Of a stretch of DNA of 64,000 nt, positions 1-64,000 are shown piece by piece. Positions within the stretch are counted from its first letter, which is position 1; each line of letters starts with the position of its first letter. Origin of the DNA: Tupaia tana (Eukaryota > Chordata > Mammalia > Scandentia > Tupaiidae); contig JAKSZU010000167.1 of the NCBI GenBank assembly GCA_026018925.1, positions 124,001 to 188,000 on the forward strand. Reading direction: 5' to 3'. The position numbers were made by a program, and so were the translations under genes. Under the pieces are notes generated by a model, which saw nothing but the letters and a program-made list of their open reading frames with translations, was not told where the DNA came from and did no database searches.

Positions 1-3000
1 CTTCTATCTCTGTCTCTGTGTCTCTGAGTTCTCTGTCTCTCTCTGCTCCTGTCTCCTCATTTTTTTTTCGGTAATTTTTCCTTTTTACGTTTTTTTAAAG
101 GTAACGTTTCTCTCTGACACTGAGCTCCATCTTTTGTTTTGTTAATGATCCCTTCTGCTCCTTTCTCCCAGGCAGGAGAGGTGAACCATTCTCTGGGAAG
201 ATTCCACATGGAGACTGGGAACTAGATATTTCAAGGCAAAGGAGAAATGAAGATTTTCTACTCATAATTCAGCCTCCAGCAAGCAAAGCTAGTGTGGTAG
301 GGAGCCCCTCTGGCCTTCTATCTCTGTCTCTGTGTCTCTGAGGTCTCTGTTTCTCTCTGCTCCTTTCTCCTCATTTTTTTTTCGGTAATTTTTCCTTTAT
401 ACGTTTTTTTAAAGGTAAAGTTTCTCTCTGGCTCTCAGCTCCATCTTTTGTTTTGTTAATGATCGCTTCTGCTCCTTTCTCCCAGGCAGGAGAGGTGAGC
501 CATTCTCTGGGAAGATTCCACATGGAGACTGGGAACTAGATATTTCAAGGTAAAAGAGAAATGAAGATTTTCTACTCATAATTCAGCCTCCAGCAAGCAA
601 AGCTAGTGTTGTGGGGAGCCCCTCTGGCCTTCTATCACTGTCTCTGTGTCTCTGAGTTCTCTGTCTCTCTCTGCTCCTGTCTCCTCATTTTTTTTTTCGG
701 TAATTTTTCCTTTTTACGTTTTTTTAAAGGTAACGTTTCTCTCTGACACTGAGCTCCATCTTTTGTTTTGTTAATGATCCCTTCTGCTCCTTTCTCCCAG
801 GCAGGAGAGGTGAGCCATTCTCTGGGAAGATTCCACATGGAGACTGGGAACTAGATATTTCAAGGCAAAGGAGAAATGAAGATTTTCTACTCATAATTCA
901 GCCTCCAGCAAGCAAAGCTAGTGTGGTAGGGAGCCCCTCTGGCCTTCTATCTCTGTCTCTGTGTCTCTGAGGTCTCTGTCTCTCTCTGCTCCTGTCTCCT
1001 CATTTTTTTTTCGGTAATTTTTCCTTTATACGTTTTTTTAAAGGTAAAGTTTCTCTCTGGCTCTCAGCTCCACCTTTTGTTTTGTTAATGATCGCTTCTG
1101 CTCCTTTCTCCCAGGCAGGAGAGGTGAGCCATTCTCTGGGAAGATTCCACATGGAGACTGGGAACTAGATATTTCAAGGCAAAGGAGAAATGAAGATTTT
1201 CTACTCATAATTCAGCCTCCAGCAAGCAAAGCTAGTGTGGTAGGGAGCCCCTCTGGCCTTCTATCTCTGTCTCTGTGTCTCTGAGGTCTCTTTCTCTCTC
1301 TGCTCCTGTCTCCTCATTTTTTTTTCTGTAATTTTTCCTTTTTCCGTTTTTTTAAAGGTAAACTTTCTCTCTGGCTCTCAGCTCCATCTTTTGTTTTGTT
1401 GATGATCCCTTCTGCTCCTTTCTCCCAGGCAGGAGAGGTGAGCCATTCTCTGGGAAGATTCCACATGGAGACTGGGAACTAGATATTTCAAGGCAAAGGA
1501 GAAATGAAGATTTTCTACTCATAATTCAGCCTCCAGCAAGCAAAGCTAGTGTGGTAGGGAGCCCCTCTGGCCTTCTATCTATGTCTCTGTGTTTCTGAGG
1601 TCTCTGTCTCTCTCTGCTCCTGTCTCCTCATTTTTTTTTCGGTAATTTTTTCTTTTTAGGTTTTTTTAAAGGTAAAGTTTCTCTCTGGCTCTCAGCTCCA
1701 CCTTTTGTTTTGTTAATGATCCCTTCTGCTCCTTTCTCCCAGGCAGGAGAGGTGAGCCATTCTCTAGGAAGATTCCACATGGAGACCGGGAACTAGATAT
1801 TTCAAGGCAAAGGAGAAATGAAGATTTTCTAATCATAATTCAGCCTCCAGCAAGCAAAGCTAGTGTGGTAGGGAGCCCCTCTGGCCTTCTATCTATGTCT
1901 CTGTGTCTCTGAGGTCTCTGTCTCTCTCTGCTCCTGTCTCCTCATTTTTTTTTCGGTAATTTTTCATTTTTACGTTTTTTTAAAGGTAAACTTTCTCTCT
2001 GGCTCTCAGCTCCATCTTTTGTTTTGTTGATGATCCCTACTGCTCCTTTCTCCCAGGCAGGAGAGGTGAGCCATTCTCTGGGAAGATTCCACATGGAGAC
2101 TGGGAACTAGATATTTCAAGGCAAATGAGAAATGAAGATTTTCTACCCATTATTCAGCCTCCAGCAAGCAAAGCTAGTGTGGTAGGGAGCCCCTCTGGCC
2201 TTCTATCTCTGTCTCTGTGTCTCTGAGGTCTCTGTCTCTCTCTGCTCCTGTCTCCTCATTTTTTTTTCGGTAATTTTTCCTTTTTACGTTTTTTTAAAGG
2301 TAAAGTTTCTCTCTGGCTCTCAGCTCCACCTTTTGTTTTGTTAATGATCCCTTCTTCTCCTTTCTCCCAGGCAGGAGAGGTGAGCCATTCTCTGGGAAGA
2401 TTCCACATGGAGACTGGGAACAAGATATTTCAAGGCAAAGGAGAAATGAAGATTTTCTACTCATAATTCAGCCTCCAGCATGCAAAGCTAGTGTGGTAGG
2501 GAGCCCCTCTGGCCTTCTATCTCTGTCTCTGTGTCTCTGAGGTCTCTGTCTCTCTCTGCTCCTGTCTCCTCATTTTTTTTTTTGGTAATTTTTCCTTTTT
2601 ACGTTTTTTTAAAGTTAAAGTTTCTCTCTGGCTCTCAGCTCCGTCTTTTGTTTTGTTAATGATCGCTTCTGCTCCTTTCTCCCAGGAAGGAGAGGTGAGC
2701 CATTCTCTGGGAAGATTCCACATGGAGACTGGGAACTAGATATTTCAAGGCAAAGGAGAAATGAAGATTTTCTACTCATAATTCAGCCTCCAGCAAGCAA
2801 AGCTAGTGTGGCAGGGAGCCCCTCTGGCCTTCTATCACTGTCTCTGTGTCTCTGAGGTCTCTGTCTCTCTCTGCTCCTGTCTCCTCATTTTTTTTTTCGG
2901 TAATTTTTCCTTTTTACGTTTTTTTAAAGGTAAAGTTTCTCTCTGACTCTCAGCTCCATCTTTTGTTTTGTTAATGATCCCTTATTCTCCTTTCTCCCAG

Positions 3001-3143
3001 GCAGGAGAGGTGAGCCATTCTCTGGGAAGATTCCACATGGAGACTGGGAACTAGATATTTCAAGGTAAAAGAGAAATGAAGATTTTCTACTCATAATTCA
3101 GCCTCCAGCAAGCAAAGCTAGTGTTGTGGGGAGCCCCTCTGGC
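1..3143 (+). repeat. Mosaic segment, monomers 1-10
   Basis: Ten monomers with no clean local HOR. Monomers 1 and 3 carry gagttctctg with gacactgag (type A). Monomers 2 and 4 carry tttatacg with gatcgc (type B). Monomer 5 has ctgtaat, aaacttt and gttgatg (type C). Monomer 7 has tttcattttt and ccctactgc (type E). Monomers 8-10 have catgcaaag (F), ctccgtc with ccaggaagg (G), and gactctcag with caaggtaaaag (H). The run E-F-G-H is the run E-O-F-G-H of the alpha 16-mer without monomer O. Monomers 3-5 (629-1571) reappear at 8478-9420. Confidence 0.8.
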
Positions 3144-5341
3144 CTTCTATCTCTGTCTCTGTGTCTCTGAGTTCTCTGTCTCTCTCTGCTCCTGTCTCCT
3201 CATTTTTTTTTTTCGGTAATTTTTCCTTTTTACGTTTTTTTAAAGGTAAAGTTTCTCTCTGACACTGAGCTCCATCTTTTGTTTTGTTAATGATCCCTTC
3301 TGCTCCTTTCTCCCAGGCAGGAGAGGTGAACCATTCTCTGGGAAGATTCCACATGGAGACTGGGAACTAGATATTTCAAGGCAAAGGAGAAATGAAGATT
3401 TTCTACTCATAATTCAGCCTCCAGCAAGCAAAGCTAGTGTGGTAGGGAGCCCCTCTGGCCTTCTATCTCTGTCTCTGTGTCTCTGAGGTCTCTGTCTCTC
3501 TCTGCTCCTGTCTCCTCATTTTTTTTTCGGTAATTTTTCCTTTATACGTTTTTTTAAAGGTAAAGTTTCTCTCTGGCTCTCAGCTCCATCTTTTGTTTTG
3601 TTAATGATCGCTTCTGCTCCTTTCTCCCAGGCAGGAGAGGTGAGCCATTCTCTGGGAAGATTCCACATGGAGACTGGGAACTAGATATTTCAAGGCAAAG
3701 GAGAAATGAAGATTTTCTACTCATAATTCAGCCTCCAGCAAGCAAAGCTAGTGTGGTAGGGAGCCCCTCTGGCCTTCTATCTCTGTCTCTGTGTCTCTGA
3801 GGTCTCTGTCTCTCTCTGCTCCTGTCTCCTCATTTTTTTTTCGGTAATTTTTCATTTTTACGTTTTTTTAAAGGTAAACTTTCTCTCTGGCTCTCAGCTC
3901 CATCTTTTATTTTGTTGATGATCCCTTCTGCTCCTTTCTCCCAGGCAAGAGAGGTGAGACATTCTCTGGGAAGATTCCACATGGAGACTGGGAACTAGAT
4001 ATTTCAAGGCAAAGGAGAAATGAAGATTTTCTACTCATTATTCAGCCTCCAGCAAGCAAAGCTAGTGTGGTAGGGAGCCCCTCTGGCCTTCTATCTCTGT
4101 CTCTGTGTCTCTGAGGTCTCTGTCTCTCTCTGCTCCTGTCTCCTCATTTTTTTTTCGGTAATTTTTCCTTTTTACGTTTTTTAAAAGGTAAAGTTTCTCT
4201 CTGGCTCTCAGCTCCATCTTTTGTTTTGTTAATGATCACTTCTGCTATTTTCTCCCAGGCAGGAGAGGTGAGCCATTCTCTGGGAAGATTCCACATGGAG
4301 ACTGGGAACTAGATATTTCAAGGCAAAGGACACATGAAGATTTTCTACTAATAATTCAGCCTCCAGAAAGCAAAGCTAGTGTGGTAGGGAGCCCCTCTGG
4401 CATTCTATCTCTGTCTCTGTGTCTCTGAGGTCTCTGTCTCTCTCTGCTCCTGTCTCCTCATTTTTTTTCAGTAATTTTTCCTTTTTACGTTTTTTTAAAG
4501 GTATAGTTTCTCTCGGGCTCTCAGCTCCATCTTTTGTTTTGTTAATGATCCCTTCTGCTCCTTTCTCTCAGGCAGGAGAGGTGAGCCATGCTCTGGGAAG
4601 ATTCCACATGGAGACTGGGAACTAGATATTTCAAGGCAAAGGAGAAATGAAGATTTTCTACTCATAATTCAGACTCCAGCATGCAAAGCTAGTGTGGTAG
4701 GGAGCCCCTCTGGGCTTCTATTGCTGTCTCTGTGTCTCTGAGGTCTCTGTCTCTCTCTGCTCCTGTCTCCTCATTTTTTTTTCGGTAATTTTTCTTTTTA
4801 CGTTTTTTTAAAGGTAAAGTTTCTCTCTTTCTCTCAGCTCCATCTTTTGTTTTCTTAATGATCGCTTCTGCTCCTTTCTCCCATGCAGGAGAGGTGAGCC
4901 ATTCTCTGGGAAGATTCCACATGGAGACTGGGAACTAGATATTTCAAGGCAAAGGAGAAATGAAGATTTTCTACTCATAATTCAGCCTCCAGCAAGCAAA
5001 GCTTGTGTGGTAGGGAGCCCCTCTGTCCTTCTATCTCTGTCTCTGTGTCTCTGAGGTCTCTGTCTCTCTCTGCTCCTGTCTCCTCATTTTTTTTTCGGTA
5101 ATTTTTCCTTTTTACGTTTTTTTAAAGGTAAAGATTCTCTCTGGCTCTCAGCTCAATCTTTTGTTTTGTTAATGATCCTTTCTGCTCCTTTCTCCCAGGC
5201 AGGAGAGGTGAGCCATTCTCTGGGAAGATTCCACATGGAGACTGGGAACTAGATATTTCAAGGTAAAAGAGAAATGAAGATTTTCTACTCATAATTCAGC
5301 CTCCAGCAAGCAAAGCTAGTGTTGTGGGGAGCCCCTCTGGC
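3144..5341 (+). repeat. 7-mer HOR, copy 1 (2198 bp)
   Basis: Seven monomers, in order: A (gagttctctg, gacactgag, gtgaacc), B (tttatacg, gatcgc), E2 (tttcattttt, ttttattttgttg, gagacatt), I (ttttttaaaagg, tgctattttc, aaaggacacatg), J (tctctcgggc, gccatgctctgg, cagactccag), L (tattgctg, cttaatgatcgc, cccatgcagg) and a hybrid seventh monomer (gctcaatc and gatccttt in its first part, caaggtaaaag and gttgtgg at its end). The same order follows immediately in copy 2. Few differences separate the copies, for example gatcac versus gatccc near 4228 and ggtata versus ggtaaa near 4501. Confidence 0.9.
5028..5341 (+). repeat. Chimeric monomer, M-type start with H-type end
   Basis: The first part has the M-type marks (aaagattctc, gctcaatc, gatccttt), as at 7224, 12028 and 17055. 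The end has the H-type marks (caaggtaaaag and gttgtgg), as at 3061-3130 and 9654-9720. The M mark gagagctgag is absent and gagaggtgag is present, so the switch lies between about 5176 and 5262. The next monomer is type A, which also follows H elsewhere (2829-3144, 9421 onward). A crossover between an M and an H monomer would produce the 7-mer period seen here. Confidence 0.75.
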
Positions 5342-7537
5342 CTTCTATCTCTGTCTCTGTGTCTCTGAGTTCTCTGTCTCTCTCTGCTCCTGTCTCCTCA
5401 TTTTTTTTTTTCGGTAATTTTTCCTTTTTACGTTTTTTTAAAGGTAAAGTTTCTCTCTGACACTGAGCTCCATCTTTTGTTTTGTTAATGATCCCTTCTG
5501 CTCCTTTCTCCCAGGCAGGAGAGGTGAACCATTCTCTGGGAAGATTCCACATGGAGACTGGGAACTAGATATTTCAAGGCAAAGGAGAAATGAAGATTTT
5601 CTACTCATAATTCAGCCTCCAGCAAGCAAAGCTAGTGTGGTAGGGAGCCCCTCTGGCCTTCTATCTCTGTCTCTGTGTCTCTGAGGTCTCTGTCTCTCTC
5701 TGCTCCTGTCTCCTCATTTTTTTTTCGGTAATTTTTCCTTTATACGTTTTTTTAAAGGTAAAGTTTCTCTCTGGCTCTCAGCTCCATCTTTTGTTTTGTT
5801 AATGATCGCTTCTGCTCCTTTCTCCCAGGCAGGAGAGGTGAGCCATTCTCTGGGAAGATTCCACATGGAGACTGGGAACTAGATATTTCAAGGCAAAGGA
5901 GAAATGAAGATTTTCTACTCATAATTCAGCCTCCAGCAAGCAAAGCTAGTGTGGTAGGGAGCCCCTCTGGCCTTCTATCTCTGTCTCTGTGTCTCTGAGG
6001 TCTCTGTCTCTCTCTGCTCCTGTCTCCTCATTTTTTTTTCGGTAATTTTTCATTTTTACGTTTTTTTAAAGGTAAACTTTCTCTCTGGCTCTCAGCTCCA
6101 TCTTTTATTTTGTTGATGATCCCTTCTGCTCCTTTCTCCCAGGCAGGAGAGGTGAGACATTCTCTGGGAAGATTCCACATGGAGACTGGGAACTAGATAT
6201 TTCAAGGCAAAGGAGAAATGAAGATTTTCTACTCATTATTCAGCCTCCAGCAAGCAAAGCTAGTGTGGTAGGGAGCCCCTCTGGCCTTCTATCTCTGTCT
6301 CTGTGTCTCTGAGGTCTCTGTCTCTCTCTGCTCCTGTCTCCTCATTTTTTTTTCGGTAATTTTTCCTTTTTACGTTTTTTAAAAGGTAAAGTTTCTCTCT
6401 GGCTCTCAGCTCCATCTTTTGTTTTGTTAATGATCCCTTCTGCTATTTTCTCCCAGGCAGGAGAGGTGAGCCATTCTCTGGGAAGATTCCACATGGAGAC
6501 TGGGAACTAGATATTTCAAGGCAAAGGACACATGAAGATTTTCTACTAATAATTCAGCCTCCAGAAAGCAAAGCTAGTGTGGTAGGGAGCCCCTCTGGCA
6601 TTCTATCTCTGTCTCTGTGTCTCTGAGGTCTCTGTCTCTCTCTGCTCCTGTCTCCTCATTTTTTTTCAGTAATTTTTCCTTTTTACGTTTTTTTAAAGGT
6701 AAAGTTTCTCTCGGGCTCTCAGCTCCATCTTTTGTTTTGTTAATGATCCCTTCTGCTCCTTTCTCTCAGGCAGGAGAGGTGAGCCATGCTCTGGGAAGAT
6801 TCCACATGGAGACTGGGAACTAGATATTTCAAGGCAAAGGAGAAATGAAGATTTTCTACTCATAATTCAGACTCCAGCATGCAAAGCTAGTGTGGTAGGG
6901 AGCCCCTCTGGCCTTCTATTGCTGTCTCTGTGTCTCTGAGGTCTCTGTCTCTCTCTGCTCCTGTCTCCTCATTTTTTTTTCGGAAATTTTTCTTTTTACG
7001 TTTTTTTAAAGGAAAAGTTTCTCTCTTTCTCTCAGCTCCATCCTTTGTTTTCTTAATGATCGCTTCTGCTCCTTTCTCCCATGCAGGAGAGGTGAGCCAT
7101 TCTCTGGGAAGATTCCACATGGAGACTGGGAACTAGATATTTCAAGGCAAAGGAGAAATGAAGATTTTCTACTCATAATTCAGCCTCCAGCAAGCAAAGC
7201 TTGTGTGGTAGGGAGCCCCTCTGTCCTTCTATCTTTGTCTCTGTGTCTCTGAGGTCTCTGTCTCTCTGCTCCTGTCTCCTCATTTTTTTTTCGGTAATTT
7301 TTCCTTTTTACGTTTTTTTAAAGGTAAAGATTCTCTCTGGCTCTCAGCTCAATCTTTTGTTTTGTTAATGATCCTTTCTGCTCCTTTCTCCCAGGCAGGA
7401 GAGCTGAGCCATTCTCTGGGAAGATTCCACATGGAGACTGGGAACTAGATATTTCAAGGCAAAGGAGAAATGAAGATTTTCTACTCATAATTCAGCCTCC
7501 AGCAAGCAAAGCTAGTGTGGTAGGGAGCCCCTCTGGC
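5342..7537 (+). repeat. 7-mer HOR, copy 2 (2196 bp)
   Basis: The second copy of the A-B-E2-I-J-L-M heptamer, offset by 2198 bp from copy 1. Its last monomer (7224-7537 region) is a complete M type with gagagctgag and a normal caaggcaaagg end. It has lost one CT step near 7266, which makes the copy 2 bp shorter. The L monomer here has private changes (cggaaattttt near 6982 and ggaaaag near 7012). Copy 2 leads into an N monomer (7538), the order used in the later 16-mers, so this is where the heptamer joins the larger HOR. Confidence 0.9.
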
Positions 7538-10500
7538 CTTCTATCTCTGTCTCTGTGTCTCTGAGGTCTCTGTCTCTCTCTGCTCCTGTCTCCTCATTTT
7601 TTTTCAGTAATTTTTCTTTTTTAGGTTTTTTTAAAGGTAAAGTTTCTCTCTGCCTCTCAGCTCCATCTTTTGTTTTGTTGATGATCCCTTCTGCTCCTTT
7701 CTCTCAGGCAGGAGAGGTGAGCCATTCTCTGGGAAGATTCCACATGGAGACTGGGAACTATATATTTCAAGGCAAAGGAGAAATGAAGATTTTCTACTCA
7801 TAATTCAGCCTCCAGCAAGCAAAGCTAGTGTGGTAGGGAGCCCCTCTGGCCTTCTATCTCTGTCTCTGTGTCTCTGAGGTCTCTGTCTCTCTCTGCTCCT
7901 GTCTCCTCATTTTTTTTTCGGTAATTTTTCATTTTTACGTTTTTTTAAAGGTAAACTTTCTCTCTGGCTCTCAGCTCCATCTTTTGTTTTGTTGATGATC
8001 CCTTCTGCTCCTTTCTCCCAGGCAGGAGAGGTGAGCCATTCTCTGGGAAGATTCCACATGGAGACTGGGAACTAGATATTTCAAGGCAAAGGAGAAATGA
8101 AGATTTTCTACCCATTATTCAGCCTCCAGCAAGCAAAGCTAGTGTGGTAGGGAGCCCCTCTGGCCTTCTATCTCTGTCTCTGTGTCTCTGAGGTCTCTGT
8201 CTCTCTCTGCTCCTGGCTCCTCATTTTTTTTTCGGTAATTTTTCCTTTTCACGTTTTTTAAAGGTAAAGTTTCTCTCTGGCTCTCAGCTCCATCTTTTGT
8301 TTTGTGAATGATCCCTTCTGCTCCTTTCTCCCAGGCAGGAGAGGTGAGCCATTCTCTGGGAAGATTCCACATGGAGACTGGGAACTAGATATTTCAAGGG
8401 AAAGGAGAAATGAAGATTTTCTACTCATAATTCAGCCTCCAGCAAGCAAAGCTAGTGTTGTGGGGAGCCCCTCTGGCCTTCTATCACTGTCTCTGTGTCT
8501 CTGAGTTCTCTGTCTCTCTCTGCTCCTGTCTCCTCATTTTTTTTTTCGGTAATTTTTCCTTTTTACGTTTTTTTAAAGGTAACGTTTCTCTCTGACACTG
8601 AGCTCCATCTTTTGTTTTGTTAATGATCCCTTCTGCTCCTTTCTCCCAGGCAGGAGAGGTGAGCCATTCTCTGGGAAGATTCCACATGGAGACTGGGAAC
8701 TAGATATTTCAAGGCAAAGGAGAAATGAAGATTTTCTACTCATAATTCAGCCTCCAGCAAGCAAAGCTAGTGTGGTAGGGAGCCCCTCTGGCCTTCTATC
8801 TCTGTCTCTGTGTCTCTGAGGTCTCTGTCTCTCTCTGCTCCTGTCTCCTCATTTTTTTTTCGGTAATTTTTCCTTTATACGTTTTTTTAAAGGTAAAGTT
8901 TCTCTCTGGCTCTCAGCTCCACCTTTTGTTTTGTTAATGATCGCTTCTGCTCCTTTCTCCCAGGCAGGAGAGGTGAGCCATTCTCTGGGAAGATTCCACA
9001 TGGAGACTGGGAACTAGATATTTCAAGGCAAAGGAGAAATGAAGATTTTCTACTCATAATTCAGCCTCCAGCAAGCAAAGCTAGTGTGGTAGGGAGCCCC
9101 TCTGGCCTTCTATCTCTGTCTCTGTGTCTCTGAGGTCTCTTTCTCTCTCTGCTCCTGTCTCCTCATTTTTTTTTCTGTAATTTTTCCTTTTTACGTTTTT
9201 TTAAAGGTAAACTTTCTCTCTGGCTCTCAGCTCCATCTTTTGTTTTGTTGATGATCCCTTCTGCTCCTTTCTCCCAGGCAGGAGAGGTGAGCCATTCTCT
9301 GGGAAGATTCCACATGGAGACTGGGAACTAGATATTTCAAGGCAAAGGAGAAATGAAGATTTTCTACTCATAATTCAGCCTCCAGCAAGCAAAGCTAGTG
9401 TGGCAGGGAGCCCCTCTGGCCTTCTATCACTGTCTCTGTGTCTCTGAGGTCTCTGTCTCTCTCTGCTCCTGTCTCCTCATTTTTTTTTTCGGTAATTTTT
9501 CCTTTTTACGTTTTTTTAAAGGTAAAGTTTCTCTCTGACTCTCAGCTCCATCTTTTGTTTTGTTAATGATCCCTTCTTCTCCTTTCTCCCAGGCAGGAGA
9601 GGTGAGCCATTCTCTGGGAAGATTCCACATGGAGACTGGGAACTAGATATTTCAAGGTAAAAGAGAAATGAAGATTTTCTACTCATAATTCAGCCTCCAG
9701 CAAGCAAAGCTAGTGTTGTGGGGAGCCCCTCTGGCCTTCTATCTCTGTCTCTGTGTCTCTGAGTTCTCTGTCTCTCTCTGCTCCTGTCTCCTCATTTTTT
9801 TTTCGGTAATTTTTCCTTTTTACGTTTTTTTAAAGGTAAAGTTTCTCTCTGACACTGAGCTCCATCTTTTGTTTTGTTAATGATCCCTTCTGCTCCTTTC
9901 TCCCAGGCAGGAGAGGTGAACCATTCTCTGGGAAGATTCCACATGGAGACTGGGAACTAGATATTTCAAGGCAAAGGAGAAATGAAGATTTTCTACTCAT
10001 AATTCAGCCTCCAGCAAGCAAAGCTAGTGTGGTAGGGAGCCCCTCTGGCCTTCTATCTCTGTCTCTGTGTCTCTGAGGTCTCTGTCTCTCTCTGCTCCTG
10101 TCTCCTCATTTTTTTTTCGGTAATTTGTCCTTTATACGTTTTTTTAAAGGTAAAGTTTCTCTCTGGCTCTCAGCTCCATCTTTTGTTTTGTTAATGATCG
10201 CTTCTGCTCCTTTCTCCCAGGCAGGAGAGGTGAGCCATTCTCTGGGAAGATTCCACATGGAGACTGGGAACTAGATATTTCAAGGCAAAGGAGAAATGAA
10301 GATTTTCTACTCATAATTCAGCCTCCAGCAAGCAAAGCTAGTGTGGTAGGGAGCCCCTCTGGCCTTCTATCTCTGTCTCTGTGTCTCTGAGGTCTCTGTC
10401 TCTCTCTGCTCCTGTCTCCTCATTTTTTTTTCGGTAATTTTTCATTTTTACGTTTTTTTAAAGGTAAACTTTCTCTCTGGCTCTCAGCTCCATCTTTTAT

Positions 10501-10991
10501 TTTGTTGATGATCCCTTCTGCTCCTTTCTCCCAGGCAGGAGAGGTGAGACATTCTCTGGGAAGATTCCACATGGAGACTGGGAACTAGATATTTCAAGGC
10601 AAAGGAGAAATGAAGATTTTCTACTCATTATTCAGCCTCCAGCAAGCAAAGCTAGTGTGGTAGGGAGCCCCTCTGGCCTTCTATCACTTTCTCTGTGTCT
10701 CTGAGGTCTCTGTCTCTCTCTGCTCCTGTCTCCTCATTTTTTTTTCGGTAATTTTTCCTTTTCACGTTTTTTTAAAGGTAAAGTTTCTCTCTGGCTCTCA
10801 GCTCCACCTTTTATTTTGTTAATGATCCCTTCTTCTCCTTTCTCCCAGGCAGGAGAGGTGAGTCATTCTCTGGGAAGATTCCACATGGAGACTGGGAACT
10901 AGATATTTCAAGGCAAAGGAGAAATGAAGATTTTCTACTCATAATTCAGCCTCCAGCAAGCAAAGCTAGTGTGGTAGGGAGCCCCTCTGGC
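7538..10991 (+). repeat. Mosaic segment, monomers 25-35
   Basis: Eleven monomers linking the 7-mer to the 32-mer. The order is N (7538; T8 then cagtaat, ctgcctctcag), E, O (cttttcacg), then A-B-C (8478-9420, repeating 629-1571 almost exactly), then H-A-B-E2 (9421-10677, repeating 2829-4087), then P (10678; tatcacttt, cttttcacg, gtgagtcatt). The segment is built from blocks present elsewhere in the window, so it looks like a product of several unequal exchanges and not a separate family. Confidence 0.8.
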
Positions 10992-13900
10992 CTTCTATCT
11001 CTGTCTCTGTGTCTCTGAGGTCTCTGTCTCTCTCTGCTCCTGTCTCCTCATTTTTTTTTCGGTAATTTTTCCTTTTTACGTTTTTTAAAAGGTAAAGTTT
11101 CTCTCTGGCTCTCAGCTCCATCTTTTGTTTTGTTAATGATCCCTTCTGCTATTTTCTCCCAGGCAGGAGAGGTGAGCCATTCTCTGGGAAGATTCCACAT
11201 GGAGACTGGGAACTAGATATTTCAAGGCAAAGGACACATGAAGATTTTCTACTAATAATTCAGCCTCCAGAAAGCAAAGCTAGTGTGGTAGGGAGCCCCT
11301 CTGGCATTCTATCTCTGTCTCTGTGTCTCTGAGGTCTCTGTCTCTCTCTGCTCCTGTCTCCTCATTTTTTTTCAGTAATTTTTCCTTTTTACGTTTTTTT
11401 AAAGGTAAAGTTTCTCTCGGGCTCTCAGCTCCATCTTTTGTTTTGTTAATGATCCCTTCTGCTCCTTTCTCTCAGGCAGGAGAGGTGAGCCATGCTCTGG
11501 GAAGATTCCACATGGAGACTGGGAACTAGATATTTCAAGGCAAAGGAGAAATGAAGATTTTCTACTCATAATTCAGACTCCAGCATGCAAAGCTAGTGTG
11601 GTAGGGAGCCCCTCTGGCCTTCTATTGCTGTCTCTGTGTCTCTGAGGTCTCTGTCTCTCTCTGCTCCTGTCTCCTCATTTTTTTTTTCGGTAATTTTTCT
11701 TTTTACGTTTTTTTAAAGGTAAAGTTTCTCTCTTTCTCTCAGCTCCATCTTTTGTTTTCTTAATGATCGCTTCTGCTCCTTTCTCCCATGCAGGAGAGGT
11801 GAGCCATTCTCTGGGAAGATTCCACATGGAGACTGGGAACTAGATATTTCAAGGCAAAGGAGAAATGAAGATTTTCTACTCATAATTCAGCCTCCAGCAA
11901 GCAAAGCTTGTGTGGTAGGGAGCCCCTCTGTCCTTCTATCTCTGTCTCTGTGTCTCTGAGGTCTCTGTCTCTCTCTGCTCCTGTCTCCTCATTTTTTTTT
12001 CGGTAATTTTTCCTTTTTACGTTTTTTTAAAGGTAAAGTTTCTCTCTGGCTCTCAGCTCAATCTTTTGTTTTGTTAATGATCCTTTCTGCTCCTTTCTCC
12101 CAGGCAGGAGAGCTGAGCCATTCTCTGGGAAGATTCCACATGGAGACTGGGAACTAGATATTTCAAGGCAAAGGAGAAATGAAGATTTTCTACTCATAAT
12201 TCAGCCTCCAGCAAGCAAAGCTAGTGTGGTAGGGAGCCCCTCTGGCCTTCTATCTCTGTCTCTGTGTCTCTGAGGTCTCTGTCTCTCTCTGCTCCTGTCT
12301 CCTCATTTTTTTTCAGTAATTTTTCTTTTTTAGGTTTTTTTAAAGGTAAAGTTTCTCTCTGCCTCTCAGCTCCATCTTTTGTTTTGTTGATGATCCCTTC
12401 TGCTCCTTTCTCTCAGGCAGGAGAGGTGAGCCATTCTCTGGGAAGAATCCACATGGAGACTGGGAACTAGATATTTCAAGGCAAAGGAGAAATGAAGATT
12501 TTCTACTCATAATTCAGCCTCCAGCAAGCAAAGCTAGTGTGGTAGGGAGCCCCTCTGGCCTTCTATCTCTGTCTCTGTGTCTCTGAGGTCTCTGTCTCTC
12601 TCTGCTCCTGTCTCCTCTTTTTTTTTCGGTAATTTTTCCTTTTTACGTTTTTTTAAAGGTAAAGTTTCTCTCTGGCTCTCAGCTCCATCTTTTGTTTTGT
12701 TAATGATCCCTTCTGCTCCTTTCTCCTAGGCAGGAGAGGTGAGCCATTCTCTGGGAAGATTCCACATGGAGACTGGGAACTAGATATTTCAAGGCAAAGG
12801 AGAAATGAAGATTTTCTACTCATAATTCAGCCTCCAGCAAGCAAAGCTAGTGTGGTAGGGAGCCCCTCTGGCCTTCTATCTCTGTCTCTGTGTCTCTGAG
12901 GTCTCTGTCTCTCTCTGCTCCTGTCTCCTCATTTTTTTTTTTCGGTAATTTTTCTTTTTTACGTTTTTTTAAAGGTAAAGTTTCTCTCTGGCTCTCAGCT
13001 CCATCTTTTGTTTTGTTAATGATCCCTTCTGCTCCTTTCTCCCAGGCAGGAGGGGTGAGCCATTCTCTGGGAAGATTCCACATGGAGACTGGGAACTAGA
13101 TATTTCAAGGCAAAGGAGAAATGAAGATTTTCTACTCATAATTCAGCCTCCAGCAAGCAAAGCTAGTGTGGTAGGGAGCCCCTCTGGCCTTCTATCTCTG
13201 TCTCTGTGTCTCTGAGGTCTCTGTCTCTCTCTGCTCCTGTCTCCTCATTTTTTTTTCGGTAATTTTTCCTTTTTACGTTTTTTTAAAGGTAAAGTTTCTC
13301 TCTGGCTCTCAGCTCCATCTTTTGTTTTGTTAATGATCCCTTCTGCTCCTTTCTCCCAGGCAGGAGAGGTGAGCCATTCTCTGGGAAGATTCCACATGGA
13401 GACTGGGAACTAGATATTTCAAGGCAAATGAGACATGAAGATTTTCTACTCATAATTCAGCCTCCAGCAAGCAAAGCTAGTGTGGTAGGGAGCCCCTCTG
13501 GCCTTCTATCTATGTCTCTGTGTCTCTGAGGTCTCTGTCTCTCTCTGCTCCTGTCTCCTCATTTTTTTTTCGGTAATTTTTCATTTTTACGTTTTTTTAA
13601 AGGTAAACTTTCTCTCTGGCTCTCAGCTCCATCTTTTGTTTTGTTGATGATCCCTACTGCTCCTTTCTCCCAGGCAGGAGAGGTGAGCCATTCTCTGGGA
13701 AGATTCCACATGGAGACTGGGAACTAGATATTTCAAGGCAAAGGAGAAATGAAGATTTTCTACCCATTATTCAGCCTCCAGCAAGCAAAGCTAGTGTGGT
13801 AGGGAGCCCCTCTGGCCTTCTATCTCTGTCTCTGTGTCTCTGAGGTCTCTGTCTCTCTCTGCTCCTGTCTCCTCATTTTTTTTTCGGTAATTTTTCCTTT

Positions 13901-16017
13901 TCACGTTTTTTTAAAGGTAAAGTTTCTCTCTGGCTCTCAGCTCCATCTTTTGTTTTGTTAATGATCCCTTCTGCTCCTTTCTCCCAGGCAGGAGAGGTGA
14001 GCCATTCTCTGGGAAGATTCCACATGGAGACTGGGAACTAGATATTTCAAGGCAAAGGAGAAATGAAGATTTTCTACTCATAATTCAGCCTCCAGCAAGC
14101 AAAGCTTGTGTGGTAGGGAGCCCCTCTGGCCTTCTATCTCTGTCTCTGTGTCTCTGAGGTCTCTGTCTCTCTCTGCTCCTGTCTCCTCATTTTTTTTTTC
14201 GGTAATTTTTCCTTTTTACGTTTTTTTAAAGGTAAAGTTTCTCTCTGGCTCTCAGCTCCACCTTTTGTTTTGTTAATGATCCCTTCTTCTCCTTTCTCCC
14301 AGGCAGGAGAGGTGAGCCATTCTCTGGGAAGATTCCACATGGAGACTGGGAACTAGATATTTCAAGGCAAAGGAGAAATGAAGATTTTCTACTCATAATT
14401 CAGCCTCCAGCATGCAAAGCTAGTGTGGTAGGGAGCCCCTCTGGCCTTCTATCTCTGTCTCTGTGTCTCTGAGGTCTCTGTCTCTCTCTGCTCCTGTCTC
14501 CTCATTTTTTTTTTTGGTAATTTTTCCTTTTTACGTTTTTTTAAAGGTAAAGTTTCTCTCTGGCTCTCAGCTCCGTCTTTTGTTTTGTTAATGATCGCTT
14601 CTGCTCCTTTCTCCCAGGAAGGAGAGGTGAGCCATTCTCTGGGAAGATTCCACATGGAGACTGGGAACTAGATATTTCAAGGCAAAGGAGAAATGAAGAT
14701 TTTCTACTCATAATTCAGCCTCCAGCAAGCAAAGCTAGTGTGGCAGGGAGCCCCTCTGGCCTTCTATCACTGTCTCTGTGTCACTGAGGTCTCTGTCTCT
14801 CTCTGCTCCTGTCTCCTCATTTTTTTTTTCGGTAATTTTTCCTTTTTACGTTTTTTTAAAGGTAAAGTTTCTCTCTGACTCTCAGCTCCATCTTTTGTTT
14901 TGTTAATGATCCCTTCTTCTCCTTTCTCCCAGGCAGGAGAGGTGAGCCATTCTCTGGGAAGATTCCACATGGAGACTGGGAACTAGATATTTCAAGGTAA
15001 AAGAGAAATGAAGATTTTCTACTCATAATTCAGCCTCCAGCAAGCAAAGCTAGTGTTGTGGGGAGCCCCTCTGGCCTTCTATCTCTGTCTCTGTGTCTCT
15101 GAGGTCTCTGTCTCTCTCTGCTCCTGTCTCCTCATTTTTTTTTCGGTAATTTTTCCTTTATACGCTTTTTTAAAGGTAAAGTTTCTCTCTGGCTCTCAGC
15201 TCCATCTTTTGTTTTGTTAATGATCGCTTCTGCTCCTTTCTCCCAGGCAGGAGAGGTGAGCCATTCTCTGGGAAGATTCCACATGGAGACTGGGAACTAG
15301 ATATTTCAAGGCAAAGGAGAAATGAAGATTTTCTACTCATAATTCAGCCTCCAGCAAGCAAAGCTAGTGTGGTAGGGAGCCCCTCTGGCCTTCTATCTCT
15401 GTCTCTGTGTCTCTGAGGTCTCTGTCTCTCTCTGCTCCTGTCTCCTCATTTTTTTTTCGGTAATTTTTCATTTTTACGTTTTTTTAAAGGTAAACTTTCT
15501 CTCTGGCTCTCAGCTCCATCTTTTATTTTGTTGATGATCCCTTCTGCTCCTTTCTCCCAGGCAGGAGAGGTGAGACATTCTCTGGGAAGATTCCACATGG
15601 AGACTGGGAACTAGATATTTCAAGGCAAAGGAGAAATGAAGATTTTCTACTCATTATTCAGCCTCCAGCAAGCAAAGCTAGTGTGGTAGGGAGCCCCTCT
15701 GGCCTTCTATCACTTTCTCTGTGTCTCTGAGGTCTCTGTCTCTCTCTGCTCCTGTCTCCTCATTTTTTTTTCGGTAATTTTTCCTTTTCACGTTTTTTTA
15801 AAGGTAAAGTTTCTCTCTGGCTCTCAGCTCCACCTTTTGTTTTGTTAATGATCCCTTCTTCTCCTTTCTCCCAGGCAGGAGAGGTGAGTCATTCTCTGGG
15901 AAGATTCCACATGGAGACTGGGAACTAGATATTTCAAGGCAAAGGAGAAATGAAGATTTTCTACTCATAATTCAGCCTCCAGCAAGCAAAGCTAGTGTGG
16001 TAGGGAGCCCCTCTGGC
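10992..16017 (+). repeat. 16-mer HOR alpha, copy 1 (5026 bp)
   Basis: Sixteen monomers in the order I-J-L-M-N-Q-R-S-E-O-F-G-H-B-E2-P. Useful marks are I (aaaggacacatg), J (gccatgctctgg), N (gggaagaatcc), Q (ctcctaggcagg), R (gcaggaggggtgag), S (caaatgagacatg), E (ccctactgc), G (ctccgtc) and P (gtgagtcatt). Alpha recurs at 21041-26070. The first eight monomers and the last one are shared with the beta type. Confidence 0.9.
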
Positions 16018-19000
16018 CTTCTATCTCTGTCTCTGTGTCTCTGAGGTCTCTGTCTCTCTCTGCTCCTGTCTCCTCATTTTTTTTTCGGTAATTTTTCCTT
16101 TTTACGTTTTTTAAAAGGTAAAGTTTCTCTCTGGCTCTCAGCTCCATCTTTTGTTTTGTTAATGATCCCTTCTGCTATTTTCTCCCAGGCAGGAGAGGTG
16201 AGCCATTCTCTGGGAAGATTCCACATGGAGACTGGGAACTAGATATTTCAAGGCAAAGGACACATGAAGATTTTCTACTAATAATTCAGCCTCCAGAAAG
16301 CAAAGCTAGTGTGGTAGGGAGCCCCTCTGGCATTCTATCTCTGTCTCTGTGTCTCTGAGGTCTCTGTCTCTCTCTGCTCCTGTCTCCTCATTTTTTTTCA
16401 GTAATTTTTCCTTTTTACGTTTTTTTAAAGGTAAAGTTTCTCTCGGGCTCTCAGCTCCATCTTTTGTTTTGTTAATGATCCCTTCTGCTCCTTTCTCTCA
16501 GGCAGGAGAGGTGAGCCATGCTCTGGGAAGATTCCACATGGAGACTGGGAACTAGATATTTCAAGGCAAAGGAGAAATGAAGATTTTCTACTCATAATTC
16601 AGACTCCAGCATGCAAAGCTAGTGTGGTAGGGAGCCCCTCTGGCCTTCTATTGCTGTCTCTGTGTCTCTGAGGTCTCTGTCTCTCTCTGCTCCTGTCTCC
16701 TCATTTTTTTTTTTCGGTAATTTTTCTTTTTACGTTTTTTTAAAGGTAAAGTTTCTCTCTTTCTCTCAGCTCCATCTTTTGTTTTCTTAATGATCGCTTC
16801 TGCTCCTTTCTCCCATGCAGGAGAGGTGAGCCATTCTCTGGGAAGATTCCACATGGAGACTGGGAACTAGATATTTCAAGGCAAAGGAGAAATGAAGATT
16901 TTCTACTCATAATTCAGCCTCCAGCAAGCAAAGCTTGTGTGGTAGGGAGCCCCTCTGTCCTTCTATCTCTGTCTCTGTGTCTCTGAGGTCTCTGTCTCTC
17001 TCTGCTCCTGTCTCCTCATTTTTTTTTCGGTAATTTTTCCTTTTTACGTTTTTTTAAAGGTAAAGTTTCTCTCTGGCTCTCAGCTCAATCTTTTGTTTTG
17101 TTAATGATCCTTTCTGCTCCTTTCTCCCAGGCAGGAGAGCTGAGCCATTCTCTGGGAAGATTCCACATGGAGACTGGGAACTAGATATTTCAAGGCAAAG
17201 GAGAAATGAAGATTTTCTACTCATAATTCAGCCTCCAGCAAGCAAAGCTAGTGTGGTAGGGAGCCCCTCTGGCCTTCTATCTCTGTCTCTGTGTCTCTGA
17301 GGTCTCTGTCTCTCTCTGCTCCTGTCTCCTCATTTTTTTTCAGTAATTTTTCTTTTTTAGGTTTTTTTAAAGGTAAAGTTTCTCTCTGCCTCTCAGCTCC
17401 ATCTTTTGTTTTGTTGATGATCCCTTCTGCTCCTTTCTCTCAGGCAGGAGAGGTGAGCCATTCTCTGGGAAGAATCCACATGGAGACTGGGAACTAGATA
17501 TTTCAAGGCAAAGGAGAAATGAAGATTTTCTACTCATAATTCAGCCTCCAGCAAGCAAAGCTAGTGTGGTAGGGAGCCCCTCTGGCCTTCTATCTCTGTC
17601 TCTGTGTCTCTGAGGTCTCTGTCTCTCTCTGCTCCTGTCTCCTCATTTTTTTCGGTAATTTTTCCTTTTTACGTTTTTTTAAAGGTAAAGTTTCTCTCTG
17701 GCTCTCAGCTCCATCTTTTGTTTTGTTAATGATCCCTTCTGCTCCTTTCTCCTAGGCAGGAGAGGTGAGCCATTCTCTGGGAAGATTCCACATGGAGACT
17801 GGGAACTAGATATTTCAAGGCAAAGGAGAAATGAAGATTTTCTACTCATAATTCAGCCTCCAGCAAGCAAAGCTAGTTTGGTAGGGAGCCCCCTCTGGCC
17901 TTGTATCTCTGTCTCTGTGTCTCTGAGGTCTCTGTCTCTCTCTGCTCCTGTCTCCTCATTTTTTTTTCGGTAATTTTTCTTTTTTACGTTTTTTTAAAGG
18001 TAAAGTTTCTCTCTGGCTCTCAGCTCCATCTTTTGTTTTGTTAATGATCCCTTCTGCTCCTTTCTCCCAGGCAGGAGGGGTGAGCCATTCTCTGGGAAGA
18101 TTCCACATGGAGACTGGGAACTAGATATTTCAAGGCAAAGGAGAAATGAAGATTTTCTACTCATAATTCAGCCTCCAGCAAGCAAAGCTAGTGTGGTAGG
18201 GAGCCCCTCTGGCCTTCTATCTCTGTCTCTGTGTCTCTGAGGTCTCTGTCTCTCTCTGCTCCTGTCTCCTCATTTTTTTTTCGGTAATTTTTCCTTTTTA
18301 CGTTTTTTTAAAGGTAAAGTTTCTCTCTGGCTCTCAGCTCCATCTTTTGTTTTGTTAATGATCCCTTCTGCTCCTTTCTCCCAGGCAGGAGAGGTGAGCC
18401 ATTCTCTGGGAAGATTCCACATGGAGACTGGGAACTAGATATTTCAAGGCAAATGAGACATGAAGATTTTCTACTCATAATTCAGCCTCCAGCAAGCAAA
18501 GCTAGTGTGGTAGGGAGCCCCTCTGGCATTCTATCTCTGTCTCTGTGTCTCTGAGGTCTCTGTCTCTCTCTGCTCCTGTCTCCTCATTTTTTTTCGGTAA
18601 TTTTTCCTTTTTACGTTTTTTTAAAGGTAAAGTTTCTCTCGGGCTCTCAGCTCCATCTTTTGTTTTGTTAATGATCGCTTCTGCTCCTTTCTCCCAGGCA
18701 GGAGAGGTGAGCCATTGTCTGGGAAGATTCCACATGGAGACTGGGAACTAGATATTTCAAGGCAAAGGAGAAATGAAGATTTTCTACTCATAATTCAGCC
18801 TCCAGCAAGCAAAGCTTGTGTGGTAGGGAGCCCCTCTGGCCTTCTATCTCTGTCTCTGTGTCTCTGAGGTCTCTGTCTCTCTCTGCTCCTGTCTCCTCAT
18901 TTTTTTTTTGGTAATTTTTCCTTTTTACGTTTTTTTAAAGGTAAAGTTTCTCTCTGGCTCTCAGGTCCATCTTTTGTTTTGTTAATGATCCCTTCTTCTC

Positions 19001-21040
19001 CTTTCTCCCAGGCAGAAGAGGTGAGCCATTCTCTGGGACGATTCCACATGGAGACTGGGAACTAGATATTTCAAGGCAAAGGAGAAATGAAGATTTTCTA
19101 CTCATAATTCAGCCTCCAGCAAGCAAAGCTAGTGTGGTAGGGAGCCCCTCTGGCCTTCTATCTCTGTCTCTGTGTCTCTGAGGTCTCTGTCTCTCTCTGC
19201 TCCTGTCTCCTCATTTTTTTTTTCGGTAATTTTTTTCTTTTTACGTTTTCTTAAAAGTAAAGTTTCTCTCTGGCTCTCAGCTCCATCTTTTGTTTTGTTA
19301 ATGATCCCTTCTTCTCCTTTCTCCCAGGCAGGAGAGGTGAGCCATTCTCTGGGAAGATTCCACATGGAGACTGGGAACTAGATATTTCAAGGCAAAGGAG
19401 AAATGAAGATTTTCTACTCATAATTCAGCCTCCAGCAAGCAAAGCTAGTGTTGTGGGGAGCCCCTCTGGCTTTCTATCTCTGTCTCTGTGTCTCTGAGGT
19501 CTCTGTCTCTCTCTGCTCCTGTCTCTTCCTTTTCTTTTTCGGTAATTTTTCCTTTTTACGTTTTTTTAAAGGTAAAGTTTCTCTCTGACTCTCAGCTCCA
19601 TCTTTTGTTTTGTTAATGATCCCTTCTGCTCCTTTCTCCCAGGCAGCAGAGGTGAGCCATTCTCTGGGAAGATTCCACATGGAGACTGGGAACTAGATAT
19701 TTCAAGATAAAGGAGAAATGAAGATTTTCTACTCATAATTCAGCCTCCAGCAAGCAAAGCTAGTGTGGTAGGGAGCACCTCTGGCCTTCTATCTCTGTCT
19801 CTATGTCTCTGAGGTCTCTGTCTCTCTCTGCTCCTGTCTCCTCATTTTTTTTTTGGTAATTTTTCCTTTTTACGTTTTTTTAAAGGTAAAGTTTCTCTCG
19901 GGCTCTCAGCTCCATCTTTTGTTTTGTTAATGATCCCTTTTTCTCCTTTCTCCCAGGCAGGAGAGGTGAGCCATTCTCTGGGAAGATTCCACATGGAGAC
20001 TGGGAACTAGATATTTCAAGGCAAAGGAGAAATGAAGATTTTCTACTCATAATTCAGCCTCCAGCAAGCAAAGCTAGTGTGGTAGGGAGCCCCTCTGGCC
20101 TTCTATCTCTGTCTCTGTGTCTCTGAGGTCTCAGTCTCTCTCTGCTCCTGTCTCCTCATTTTTTTTTCGGTAATTTTTCCTTTTTACGTTTTTTTAAAGG
20201 TAAAGTTTCTCTCTGGCTCTCAGCTCCATCTTTTGTTTTGTTAATGATCCCTTCTGCTCCTTTCTCCCAGGCAGGAGAGGTGAGCCATTCTCTGGGAAGA
20301 TTCCACATGGAGACTGGGAACTAGATATTTCAAGGCAAATGAGACATGAAGATTTTCTACTCATTATTCAGCGTCCAGCAAGCAATGCTAGTGTGGTAGG
20401 GAGCCCCTCTGGCCTTCTATCTCTGTCTCTGTGTCTCTGAGGTCTCTGTCTCTCTCTGCTCCTGTCTCCTCATTTTTTTTCGGTAATTTTTCCTTTTTAC
20501 GTTTTTTTAAAGGTAAAGTTTCTCTCGGGCTCTCAGCTCCATCTTTTGTTTTGTTAATGATCGCTTCTGCTCCTTTCTCCCAGGCAGGAGAGGTGAGCCA
20601 TTGTCTGGGAAGATTCCACATGGAGACTGGGAACTAGATATTTCAAGGCAAAGGAGAAATGAAGATTTTCTACTCATTATTCAGCCTCCAGCAAGCAAAG
20701 CTAGTGTGGTAGGGAGCCCCTCTGGCCTTCTATCACTTTCTCTGTGTCTCTGAGGTCTCTGTCTCTCTCTGCTCCTGTCTCCTCATTTTTTTTTCGGTAA
20801 TTTTTCCTTTTCACGTTTTTTTAAAGGTAAAGTTTCTCTCTGGCTCTCAGCTCCACCTTTTATTTTGTTAATGATCCCTTCTTCTCCTTTCTCCCAGGCA
20901 GGAGAGGTGAGTCATTCTCTGGGAAGATTCCACATGGAGACTGGGAACTAGATATTTCAAGGCAAAGGAGAAATGAAGATTTTCTACTCATAATTCAGCC
21001 TCCAGCAAGCAAAGCTAGTGTGGTAGGGAGCCCCTCTGGC
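16018..21040 (+). repeat. 16-mer HOR beta, copy 1 (5023 bp)
   Basis: Monomers I-J-L-M-N-Q-R-S as in alpha, then seven different monomers and a final P. The seven are T (18528; tctctcgggc, gccattgtctgg), U (ctcaggtcc, ggcagaagagg, gggacgattcc), V (gttttcttaaaagtaaag), W (tcttccttttctttttcgg, ggcagcagagg), X (ccctttttctcc), Y (gaggtctcagtc, cagcgtccagc) and T-prime (20414). Beta thus replaces E-O-F-G-H-B-E2 of alpha with T-U-V-W-X-Y-T-prime, keeping the total at 16 monomers. Confidence 0.9.
20414..20726 (+). repeat. Chimeric monomer, T-type start with E2-type end
   Basis: The monomer begins as T (eight-T run, tctctcgggc, gatcgc, gccattgtctgg) but ends with ctcattattcagcc and gctagtg, as E2 does, and is followed by P exactly as E2 is in alpha. 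Its counterpart in the second round (30465-30777) keeps the T-type end (ctcataattcag, aaagcttgtg) and is not followed by P. The switch therefore lies between about 20603 and 20672. This is the right-hand junction at which the T-to-Y block was joined back to the alpha backbone. Confidence 0.75.
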
Positions 21041-24000
21041 CTTCTATCTCTGTCTCTGTGTCTCTGAGGTCTCTGTCTCTCTCTGCTCCTGTCTCCTCAT
21101 TTTTTTTTCGGTAATTTTTCCTTTTTACGTTTTTTAAAAGGTAAAGTTTCTCTCTGGCTCTCAGCTCCATCTTTTGTTTTGTTAATGATCCCTTCTGCTA
21201 TTTTCTCCCAGGCAGGAGAGGTGAGCCATTCTCTGGGAAGATTCCACATGGAGACTGGGAACTAGATATTTCAAGGCAAAGGACACATGAAGATTTTCTA
21301 CTAATAATTCAGCCTCCAGAAAGCAAAGCTAGTGTGGTAGGGAGCCCCTCTGGCATTCTATCTCTGTCTCTGTGTCTCTGAGGTCTCTGTCTCTCTCTGC
21401 TCCTGTCTCCTCATTTTTTTTCAGTAATTTTTCCTTTTTACGTTTTTTTAAAGGTAAAGTTTCTCTCGGGCTCTCAGCTCCATCTTTTGTTTTGTTAATG
21501 ATCCCTTCTGCTCCTTTCTCTCAGGCAGGAGAGGTGAGCCATGCTCTGGGAAGATTCCACATGGAGACTGGGAACTAGATATTTCAAGGCAAAGGAGAAA
21601 TGAAGATTTTCTACTCATAATTCAGACTCCAGCATGCAAAGCTAGTGTGGTAGGGAGCCCCTCTGGCCTTCTATTGCTGTCTCTGTGTCTCTGAGGTCTC
21701 TGTCTCTCTCTGCTCCTGTCTCCTCATTTTTTTTTTCGGTAATTTTTCTTTTTACGTTTTTTTAAAGGTAAAGTTTCTCTCTTTCTCTCAGCTCCATCTT
21801 TTGTTTTCTTAATGATCGCTTCTGCTCCTTTCTCCCATGCAGGAGAGGTGAGCCATTCTCTGGGAAGATTCCACATGGAGACTGGGAACTAGATATTTCA
21901 AGGCAAAGGAGAAATGAAGATTTTCTACTCATAATTCAGCCTCCAGCAAGCAAAGCTTGTGTGGTAGGGAGCCCCTCTGTCCTTCTATCTCTGTCTCTGT
22001 GTCTCTGAGGTCTCTGTCTCTCTCTGCTCCTGTCTCCTCATTTTTTTTTCGGTAATTTTTCCTTTTTACGTTTTTTTAAAGGTAAAGTTTCTCTCTGGCT
22101 CTCAGCTCAATCTTTTGTTTTGTTAATGATCCTTTCTGCTCCTTTCTCCCAGGCAGGAGAGCTGAGCCATTCTCTGGGAAGATTCCACATGGAGACTGGG
22201 AACTAGATATTTCAAGGCAAAGGAGAAATGAAGATTTTCTACTCATAATTCAGCCTCCAGCAAGCAAAGCTAGTGTGGTAGGGAGCCCCTCTGGCCTTCT
22301 ATCTCTGTCTCTGTGTCTCTGAGGTCTCTGTCTCTCTCTGCTCCTGTCTCCTCATTTTTTTTCAGTAATTTTTCTTTTTTAGGTTTTTTTAAAGTAAAGT
22401 TTCTCTCTGCCTCTCAGCTCCATCTTTTGTTTTGTTGATGATCCCTTCTGCTCCTTTCTCTCAGGCAGGAGAGGTGAGCCATTCTCTGGGAAGAATCCAC
22501 ATGGAGACTGGGAACTAGATATTTCAAGGCAAAGGAGAAATGAAGATTTTCTACTCATAATTCAGCCTCCAGCAAGCAAAGCTAGTGTGGTAGGGAGCCC
22601 CTCTGGCCTTCTATCTCTGTCTCTGTGTCTCTGAGGTCTCTGTCTCTCTCTGCTCCTGTCTCCTCTTTTTTTTCGGTAATTTTTCCTTTTTACGTTTTTT
22701 TAAAGGTAAAGTTTCTCTCTGGCTCTCAGCTCCATCTTTTGTTTTGTTAATGATCCCTTCTGCTCCTTTCTCCTAGGCAGGAGAGGTGAGCCATTCTCTG
22801 GGAAGATTCCACATGGAGACTGGGAACTAGATATTTCAAGGCAAAGGAGAAATGAAGATTTTCTACTCATAATTCAGCCTCCAGCAAGCAAAGCTAGTGT
22901 GGTAGGGAGCCCCTCTGGCCTTCTATCTCTGTCTCTGTGTCTCTGAGGTCTCTGTCTCTCTCTGCTCCTGTCTCCTCATTTTTTTTTTCGGTAATTTTTC
23001 TTTTTTACGTTTTTTTAAAGGTAAAGTTTCTCTCTGGCTCTCAGCTCCATCTTTTGTTTTGTTAATGATCCCTTCTGCTCCTTTCTCCCAGGCAGGAGGG
23101 GTGAGCCATTCTCTGGGAAGATTCCACATGGAGACTGGGAACTAGATATTTCAAGGCAAAGGAGAAATGAAGATTTTCTACTCATAATTCAGCCTCCAGC
23201 AAGCAAAGCTAGTGTGGTAGGGAGCCCCTCTGGCCTTCTATCTCTGTCTCTGTGTCTCTGAGGTCTCTGTCTCTCTCTGCTCCTGTCTCCTCATTTTTTT
23301 TTTCGGTAATTTTTCCTTTTTACGTTTTTTTTAAAGGTAAAGTTTCTCTCTGGCTCTCAGCTCCATCTTTTGTTTTGTTAATGATCCCTTCTGCTCCTTT
23401 CTCCCAGGCAGGAGAGGTGAGCCATTCTCTGGGAAGATTCCACATGGAGACTGGGAACTAGATATTTCAAGGCAAATGAGACATGAAGATTTTCTACTCA
23501 TAATTCAGCCTCCAGCAAGCAAAGCTAGTGTGGTAGGGAGCCCCTCTGGCCTTCTATCTATGTCTCTGTGTCTCTGAGGTCTCTGTCTCTCTCTGCTCCT
23601 GTCTCCTCATTTTTTTTTTCGGTAATTTTTCATTTTTACGTTTTTTTAAAGGTAAACTTTCTCTCTGGCTCTCAGCTCCATCTTTTGTTTTGTTGATGAT
23701 CCCTACTGCTCCTTTCTCCCAGGCAGGAGAGGTGAGCCATTCTCTGGGAAGATTCCACATGGAGACTGGGAACTAGATATTTCAAGGCAAAGGAGAAATG
23801 AAGATTTTCTACCCATTATTCAGCCTCCAGCAAGCAAAGCTAGTGTGGTAGGGAGCCCCTCTGGCCTTCTATCTCTGTCTCTGTGTCTCTGAGGTCTCTG
23901 TCTCTCTCTGCTCCTGTCTCCTCATTTTTTTTTTCGGTAATTTTTCCGTTTCACGTTTTTTTAAAGGTAAAGTTTCTCTCTGGCTCTCAGCTCCATCTTT

Positions 24001-26070
24001 TGTTTTGTTAATGATCCCTTCTGCTCCTTTCTCCCAGGCAGGAGAGGTGAGCCATTCTCTGGGAAGATTCCACATGGAGACTGGGAACTAGATATTTCAA
24101 GGCAAAGGAGAAATGAAGATTTTCTACTCATAATTCAGCCTCCAGCAAGCAAAGCTTGTGTGGTAGGGAGCCCCTCTGGCCTTCTATCTCTGTCTCTGTG
24201 TCTCTGAGGTCTCTGTCTCTCTCTGCTCCTGTCTCCTCATTTTTTTTTCGGTAATTTTTCCTTTTTACGTTTTTTTAAAGGTAAAGTTTCTCTCTGGCTC
24301 TCAGCTCCACCTTTTGTTTTGTTAATGATCCCTTCTTCTCCTTTCTCCCAGGCAGGAGAGGTGAGCCATTCTCTGGGAAGATTCCACATGGAGACTGGGA
24401 ACTAGATATTTCAAGGCAAAGGAGAAATGAAGATTTTCTACTCATAATTCAGCCTCCAGCATGCAAAGCTAGTGTGGTAGGGGAGCCCCTCTGGCCTTCT
24501 ATCTCTGTCTCTGTGTCTCTGAGGTCTCTGTCTCTCTCTGCTCCTGTCTCCTCATTTTTTTTTTTGGTAATTTTTCCTTTTTACGTTTTTTTAAAGGTAA
24601 AGTTTCTCTCTGGCTCTCAGCTCCGTCTTTTGTTTTGTTAATGATCGCTTCTGCTCCTTTCTCCCAGGAAGGAGAGGTGAGCCATTCTCTGGGAAGATTC
24701 CACATGGAGACTGGGAACTAGATATTTCAAGGCAAAGGAGAAATGAAGATTTTCTACTCATAATTCAGCCTCCAGCAAGCAAAGCTAGTGTGGCAGGGAG
24801 CCCCTCTGGCCTTCTATCACTGTCTCTGTGTCACTGAGGTCTCTGTCTCTCTCTGCTCCTGTCTCCTCATTTTTTTTTTTCGGTAATTTTTCCTTTTTAC
24901 GTTTTTTTTAAAGGTAAAGTTTCTCTCTGACTCTCAGCTCCATCTTTTGTTTTGTTAATGATCCCTTCTTCTCCTTTCTCCCAGGCAGGAGAGGTGAGCC
25001 ATTCTCTGGGAAGATTCCACATGGAGACTGGGAACTAGATATTTCAAGGTAAAAGAGAAATGAAGATTTTCTACTCATAATTCAGCCTCCAGCAAGCAAA
25101 GCTAGTGTTGTGGGGAGCCCCTCTGGCCTTCTATCTCTGTCTCTGTGTCTCTGAGGTCTCTGTCTCTCTCTGCTCCTGTCTCCTCATTTTTTTTTTCGGT
25201 AATTTTTCCTTTATACGTTTTTTTAAAGGTAAAGTTTCTCTCTGGCTCTCAGCTCCATCTTTTGTTTTGTTAATGATCGCTTCTGCTCCTTTCTCCCAGG
25301 CAGGAGAGGTGAGCCATTCTCTGGGAAGATTCCACATGGAGACTGGGAACTAGATATTTCAAGGCAAAGGAGAAATGAAGATTTTCTACTCATAATTCAG
25401 CCTCCAGCAAGCAAAGCTAGTGTGGTAGGAGCCCCTCTGGCCTTCTATCTCTGTCTCTGTGTCTCTGAGGTCTCTGTCTCTCTCTGCTCCTGTCTCCTCA
25501 TTTTTTTTTCGGTAATTTTTCATTTTTACGTTTTTTTAAAGGTAAACTTTCTCTCTGGCTCTCAGCTCCATCTTTTATTTTGTTGATGATCCCTTCTGCT
25601 CCTTTCTCCCAGGCAGGAGAGGTGAGACATTCTCTGGGAAGATTCCACATGGAGACTGGGAACTAGATATTTCAAGGCAAAGGAGAAATGAAGATTTTCT
25701 ACTCATTATTCAGCCTCCAGCAAGCAAAGCTAGTGTGGTAGGGAGCCCCTCTGGCCTTCTATCACTTTCTCTGTGTCTCTGAGGTCTCTGTCTCTCTCTG
25801 CTCCTGTCTCCTCATTTTTTTTTCGGTAATTTTTCCTTTTCACGTTTTTTTAAAGGTAAAGTTTCTCTCTGGCTCTCAGCTCCACCTTTTGTTTTGTTAA
25901 TGATCCCTTCCTTCTCCTTTCTCCCAGGCAGGAGAGGTGAGTCATTCTCTGGGAAGATTCCACATGGAGACTGGGAACTAGATATTTCAAGGCAAAGGAG
26001 AAATGAAGATTTTCTACTCATAATTCAGCCTCCAGCAAGCAAAGCTAGTGTGGTAGGGAGCCCCTCTGGC
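21041..26070 (+). repeat. 16-mer HOR alpha, copy 2 (5030 bp)
   Basis: The same order as 10992-16017, offset by 10049 bp. Few private differences were seen: gtaggggag near 24478, ccgtttcacg near 23947, gtaggagcc (one G lost) near 25427, ccttccttctcc near 25908 and loss of one G in aaagtaaag near 22392. Together with the following beta copy it forms the second round of the 32-mer. Confidence 0.9.
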
Positions 26071-29000
26071 CTTCTATCTCTGTCTCTGTGTCTCTGAGGT
26101 CTCTGTCTCTCTCTGCTCCTGTCTCCTCATTTTTTTTTCGGTAATTTTTCCTTTTTACGTTTTTTAAAAGGTAAAGTTTCTCTCTGGCTCTCAGCTCCAT
26201 CTTTTGTTTTGTTAATGATCCCTTCTGCTATTTTCTCCCAGGCAGGAGAGGTGAGCCATTCTCTGGGAAGATTCCACATGGAGACTGGGAACTAGATATT
26301 TCAAGGCAAAGGACACATGAAGATTTTCTACTAATAATTCAGCCTCCAGAAAGCAAAGCTAGTGTGGTAGGGAGCCCCTCTGGCATTCTATCTCTGTCTC
26401 TGTGTCTCTGAGGTCTCTGTCTCTCTCTGCTCCTGTCTCCTCATTTTTTTTCAGTAATTTTTCCTTTTTACGTTTTTTTAAAGGTAAAGTTTCTCTCGGG
26501 CTCTCAGCTCCATCTTTTGTTTTGTTAATGATCCCTTCTGCTCCTTTCTCTCAGGCAGGAGAGGTGAGCCATGCTCTGGGAAGATTCCACATGGAGACTG
26601 GGAACTAGATATTTCAAGGCAAAGGAGAAATGAAGATTTTCTACTCATAATTCAGACTCCAGCATGCAAAGCTAGTGTGGTAGGGAGCCCCTCTGGCCTT
26701 CTATTGCTGTCTCTGTGTCTCTGAGGTCTCTGTCTCTCTCTGCTCCTGTCTCCTCATTTTTTTTTTTCGGTAATTTTTCTTTTTACGTTTTTTTAAAGGT
26801 AAAGTTTCTCTCTTTCTCTCAGCTCCATCTTTTGTTTTCTTAATGATCGCTTCTGCTCCTTTCTCCCATGCAGGAGAGGTGAGCCATTCTCTGGGAAGAT
26901 TCCACATGGAGACTGGGAACTAGATATTTCAAGGCAAAGGAGAAATGAAGATTTTCTACTCATAATTCAGCCTCCAGCAAGCAAAGCTTGTGTGGTAGGG
27001 AGCCCCTCTGTCCTTCTATCTCTGTCTCTGTGTCTCTGAGGTCTCTGTCTCTCTCTGCTCCTGTCTCCTCATTTTTTTTTCGGTAATTTTTCCTTTTTAC
27101 GTTTTTTTAAAGGTAAAGTTTCTCTCTGGCTCTCAGCTCAATCTTTTGTTTTGTTAATGATCCTTTCTGCTCCTTTCTCCCAGGCAGGAGAGCTGAGCCA
27201 TTCTCTGGGAAGATTCCACATGGAGACTGGGAACTAGATATTTCAAGGCAAAGGAGAAATGAAGATTTTCTACTCATAATTCAGCCTCCAGCAAGCAAAG
27301 CTAGTGTGGTAGGGAGCCCCTCTGGCCTTCTATCTCTGTCTCTGTGTCTCTGAGGTCTCTGTCTCTCTCTGCTCCTGTCTCCTCATTTTTTTTCAGTAAT
27401 TTTTCTTTTTTAGGTTTTTTTAAAGGTAAAGTTTCTCTCTGCCTCTCAGCTCCATCTTTTGTTTTGTTGATGATCCCTTCTGCTCCTTTCTCTCAGGCAG
27501 GAGAGGTGAGCCATTCTCTGGGAAGAATCCACATGGAGACTGGGAACTAGATATTTCAAGGCAAAGGAGAAATGAAGATTTTCTACTCATAATTCAGCCT
27601 CCAGCAAGCAAAGCTAGTGTGGTAGGGAGCCCCTCTGGCCTTCTATCTCTGTCTCTGTGTCTCTGAGGTCTCTGTCTCTCTCTGCTCCTGTCTCCTCATT
27701 TTTTTCGGTAATTTTTCCTTTTTACGTTTTTTTAAAGGTAAAGTTTCTCTCTGGCTCTCAGCTCCATCTTTTGTTTTGTTAATAATCCCTTCTGCTCCTT
27801 TCTCCTAGGCAGGAGAGGTGAGCCATTCTCTGGGAAGATTCCACATGGAGACTGGGAACTAGATATTTCAAGGCAAAGGAGAAATGAAGATTTTCTACTC
27901 ATAATTCAGCCTCCAGCAAGCAAAGCTAGTGTGGTAGGGAGCCCCTCTGGCCTTGTATCTCTGTCTCTGTGTCTCTGAGGTCTCTGTCTCTCTCTGCTCC
28001 TGTCTCCTCATTTTTTTTTCGGTAATTTTTCTTTTTTACGTTTTTTTAAAGGTAAAGTTTCTCTCTGGCTCTCAGCTCCATCTTTTGTTTTGTTAATGAT
28101 CCCTTCTGCTCCTTTCTCCCAGGCAGGAGGGGTGAGCCATTCTCTGGGAAGATTCCACATGGAGACTGGGAACTAGATATTTCAAGGCAAAGGAGAAATG
28201 AAGATTTTCTACTCATAATTCAGCCTCCAGCAAGCAAAGCTAGTGTGGTAGGGAGCCCCTCTGGCCTTCTATCTCTGTCTCTGTGTCTCTGAGGTCTCTG
28301 TCTCTCTCTGCTCCTGTCTCCTCATTTTTTTTTCGGTAATTTTTCCTTTTTACGTTTTTTTAAAGGTAAAGTTTCTCTCTGGCTCTCAGCTCCATCTTTT
28401 GTTTTGTTAATGATCCCTTCTGCTCCTTTCTCCCAGGCAGGAGAGGTGAGCCATTCTCTGGGAAGATTCCACATGGAGACTGGGAACTAGATATTTCAAG
28501 GCAAATGAGACATGAAGATTTTCTACTCATAATTCAGCCTCCAGCAAGCAAAGCTAGTGTGGTAGGGAGCCCCTCTGGCATTCTATCTCTGTCTCTGTGT
28601 CTCTGAGGTCTCTGTCTCTCTCTGCTCCTGTCTCCTCATTTTTTTTCGGTAATTTTTCCTTTTTACGTTTTTTTAAAGGTAAAGTTTCTCTCGGGCTCTC
28701 AGCTCCATCTTTTGTTTTGTTAATGATCGCTTCTGCTCCTTTCTCCCAGGCAGGAGAGGTGAGCCATTGTCTGGGAAGATTCCACATGGAGACTGGGAAC
28801 TAGATATTTCAAGGCAAAGGAGAAATGAAGATTTTCTACTCATAATTCAGCCTCCAGCAAGCAAAGCTTGTGTGGTAGGGAGCCCCTCTGGCCTTCTATC
28901 TCTGTCTCTGTGTCTCTGAGGTCTCTGTCTCTCTCTGCTCCTGTCTCCTCATTTTTTTTTTGGTAATTTTTCCTTTTTACGTTTTTTTAAAGGTAAAGTT

Positions 29001-30777
29001 TCTCTCTGGCTCTCAGGTCCATCTTTTGTTTTGTTAATGATCCCTTCTTCTCCTTTCTCCCAGGCAGAAGAGGTGAGCCATTCTCTGGGACGATTCCACA
29101 TGGAGACTGGGAACTAGATATTTCAAGGCAAAGGAGAAATGAAGATTTTCTACTCATAATTCAGCCTCCAGCAAGCAAAGCTAGTGTGGTAGGGAGCCCC
29201 TCTGGCCTTCTATCTCTGTCTCTGTGTCTCTGAGGTCTCTGTCTCTCTCTGCTCCTGTCTCCTCATTTTTTTTTCGGTAATTTTTTCTTTTTACGTTTTC
29301 TTAAAAGTAAAGTTTCTCTCTGGCTCTCAGCTCCATCTTTTGTTTTGTTAATGATCCCTTCTTCTCCTTTCTCCCAGGCAGGAGAGGTGAGCCATTCTCT
29401 GGGAAGATTCCACATGGAGACTGGGAACTAGATATTTCAAGGCAAAGGAGAAATGAAGATTTTCTACTCATAATTCAGCCTCCAGCAAGCAAAGCTAGTG
29501 TTGTGGGGAGCCCCTCTGGCTTTCTATCTCTGTCTCTGTGTCTCTGAGGTCTCTGTCTCTCTCTGCTCCTGTCTCTTCCTTTTCTTTTTCGGTAATTTTT
29601 TACTTTTTACGTTTTTTTAAAGGTAAAGTTTCTCTCTGACTCTCAGCTCCATCTTTTGTTTTGTTAATGATCCCTTCTGCTCCTTTCTCCCAGGCAGCAG
29701 AGGTGAGCCATTCTCTGGGAAGATTCCACATGGAGACTGGGAACTAGATATTTCAAGATAAAGGAGAAATGAAGATTTTCTACTCATAATTCAGCCTCCA
29801 GCAAGCAAAGCTAGTGTGGTAGGGAGCACCTCTGGCCTTCTATCTCTGTCTCTATGTCTCTGAGGTCTCTGTCTCTCTCTGCTCCTGTCTCCTCATTTTT
29901 TTTTTGGTAATTTTTCCTTTTTACGTTTTTTTAAAGGTAAAGTTTCTCTCGGGCTCTCAGCTCCATCTTTTGTTTTGTTAATGATCCCTTTTTCTCCTTT
30001 CTCCCAGGCAGGAGAGGTGAGCCATTCTCTGGGAAGATTCCACATGGCGACTGGGAACTAGATATTTCAAGGCAAAGGAGAAATGAAGATTTTCTACTCA
30101 TAATTCAGCCTCCAGCAAGCAAAGCTAGTGTGGTAGGGAGCCCCTCTGGCCTTCTATCTCTGTCTCTGTGTCTCTGAGGTCTCAGTCTCTCTCTGCTCCT
30201 GTCTCCTCATTTTTTTTTCGGTAATTTTTCCTTTTTACGTTTTTTTAAAGGTAAAGTTTCTCTCTGGCTCTCAGCTCCATCTTTTGTTTTGTTAATGATC
30301 CCTTCTGCTCCTTTCTCCCAGGCAGGAGAGGTGAGCCATTCTCTGGGAAGATTCCACATGGAGACTGGGAACTAGATATTTCAAGGCAAATGAGACATGA
30401 AGATTTTCTACTCATTATTCAGCGTCCAGCAAGCAATGCTAGTGTGGTAGGGAGCCCCTCTGGCCTTCTATCTCTGTCTCTGTGTCTCTGAGGTCTCTGT
30501 CTCTCTCTGCTCCTGTCTCCTCATTTTTTTTCGGTAATTTTTCCTTTTTACGTTTTTTTAAAGGTAAAGTTTCTCTCGGGCTCTCAGCTCCATCTTTTGT
30601 TTTGTTAATGATCGCTTCTGCTCCTTTCTCCCAGGCAGGAGAGGTGAGCCATTGTCTGGGAAGATTCCACATGGAGACTGGGAACTAGATATTTCAAGGC
30701 AAAGGAGAAATGAAGATTTTCTACTCATAATTCAGCCTCCAGCAAGCAAAGCTTGTGTGGTAGGGAGCCCCTCTGGC
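26071..30777 (+). repeat. 16-mer HOR beta, copy 2, lacks the last monomer
   Basis: Fifteen monomers (I-J-L-M-N-Q-R-S-T-U-V-W-X-Y-T) matching 16018-20726 at an offset of about 10.05 kb. The P monomer that closes beta copy 1 is missing. The last monomer ends as T (aaagcttgtg) and runs into a new variant at 30778. Rare odd marks shared with copy 1, such as ggcattctat before T, cagcgtccagcaagcaatgc at the end of Y and gagcacctc after W, show that the two copies descend from one 32-mer unit. Confidence 0.9.
29207..30150 (+). repeat. V-W-X trimer, source-like copy
   Basis: Three monomers in the order V (gttttcttaaaagtaaag, gttgtgg end), W (tcttccttttctttttcgg, gactctcag, ggcagcagagg) and X (tctctcgggc, ccctttttctcc). 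A second copy of the same order lies at 32034-32976, nine monomers downstream, and an earlier one at about 19155 in beta copy 1. The W monomer begins with tttctat instead of cttctat in all three copies, a useful mark. Confidence 0.8.
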
Positions 30778-33289
30778 CTTCTATCTCTGTCTCTGTGTCT
30801 CTGAGGTCTCTGTCTCTCTCTGCTCCTGTCTCCTCATTTTTTTTTTGGTAATTTTTCCTTTTTACGTTTTTTTAAAGGTAAAGTTTCTCTCTGGCTCTCA
30901 GCTCCATCTTTTGTTTTGTTAATGATCCCTTCTGCTCCTTTCTCCCACGCAGGAGAGGTGAGCCATTCTCTGGGAAGTTTCCACATGGAGACTGGGAACT
31001 AGATATTTCAAGGCAAAGGAGAAATGAAGATTTTCTACTCATAATTCAGCCTCCAGCAAGCAAAGCTAGTGTGGTAGGGAGCCCCTCTGGCCTTCTATCT
31101 CTGTCTCTGTGTCTCTGAGGTCTCTGTCTCTCTCTGCTCCTGTCTCCTCATTTTTTTTTTCGGTAATTTTTCCTTTTTACGTTTTTTTAAAGGTAAAGTT
31201 TCTCTCTGGCTCTCAGGTCCATCTTTTGTTTTGTTAATGATCCCTTCTTCTCCTTTCTCCCAGGCAGAAGAGGTGAGCCATTCTCTGGGAAGATTCCACA
31301 TGGAGACTGGGAACTAGATATTTCAAAGCAAAGGAGAAATGAAGATTTTCTACTCATAATTCAGCCTCCAGCAAGCAAAGCCAGTGTGGTAGGGAGCCCC
31401 ACTGGCCTTCTATCTCTGTCTCTGTGTCTCTGAGGTCTCTGTCTCTCTCTGCTCCTGTCTCCTCATTTTTTTTTTGGTAATTTTTCCTTTTTACGTTTTT
31501 TTAAAGGTAAAGTTTCTCTCTGGCTCTCAGCTCCATCTTTTGTTTTTTTAATGATCCCTTCTGCTCCTTTCTCCCAGGCAGGAGAGGTGAGCCATTCTCT
31601 GGGAAGATTCCACATGGAGACTGGGAACTAGATATTTCAAGGCAAAGGAGAAATGAAGATTTTCTACTCAAAATTCAGCCTCCAGCAAGCAAAGCTAGTG
31701 TGGTAGGGAGCCCCTCTGGCCTTCTATCTCTGTCTCTGTGTCTCTGAGGTCTCTGTATCTCTCTGCTCCTGTCTCCTCATTTTTTTTTGGTAATTTTTGC
31801 TTTTTACGTTTTTTTAAAGGTAAAGTTTCTCTCTGGCTGTCAGCTCCATCTTTTGTTTTGTTAATGATCCCTTCGGCTCCTTTCTCCCAGGCAGGAGAGG
31901 TGAGCCATTCTCTGGGACGATTCCACATGGAGACTGGGAACTAGATATTTCAAGGCAAAGGAGAAATGAAGATTTTCTACTCATAATTCAGCCTCCAGCA
32001 AGCAAAGCTAGTGTGGTAGGGAGCCCCTCTGGCCTTCTATCTCTGTCTCTGTGTCTCTGAGGTCTCTGTCTCTCTCTGCTCCTGTCTCCTCATTTTTTTT
32101 TCGGTAATTTTTTCTTTTTACGTTTTCTTAAAAGTAAAGTTTCTCTCTGGCTCTCAGCTCCATCTTTTGTTTTGTTAATGATCCCTTCTTCTCCTTTCTC
32201 CCAGGCAGGAGAGGTGAGCCATTCTCTGGGAAGATTCCACATGGAGACTGGGAACTAGATATTTCAAGGCAAAGGAGAAATGAAGATTTTCTACTCATAA
32301 TTCAGCCTCCAGCAAGCAAAGCTAGTGTTGTGGGGAGCCCCTCTGGCTTTCTATCTCTGTCTCTGTGTCTCTGAGGTCTCTGTCTCTCTCTGCTCCTGTC
32401 TCTTCCTTTTCTTTTTCGGTAATTTTTCCTTTTTACGTTTTTTTAAAGGTAAAGTTTCTCTCTGACTCTCAGCTCCATCTTTTGTTTTGTTAATGATCCC
32501 TTCTGCTCCTTTCTCCCAGGCAGCAGAGGTGAGCCATTCTCTGGGAAGATTCCACATGGAGACTGGGAACTAGATATTTCAAGGCAAAGGAGAAATGAAG
32601 ATTTTCTACTCATAATTCAGCCTCCAGCAAGCAAAGCCAGTGTGGTAGGGAGCCCCTCTGGCCTTCTATCTCTGTCTCTGTGTCTCTGAGGTCTCTGTCT
32701 CTCTCTGCTCCTGTCTCCTCATTATTTTTTTGGTAATTTTTCCTTTTTACGTTTTTTTAAAGGTAAAGTTTCTCTCGGGCTCTCAGCTCCATCTTTTGTT
32801 TTGTTAATGATCCCTTTTTCTCCTTTCTCCCAGGCAGGAGAGGTGAGCCATTCTCTGGGAAGATTCCACATGGAGACTGGGAACTAGATATTTCAAGGCA
32901 AAGGAGAAATGAAGATTTTCTACTCATAATTCAGCCTCCAGCAAGCAAAGCCAGTGTGGTAGGGAGCCCCTCTGGCCTTCTATCTCTGTCTCTGTGTCTC
33001 TGAGGTCTCTGTCTCTCTCTCCTCCTGTCTCCTCATTTTTTTTTGGTAATTTTTCCTTTTTACGTTTTTTTAAATGTAAAGTTTCTCTCTGGCTCTCAGC
33101 TCCATCTTTTGTTTTGTTAATGATCCCTTCTGCTCCTTTCTCCCAGGCAGGAGAGGTGAGCCATTCTCTGGGAAGATTCCACATGGAGACTGGGAACTAG
33201 ATATTTCAAGGCAAAAGAGAAATGAAGATTTTCTACTCAAAATTCAGCCTCCAGCAAGCAAAGCTAGTGTGGTAGGGAGACCCTCTGGC
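30778..33289 (+). repeat. Transition segment, monomers 99-106
   Basis: Eight monomers between the 32-mer and 17-mer domains. Most lack the C of the first CpG and read tttggtaat. The segment includes a U-like monomer (ctcaggtcc, ggcagaagagg, near 31092), a monomer with ctgtatctctc and gggacgattcc (near 31720, shared with a monomer type of the next domain), the V-W-X trimer (32034-32976), and a monomer with aaatgtaaag and ctcaaaattc (32977-33289) resembling those at 34.6 and 40.0 kb. It therefore holds forms intermediate between the two flanking families. Confidence 0.75.
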
Positions 33290-36200
33290 CTTCTATCTCT
33301 GTCTCTGTGTCACTGAGGTCTCTGTCTCTCTCTGCTCCTGTCTCCTCATTTTTTTTTTTGGTAATTTTTCCTTTTTACGTTTTTTTAAAGGTAAAGTTTC
33401 TCTCGGGCTCTCAGCTCCATCTTTTGTTTTGTTAATGATCCCTTTTTCTCCTTTCTCCCAGGCAGGAGAGGTGAGCCATTCTCTGGGAAGATTCCACATG
33501 GAGACTGGGAACTAGATATTTCAAGGCAAAGGAGAAATGAAGATTTTCTACTCATAATTCAGCCTCCAGCAAGCAAAGCTAGTGTGGTAGGGAGCCCCTC
33601 TGGCCTTCTATCTCTGTCTCTGTGTCTCTGAGGTCTCTGTCTCTCTCTGCTCCTGTCTCTTCATTTTTTTTCGGTAATTTTTCCTTTTTACGTTTTTTTA
33701 AAGGTAAAGTTTCTCTCTGGCTCTCAGCTCCATCTTTTGTTTTGTTGATGATCCCTTCTGCTCCTTTCTCCAAGGCAGGAGAGGTGAGCCATTCTCTGGG
33801 AAGATTCCACATGGAGACTGGGAACTAGATATTTCAAGGCAAAGGAGAAATGAAGATTTTCTACACATTATTCAGCGTCCAGCAAGCAATGCTAGTGTGG
33901 TAGGGAGCCCCTCTGGCCTTCTATCTCTGTCTCTGTGTCTCTGAGGTCTCTGTCTCTCTCTGCTCCTGTCTCCTCATTTTTTTTTCGGTAATTTTTCTAT
34001 TTACGTTTTTTTAAAGGTAAAGTTTCTCTCTGGCTCTCAGCTCCAACTTTTGTTTTGTTAATGATCCCTTCTGCTCCTTTCTCCCAGGCAGGAGAGGTGA
34101 GCCATTCTCTGGGAAGATTCCACATGGAGACTGGGAACTAGATATTCCAAGGCAAAGGAGAAATGAAGATTTTCTACTCATAATTCAGCCTCCAGCAAGC
34201 AAAGCTAGGGTGGTAGGGAGCCCCTCTGGCCTTCTATCTCTGTCTCTGTGTCTCTGAGGTCTCTGTCTCTCTCTGCTCCTGTCTCCTCATTTTTTTTTCG
34301 GTAATTTTTTCTTTTTACGTTTTTTTAAAGGTAAAGTTTCTCTCTGGCTCTCAGCTCCATCTTTTGTTTTGTTAATGATCCCTTCTTCTCCTTTCTCCCA
34401 GGCAGGAGAGGTGAGCCATTCTCTGGGAAGATTCCACATGGAGACTGGGAACTAGATATTTCAAGGCAAAGGAGAAATGAAGATTTTCTACTCATAATTC
34501 AGCCTCCAGCAAGCAAAGCCAGTGTGGTAGGGAGCCCCTCTGGCCTTCTATCTCTGTCTCTGTGTCTCTGAGGTCTCTGTCTCTCTCTGCTCCTGTCTCC
34601 TCATTTTTTTTTCGGTAATTTTTCCTTTTTACGTTTTTTTAAATGTAAAGTTTCTCTCTGGCTCTCAGCTCCATCTTTTGTTTTGTTAATGATCCCTTCT
34701 GCTCCTTTCTCCCAGGCAGGAGAGGTGAGCCATTCTCTGGGAAGATTCCACATGGAGACTGGGAACTAGATATTTCAAGGCAAAAAAGAAATGAAGATTT
34801 TCTACTCAAAATTCAGCCTCCAGCAAGCAAAGCTAGTGTGGTAGGGAGCCCCTATGGCCTTCTATCTCTGTCTCTGTGTCTCTGAGGTCTCTGTATCTCT
34901 CTGCTCCTGTCTCCTCTTTTTTTTTTTGGTAATTTTTCCTTTTTACGTTTTTTTAAAGGTAAAGTTTCTCTCTGGCTCTAAGCTCCATCTTTTGTTTTGT
35001 TAATGATCCCTTCTGCTCCTTTCTCTGAGGCAGGAGAGGTGAGCCATTCACTGGGACGATTCCACATGGAGACTGAGAACTAGATATTTCAAGGCAAAGG
35101 AGAAATGAAGATTTTCTACTCATAATTCAGCCTCCAGCAAGCAAAGCTAGTGTGGTAGGGAGCCCATCTGGCTTTCTATCTCTGTCTCTGTGTCTCTGAG
35201 GTCTCTGTCTCTCTCTGCTCCTGTCTCCTCCTTTTCTTTTTCGGTAATTTTTCCTTTTTACGTTTTGTTAAAGGTAAAGTTTCTCTCTGCCTCTCAGCTC
35301 CATCTTTTGTTTTGTTAATGATCCCTTCTGCTCCTTTCTCCCAGGCAGGAGAGGTGAGCCATTCTCTGGGGAGATTCCACATGGAGACTGGGAACTAGAT
35401 ATTTCAAGGCAAAGGAGAAATGAAGATTTTCTACTCATAATTCAGCCTCCAGCAAGCAAAGCTAGTGTGGTAGGGAGCCCCGCTGGCCTTCTATCTCTGT
35501 CTCTGTGTCTCTTAGGTCTCTGTCTCTCTCTGCTCCTGTCTCCTCATTTTTTTTTTCGGTAATTTTTCCTTTTTACGTTTTCTTAAAGGTAAAGTTTCTC
35601 TCTGGCTCTCAGCTCCATCTTTTGTTTTGTTAATGATCCCTTCTTCTCCTTTCTCCCAGGCAGGAGAGGTGAGCCATTCTCTGGGAAGATTACACATGGA
35701 GACTGGGAACTAGATATTTCAAGGCAAAGGAGAAATGAAGATTTTCTACTCATAATTCAGCCTCCAGCATGCAAAGCTAGTGTGGTAGGGAGCCCCTCTG
35801 GCCTTCTATTGCTGTCTCTGTGTCTCTGAGGTCTCTGTCTCTCTCTGCTCCTGTCTCCTCATTTTTTTTTTTCGGTAATTTTTTTTTTACGTTTTTTTAA
35901 AGGTAAAGTTTCTCTCTGGCTCTCAGCTCCATCTTTTGTTTTGTTAATGATGCCTTCTGCTCTTTTCTCCCAGGCAGGAGAGGTGAGCCATTCTCTGGGA
36001 AGATTCCACATGGAGACTGGGAACTAGATATTTCAAGGCAAAGGAGAAATGAAGATTTTCTACTCATAATTCAGCCTCCAGCAAGCAAAGCTTGTGTGGT
36101 AGGGAGCCCCTCTGGCCTTCTGTCTCTGTCTCTGTGTCTCTGAGGTCTCTGTCTCTCTCTTCTCCTGTCTCCTCATTTTTTTTCGGTAATTTTTCCTTTT

Positions 36201-38630
36201 TACGTTTTTTTAAAGGTAAAGTTTCTCTCTAGCTCTCAGCTCCATCGTTTGTTTTGTTAATGATCCCTTCTGCTCCTTTCTCCCAGGCAGGAGAGGTGAG
36301 CCATTCTCTGGGAAGATTCCACATGGAGACTGGGAACTAGATATTTCAAGGCAAAGGAGAAATGAATATTTTCTACTCATAATTCAGCCTCCAGCAAGCA
36401 AAGCTAGTGTGGTAGGGAGCCCCTCTGGCCTTCTATCTCTGTCTCTGTGTCTCTGAGGTCTCTGTCTCTCTCTGCTCCTGTCTCCTCATTTTTTTTTCGG
36501 TAATTTTTCCTTTTTACGTTTTTTTAAAGGTAAAGTTTCTCTCTGGCTCTCAGCTCCATCTTTTGTTTTGTTGATGATCCCTTCTGCTCCTTTCTCCCAG
36601 GCAGGAGAGGTGAGCCATTCTCTGGGAAGATTCCACATGGAGACTGGGAACTAGATATTTCAAGGCAAAGGAGACATGAAGATTTTCTACTCATTATTCA
36701 GCCTCCAGCAAGCAAAGCTAGTGTGGTAGGGAGCCCCTCTGGCCTTCTGTCTCTGTCTCTGTGTCTCTGAGGTCTCTGTCTCTCTCTGCTCCTGTCGCCT
36801 CATTTTTTTTTCGGTAATTTTTCCTTTTTACGTTTTTTTAAAGGTAAAGTTTCTCTCGGGCTCTCAGCTCCATCGTTTGTTTTGTTAATGATCCCTTCTG
36901 CTCCTTTCTCCCAGGCAGGAGAGGTGAGCCATTCTCTGGGAAGATTCCACATGGAGACTGGGAACTAGATATTTCAAGGCAAAGGAGAAATGAAGATTTT
37001 CTACACATAATTCAGCCTCCAGCAAGCAAAGCTAGTGTGGTAGGGACCCCCTCTGGCCTTCTATCTCTGTCTCTGTGTCTCTGAGGTCTCTGTCTCTCTC
37101 TGCTCCTGTCTCCTCATTTTTTTTTCGGTAATTTTTCATTTTTACGTTTTTTTAAAGGTAAAGTTTCTCTCTGGCTCTCAGCTCCACCTTTTGATTTGTT
37201 AATGATCCCTTCTGCTCCTTTCTCCCAGGCAGGACAGGTGAGCCATTCTCTGGGAAGATTCCACATGGAGACTGGGAACTAGATATTTCAAGGCAAAGGA
37301 GAAATGAAGATTTTCTACTCATAATTCAGCCTCCAGCAAGCAAAGCTAGTGTGGTAGGGAGCCCCTCTGGCCTTCTATCTCTGTCTCTGTGTCTCTGAGG
37401 TCTCTGTCTCTCTCTGCTCCTGTCTCCTCATTTTTTTTTTCGGTAATTTTTCCTTTTAACGTTTTTTTAAAGGTAAAGTTTCTCTCTGACTCTCAGCTCC
37501 ATCTTTTTTTTTGTTAATGATCCCTTCTTCTCCTTTCTCCCAGGCAGGAGAGGTGAGCCATTCTCTGGGAAGTTTCCACATGGAGACTGGGAACTAGATA
37601 TTTCAAGGTAAAGGAGAAATGAAGATTTTCTACTCATAATTCAGCCTCCAGCAAGCAAAGCTAGTGTGGTAGGGAGCCCCTCTGGCCTTCTATCTCTGTC
37701 TCTGTGTCTCTGAGTTCTCTGTCTCTCTCTGCTCCTGTCTCCTCAATTTTTTTTTCGGTAATTTTTCCTTTTTACGTTTTTTTACAGGTAAAGTTTCTCT
37801 CTGACACTCAGCTCCATCTTTTCTTTTGTTAATGATCCCTTCTGCTCCTTTCACCCAGGCAGGAGAGGTGAACCATTCTCTGGGAAGATTCCACATGGAG
37901 ACTGGGAACTAGATATTTCAAGGCAAAGGAGAAATGAAGATTTTCTACTCATAATTCAGCCTCCAGCAAGCAAAGCTAGTGTGGTAAGGAGCCCCTCTGG
38001 CCTTCTATCTCTGTCTCTGTGTCTCTGAGGTCTCTGTCTCTCTCTGCTCCTGTCTCTTCATTTCTTTTTCGGTAATTTTTACTTTTTACCTTTTTTTAAA
38101 GGTAAAGTTTCTCTCTGGCTCTCAGCTCCATCTTTTGTTTTGTTAATGATCGCTTCTGCTCCTTTCTCCCAGGCAGGAGAGGTGAGCCATTCTCTGGGAA
38201 GTTTCCACATGGAGACTGGGAACTAGATATTTCAAGGCAAAGGGGAAATGAAGATTTTCTACTCATAATTCAGCCTCCAGCAAGCAAAGCTAGTGTGGTC
38301 GGGAGCCCCTCTGGCCTTCTATCTCTGTCTCTGTGTCTCTGAGGTCTCTGTCTCTCTCTGCTCCTGTCTCCTCATTTTTTTTTCGGTAATTTTTCCTTTT
38401 TACGTTTTTTTTAAAGGTAAACTTTCTCTCTGGCTCTCAGCTCCATCTTTTGTTTTGTTGATGATCCCTTCTGCTCCTTTCTCCCAGGCAGGAGAGGTGA
38501 GCCATTCTCTGGGAAGATTCCACATGGAGACTGGGAACTAGATATTTCAAGGCAAAGGAGAAATGAAGATTTTCTACTCATAATTCAGCCTCCAGCAAGC
38601 AAAGCTAGTGTGGTAGGGAGCCCCTCTGGC
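33290..38630 (+). repeat. 17-mer HOR, copy 1 (5341 bp)
   Basis: Seventeen monomers beginning with an X-like one (tctctcgggc, ccctttttctcc). Marks in order: ctccaaggcagg with cagcgtccag; tttctatttacg with gatattccaagg; aaagccagtg end; caaaaaagaa with ctcaaaattc; ctctgaggcagg with gactgagaac; gttttgttaaagg with ctggggagattcc; tctcttaggtc with gattacacatgg; tattgctg with gatgcc; ctctagctctc; ggagacatg; ctgtcgcctc with ggacccc; gcaggacagg; tcttttttttttg; gacactcag with tcacccagg; tttacctttt with gatcgc; and an aaactttc/gttgatg monomer. The same order restarts at 38631. Confidence 0.9.
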
Positions 38631-41600
38631 CTTCTATCTCTGTCTCTGTGTCTCTGAGGTCTCTGTCTCTCTCTGCTCCTGTCTCCTCATTTTTTTTTTT
38701 TGGTAATTTTTCCTTTTTACGTTTTTTTAAAGGTAAAGTTTCTCTCGGGCTCTCAGCTCCATCTTTTGTTTTGTTAATGATCCCTTTTTCTCCTTTCTCC
38801 CAGGCAGGAGAGGTGAGCCATTCTCTGGGAAGATTCCACATGGAGACTGGGAACTAGATATTTCAAGGCAAAGGAGAAATGAAGATTTTCTACTCATAAT
38901 TCAGCCTCCAGCAAGCAAAGCTAGTGTGGTAGGGAGCCCCTCTGGCCTTCTATCTCTGTCTCTGTGTCTCTGAGGTCTCTGTCTCTCTCTGCTCCTGTCT
39001 CTTCATTTTTTTTCGGTAATTTTTCCTTTTTACGTTTTTTTAAAGGTAAAGTTTCTCTCTGGCTCTCAGCTCCATCTTTTGTTTTGTTGATGATCCCTTC
39101 TGCTCCTTTCTCCAAGGCAGGAGAGGTGAGCCATTCTCTGGGAAGATTCCACATGGAGACTGGGAACTAGATATTTCAAGGCAAAGGAGAAATGAAGATT
39201 TTCTACACATTATTCAGCGTCCAGCAAGCAATGCTAGTGTGGTAGGGAGCCCCTCTGGCCTTCTATCTCTGTCTCTGTGTCTCTGAGGTCTCTGTCTCTC
39301 TCTGCTCCTGTCTCCTCATTTTTTTTTCGGTAATTTTTCTATTTACGTTTTTTTAAAGGTAAAGTTTCTCTCTGGCTCTCAGCTCCAACTTTTGTTTTGT
39401 TAATGATCCCTTCTGCTCCTTTCTCCCAGGCAGGAGAGGTGAGCCATTCTCTGGGAAGATTCCACATGGAGACTGGGAACTAGATATTCCAAGGCAAAGG
39501 AGAAATGAAGATTTTCTACTCATAATTCAGCCTCCAGCAAGCAAAGCTAGGGTGGTAGGGAGCCCCTCTGGCCTTCTATCTCTGTCTCTGTGTCTCTGAG
39601 GTCTCTGTCTCTCTCTGCTCCTGTCTCCTCATTTTTTTTTCGGTAATTTTTTCTTTTTACGTTTTTTTAAAGGTAAAGTTTCTCTCTGGCTCTCAGCTCC
39701 ATCTTTTGTTTTGTTAATGATCCCTTCTTCTCCTTTCTCCCAGGCAGGAGAGGTGAGCCATTCTCTGGGAAGATTCCACATGGAGACTGGGAACTAGATA
39801 TTTCAAGGCAAAGGAGAAATGAAGATTTTCTACTCATAATTCAGCCTCCAGCAAGCAAAGCCAGTGTGGTAGGGAGCCCCTCTGGCCTTCTATCTCTGTC
39901 TCTGTGTCTCTGAGGTCTCTGTCTCTCTCTGCTCCTGTCTCCTCATTTTTTTTTCGGTAATTTTTCCTTTTTACGTTTTTTTAAATGTAAAGTTTCTCTC
40001 TGGCTCTCAGCTCCATCTTTTGTTTTGTTAATGATCCCTTCTGCTCCTTTCTCCCAGGCAGGAGAGGTGAGCCATTCTCTGGGAAGATTCCACATGGAGA
40101 CTGGGAACTAGATATTTCAAGGCAAAAAAGAAATGAAGATTTTCTACTCAAAATTCAGCCTCCAGCAAGCAAAGCTAGTGTGGTAGGGAGCCCCTATGGC
40201 CTTCTATCTCTGTCTCTGTGTCTCTGAGGTCTCTGTATCTCTCTGCTCCTGTCTCCTCTTTTTTTTTTTGGTAATTTTTCCTTTTTACGTTTTTTTAAAG
40301 GTAAAGTTTCTCTCTGGCTCTAAGCTCCATCTTTTGTTTTGTTAATGATCCCTTCTGCTCCTTTCTCTGAGGCAGGAGAGGTGAGCCATTCACTGGGACG
40401 ATTCCACATGGAGACTGAGAACTAGATATTTCAAGGCAAAGGAGAAATGAAGATTTTCTACTCATAATTCAGCCTCCAGCAAGCAAAGCTAGTGTGGTAG
40501 GGAGCCCATCTGGCTTTCTATCTCTGTCTCTGTGTCTCTGAGGTCTCTGTCTCTCTCTGCTCCTGTCTCCTCCTTTTCTTTTTCGGTAATTTTTCCTTTT
40601 TACGTTTTGTTAAAGGTAAAGTTTCTCTCTGCCTCTCAGCTCCATCTTTTGTTTTGTTAATGATCCCTTCTGCTCCTTTCTCCCAGGCAGGAGAGGTGAG
40701 CCATTCTCTGGGGAGATTCCACATGGAGACTGGGAACTAGATATTTCAAGGCAAAGGAGAAATGAAGATTTTCTACTCATAATTCAGCCTCCAGCAAGCA
40801 AAGCTAGTGTGGTAGGGAGCCCCGCTGGCCTTCTATCTCTGTCTCTGTGTCTCTTAGGTCTCTGTCTCTCTCTGCTCCTGTCTCCTCATTTTTTTTTTCG
40901 GTAATTTTTCCTTTTTACGTTTTCTTAAAGGTAAAGTTTCTCTCTGGCTCTCAGCTCCATCTTTTGTTTTGTTAATGATCCCTTCTTCTCCTTTCTCCCA
41001 GGCAGGAGAGGTGAGCCATTCTCTGGGAAGATTACACATGGAGACTGGGAACTAGATATTTCAAGGCAAAGGAGAAATGAAGATTTTCTACTCATAATTC
41101 AGCCTCCAGCAAGCAAAGCTAGTGTGGTAGGGAGCCCCTCTGGCCTTCTATTGCTGTCTCTGTGTCTCTGAGGTCTCTGTCTCTCTCTGCTCCTGTCTCC
41201 TCATTTTTTTTTTCGGTAATTTTTTTTTTACGTTTTTTAAAGGTAAAGTTTCTCTCTGGCTCTCAGCTCCATCTTTTGTTTTGTTAATGATGCCTTCTGC
41301 TCTTTTCTCCCAGGCAGGAGAGGTGAGCCATTCTCTGGGAAGATTCCACATGGAGACTGGGAACTAGATATTTCAAGGCAAAGGAGAAATGAAGATTTTC
41401 TACTCATAATTCAGCCTCCAGCAAGCAAAGCTTGTGTGGTAGGGAGCCCCTCTGGCCTTCTGTCTCTGTCTCTGTGTCTCTGAGGTCTCTGTCTCTCTCT
41501 TCTCCTGTCTCCTCATTTTTTTTCGGTAATTTTTCCTTTTTACGTTTTTTTAAAGGTAAAGTTTCTCTCTAGCTCTCAGCTCCATCGTTTGTTTTGTTAA

Positions 41601-43969
41601 TGATCCCTTCTGCTCCTTTCTCCCAGGCAGGAGAGGTGAGCCATTCTCTGGGAAGATTCCACATGGAGACTGGGAACTAGATATTTCAAGGCAAAGGAGA
41701 AATGAAGATTTTCTACTCATAATTCAGCCTCCAGCAAGCAAAGCTAGTGTGGTAGGGAGCCCCTCTGGCCTTCTATCTCTGTCTCTGTGTCTCTGAGGTC
41801 TCTGTCTCTCTCTGCTCCTGTCTCTTCATTTTTTTTTCGGTAATTTTTCCTTTTTACGTTTTTTTAAAGGTAAAGTTTCTCTCTGGCTCTCAGCTCCATC
41901 TTTTGTTTTGTTGATGATCCCTTCTGCTCCTTTCTCCCAGGCAGGAGAGGTGAGCCATTCTCTGGGAAGATTCCACATGGAGACTGGGAACTAGATATTT
42001 CAAGGCAAAGGAGACATGAAGATTTTCTACTCATTATTCAGCCTCCAGCAAGCAAAGCTAGTGTGGTAGGGAGCCCCTCTGGCCTTCTGTCTCTGTCTCT
42101 GTGTCTCTGAGGTCTCTGTCTCTCTCTGCTCCTGTCGCCTCATTTTTTTTTCGGTAATTTTTCCTTTTTACGTTTTTTTAAAGGTAAAGTTTCTCTCGGG
42201 CTCTCAGCTCCATCGTTTGTTTTGTTAATGATCCCTTCTGCTCCTTTCTCCCAGGCAGGAGAGGTGAGCCATTCTCTGGGAAGATTCCACATGGAGACTG
42301 GGAACTAGATATTTCAAGGCAAAGGAGAAATGAAGATTTTCTACACATAATTCAGCCTCCAGCAAGCAAAGCTAGTGTGGTAGGGACCCCCTCTGGCCTT
42401 CTATCTCTGTCTCTGTGTCTCTGAGGTCTCTGTCTCTCTCTGCTCCTGTCTCCTCATTTTTTTTTCGGTAATTTTTCATTTTTACGTTTTTTTAAAGGTA
42501 AAGTTTCTCTCTGGCTCTCAGCTCCACCTTTTGATTTGTTAATGATCCCTTCTGCTCCTTTCTCCCAGGCAGGACAGGTGAGCCATTCTCTGGGAAGATT
42601 CCACATGGAGACTGGGAACTAGATATTTCAAGGCAAAGGAGAAATGAAGATTTTCTACTCATAATTCAGCCTCCAGCAAGCAAAGCTAGTGTGGTAGGGA
42701 GCCCCTCTGGCCTTCTATCTCTGTCTCTGTGTCTCTGAGGTCTCTGTCTCTCTCTGCTCCTGTCTCCTCATTTTTTTTTTCGGTAATTTTTCCTTTTTAC
42801 GTTTTTTTAAAGGTAAAGTTTCTCTCTGACTCTCAGCTCCATCTTTTTTTTTGTTAATGATCCCTTCTTCTCCTTTCTCCCAGGCAGGAGAGGTGAGCCA
42901 TTCTCTGGGAAGTTTCCACATGGAGACTGGGAACTAGATATTTCAAGGTAAAGGAGAAATGAAGATTTTCTACTCATAATTCAGCCTCCAGCAAGCAAAG
43001 CTAGTGTGGTAGGGAGCCCCTCTGGCCTTCTATCTCTGTCTCTGTGTCTCTGAGTTCTCTGTCTCTCTCTGCTCCTGTCTCCTCAATTTTTTTTTCGGTA
43101 ATTTTTCCTTTTTACGTTTTTTTACAGGTAAAGTTTCTCTCTGACACTCAGCTCCATCTTTTGTTTTGTTAATGATCCCTTCTGCTCCTTTCACCCAGGC
43201 AGGAGAGGTGAACCATTCTCTGGGAAGATTCCACATGGAGACTGGGAACTAGATATTTCAAGGCAAAGGAGAAATGAAGATTTTCTACTCATAATTCAGC
43301 CTCCAGCAAGCAAAGCTAGTGTGGTAAGGAGCCCCTCTGGCCTTCTATCTCTGTCTCTGTGTCTCTGAGGTCTCTGTCTCTCTCTGCTCCTGTCTCTTCA
43401 TTTCTTTTTCGGTAATTTTTCCTTTTTACCTTTTTTTAAAGGTAAAGTTTCTCTCTGGCTCTCAGCTCCATCTTTTGTTTTGTTAATGATCGCTTCTGCT
43501 CCTTTCTCCCAGGCAGGAGAGGTGAGCCATTCTCTGGGAAGTTTCCACATGGAGACTGGGAACTAGATATTTCAAGGCAAAGGGGAAATGAAGATTTTCT
43601 ACTCATAATTCAGCCTCCAGCAAGCAAAGCTAGTGTGGTAGGGAGCCCCTCTGGCCTTCTATCTCTGTCTCTGTGTCTCTGAGGTCTCTGTCTCTCTCTG
43701 CTCCTGTCTCCTCATTTTTTTTTCGGTAATTTTTCCTTTTTACGTTTTTTTAAAGGTAAACTTTCTCTCTGGCTCTCAGCTCCATCTTTTGTTTTGTTGA
43801 TGATCCCTTCTGCTCCTTTCTCCCAGGCAGGAGAGGTGAGCCATTCTCTGGGAAGATTCCACATGGAGACTGGGAACTAGATATTTCAAGGCAAAGGAGA
43901 AATGAAGATTTTCTACTCATAATTCAGCCTCCAGCAAGCCAAGCTAGTGTGGTAGGGAGCCCCTCTGGC
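38631..43969 (+). repeat. 17-mer HOR, copy 2 (5339 bp)
   Basis: It repeats copy 1 monomer by monomer at an offset of about 5341 bp. Differences seen are few: the first monomer has ctctgagg where copy 1 has cactgagg; cagcaagc where copy 1 has cagcatgc near 41107 versus 35767; cttttgttt versus cttttcttt near 43158 and 37818; atgaagatt versus atgaatatt near 41702 and 36362; and T-run lengths. From 40201 on, the copy is also the first unit of the 15-mer period. Confidence 0.9.
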
Positions 43970-44913
43970 CTTCTATCTCTGTTTCTGTGTCTCTGAGGTC
44001 TCTGTCTCTCTCTGCTCCTGTCTCCTCATTTTTTTTTCGGTAATTTTTCCTTTTTACGTTTTTTTAAATGTAAAGATTCTCTCTGGCTCTCACCTCCATC
44101 TTTTGTATTGTTCATGATCCCTTCTGCTCCTTTTCTCCCAGGCAGGAGAGGTGAGCCATTCTCTGGGAAGATTCCACATGGAGACTGGGAACTAGATATT
44201 TCAAGGCAAAGGAGAAATGAAGATTTTCTACTCATAATTCATCCTCCAGCAAGCAAAGCTAGTGTGGTAGGGAGCCCCTCTGGCCTTCTATCTTTGTCTC
44301 TGTGTCTCTGAGGTCTCTGTCTCTCTCTGCTCCTGTCTCCTAATTTTTTTTTTCGGTAATTTTTCCTTTTTACGTTTTTTTAAAGGTAAAGTTTCTCTCT
44401 GGCTCTCAGCTCCATCTTTTGTTTTGTTAATGATCCCTTCTTCTCCTTTCTCCCAGGCAGGAGAGGTGAGCCATTCTCTGGGAAGATTACACATGGAGAC
44501 TGGGAACTAGATATTTCAAGGCAAAGGAGAAATGAAGATTTTCTACTCATAATTCAGCCTCCAGCAAGCAAAGCTAGTGTGGTAGGGAGCCCCTCTGGAC
44601 TTCTATCTGTGTCTCTGTGTCTCTGAGGTCTCTGTCTCTCTCTGCTCCTGTCTCCTCATTTTTTTTTCGGTAATTTTTCCTTTTTACGTTATTTTAAAGG
44701 TAAAGTTTCTCTCTGGCTCTCAGCTCCACCTTTTGATTTGTTAATGATCACTTCAGCTCCTTTCTCCCAGGCAGGAGAGGTGAGCCATTCTCTGGGAAGA
44801 TTCCACATGGAGACTGGGAACTAGATATTTCAAGGCAAAAAAGAAATGAAGATTTTCTACTCAAAATTCAGCCTCCAGCAAGCAAAGCTAGTGTGGTAGG
44901 GAGCCCCTATGGC
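40201..44913 (+). repeat. 15-mer HOR, copy 1 (overlaps 17-mer copy 2)
   Basis: The period changes here from 17 to 15 monomers. Twelve monomers (ctctgaggcagg type through the aaactttc/gttgatg type, to 43969) are shared with the 17-mer. They are followed by three new ones: 43970 (gtttctgtg, aaagattc, ctcacctcc, tgtattgtt), 44284 region (tatctttg, ctcctaattt, gattacacatgg) and a hybrid monomer at 44600. The next monomer, 44914, is again the ctctgaggcagg type, so the five 17-mer monomers at 38631-40200 are replaced by three others. Confidence 0.88.
44600..44913 (+). repeat. Chimeric monomer closing the 15-mer
   Basis: The first part (tggacttctatctgtg, acgttattttaaagg, ttgatttg, gatcacttcagc) matches the monomer found at 49308 and 53079. 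The end (caaaaaagaa, ctcaaaattc, cccctatgg) matches the monomer found at 34.55 and 39.89 kb that precedes the ctctgaggcagg type. The switch lies between about 44757 and 44837. The monomer is the crossover joint that created the 15-mer from a 17-mer-like array and a downstream 12-mer-like array. Confidence 0.8.
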
Positions 44914-47900
44914 CTTCTATCTCTGTCTCTGTGTCTCTGAGGTCTCTGTATCTCTCTGCTCCTGTCTCTTTTTTTTTGGTAATTTTTCCTTTTTACGTTT
45001 TTTTAAAGGTAAAGTTTCTCTCTGGCTCTAAGCTCCATCTTTTGTTTTGTTAATGATCCCTTTTTCTCCTTTCTCTGAGGCAGGAGAGGTGAGCCATTCA
45101 CTGGGACGATTCCACATGGAGACTGAGAACTAGATATTTCAAGGCAAAGGAGAAATGAAGATTTTCTACTCATAATTCAGCCTCCAGCAAGCAAAGCTAG
45201 TGTGGTAGGGAGCCCATCTGGCTTTCTATCTCTGTCTCTGTGTCTCTGAGGTCTCTGTCTCTCTCTGCTCCTGTCTCCTCCTTTTCTTTTTCGGTAATTT
45301 TTCCTTTTTACGTTTTGTTAAAGGTAAAGTTTCTCTCTGCCTCTCAGCTCCATCTTTTGTTTTGTTAATGATCCCTTCTGCTCCTTTCTCCCAGGCAGGA
45401 GAGGTGAGCCATTCTCTGGGGAGATTCCACATGGAGACTGGGAACTAGATATTTCAAGGCAAAGGAGAAATGAAGATTTTCTACTCATAATTCAGCCTCC
45501 AGCAAGCAAAGCTAGTGTGGTAGGGAGCCCCGCTGGCCTTCTATCTCTGTCTCTGTGTCTCTTAGGTCTCTGTCTCTCTCTGCTCCTGTCTCCTCATTTT
45601 TTTTTTCGGTAATTTTTCCTTTTTACGTTTTCTTAAAGGTAAAGTTTCTCTCTGGCTCTCAGCTCCATCTTTTGTTTTGTTAATGATCCCTTCTTCTCCT
45701 TTCTCCCAGGCAGGAGAGGTGAGCCATTCTCTGGGAAGATTACACATGGAGACTGGGAACTAGATATTTCAAGGCAAAGGAGAAATGAAGATTTCCTACT
45801 CATAATTCAGCCTCCAGCATGCAAAGCTAGTGTGGTAGGGAGCCCCTCTGGCCTTCTATTGCTGTCTCTGTGTCTCTGAGGTCTCTGTCTCTCTCTGCTC
45901 CTGTCTCCTCATTTTTTTTTTCGGTAATTTTTTTTTTACGTTTTTTTAAAGGTAAAGTTTCTCTCTGGCTCTCAGCTCCATCTTTTGTTTTGTTAATGAT
46001 GCCTTCTGCTCTTTTCTCCCAGGCAGGAGAGGTGAGCCATTCTCTGGGAAGATTCCACATGGAGACTGGGAACTAGATATTTCAAGGCAAAGGAGAAATG
46101 AAGATTTTCTACTCATAATTCAGCCTCCAGCAAGCAAAGCTTGTGTGGTAGGGAGCCCCTCTGGCCTTCTGTCTCTGTCTCTGTGTCTCTGAGGTCTCTG
46201 TCTCTCTCTTCTCCTGTCTCCTCATTTTTTTTCGGTAATTTTTCCTTTTTACGTTTTTTTAAAGGTAAAGTTTCTCTCTAGCTCTCAGCTCCATCGTTTG
46301 TTTTGTTAATGATCCCTTCTGCTCCTTTCTCCCAGGCAGGAGAGGTGAGCCATTCTCTGGGAAGATTCCACATGGAGACTGGGAACTAGATATTTCAAGG
46401 CAAAGGAGAAATGAAGATTTTCTACTCATAATTCAGCCTCCAGCAAGCAAAGCTAGTGTGGTAGGGAGCCCCTCTGGCCTTCTATCTCTGTCTCTGTGTC
46501 TCTGAGGTCTCTGTCTCTCTCTGCTCCTGTCTCCTCATTTTTTTTTCGGTAATTTTTCCTTTTTACGTTTTTTTAAAGGTAAAGTTTCTCTCTGGCTCTC
46601 AGCTCCATCTTTTGTTTTGTTGATGATCCCTTCTGCTCCTTTCTCCCAGGCAGGAGAGGTGAGCCATTCTCTGGGAAGATTCCACATGGAGACTGGGAAC
46701 TAGATATTTCAAGGCAAAGGAGACATGAAGATTTTCTACTCATTATTCAGCCTCCAGCAAGCAAAGCTAGTGTGGTAGGGAGCCCCTCTGGCCTTCTGTC
46801 TCTGTCTCTGTGTCTCTGAGGTCTCTGTCTCTCTCTGCTCCTGTCGCCTCATTTTTTTTTCGGTAATTTTTCCTTTTTACGTTTTTTTAAAGGTAAAGTT
46901 TCTCTCGGGCTCTCAGCTCCATCGTTTGTTTTGTTAATGATCCCTTCTGCTCCTTTCTCCCAGGCAGGAGAGGTGAGCCATTCTCTGGGAAGATTCCACA
47001 TGGAGACTGGGAACTAGATATTTCAAGGCAAAGGAGAAATGAAGATTTTCTACACATAATTCAGCCTCCAGCAAGCAAAGCTAGTGTGGTAGGGACCCCC
47101 TCTGGCCTTCTATCTCTGTCTCTGTGTCTCTGAGGTCTCTGTCTCTCTCTGCTCCTGTCTCCTCATTTTTTTTCGGTAATTTTTCATTTTTACGTTTTTT
47201 TAAAGGTAAAGTTTCTCTCTGGCTCTCAGCTCCACCTTTTGATTTGTTAATGATCCCTTCTGCTCCTTTCTCCCAGGCAGGACAGGTGAGCCATTCTCTG
47301 GGAAGATTCCACATGGAGACTGGGAACTAGATATTTCAAGGCAAAGGAGAAATGAAGATTTTCTACTCATAATTCTGCCTCCAGCAAGCAAAGCTAGTGT
47401 GGTAGGGAGCCCCTCTGGCCTTCTATCTCTGTCTCTGTGTCTCTGAGGTCTCTGTCTCTCTCTGCTCCTGTCTCCTCATTTTTTTTTTCGGTAATTTTTC
47501 CTTTTTACGTTTTTTTAAAGGTAAAGTTTCTCTCTGACTCTCAGCTCCATCTTTTTTTTTGTTAATGATCCCTTCTTCTCCTTTCTCCCAGGCAGGAGAG
47601 GTGAGCCATTCTCTGGGAAGTTTCCACATGGAGACTGGGAACTAGATATTTCAAGGTAAAGGAGAAATGAAGATTTTCTACTCATAATTCAGCCTCCAGC
47701 AAGCAAAGCTAGTGTGGTAGGGAGCCCCTCTGGCCTTCTATCTCTGTCTCTGTGTCTCTGAGTTCTCTGTCTCTCTCTGCTCCTGTCTCCTCAATTTTTT
47801 TTTCGGTAATTTTTCCTTTTTACGTTTTTTTACAGGTAAAGTTTCTCTCTGACACTCAGCTCCATCTTTTCTTTTGTTAATGATCCCTTCTGCTCCTTTC

Positions 47901-49621
47901 ACCCAGGCAGGAGAGGTGAACCATTCTCTGGGAAGATTCCACATGGAGACTGGGAACTAGATATTTCAAGGCAAAGGAGAAATGAAGATTTTCTACTCAT
48001 AATTCAGCCTCCAGCAAGCAAAGCTAGTGTGGTAAGGAGCCCCTCTGGCCTTCTATCTCTGTCTCTGTGTCTCTGAGGTCTCTGTCTCTCTCTGCTCCTG
48101 TCTCTTCATTTCTTTTTCGGTAATTTTTCCTTTTTACCTTTTTTTAAAGGTAAAGTTTCTCTCTGGCTCTCAGCTCCATCTCTTGTTTTGTTAATGATCG
48201 CTTCTGCTCCTTTCTCCCAGGCAGGAGAGGTGAGCCATTCTCTGGGAAGTTTCCACATGGAGACTGGGAACTAGATATTTCAAGGCAAAGGGGAAATGAA
48301 GATTTTCTACTCATAATTCAGCCTCCAGCAAGCAAAGCTAGTGTGGTAGGGAGCCCCTCTGGCCTTCTATCTCTGTCTCTGTGTCTCTGAGGTCTCTGTC
48401 TCTCTCTGCTCCTGTCTCCTCATTTTTTTTTCGGTAATTTTTCCTTTTTACGTTTTTTTAAAGGTAAACTTTCTCTCTGGCTCTCAGCTCCATCTTTTGT
48501 TTTGTTGATGATCCCTTCTGCTCCTTTCTCCCAGGCAGGAGAGGTGAGCCATTCTCTGGGAAGATTCCACATGGAGACTGGGAACTAGATATTTCAAGGC
48601 AAAGGAGAAATGAAGATTTTCTACTCATAATTCAGCCTCCAGCAAGCCAAGCTAGTGTGGTAGGGAGCCCCTCTGGCCTTCTATCTCTGTTTCTGTGTCT
48701 CTGAGGTCTCTGTCTCTCTCTGCTCCTGTCTCCTCATTTTTTTTTCGGTAATTTTTCCTTTTTACGTTTTTTTAAATGTAAAGATTCTCTCTGGCTCTCA
48801 CCTCCATCTTTTGTATTGTTAATGATCCCTTCTGCTCCTTTTCTCCCAGGCAGGAGAGGTGAGCCATTCTCTGGGAAGATTCCACATGGAGACTGGGAAC
48901 TAGATATTTCAAGGCAAAGGAGAAATGAAGATTTTCTACTCATAATTCAGCCTCCAGCAAGCAAAGCTAGTGTGGTAGGGAGCCCCTCTGGCCTTCTATC
49001 TTTGTCTCTGTGTCTCTGAGGTCTCTGTCTCTCTCTGCTCCTGTCTCCTAATTTTTTTTTTCGGTAATTTTTCCTTTTTACGTTTTTTTAAAGGTAAAGT
49101 TTCTCTCTGGCTCTCAGCTCCATCTTTTGTTTTGTTAATGATCCCTTCTTCTCCTTTCTCCCAGGCAGGAGAGGTGAGCCATTCTCTGGGAAGATTACAC
49201 ATGGAGACTGGGAACTAGATATTTCAAGGCAAAGGAGAAATGAAGATTTTCTACTCATAATTCAGCCTCCAGCAAGCAAAGCTAGTGTGGTAGGGAGCCC
49301 CTATGGACTTCTATCTGTGTCTCTGTGTCTCTGAGGTCTCTGTGTCTCTCTGCTCCTGTCTCCTCATTTTTTTTTCGGTAATTTTTCCTTTTTACGTTAT
49401 TTTAAAGGTAAAGTTTCTCTCTGGCTCTCAGCTCCACCTTTTGATTTGTTAATGATCACTTCAGCTCCTTTCTCCCAGGCAGGAGAGTTGAGCCATTCTC
49501 TGGGAAGATTCCACATGGAGACTGGGAACTAGATATTTCAAGGCAAAGGAGAAATGAAGATTTTCTACTCATAATTCAGCCTCCAGCAAGCAAAGCTAGT
49601 GTGGTAGGGAGCCCCTCTGGC
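44914..49621 (+). repeat. 15-mer HOR, copy 2 (4708 bp)
   Basis: It repeats 40201-44913 with the same monomer order, but its fifteenth monomer (about 49308-49621) is not the chimera. It keeps its own end (caaaggagaaatg, cataattcag) and leads into the 12-mer family at 49622. At some sites this copy shares the variant of 17-mer copy 1 and not of the adjacent copy, for example catgcaaag near 45818 (as at 35768) and cttttcttttg near 47869 (as at 37819). Confidence 0.88.
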
Positions 49622-51820
49622 CTTCTATCTCTGTCTCTGTGTCTCTGAGGTCTCTGTCTGCTCTGCTCCTGTCTCCTCATTTTTTTTTTCGGTAATTTTT
49701 CCTTTTTACGTTTTTTTAAAGGTAAAGTTTCTCTCTGGCTCTCAGCTCCATCTTTTGTTTTGTTAATGATCCCTTCTGCTCCTTTCTCCCAGGCAGGAGA
49801 GGTGAGCCATTCTCTGGGAAGATTCCACATGGAGACTGGGAACTAGATATTACAAGGCAAAGGAGAAATGAAGATTTTCTACTCATAATTCAGCCTCCAG
49901 CAAGCAAAGCTAGTGTGGTAGGGAGCCCCTCTGGCCTTCTATCTCTGTCTCTGTGTCTCTGAGGTCTCTGTGTCTCTCTGCTCCTGTCTCCTCATTTTTT
50001 TTTTCGGTAATTTTTCCTTTTTACGTTTTTTTAAAGGTAAAGTTTCTCTCTGGCTCTCAGCTCCATCTTTTGTTTTGTTAATGATCCCTTCTTCTCCATT
50101 CTCCCAGGCAGGAGAGGTGAGCCATTCTCTGGGAAGATTACACATGGAGACTGGGATCTAGATATTTCAAGGCCAAGGAGAAATGAAGATTTTCTACTCA
50201 TAATTCAGCCTCCAGCAAGCAAACCTAGTGTGGTAGGGAGCCCCTCTGGCCTTCTATCTCTGTCTCTGTGTCTCTGAGGTCTCTGTCTCTCTCTGTTCCT
50301 GTCTCCTCATTTTTTTTTCGGTAATTTTTCCTTTTTACGTTATTTTAAAAGTAAAGTTTCTCTCTGGCTCTCAGTTCCACCTTTTGATTTGTTAATGATC
50401 CCTTCTGCTCCTTTCTCCCAGGCAGGAGAGGTGAGCCATTCTCTGGGAAGATTCCACATGGAGACTGGGAACTAGATATTTCAAGGCAAAGGAGAAATGA
50501 AGATTTTCTACTCATAATTCAGCCTCCAGGAAGCAAAGGTAGTGTGGTAGGGAGCCCCTCTGGCCTTCTATCTCTGTCTCTGTGTCTCTGAGGTCTCTGT
50601 CTCTCTCTGCTCCTGTCTCCTCTTTTTTTTTTCGGTAATTTTTCCTTTTTACGTTTTTTTAAAGGTAAAGTTTCTCTCTGGCTCTCAGCTCCATCTTTTG
50701 TTTTGTTAATGATCCCTTCTTCTCCTTTCTCCCAGGCAGGAGAGGTGAGCCATTCTCTGGGAAGATTCCACATGGAGACTGGGAACTAGATATTTCAAGG
50801 CAAAGGAGAAATGAAGATTTTCTACTCATAATTCAGCCTCCAGCAAGCAAAGCTAGTGTGGTAGGGAGCCCCTCTGGCCTTCTATCTCTGTCTCTGTGTC
50901 TCTGAGGTCTCTGTCTCTCTCTGCTCCTGTCTCCTCATTTTTTTTTTCGGTAATTTTTCCTTTTTACGTTTTTTTAAAGATAAAGTTTCTCTCTGGCTCT
51001 CACCTCCATCTTTTGTTTTGTTAATGATCCCTTCTGCTCCTTTCTCCCAGGCAGGAGAGGTGAGCCATTCTCTGGGAAGTTTCCACATGGAGACTGGGAA
51101 CTAGATATTTCAAGGCAAAGAGAAATGAAGATTTTCTACTCATAAATCAGCCTCCAGCAAGCAAAGCTAGAGTGTTAGGGAGCACCTCTGGCCTTCTATC
51201 TCTGTCTCTGTGTCTCTGAGGTCTCTGTCTCTCTCTGCTCCTGTCTCCTCATTTTTTTTTCGGTATTTTTTCCTTTTTACGTTTCTTTAAAGGTAAACTT
51301 TCTCTCTGGCTCTCAGCTCCATCTTTTGTTTTGTTAATGATCCCTTCTGCCCCTTTCTCCCAGGCAGGAGAGGTGAGCCATTCTCTGGGAAGATTCCACA
51401 TGGAGACTGGGAACTAGATATTTCAAGGCAAAGGAGAAATGAAGATTTTCTACTCATAATTCAGCCTCCAGCAAGCAAAGCTAGTGTGGTAGGGAGCCCC
51501 TCTGGCCTTCTATCTCTGTCTCTGTGTCTCTGAGTTCTCTGTCTCTCTCTGCTCCTGTCTCCTCATTTTTTTTTCGGTATTTTTTCCTTTTTACGTTTCT
51601 TTAAAGGTAAACTTTCTCTCTGGCTCTCAGCTCCATCTTTTGATTTGTTAATGATCCCTTCTGCTCCTTTCTCCCAGGCAGGAGAGGTGAGCCATTCTCT
51701 GGGAAGATTCCACATGGAGACTGGGAACTAGATATTTCAAGGCAAAGGAGAAATGAAGATTTTCTACTCATAATTCAGCCTCCAGCAAGCAAAGCTAGTG
51801 TGGTAGGGAGCCCCTCTGGC
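48050..51820 (+). repeat. 12-mer HOR, copy 1 (3771 bp)
   Basis: Twelve monomers starting with the tttacctttt/gatcgc/ggggaaatg type. Marks in order after it: aaactttc with gttgatg; tgtattgtt with ctcacctcc; ctcctaattt; tatctgtg with ttattttaaagg; gtctgctctg with gatattacaagg; ctccattctc with gggatctag and ggccaagg; ctgttcctg with ttattttaaaagtaaag; an ordinary monomer with cctctttttt; aaagataaag with caaagagaaatg and ctagagtgttagg; cggtatttttt with ctgcccc; and gagttctctg with cggtatt and ttgatttg. The first monomers overlap 15-mer copy 2. Confidence 0.9.
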
Positions 51821-54800
51821 CTTCTATCTCTGTCTCTGTGTCTCTGAGGTCTCTGTCTCTCTCTGCTCCTGTCTCCTCATTTTTTTTTCGGTAATTTTTC
51901 CTTTTTACGTTTTTTTAAAGGTAAAGTTTCTCTCTGGCTCTCAGCTCCATCTCTTGTTTTGTTAATGATCGCTTCTGCTCCTTTCTCCCAGGCAGGAGAG
52001 GTGAGCCATTCTCTGGGAAGTTTCCACATGGAGACTGGGAACTAGATATTTCAAGGCAAAGGGGAAATGAAGATTTTCTACTCATAATTCAGCCTCCAGC
52101 AAGCAAAGCTAGTGTGGTAGGGAGCCCCTCTGGCCTTCTATCTCTGTCTCTGTGTCTCTGAGGTCTCTGTCTCTCTCTGCTCCTGTCTCCTCATTTTTTT
52201 TTCGGTAATTTTTCCTTTTTACGTTTTTTTAAAGGTAAACTTTCTCTCTGGCTCTCAGCTCCATCTTTTGTTTTGTTGATGATCCCTTCTGCTCCTTTCT
52301 CCCAGGCAGGAGAGGTGAGCCATTCTCTGGGAAGATTCCACATGGAGACTGGGAACTAGATATTTCAAGGCAAAGGAGAAATGAAGATTTTCTACTCATA
52401 ATTCAGCCTCCAGCAAGCCAAGCTAGTGTGGTAGGGAGCCCCTCTGGCCTTCTATCTCTGTTTCTGTGTCTCTGAGGTCTCTGTCTCTCTCTGCTCCTGT
52501 CTCCTCATTTTTTTTTCGGTAATTTTTCCTTTTTACGTTTTTTTAAATGTAAAGATTCTCTCTGGCTCTCACCTCCATCTTTTGTATTGTTAATGATCCC
52601 TTCTGCTCCTTTTCTCCCAGGCAGGAGAGGTGAGCCATTCTCTGGGAAGATTCCACATGGAGACTGGGAACTAGATATTTCAAGGCAAAGGAGAAATGAA
52701 GATTTTCTACTCATAATTCAGCCTCCAGCAAGCAAAGCTAGTGTGGTAGGGAGCCCCTCTGGCCTTCTATCTTTGTCTCTGTGTCTCTGAGGTCTCTGTC
52801 TCTCTCTGCTCCTGTCTCCTAATTTTTTTTTTCGGTAATTTTTCCTTTTTACGTTTTTTTAAAGGTAAAGTTTCTCTCTGGCTCTCAGCTCCATCTTTTG
52901 TTTTGTTAATGATCCCTTCTTCTCCTTTCTCCCAGGCAGGAGAGGTGAGCCATTCTCTGGGAAGATTACACATGGAGACTGGGAACTAGATATTTCAAGG
53001 CAAAGGAGAAATGAAGATTTTCTACTCATAATTCAGCCTCCAGCAAGCAAAGCTAGTGTGGTAGGGAGCCCCTATGGACTTCTATCTGTGTCTCTGTGTC
53101 TCTGAGGTCTCTGTGTCTCTCTGCTCCTGTCTCCTCATTTTTTTTTCGGTAATTTTTCCTTTTTACGTTATTTTAAAGGTAAAGTTTCTCTCTGGCTCTC
53201 AGCTCCACCTTTTGATTTGTTAATGATCACTTCAGCTCCTTTCTCCCAGGCAGGAGAGTTGAGCCATTCTCTGGGAAGATTCCACATGGAGACTGGGAAC
53301 TAGATATTTCAAGGCAAAGGAGAAATGAAGATTTTCTACTCATAATTCAGCCTCCAGCAAGCAAAGCTAGTGTGGTAGGGAGCCCCTCTGGCCTTCTATC
53401 TCTGTCTCTGTGTCTCTGAGGTCTCTGTCTGCTCTGCTCCTGTCTCCTCATTTTTTTTTTCGGTAATTTTTCCTTTTTACGTTTTTTTAAAGGTAAAGTT
53501 TCTCTCTGGCTCTCAGCTCCATCTTTTGTTTTGTTAATGATCCCTTCTGCTCCTTTCTCCCAGGCAGGAGAGGTGAGCCATTCTCTGGGAAGATTCCACA
53601 TGGAGACTGGGAACTAGATATTACAAGGCAAAGGAGAAATGAAGATTTTCTACTCATAATTCAGCCTCCAGCAAGCAAAGCTAGTGTGGTAGGGAGCCCC
53701 TCTGGCCTTCTATCTCTGTCTCTGTGTCTCTGAGGTCTCTGTGTCTCTCTGCTCCTGTCTCCTCATTTTTTTTTTCGGTAATTTTTCCTTTTTACGTTTT
53801 TTTAAAGGTAAAGTTTCTCTCTGGCTCTCAGCTCCATCTTTTGTTTTGTTAATGATCCCTTCTTCTCCATTCTCCCAGGCAGGAGAGGTGAGCCATTCTC
53901 TGGGAAGATTACACATGGAGACTGGGATCTAGATATTTCAAGGCCAAGGAGAAATGAAGATTTTCTACTCATAATTCAGCCTCCAGCAAGCAAACCTAGT
54001 GTGGTAGGGAGCCCCTCTGGCCTTCTATCTCTGTCTCTGTGTCTCTGAGGTCTCTGTCTCTCTCTGTTCCTGTCTCCTCATTTTTTTTTCGGTAATTTTT
54101 CCTTTTTACGTTATTTTAAAAGTAAAGTTTCTCTCTGGCTCTCAGTTCCACCTTTTGATTTGTTAATGATCCCTTCTGCTCCTTTCTCCCAGGCAGGAGA
54201 GGTGAGCCATTCTCTGGGAAGATTCCACATGGAGACTGGGAACTAGATATTTCAAGGCAAAGGAGAAATGAAGATTTTCTACTCATAATTCAGCCTCCAG
54301 GAAGCAAAGGTAGTGTGGTAGGGAGCCCCTCTGGCCTTCTATCTCTGTCTCTGTGTCTCTGAGGTCTCTGTCTCTCTCTGCTCCTGTCTCCTCTTTTTTT
54401 TTTCGGTAATTTTTCCTTTTTACGTTTTTTTAAAGGTAAAGTTTCTCTCTGGCTCTCAGCTCCATCTTTTGTTTTGTTAATGATCCCTTCTTCTCCTTTC
54501 TCCCAGGCAGGAGAGGTGAGCCATTCTCTGGGAAGATTCCACATGGAGACTGGGAACTAGATATTTCAAGGCAAAGGAGAAATGAAGATTTTCTACTCAT
54601 AATTCAGCCTCCAGCAAGCAAAGCTAGTGTGCTAGGGAGCCCCTCTGGCCTTCTATCTCTGTCTCTGTGTCTCTGAGGTCTCTGTCTCTCTCTGCTCCTG
54701 TCTCTTCCTTTTTTTTCTGTAATTTTTCCTTTTTACGTTTTTTTAAAGATAAAGTTTCTCTCTGGCTCTCACCTCCATCTTTTGTTTTGTTATTGATCCC

Positions 54801-55589
54801 TTCTGCTCCTTTCTCCCAGGCAGGAGAGGTGAGCCATTCTCTGGGAAGTTTCCACATGGAGACTGGGAACTAGATATTTCAAGGCAAAGAGAAATGAAGA
54901 TTTTCTACTCATAAATCAGCCTCCAGCAAGCAAAGCTAGAGTGTTAGGGAGCACCTCTGGCCTTCTATCTCTGTCTCTGTGTCTCTGAGGTCTCTGTCTC
55001 TCTCTGCTCCTGTCTCCTCATTTTTTTTTCGGTATTTTTTCCTTTTTACGTTTCTTTAAAGGTAAACTTTCTCTCTGGCTCTCAGCTCCATCTTTTGTTT
55101 TGTTAATGATCCCTTCTGCCCCTTTCTCCCAGGCAGGAGAGGTGAGCCATTCTCTGGGAAGATTCCACATGGAGACTGGGAACTAGATATTTCAAGGCAA
55201 AGGAGAAATGAAGATTTTCTACTCATAATTCAGCCTCCAGCAAGCAAAGCTAGTGTGGTAGGGAGCCCCTCTGGCCTTCTATCTCTGTCTCTGTGTCTCT
55301 GAGTTCTCTGTCTCTCTCTGCTCCTGTCTCCTCATTTTTTTTTCGGTATTTTTTCCTTTTTACGTTTCTTTAAAGGTAAACTTTCTCTCTGGCTCTCAGC
55401 TCCATCTTTTGATTTGTTAATGATCCCTTCTGCTCCTTTCTCCCAGGCAGGAGAGGTGAGCCATTCTCTGGGAAGATTCCACATGGAGACTGGGAACTAG
55501 ATATTTCAAGGCAAAGGAGAAATGAAGATTTTCTACTCATAATTCAGCCTCCAGCAAGCAAAGCTAGTGTGGTAGGGAGCCCCTCTGGC
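51821..55589 (+). repeat. 12-mer HOR, copy 2 (3769 bp)
   Basis: The same order as 48050-51820 at an offset of 3771 bp, with very few differences. The first monomer has acgttttt where copy 1 has acctttt, and the aaagataaag monomer has tcttcctttttttt with ctgtaat and ttattgatccc (54.7 kb). The rare catctcttg is shared by the first monomer of both copies (48179 and 51950), a mark of recent duplication. Confidence 0.9.
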
Positions 55590-56842
55590 CTTCTATCTCT
55601 GTCTCTGTGTCTCTGACGTCTCTGTCTCTCTCTGCTCCTGTCTCCTCATTTTTTTTTCGGTAATTTTTCCTTTTTACGTTTTTTTAAAGGTAAAGTTTCT
55701 CTCTGGCTCTCAGCTCCATCTTTTGTTTTGTTAATGATCCCTTCTTCTCCTTTCTCCCAGGCAGGAGAGGTGAGCCATTCTCGGGAAGATTCCACATGGA
55801 GACTGGGAACTAGATATTTCAAGGTAAAGGAGAAATGAAGATTTTCTACTCATAATTCAGCCTCCAGCAAGCAAAGCTAGTGTGGTAGGGAGCCCCTCTG
55901 GCCTTCTATCTCTGTCTCTGTGTCTCTGAGGTCTCTGTCTCTCTCTGCTCCTGTCTCCTCATTTTTTTTTCGGTAATTTTTCCTTTTTACGTTTTTTTAA
56001 AGGTAAAGTTTCTCTCTGGCTCTCAGCTCCATCTTTTGTTTTGTTAATGATCCCTTCTGCTCCTTTCTCCCAGGCAGGAGAGGTGAGCCATTCTCTGGGA
56101 AGATTCCACATGGAGACTGGGAACTAGATATTTCAAGGCAAAGGAGAAATGAAGATTTTCTACTCATAATTCAGCCTCCAGCAAGCAAAGCTAGTGTGGT
56201 AGGGAGCCCCTCTTGCCTTCTATCTCTGTCTCTGTGTCTCTGAGGTCTCTGTCTCTCTCTGCTCCTGTCTCCTCATTTTTTTTTCGGTAATTTTTCCTTT
56301 TTACGTTTTTTTAAAGGTAAAGTTTCTCTCTGGCTCTCAGCTCCACCTTTTGTTTTGTTAATGATCCCTTCTTCTCCTTTCTCCCAGGCAGGAGAGGTGA
56401 GCCATTCTCTGGGAAGATTCCACATGGAGACTGGGAACTAGATATTACAAGGCAAAGGAGAAATGAAGATTTTCTACTCATAATTCAGCCTCCAGCAAGC
56501 AAAGCTAGTGTGGTAGGGAGCCCCTCTGGCCTTCTATCTCTGTCTCTTTGTCTCTGAGGTCTCTGTCTCTCTCTGCTCCTGTCTCCTCATTTTTTTTTGG
56601 TAATTTTTCCTTTTTACGTTTTTTTAAATGTAAAGTTTCTCTCTGGCTCTCAGCTCCATCTTTTGTTTTGTTAATGATCCCTTCTGCTCCTTTCTCCCAG
56701 GCAGGAGAGGTGAGCCATTCTCTGGGAAGATTCCACATGGAGACTGGGAACTAGATATTTCAAGGCAAAGGAGAAATGAAGATCTTCTACACATAATTCA
56801 GCCTCCAGCAAGCAAAGCTAGTGTGGTAGCAGCCCCTCTGGC
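55590..56842 (+). repeat. Four monomers between the 12-mer and 4-mer blocks
   Basis: Monomers 178-181: one with gacgtctctg, a 2-bp loss giving tctcgggaag, and caaggtaaagg; one nearly identical to the apparent consensus; one with tcttgcc, ctccacc and gatattacaagg; and one with ctctttgtctc, tttggtaat, aaatgtaaag, gatcttctacacat and gtagcagcccc. The first two recur at 63.13 and 63.44 kb. Confidence 0.8.
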
Positions 56843-58099
56843 CTTCTATCTCTGTCTCTGTGTCTCTGAGGTCTCTGTCTCTCTCTGCTCCTGTCTCGTC
56901 ATTTTTTTTTCGGTAATTTTTGCTTTTTACGTTTTTTTAAAGGTAAAGTTTCTCTCTGGCTCTCAGCTCCACCTTTTGTTTTGTTAATTATCCCTTCTTC
57001 TCCTTTCTCCCAGGAAGGAGAGGTGAGCCATTCTCTGGGAAGATTCCACATGGAGACTGGGAACTAGATATTTCAAGGCAAAGGAGAAATGAAGATTTTC
57101 TACTCATAATTCAGCCTCCAGCAAGCAAAGCTAGTGTGGTAGGGAGCCCCTCTGGCCTTCTATCTCTGTCTCTGTGTCTCTGAGGTCTCTGTCTCTCTCT
57201 GCTCCTGTCTCCTCATTTTTTTTTCGGTAATTTTTCCTTTTTACGTTTTTTTAAATGTAAAGATTCTCTCTGGCTCTCACCTCCATCTTTTGTATTGTTA
57301 ATGATCCCTTCTGCTCCTTTCTCCCAGGCAGGAGAGGTGAGCCATTCTCTGGGAAGATTACACATGGAGACTGGGAACTAGATATTTCAAGGCAAAGGAG
57401 AAATGAAGATTTTCTACTCATAATTCAGCCTCCAGCACGCAAAGGTAGTGTGGTAGGGAGCCCCTCTGGCCTTCTATCTCTGTCTCTGTGTCTCTGAGGT
57501 CTCTGTCTCTCTCTGCTCCTGTCTCCTCATTTTTTTTTCGGTAATTTTTCCTTTTTACGTTTTTTTAAAGGTAAAGTTTCTCTCTGGCTCTCAGCTCCAT
57601 CTTTTGTTTTGTTAATGATCCCTTCTTCTCCTTTCTCCCAGGCAGGAGAGGTGAGCCATTCTCTGGGAAGATTCCACATGGAGACTGGGAACTAGATATT
57701 TCAAGGCAAAGGAGAAATGAAGATTTTCTACTCATAATTCAGCCTCCAGCAAGCAAAGCTAGTGTGGTAGGGAGCCCCTCTGGCCTTCTATCTCTGTCTC
57801 TGTGTCTCTGAGGTCTCTGTCTCTCTCTGCTCCTGTCTCCTCATTTTTTTTTTCGGTAATTTTTCCTTTTTACGTTATTTTAAAGGTGAAGTTTCTCTCT
57901 GGCTCTCAGCTCCACCTTTTGATTTGTTAATGATCACTTCAGCTCCTTTCTCCCAGGCAGGAGAGGTGAGCCATTCTCTGGGAAGATTCCACATGGAGAC
58001 TGGGAACTAGGTATTTCAAGGAAAAGGAGAAATGAAGATCTTCTACACATAATTCAGCCCCCAGCAAGCAAAGCTAGTGTGGTAGGGAGCCCCTCTGGC
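56843..58099 (+). repeat. 4-mer HOR, copy 1 (1257 bp)
   Basis: Four monomers: ctccacc with ttaattatccc; aaatgtaaagattc with ctcacctcc and tgtattgtt, ending aaaggtag; a cttcttctcc monomer; and ttattttaaaggtgaag with gatcacttcagc. Copy 2 follows directly with exactly the same length. The marks ttaattatccc and aaaggtgaag are seen only in these two copies. Private marks of this copy are ccaggaagg (57.0 kb) and ctaggtatttcaaggaaaagg (58.0 kb). Confidence 0.88.
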
Positions 58100-59356
58100 C
58101 TTCTATCTCTGTCTCTGTGTCTCTGAGGTCTCTGTCTCTCTCTGCTCCTGTCTCATCATTTTTTTTCGGTAATTTTTCCTTTTTACGTTTTTTTAAAGGT
58201 AAAGTTTCTCTCTGGCTCTCAGCTCCACCTTTTGTTTTGTTAATTATCCCTTCTTCTCCTTTCTCCCAGGCAGGAGAGGTGAGCCATTCTCTGGGAAGAT
58301 TCCACATGGAGACTGGGAACTAGATATTTCAAGGCAAAGGAGAAATGAAGAATTTCTACTCATAATTCAGCCTCCAGCAAGCAAAGCTAGTGTGGTAGGG
58401 AGCCCCTCTGGCCTTCTATCTCTGTCTCTGTGTCTCTGAGGTCTCTGTCTCTCTCTGCTCCTGTCTCCTCATTTTTTTTTCGGTAATTTTTCCTTTTTAC
58501 GTTTTTTTAAATGTAAAGATTCTCTCTGGCTCTCACCTCCATCTTTTGTATTGTTGATGATCCCTTCTGCTCCTTTCTCCCAGGCAGGAGAGGTGAGCCA
58601 TTCTCTGGGAAGATTCCACATGGAGACTGGGAACTAGATATTTCAAGGCAAAGGAGAAATGAAGATTTTCTACTCATAATTCAGCCTCCAGCAAGCAAAG
58701 GTAGTGTGGTAGGGAGCCCCTCTGGCCTTCTATCTCTGTCTCTGTGTCTCTGAGGTCTCTTTCTCTCTCTGCTCCTGTCTCCTCATTTTTTTTTTCGGTA
58801 ATTTTTCCTTTTTACGTTTTTTTAAAGGTAAAGTTTCTCTCTGGCTCTCAGCTCCATCTTTTGTTTTGTTAATGATCCCTTCTTCTCCTTTCTCCCAGGC
58901 AGGAGAGGTGAGCCATTCTCTGGGAAGATTACACATGGAGACTGGGAACTAGATATTTCAAGGCAAAGGAGAAATGAAGATTTTCTACTCATAATTCAGC
59001 CTCCAGCAAGCAAAGCTAGTGTGGTAGGGAGCCCCTCTGGCCTTCTTTCTCTGTCTCTGTGTCTCTGAGGTCTCTGTCTCTCTCTGCTCCTGTCTCCTCA
59101 TTTTTTTTTTCGGTAATTTTTCCTTTTTACGTTATTTTAAAGGTGAAGTTTCTCTCTGGCTCTCAGCTCCACCTTTTGATTTGTTAATGATCACTTCAGC
59201 TCCTTTCTCCCAGGCAGGAGAGGTGAGCCATTCTCTGGGAAGATTCCACATGGAGACTGGGAACTAGATATTTCAAGGCAAAGGAGAAATGTAGATTTTC
59301 TACTCATAATTCAGCCTCCAGCAAGCAAAGCTAGTGTGGTAGGGAGCCCCTCTGGC
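58100..59356 (+). repeat. 4-mer HOR, copy 2 (1257 bp)
   Basis: It repeats 56843-58099 in order and length. Differences include tctcatcatt near 58151, tgtattgttgatg near 58547, cttctttctc near 59042 and atgtagatt near 59290. The mark gattacacatgg sits on the third monomer here but on the second in copy 1, so short patches have moved between neighbouring monomers, as gene conversion would do. Confidence 0.85.
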
Positions 59357-60613
59357 CTTCTATCTCTGTCTCTGTGTCTCTGAGGTCTCTGTCTGTCTCT
59401 GCTCCTGTCTCCTCATTTTTTTTTTTCGGTAATTTTTCCTTTTTACGTTTTTTTAAAGATAAAGTTTCTCTCTGGCTCTCACCTCCATCTTTTGTTTTCT
59501 TAATGATCCCTTCTGCTCCTTTCTCCCAGGCAGGAGAGGTGAGCCATTCTCTGGGAAGTTTCCACATGGAGACTGGGAACTAGATATTTCAAGGTAAAGG
59601 AGAAATGAAGATTTTCTACTCATAATTCAGCCTCCAGCAAGCAAAGCTAGTGTGGTAGGGAGCCCCTCTGGCCTTCTAACTCTGTCTCTGTGTCTCTGAG
59701 TTCTCTGTCTCTCTCTGCTCCTGTCTCCTCATTTTTTTTTTCGGTAATTTTTCCTTTTTACCTTTTTTTAAAGGTAAAGTTTCTCTCTGACACTCAGCTC
59801 CATCTTTTCTTTTGTTAATGATCACTTCTGCTCCTTTCACCCAGGCAGGAGAGGTGAACCATTCTCTGGGAAGATTCCACATGGAGACTGGGAACTAGAT
59901 ATTTCAAGGCAAAGGAGAAATGAAGATTTTCTACTCATAATTCAGCCTCCAGCAAGCAAAGCTAGTGTGGTAAGGAGCCCCTCTGGCCTTCTATCTCTGT
60001 CTCTGTGTCTCTGAGGTCTCTGTCTCTCTCTGCTCCTGTCTCTTCATTTCTTTTTCGGTAATTTTTCCTTTTTACCTTTTTTTAAAGGTAAAGTTTCTCT
60101 CTGGCTCTCAGCTCCATCTTTTGTTTTGTTAATGATCGCTTCTGCTCCTTTCTCCCAGGCAGGAGAGGTGAGCCATTCTCTGGGAAGTTTCCACATGGAG
60201 ACTGGGAACTAGATATTTCAAGGCAAAGGGGAAATGATGATTTTCTACTCATAATTCAGCCTCCAGCAAGCAAAGCTAGTGTGGTAGGGAGCCCCTCTGG
60301 CCTTCTATCTCTGTCTCTGTGTCTCTGAGGTCTCTGTCTCTCTCTGCTCCTGTCTCCTCATTTTTTTTTCGGTAATTTTTCCTTTTTACGTTTTTTTAAA
60401 GGTAAACTTTCTCTCTGGCTCTCAGCTCCATCTTTTGTTTTGTTGATGATCCCTTCTGCTCCTTTCTCCCAGGCAGGAGAGGTGAGCCATTCTTGGAAGA
60501 TTCCACATGGAGACTGGGAACTAGATATTTCAAGGCAAAGGAGAAATGAAGATTTTCTACTCATTTTTCAGCCTCCAGCAAGCAAAGCTAGTGTGGTAGG
60601 GAGCCCCTCTGGC
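59357..60613 (+). repeat. Chimeric monomer followed by a returned A-B-C-like trimer
   Basis: Monomer 59357-59672 has aaagataaag and ctcacctcc (the type at 50882 and 54624) but ends in caaggtaaagg, the type that precedes the gacactcag monomer elsewhere. The next three are the gacactcag/tcacccagg/gtgaacc, tttacctttt/gatcgc/ggggaaatg and aaactttc/gttgatg monomers, matching 37687-38630, 43027-43969 and 47735-48677. The third has a 2-bp loss (attcttggaag near 60493) and is followed by the ttattttaaagg monomer, skipping two monomers that follow it in the 12-mer. Confidence 0.8.
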
Positions 60614-63444
60614 CTTCTATCTCTGTCTCTGTGTCTCTGAGGTCTCTGTCTCTCTCTGCTCCTGTCTCCTCATTTTTTTTTCGGTAATTTTTCCTTTTTA
60701 CGTTATTTTAAAGGTAAAGTTTCTCTCTGGCTCTCAGCTCCACCTTTTGATTTGTTAATGATCACTTCAGCTCCTTTCTCCCAGGCAGGAGAGGTGAGCC
60801 ATTCTCTGGGAAGATTCCACATGGAGACTGGGAACTAGATATTTCAAGGCAAAGGAGAAATGAAGATTTTCTACTCATAATTCAGCCTCCAGCAAGCAAA
60901 GCTAGTGTGGTAGGGAGCCCCTCTGGCCTTCTATCTCTGTCTCTGTGTCTCTGAGGTCTCTGTCTGTCTCTGCTCCTGTCTCCTCATTTTTTTTTTCGGT
61001 AATTTTTCCTTTTTACGTTTTTTTAAAGGTAAAGTTTCTCTCTGGCTCTCAGCTCCATCTTTTGTTTTGTTAATGATCCCTTCTTCTCCTTTCTCCCAGG
61101 CAGGAGAGGTGAGCCATTCTCTGGGAAGATTCCACATGGAGACTGGGAACTAGATATTACAAGGCAAAGGAGAAATGAAGATTTTCTACTCATAATTCAG
61201 CCTCCAGCAAGCAAAGCTAGTGTGGTAGGGAGCCCCTCTGGCCTTCTATCTCTGTCTCTGTGTCTCTGAGGTCTCTGTGTCTCTCTGCTCCTGTCTCCTC
61301 ATTTTTTTTTTCGGTAATTTTTCCTTTTTACGTTTTTTTAAAGGTAAAGTTTCTCTCTGGCTCTCAGCTCCATCTTTTGTTTTGTTAATGATCCCTTCTT
61401 CTCCATTCTCCCAGGCAGGAGAGGTGAGCCATTCTCTGGGAAGATTACACATGGAGACTGGGAACTAGATATTTCAAGGCCAAGGAGAAATGAAGATTTT
61501 CTACTCATAATTCAGCCTCCAGGAAGCAAAACTAGTGTGGTAGGGAGCCCCTCTGGCCTTCTATCTCTGTCTCTGTGTCTCTGAGGTCTCTGTCTCTCTC
61601 TGCTCCTGTCTCCTCATTTTTTTTTCGGTAATTTTTCCTTTTTACGTTATTTTAAAGGTAAAGTTTCTCTCTGGCTCTCAGCTCCACCTTTTGATTTGTT
61701 AATGATCCCTTCTGCTCCTTTCTCCCAGGCAGGAGAGGTGAGCCATTCTCTGGGAAGATTCCACATGGAGACAGGGAACTAGATATTTCAAGGCAAAGGA
61801 GAAATGAAGATTTTCTACTCATAATTCAGCCTCCAGGAAGCAAAGGTAGTGTGGTAGGGAGCCCCTCTGGCCTTCTATCTCTGTCTCTGTGTCTCTGAGG
61901 TCTCTGTATGTCTCTGCTCCTGTCTCCTCATTTTTTTTTCGGTAATTTTTCCTTTTTACGTTTTTTTAAAGGTAAAGTTTCTCTCTGGCTCTCAGCTCCA
62001 TCTTTTGTTTTGTTAATGATCCCTTCTTCTCCATTCTCCCAGGCAGGAGAGGTGAGCCATTCTCTGGGAAGATTCCACATGGAGACTGGGAACTAGATAT
62101 TTCAAGGCAAAGGAGAAATGAATATTTTCTACTCATAATTCAGCCTCCAGCAAGCAAAGCTAGTGTGGTAGGGAGCCCCTCTGGCCTTCTATCTCTGTCT
62201 CTGTGTCTCTGAGGTCTCTGTCTCTCTCTGCTCCTGTCTCTTCCTTTTTTTTTCTGTAATTTTTCCTTTTTACGTTTTTTTAAAGATAAAGTTTCTCTCT
62301 GGCTCTCACCTCCATCTTTTGTTTTGTTAATGATCCCTTCTGCTCCTTTCTCCCAGGCAGGAGAGGTGAGCCATTCTCTGGGAAGATTCCACATGGAGAC
62401 TGGGAACTAGATATTTCAAGGCAAAGAGAAATGAAGATTTTCTACTCATAAATCAGCCTCCAGCAAGCAAAGCTAGAGTGTTAGGGAGCACCTCTGGCCT
62501 TCTATCTCTGTCTCTGTGTCTCTGAGGTCTCTGTCTCTCTCTGCTCCTGTCTCCTCATTTTTTTTCGGTATTTTTTCCTTTTTACGTTTCTTTAAAGGTA
62601 AACTTTCTCTCTGGCTCTCAGCTCCATCTTTTGTTTTGTTAATGATCCCTTCTGCCCCTTTCTCCCAGGCAGGAGAGGTGAGCCATTCTCTGGGAAGATT
62701 CCACATGGAGACTGGGAACTAGATATTTCAAGGCAAAGGAGAAATGAAGATTTTCTACTCATAATTCAGCCTCCAGCAAGCAAAGCTAGTGTGGTAGGGA
62801 GCCCCTCTGGCCTTCTATCTCTGTCTCTGTGTCTCTGAGTTCTCTGTCTCTCTCTGCTCCTGTCTCCTCATTTTTTTTTCGGTATTTTTTTCTTTTTACG
62901 TTTCTTTAAAGGTAAACTTTCTCTCTGGCTCTCAGCTCCATCTTTTGATTTGTTAATGATCCCTTCTGCTCCTTTCTGCCAGGCAGGAGAGGTGAGCCAT
63001 TCTCTGGGAAGATTCCACATGGAGACTGGGAACTAGATATTTCAAGGCAAAGGAGAAATGAAGATTTTCTACTCATAATTCAGCCTCCAGCAAGCAAAGC
63101 TAGTGTGGTAGGGAGCCCCTCTGGCCTTCTATCTCTGTCTCTGTGTCTCTGACGTCTCTGTCTCTCTCTGCTCCTGTCTCCTCATTTTTTTTTCGGTAAT
63201 TTTTCCTTTTTACGTTTTTTTAAAGGTAAAGTTTCTCTCTGGCTCTCAGCTCCATCTTTTGTTTTGTTAATGATCCCTTCTTCTCCTTTCTCCCAGGCAG
63301 GAGAGGTGAGCCATTCTCTGGGAAGATTCCACATGGAGACTGGGAACTAGATATTTCAAGGTAAAGGAGAAATGAAGATTTTCTACTCATAATTCAGCCT
63401 CCAGCAAACAAAGCTAGTGTGGTAGGGAGCCCCTCTGGCCTTCT

Positions 63445-63495
63445 ATCTCTGTCTCTGTGTCTCTGAGGTCTCTGTCTCTCTCTGCTCCTGTCTCC
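63445..63495 (+). repeat. CT/CTGT-rich simple segment inside each monomer
   Basis: About 50 bases made almost only of CTCTGT and CTCTCT steps open each monomer, with the strand complement GA/GACA-rich. The segment is present in every monomer with few substitutions (gaggtc versus gagttc, tatctatg, tatcactg, tattgctg), so it is part of the satellite unit and not an independent microsatellite. Small changes of repeat number occur, for example loss of one CT step near 7260. On a + strand transcript it would be rich in CUCU and UCUCU elements of the kind bound by PTB-family proteins. That role is inferred only. Confidence 0.85.
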
Positions 63496-63498
63496 TCA

Positions 63499-63535
63499 TT
63501 TTTTTTTCGGTAATTTTTCCTTTTTACGTTTTTTT
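63499..63535 (+). other. T-run cluster with the monomer's only two CpGs
   Basis: Four T-runs lie close together (T9 at 63499-63507, T5 at 63514-63518, T5 at 63521-63525, T7 at 63529-63535) with centres 7-13 bp apart, roughly one helical turn on average. The two CpGs of the monomer sit between them, at 63508-63509 and 63527-63528. The first T-run is the most length-variable point of the monomer: 7 T near 17646 and 27699, 12 T near 38690. The region may be intrinsically bent and nucleosome-positioning, which is inference from the A/T-tract spacing. No CENP-B box pattern (TTCG, then A, then CGGG at the right spacing) is present. Confidence 0.7.
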
Positions 63536-63580
63536 AAAGGTAAAGTTTCTCTCTGGCTCTCAGCTCCATCTTTTGTTTTG

Positions 63581-63625
63581 TTAATGATCCCTTCTGCTCC
63601 TTTCTCCCAGGCAGGAGAGGTGAGC
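63581..63625 (+). other. Splice-like acceptor, 9-base gap and donor
   Basis: On the + strand the order is ttaat at 63581-63585 (fits the mammalian branch-point pattern yUnAy, branch A 26 bases before the acceptor G), a pyrimidine tract, the acceptor-like ctttctcccag ending at 63610, nine bases gcaggagag (63611-63619), and gtgagc from 63620, which with the preceding GAG is close to the U1 donor consensus. The arrangement recurs in most monomers. Variants that break it exist: the donor becomes ctgagc near 7403, 12112, 17139, 22161 and 27192, gttgagc near 49487 and 53258, and ggggtgagc near 13051. Whether the array is transcribed or spliced is unknown. The resemblance may be fortuitous or inherited from a genic ancestor. 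Confidence 0.55.
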
Positions 63626-64000
63626 CATTCTCTGGGAAGATTCCACATGGAGACTGGGAACTAGATATTTCAAGGCAAAGGAGAAATGAAGATTTTCTAC
63701 TCATAATTCAGCCTCCAGCAAGCAAAGGTAGTGTGGTAGGGAGCCCCTCTGGCCTTCTATCTCTGTCTCTGTGTCTCTGAGGTCTCTGTCTCTCTCTGCT
63801 CCTGTCTCCTCATTTTTTTTTTCGGTAATTTTTCCTTTTTACCTTTTTTTAAAGGTAAAGTTTCTCTCTGGCTCTCAGCTCCATCTTTTGTTTTGTTAAT
63901 GATCCCTTCTTCTCCTTTCTCCCAGGCAGGAGAGGTGAGCCATTCTCTGGGAAGATTACACATGGAGACTGGGAACTAGATATTTCAAGGCAAAGGAGAA

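Follow-up and report, generated by a model that had tools for sequence, protein, structure and literature searches.

The window, which is the whole 64,000-nt stretch analysed here, raises two questions. The first is whether the rare variants that recur along it at several offsets reflect a succession of higher-order repeats (HORs), as the earlier note proposed. The second, which matters more, is where the repeated monomer came from.

The 314-bp array and its duplications

The window is a single unbroken array. Its 204 anchors follow one another at steps of 309-317 bp, and TRF reports 203.8 copies of a 314-bp unit with 96% matches. The mean pairwise difference between window monomers is 11.6 per monomer. 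Beyond the window, 796 anchors in 250 kb of the contig are spaced by 309-318 bp only, which identifies the array as satellite DNA. Each monomer consists of a 125-bp unit of the LINE-1 (L1) 5'UTR and a 189-bp GT-AG intron-like segment, and its most variable indel columns lie within a T-run.

1-64000, + strand: satellite array of 314-bp monomers, head-to-tail, without interruption (anchors, TRF)
297-485, + strand: first full 189-bp intron-like segment (GT start, AG end)
486-610, + strand: first full 125-bp part, an L1 5'UTR unit (sequence inspection; the end is 486 + 124, confirmed by eye on the sequence)

In Rfam, positions 1-3000 of the window give only two sub-threshold lncRNA matches. One 20-mer of the array has no exact match among viral contigs, and 1.3 kb of the array has no match to phages.

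Rare 24-mers of the window recur most often at 4708, 5342, 5340, 3771 and 2198 bp (ranks 1-5). Recurrence is also high at 5021-5031, 10050-10052 and 7536 bp, and all of the offsets reported earlier are thus real. Offsets of 2827, 628, 629 and 314 bp, which had not been named, rank above or near 7536 bp. At the monomer level, the best segment scores 165, compared with 15 for the best of 20 order-shuffled controls. At the base level, several distinct amplification events with visible joints are found, as had been claimed.

2987-5036 and 5185-7234, + strand: 7-monomer tandem duplication, 3.4 substitutions/kb
10140-13502 and 15166-18527, + strand: 16-monomer link, about 10 of 16 monomers in common, 1.2 substitutions/kb
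10140-28579, + strand: four cassettes at 16-monomer spacing, with about 10 monomers in common
10555-20677 and 20604-30728, + strand: tandem duplication of 32 monomers (10.05 kb), with copies that differ by 6 substitutions over 10.1 kb (0.6/kb)
33349-38600 and 38691-43939, + strand: 17-monomer tandem duplication, 1.3 substitutions/kb
40358-44779 and 45066-49487, + strand: 15-monomer tandem duplication, overlapping the 17-monomer one, 2.3 substitutions/kb
48139-51952 (two pieces) and 51910-55721, + strand: 12-monomer tandem duplication, 0.8 substitutions/kb
53116-56190 and 60651-63727, + strand: older partial similarity at 24 monomers, 6.8 substitutions/kb

Most of these periods are single tandem duplications in register, with the monomer phase kept and a diagonal about as long as the lag. 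The ratio of diagonal length to lag is 0.93-1.01 for the 7-, 32-, 17-, 15- and 12-monomer duplications, each of which is present in two copies. It is 0.67 for the 16-monomer link, which is represented by the four partial cassettes. The 16-monomer spacing is older than the 32-monomer duplication, because two of the four cassettes sit inside the 32-monomer unit. The 12-monomer duplication contains a single patch with 7 differences (monomer 162 versus 174). The supposed period of 24 is a partial link in which about 9-10 of 24 monomers match, and not a tandem period. A nested period of 4 does not appear: no lag-4 segment is called in the window, and monomers 182-184 differ from monomers 186-188 at 3, 4 and 1 positions, which would score 10, the level of shuffle noise. 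Neighbouring periods, said to overlap by shared monomers, do so for 17/15, 15/12 and 12/24. The 7-monomer duplication does not overlap the 16/32 block, and the 32-monomer duplication ends at about 30.7 kb while the 17-monomer duplication starts at 33.3 kb. A lag-15 link of 5.6 monomers (6158-7908 and 10864-12617) connects the 7-monomer duplication with the 16/32 block.

True HOR domains, in which each period would be a higher-order repeat amplified in turn along the array, are scarcely credible, and this reading was dropped because most periods have two copies each. Near-identical multi-monomer units do exist, among them the four-copy, 16-spaced cassette and, outside the window, one 20-monomer unit in three copies. 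However, no period is dominant: the 250 kb contains 17 tandem-type duplications, whose periods take 12 different values from 5 to 32 monomers, and six of these duplications begin inside the window. Since the same patchwork extends over 250 kb, the window does not stand out in this regard. Human alpha-satellite HORs, including "cascading" HORs, likewise contain multi-monomer units in the accessible parts of PMC11050224 and PMC11276891; in this array, by comparison, there is no dominant unit, most units have two copies and the monomers are about 96% identical. Rare-variant offsets in a satellite can imitate an HOR series even though most of them correspond to one tandem duplication each.

It is very unlikely that the period changes are assembly joins or false duplications. 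The contig is a 415-kb piece with satellite at both ends, and 18 of the 24 differences in the 32-monomer pair are indel columns, with variable indels in the T-run, as such an artefact might produce. Nevertheless, the copies are separated by 3 to 21 substitutions per event, and the monomer phase is never broken in the 250 kb analysed.

The divergences listed above are heterogeneous (p about 1e-10, or 0.0096 when the 24-monomer link is left out). They show no trend with position in the window (Spearman 0.18, p 0.70, n 7) and do not bear out the proposal that the events are recorded in order along the array. Pairwise divergence is not different for 32 versus 17 (p 0.15), 32 versus 16 (p 0.28), 7 versus 24 (p 0.12) or 12 versus 15 (p 0.10). 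The three-copy block shared by the 17- and 15-monomer duplications contains 14 variable sites, at which copies 1, 2 and 3 are the odd copy 6, 4 and 4 times, and it cannot resolve the order of these two duplications.

Four runs of an equilibrium unequal-exchange simulation yield 778-8,732 related segments, compared with 65 observed, and mean differences of 4.0-9.7, compared with 11.3 observed. The simple equilibrium model as set up fails to fit these values, and the exchange model therefore stays qualitative. A recombination hotspot inside the monomer was rejected, as 31 start and 31 end edges match a matched null (p 0.78 and 0.30). The duplication edges cluster at monomer phases 256 and 157, adjoining the two most variable sites.

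Dispersed L1s and the intron-like segment

The monomer sequence is shared with dispersed L1s. In two of these (L048 and L050), the spacing of the 5'UTR units is first 125 bp and then 315 or 314 bp, which gives a 125-(189/190)-125 arrangement, and the L1 body comes next. Identity to the satellite consensus at these two loci is 95.7% (442 bp) and 95.9% (441 bp), which places the monomer among L1-homologous sequences. Loci L040-L042 contain one or two 5'UTR units and then an open ORF1 start. The L042 ORF1 (184 residues, truncated by the locus end) matches solved LINE-1 ORF1p in a solved-structure search (E 6.8e-12), and two partial ORF1 frames have only sub-cut-off coiled-coil matches in Pfam. 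All five dispersed L1s read with their 5' end begin at the same GATTCTCTG, and their flanks are unrelated.

The exact join between 5'UTR and L1 body is present in 301 copies. Among 100 matches listed, 98 sit on contigs of several megabases, with both strands represented; the array contig, C272, has none, although the contig-ordered list extends past it. The shorter form predominates: 27 of 32 dispersed groups among the matches listed lack a 314-bp step. In all five mixed groups, the 314-bp step closes the listed series (first 100 places, by our own reading), a pattern that suggests a single L1 lineage more than partial splicing on repeated occasions.

The 189-bp segment starts with GT and ends with a pyrimidine tract and CAG. 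Its consensus includes TTAAT, the A of which is 27 nt ahead of the next exon base. Within the window there are 175 exact GTGTGGTAGGG donors and 168 exact TTTCTCCCAGG acceptors. Excision of the segment yields a 125-125 join, and the two forms, 125-125 and 125-(189/190)-125, differ by the exact loss of a GT-AG segment. From these sequence features, the segment was probably once spliced, giving the 125-125 join. Across five splice-signal positions in the array there is no consistent excess of conservation; the fractions of segment columns that are more variable are 0.28, 0.53, 0.32, 0.89 and 0.43. The acceptor A is kept in 795 of 795 cases and, alone among the five positions, is more conserved than the majority of segment columns.

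Alternatively, the segment may be an insertion into one 125-bp L1 unit rather than an intron, its GT-AG ends being coincidental. The terminal position of the 314-bp step in the five mixed groups is consistent with such an insertion. The GT start, the pyrimidine tract, the CAG end, the position of TTAAT and the restored 125-125 join all argue against it, and it is considered somewhat unlikely.

SpIREs are spliced integrated L1s that are generally evolutionary dead ends, according to the accessible part of PMC5860796. They lack a GT-AG 5'UTR segment, as do the dispersed 125-125 L1s in this genome. In contrast to SpIREs as described there, the shorter form predominates here, and it is the longer one that has a satellite match.

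The array edge and the origin of the satellite

In six contigs, namely C272, C435, C308, C293, C529 and C278, the 314-bp array starts with an L1 5' end directly after a 359-bp satellite. The junction AAAACGTACTTTGA|GATTCTCTGGG is identical in all six and is followed by units of 109, 125 and 125 bp and then by 189-plus-125 units. A 25-mer across the junction, searched genome-wide with at most one mismatch, is found in the same six contigs and no others. The L1 state CAGGGC is present in 11 of the 12 first and second units at the six junctions. In 250 kb of array, ATTTCAGGGC occurs 0 times and ATTTCAAGGC 701 times. The edges read are those on the L1 5' side; the far boundary of the array lies somewhere in C272:260001-310305, and an L1 founder would be expected to have left its remaining part and a second copy of the target site there.

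These edges, together with the dispersed L1s, favour an L1 origin for the 314-bp satellite, with a probability of roughly 0.7: a 5'UTR piece was amplified after insertion into the 359-bp satellite, and array spread and exchange followed. The promoter region of a transposon thus appears to have turned into bulk satellite DNA. A full-length L1 would first have inserted in a 359-bp satellite array. Two 125-bp direct repeats flanking a 189-bp segment would then have allowed unequal exchange to multiply the 314-bp unit, and the resulting array would have spread between loci. Ongoing in-register unequal exchange, together with short conversion, would account for the scattered two-copy duplications of 7, 16, 32, 17, 15 and 12 monomers. 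An L1 origin of the monomer is absent from the earlier note.

Genome-wide counts of related signatures are 232,439 and 32,162; a further array, with units of about 436 bp, is on contig C22. The first count refers to exact copies of a 23-mer across the segment/unit boundary that is shared with a much larger satellite and recurs at steps of about 313 bp in contigs C2 and C3 among the matches listed. Because of this sharing, the satellite could predate the L1 5'UTR. Transcripts of an older 314-bp satellite would have read into L1, the 189-nt segments would have been spliced out, and the chimeric RNA would have given L1 its 5'UTR of 125-bp units; L1s that later entered 359-bp arrays would have provided the sites at which 314-bp arrays became established. 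The excess of the 23-mer over the 301 L1 joins is consistent with this order of events, splicing of a 314-314 template would produce the 125-125 join, and L1 5'UTR swaps via chimeric RNA are discussed in the accessible part of PMC13174262. Such an order is nonetheless somewhat unlikely, as the array edge is an L1 5' end with L1-type alleles first and satellite alleles after, and the 314-bp step is last in each of the five dispersed cases noted above.

Tentatively, the bulk satellite, which signature counts put at tens of megabases, and the promoter region of one LINE-1 family may be a single sequence in two forms, with exon plus intron in the satellite (314 bp) and the spliced form in L1 (125-bp repeats). 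Satellite transcription, splicing and retrotransposition would then pass sequence between chromosome structure and transposon. If the splicing reading is true, it offers a route for L1s to gain 5'UTRs from satellite transcripts, or for satellites to arise from L1 promoters.

To our knowledge, satellites are rarely caught at their birth, since the element that founded them has in most cases been erased. Here six contigs still show the L1 5' end where the array starts, and dispersed copies retain a matching L1 unit, so the proposed L1 origin is directly testable. Mouse L1 5'UTRs also contain tandem monomers. These are similar in being repeated 5'UTR units but differ in unit length and sequence, and we know of no satellite counterpart for them. 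A literature search, with subscription journals mostly outside its scope, found no report of the 314-bp/359-bp satellite, of tree-shrew satellites or of an L1 5'UTR-derived satellite.

The accessible part of PMC9659126 includes three mammalian satellites with LINE-1 sequence, the common cetacean satellite, PROsat (Phodopus roborovskii) and Pvc20 (Phoca vitulina), and lists them as related to the L1 3'UTR or ORF2. The array described here differs from them in consisting of a 5'UTR unit and an intron-like segment, with the L1 5' end still at its edge. In the same source, PisTR-A of pea goes back to tandem repeats in the Ogre 3'UTR, CRM1TR of maize to UTR/LTR sequence, and ENSAT1 of Arabidopsis to the 5'UTR of an En/Spm-like element. 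These are likewise untranslated parts of mobile elements that became satellites, but they derive from plant LTR or DNA elements and not from a mammalian L1.

On the 46.7-Mb contig C308, the junction is 18 kb away from the contig start, a position that may hint at a centromeric satellite and is the sole hint of this kind.

Duplicated blocks within the 314-bp array

The window (G000:C272:124001-188000) lies inside a 415-kb contig of a 2.95-Gb genome assembly with 1198 contigs. The beta-globin cluster (C231:26911477-26929986) served to place this genome among mammals, and its adult beta chain looks like that of tree shrew. It is one satellite throughout, with 204 anchors at steps of 309–317 bp and a period of 314 bp (96% matches). 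Its 203 complete monomers differ from one another at 11.6 sites on average. Over C272:1-250000, the array is unbroken (796 anchors), and mean substitution heterozygosity is higher in the intron-like part of the monomer than in the 125-bp part (0.038 vs 0.023, p 0.04).

The offsets that the earlier note took for successive HOR periods all rank among the top offsets between rare 24-mers, as do 2827, 628, 629 and 314 bp, which it did not name. When monomers are compared with one another, the top diagonal score in the window is 165 (15 or less in 20 shuffles). The 32-, 17-, 15-, 12- and 7-monomer diagonals are about as long as their lag, which is what one tandem duplication leaves behind, not an HOR period. 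The 16-monomer spacing corresponds to a 10-monomer cassette found at four places in the window. The proposed 24-monomer link is present but partial, and since it is common to both 12-mer copies (lags 24 and 36), it predates the 12-mer duplication. A nested period of 4 is not recovered among the window monomer comparisons.

In C272:1-250000, 65 related segments score at least 18, compared with 0 in one shuffle. Tandem-type diagonals (length at least 0.6 of the lag and more than 900 bp) make up 17 of the 132 merged diagonals, and cover 52% of the monomers. Their periods range between 5 and 32 monomers, with 12 different values, and they are spread over the 250 kb, so the window is in this respect not the special stretch it had been taken for. 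The nearest approach to a true HOR in this region is a 20-monomer unit with three near-identical copies (C272:27413 to ~46300).

Copies differ by 3.41 (7), 1.19 (16), 0.59 (32), 1.33 (17), 2.26 (15), 0.79 (12, excluding divergent stretches such as the monomer 162/174 patch) and 6.82 (24) substitutions per kb. Divergence is heterogeneous among the seven links (p ~1e-10), also with the 24-monomer link left out (p 0.0096). Several pairs do not differ significantly, including 32 and 17 (p 0.15) and 32 and 16 (p 0.28), so only a coarse age ranking is firm. Copy divergence shows no correlation with where the links lie (rho 0.18, p 0.70, n = 7), which gives no support to events recorded in order along the array. 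Monomers 162 and 174, from the two 12-mer copies, differ at seven columns. Because monomer 174 matches monomers 242 and 262 with one difference each, it is probably monomer 162 that changed, perhaps by conversion. Indel columns account for 18 of the 24 differences in the 32-mer pair. Within the monomer, the indel columns with the greatest variability fall in a T-run (phases 157-158 in the window), its chief indel site. These indels may reflect either slippage or sequencing error.

In a set of 201 monomers that all differ from one another, the median r-squared between 51 variable sites stays close to the value for independence in every distance bin but the last, which holds three pairs. Means are above medians, and some site pairs are strongly linked. 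Alleles of adjacent monomers are uncorrelated (-0.02 at lag 1), and the correlation rises to 0.09 at lag 20, a rise attributed to the 20-mer. Near-independent sites and uncorrelated neighbours indicate well-mixed variants, as expected from frequent short exchange overlain by recent block duplications. Unequal crossing over and conversion are described as the standard account of concerted evolution (PMC8122249). A simple equilibrium simulation does not fit the data, and thus no quantitative model is claimed.

An L1 5' end at the array edge

A second satellite adjoins the 314-bp array at the contig's far end:
C272:405343-411753 (L030:1-6411), 359-bp satellite, distinct from the 314-bp satellite; by eye an apparent dimer with halves of ~180 bp

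Listed matches to the 359-bp satellite are also found on C278, C435, C1052, C308 and C586.

The junction is present in six contigs (C272, C435, C308, C293, C529 and C278). In all six, the 359-bp satellite ends in AAAACGTACTTTGA, followed by GATTCTCTGGG and then by units of 109, 125, 125 and 189-plus-125 bp. A genome search with the 25-mer across the join, allowing at most one mismatch, recovers exactly these contigs and no others.

Of the dispersed L1s, five were read up to a 5' end, and all five begin at the same GATTCTCTG, after unrelated flanks. The L1 allele CAGGGC is carried by 11 of the 12 first and second junction units, and CAAGGC by the third unit in all six contigs. In the array of C272:1-250000, ATTTCAGGGC occurs 0 times and ATTTCAAGGC 701 times. 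The array edge is an L1 5' end. Seen from one side of the array, AAAACGTACTTTGA would fit a target-site duplication. In five of the six junction copies compared (L043-L047 and L030), CACGAAATAACC lies beside the junction, and C272 has CACGAAAGTAAGC there. In C308, C293, C529 and C278, the 359-bp flank also shares another rearrangement. From these shared variants, the junction seems to have been copied between loci.

The junction query also matched dispersed places on very large contigs. Three of these that were read, L040, L041 and L042, contain two, two and one units, with 97-98% identity to the satellite; the L1 body comes next, with an open frame starting MGKRENTSPP. The L042 frame (184 residues, ended by the locus edge) matches a solved LINE-1 ORF1p (E 6.8e-12). 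A pattern search for sites where the end of the 189-bp segment immediately precedes the last unit gave five places. Three were read: two (L048 and L050) contain the whole segment and L049 its final part only. In L048 and L050, unit steps of 125 bp give way to one of 315 or 314 bp ahead of the L1 body, and identity to the satellite consensus is 95.7% across 442 bp and 95.9% across 441 bp, respectively. The join between last unit and L1 body has 301 exact copies in the genome. To judge from these matches, the satellite unit is L1 5'UTR sequence. In L042:592-715 (C309), the last unit is nine bases longer (GCAGGAGAG) before the L1 body, at 119 bp vs 110 bp in L040, L048 and L050; the unit/body join thus varies.

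Transposon-derived satellites are known, L1 sources included (PMC9659126, PMC6947457). PMC6947457 covers cetacean and Phodopus cases. In the table of PMC9659126, the sole plainly 5'UTR source noted is an Arabidopsis DNA element, and the L1 sources are the 3'UTR and ORF2, unlike the 5'UTR origin proposed here. An L1 5'UTR source is not among the cases noted in these two papers, and no entry among those listed by the literature searches reports the 314-bp satellite. Novelty would therefore lie in the variant, a satellite from an L1 5'UTR, and not in the kind.

The intron-like 189-bp segment

The 189-bp segment starts with GTAGGG and ends with TTTCTCCCAG, and the A of TTAAT lies 27 nt upstream of the exon. 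Its removal yields GTGTG-GCAGGAG, the join found between 125-bp L1 units. This arrangement suggests splicing of the segment. Spliced copies of L1 have been described in human (PMC5860796), and chimeric RNAs have been proposed to replace L1 5'UTRs (PMC13174262).

Among the first 100 of 3,226 places matching a 48-mer with L048-type alleles, 32 dispersed groups of at least two were counted by eye, with eight places in the C28 array and single copies set aside. A 314- or 315-bp step is present in five of these groups, in each as the 3'-most listed step, and one group has a 561-bp step left unassigned. The pattern fits a single L1 lineage whose last slot contains the segment. Direct repeats flanking it there would have favoured amplification of the 314-bp unit.

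Related arrays in the genome

Exact copies number 10,090 for GGGAACTAGATATTTCAAGG and 232,439 for the 23-mer CTCCCAGGCAGGAGAGTTGAGCC, which has ~313-bp steps in C2 and C3 among the matches listed. This large satellite, known by its signature count and not by monomer sequence, would by extrapolation reach ~73 Mb if each CTCCCAGGCAGGAGAGTTGAGCC copy sits in a ~313-bp unit. The 48-mer has only 3,226 exact copies vs 232,439; most of the large satellite therefore differs from the L048-type L1.

The 125-125 join has 32,162 exact copies, with steps of ~124 and 436 bp in C22 among the matches listed. The C22 units are probably 125+125+186, another satellite of the same L1 5'UTR modules. The first 56 kb listed of C22 is an array with these steps between joins. 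Among the matches listed, C7 has 134-bp steps between 125-125 joins. C28 has steps of 436-439, 874-878 and 314 bp among the first 100 of 3,226 places of the 48-mer.
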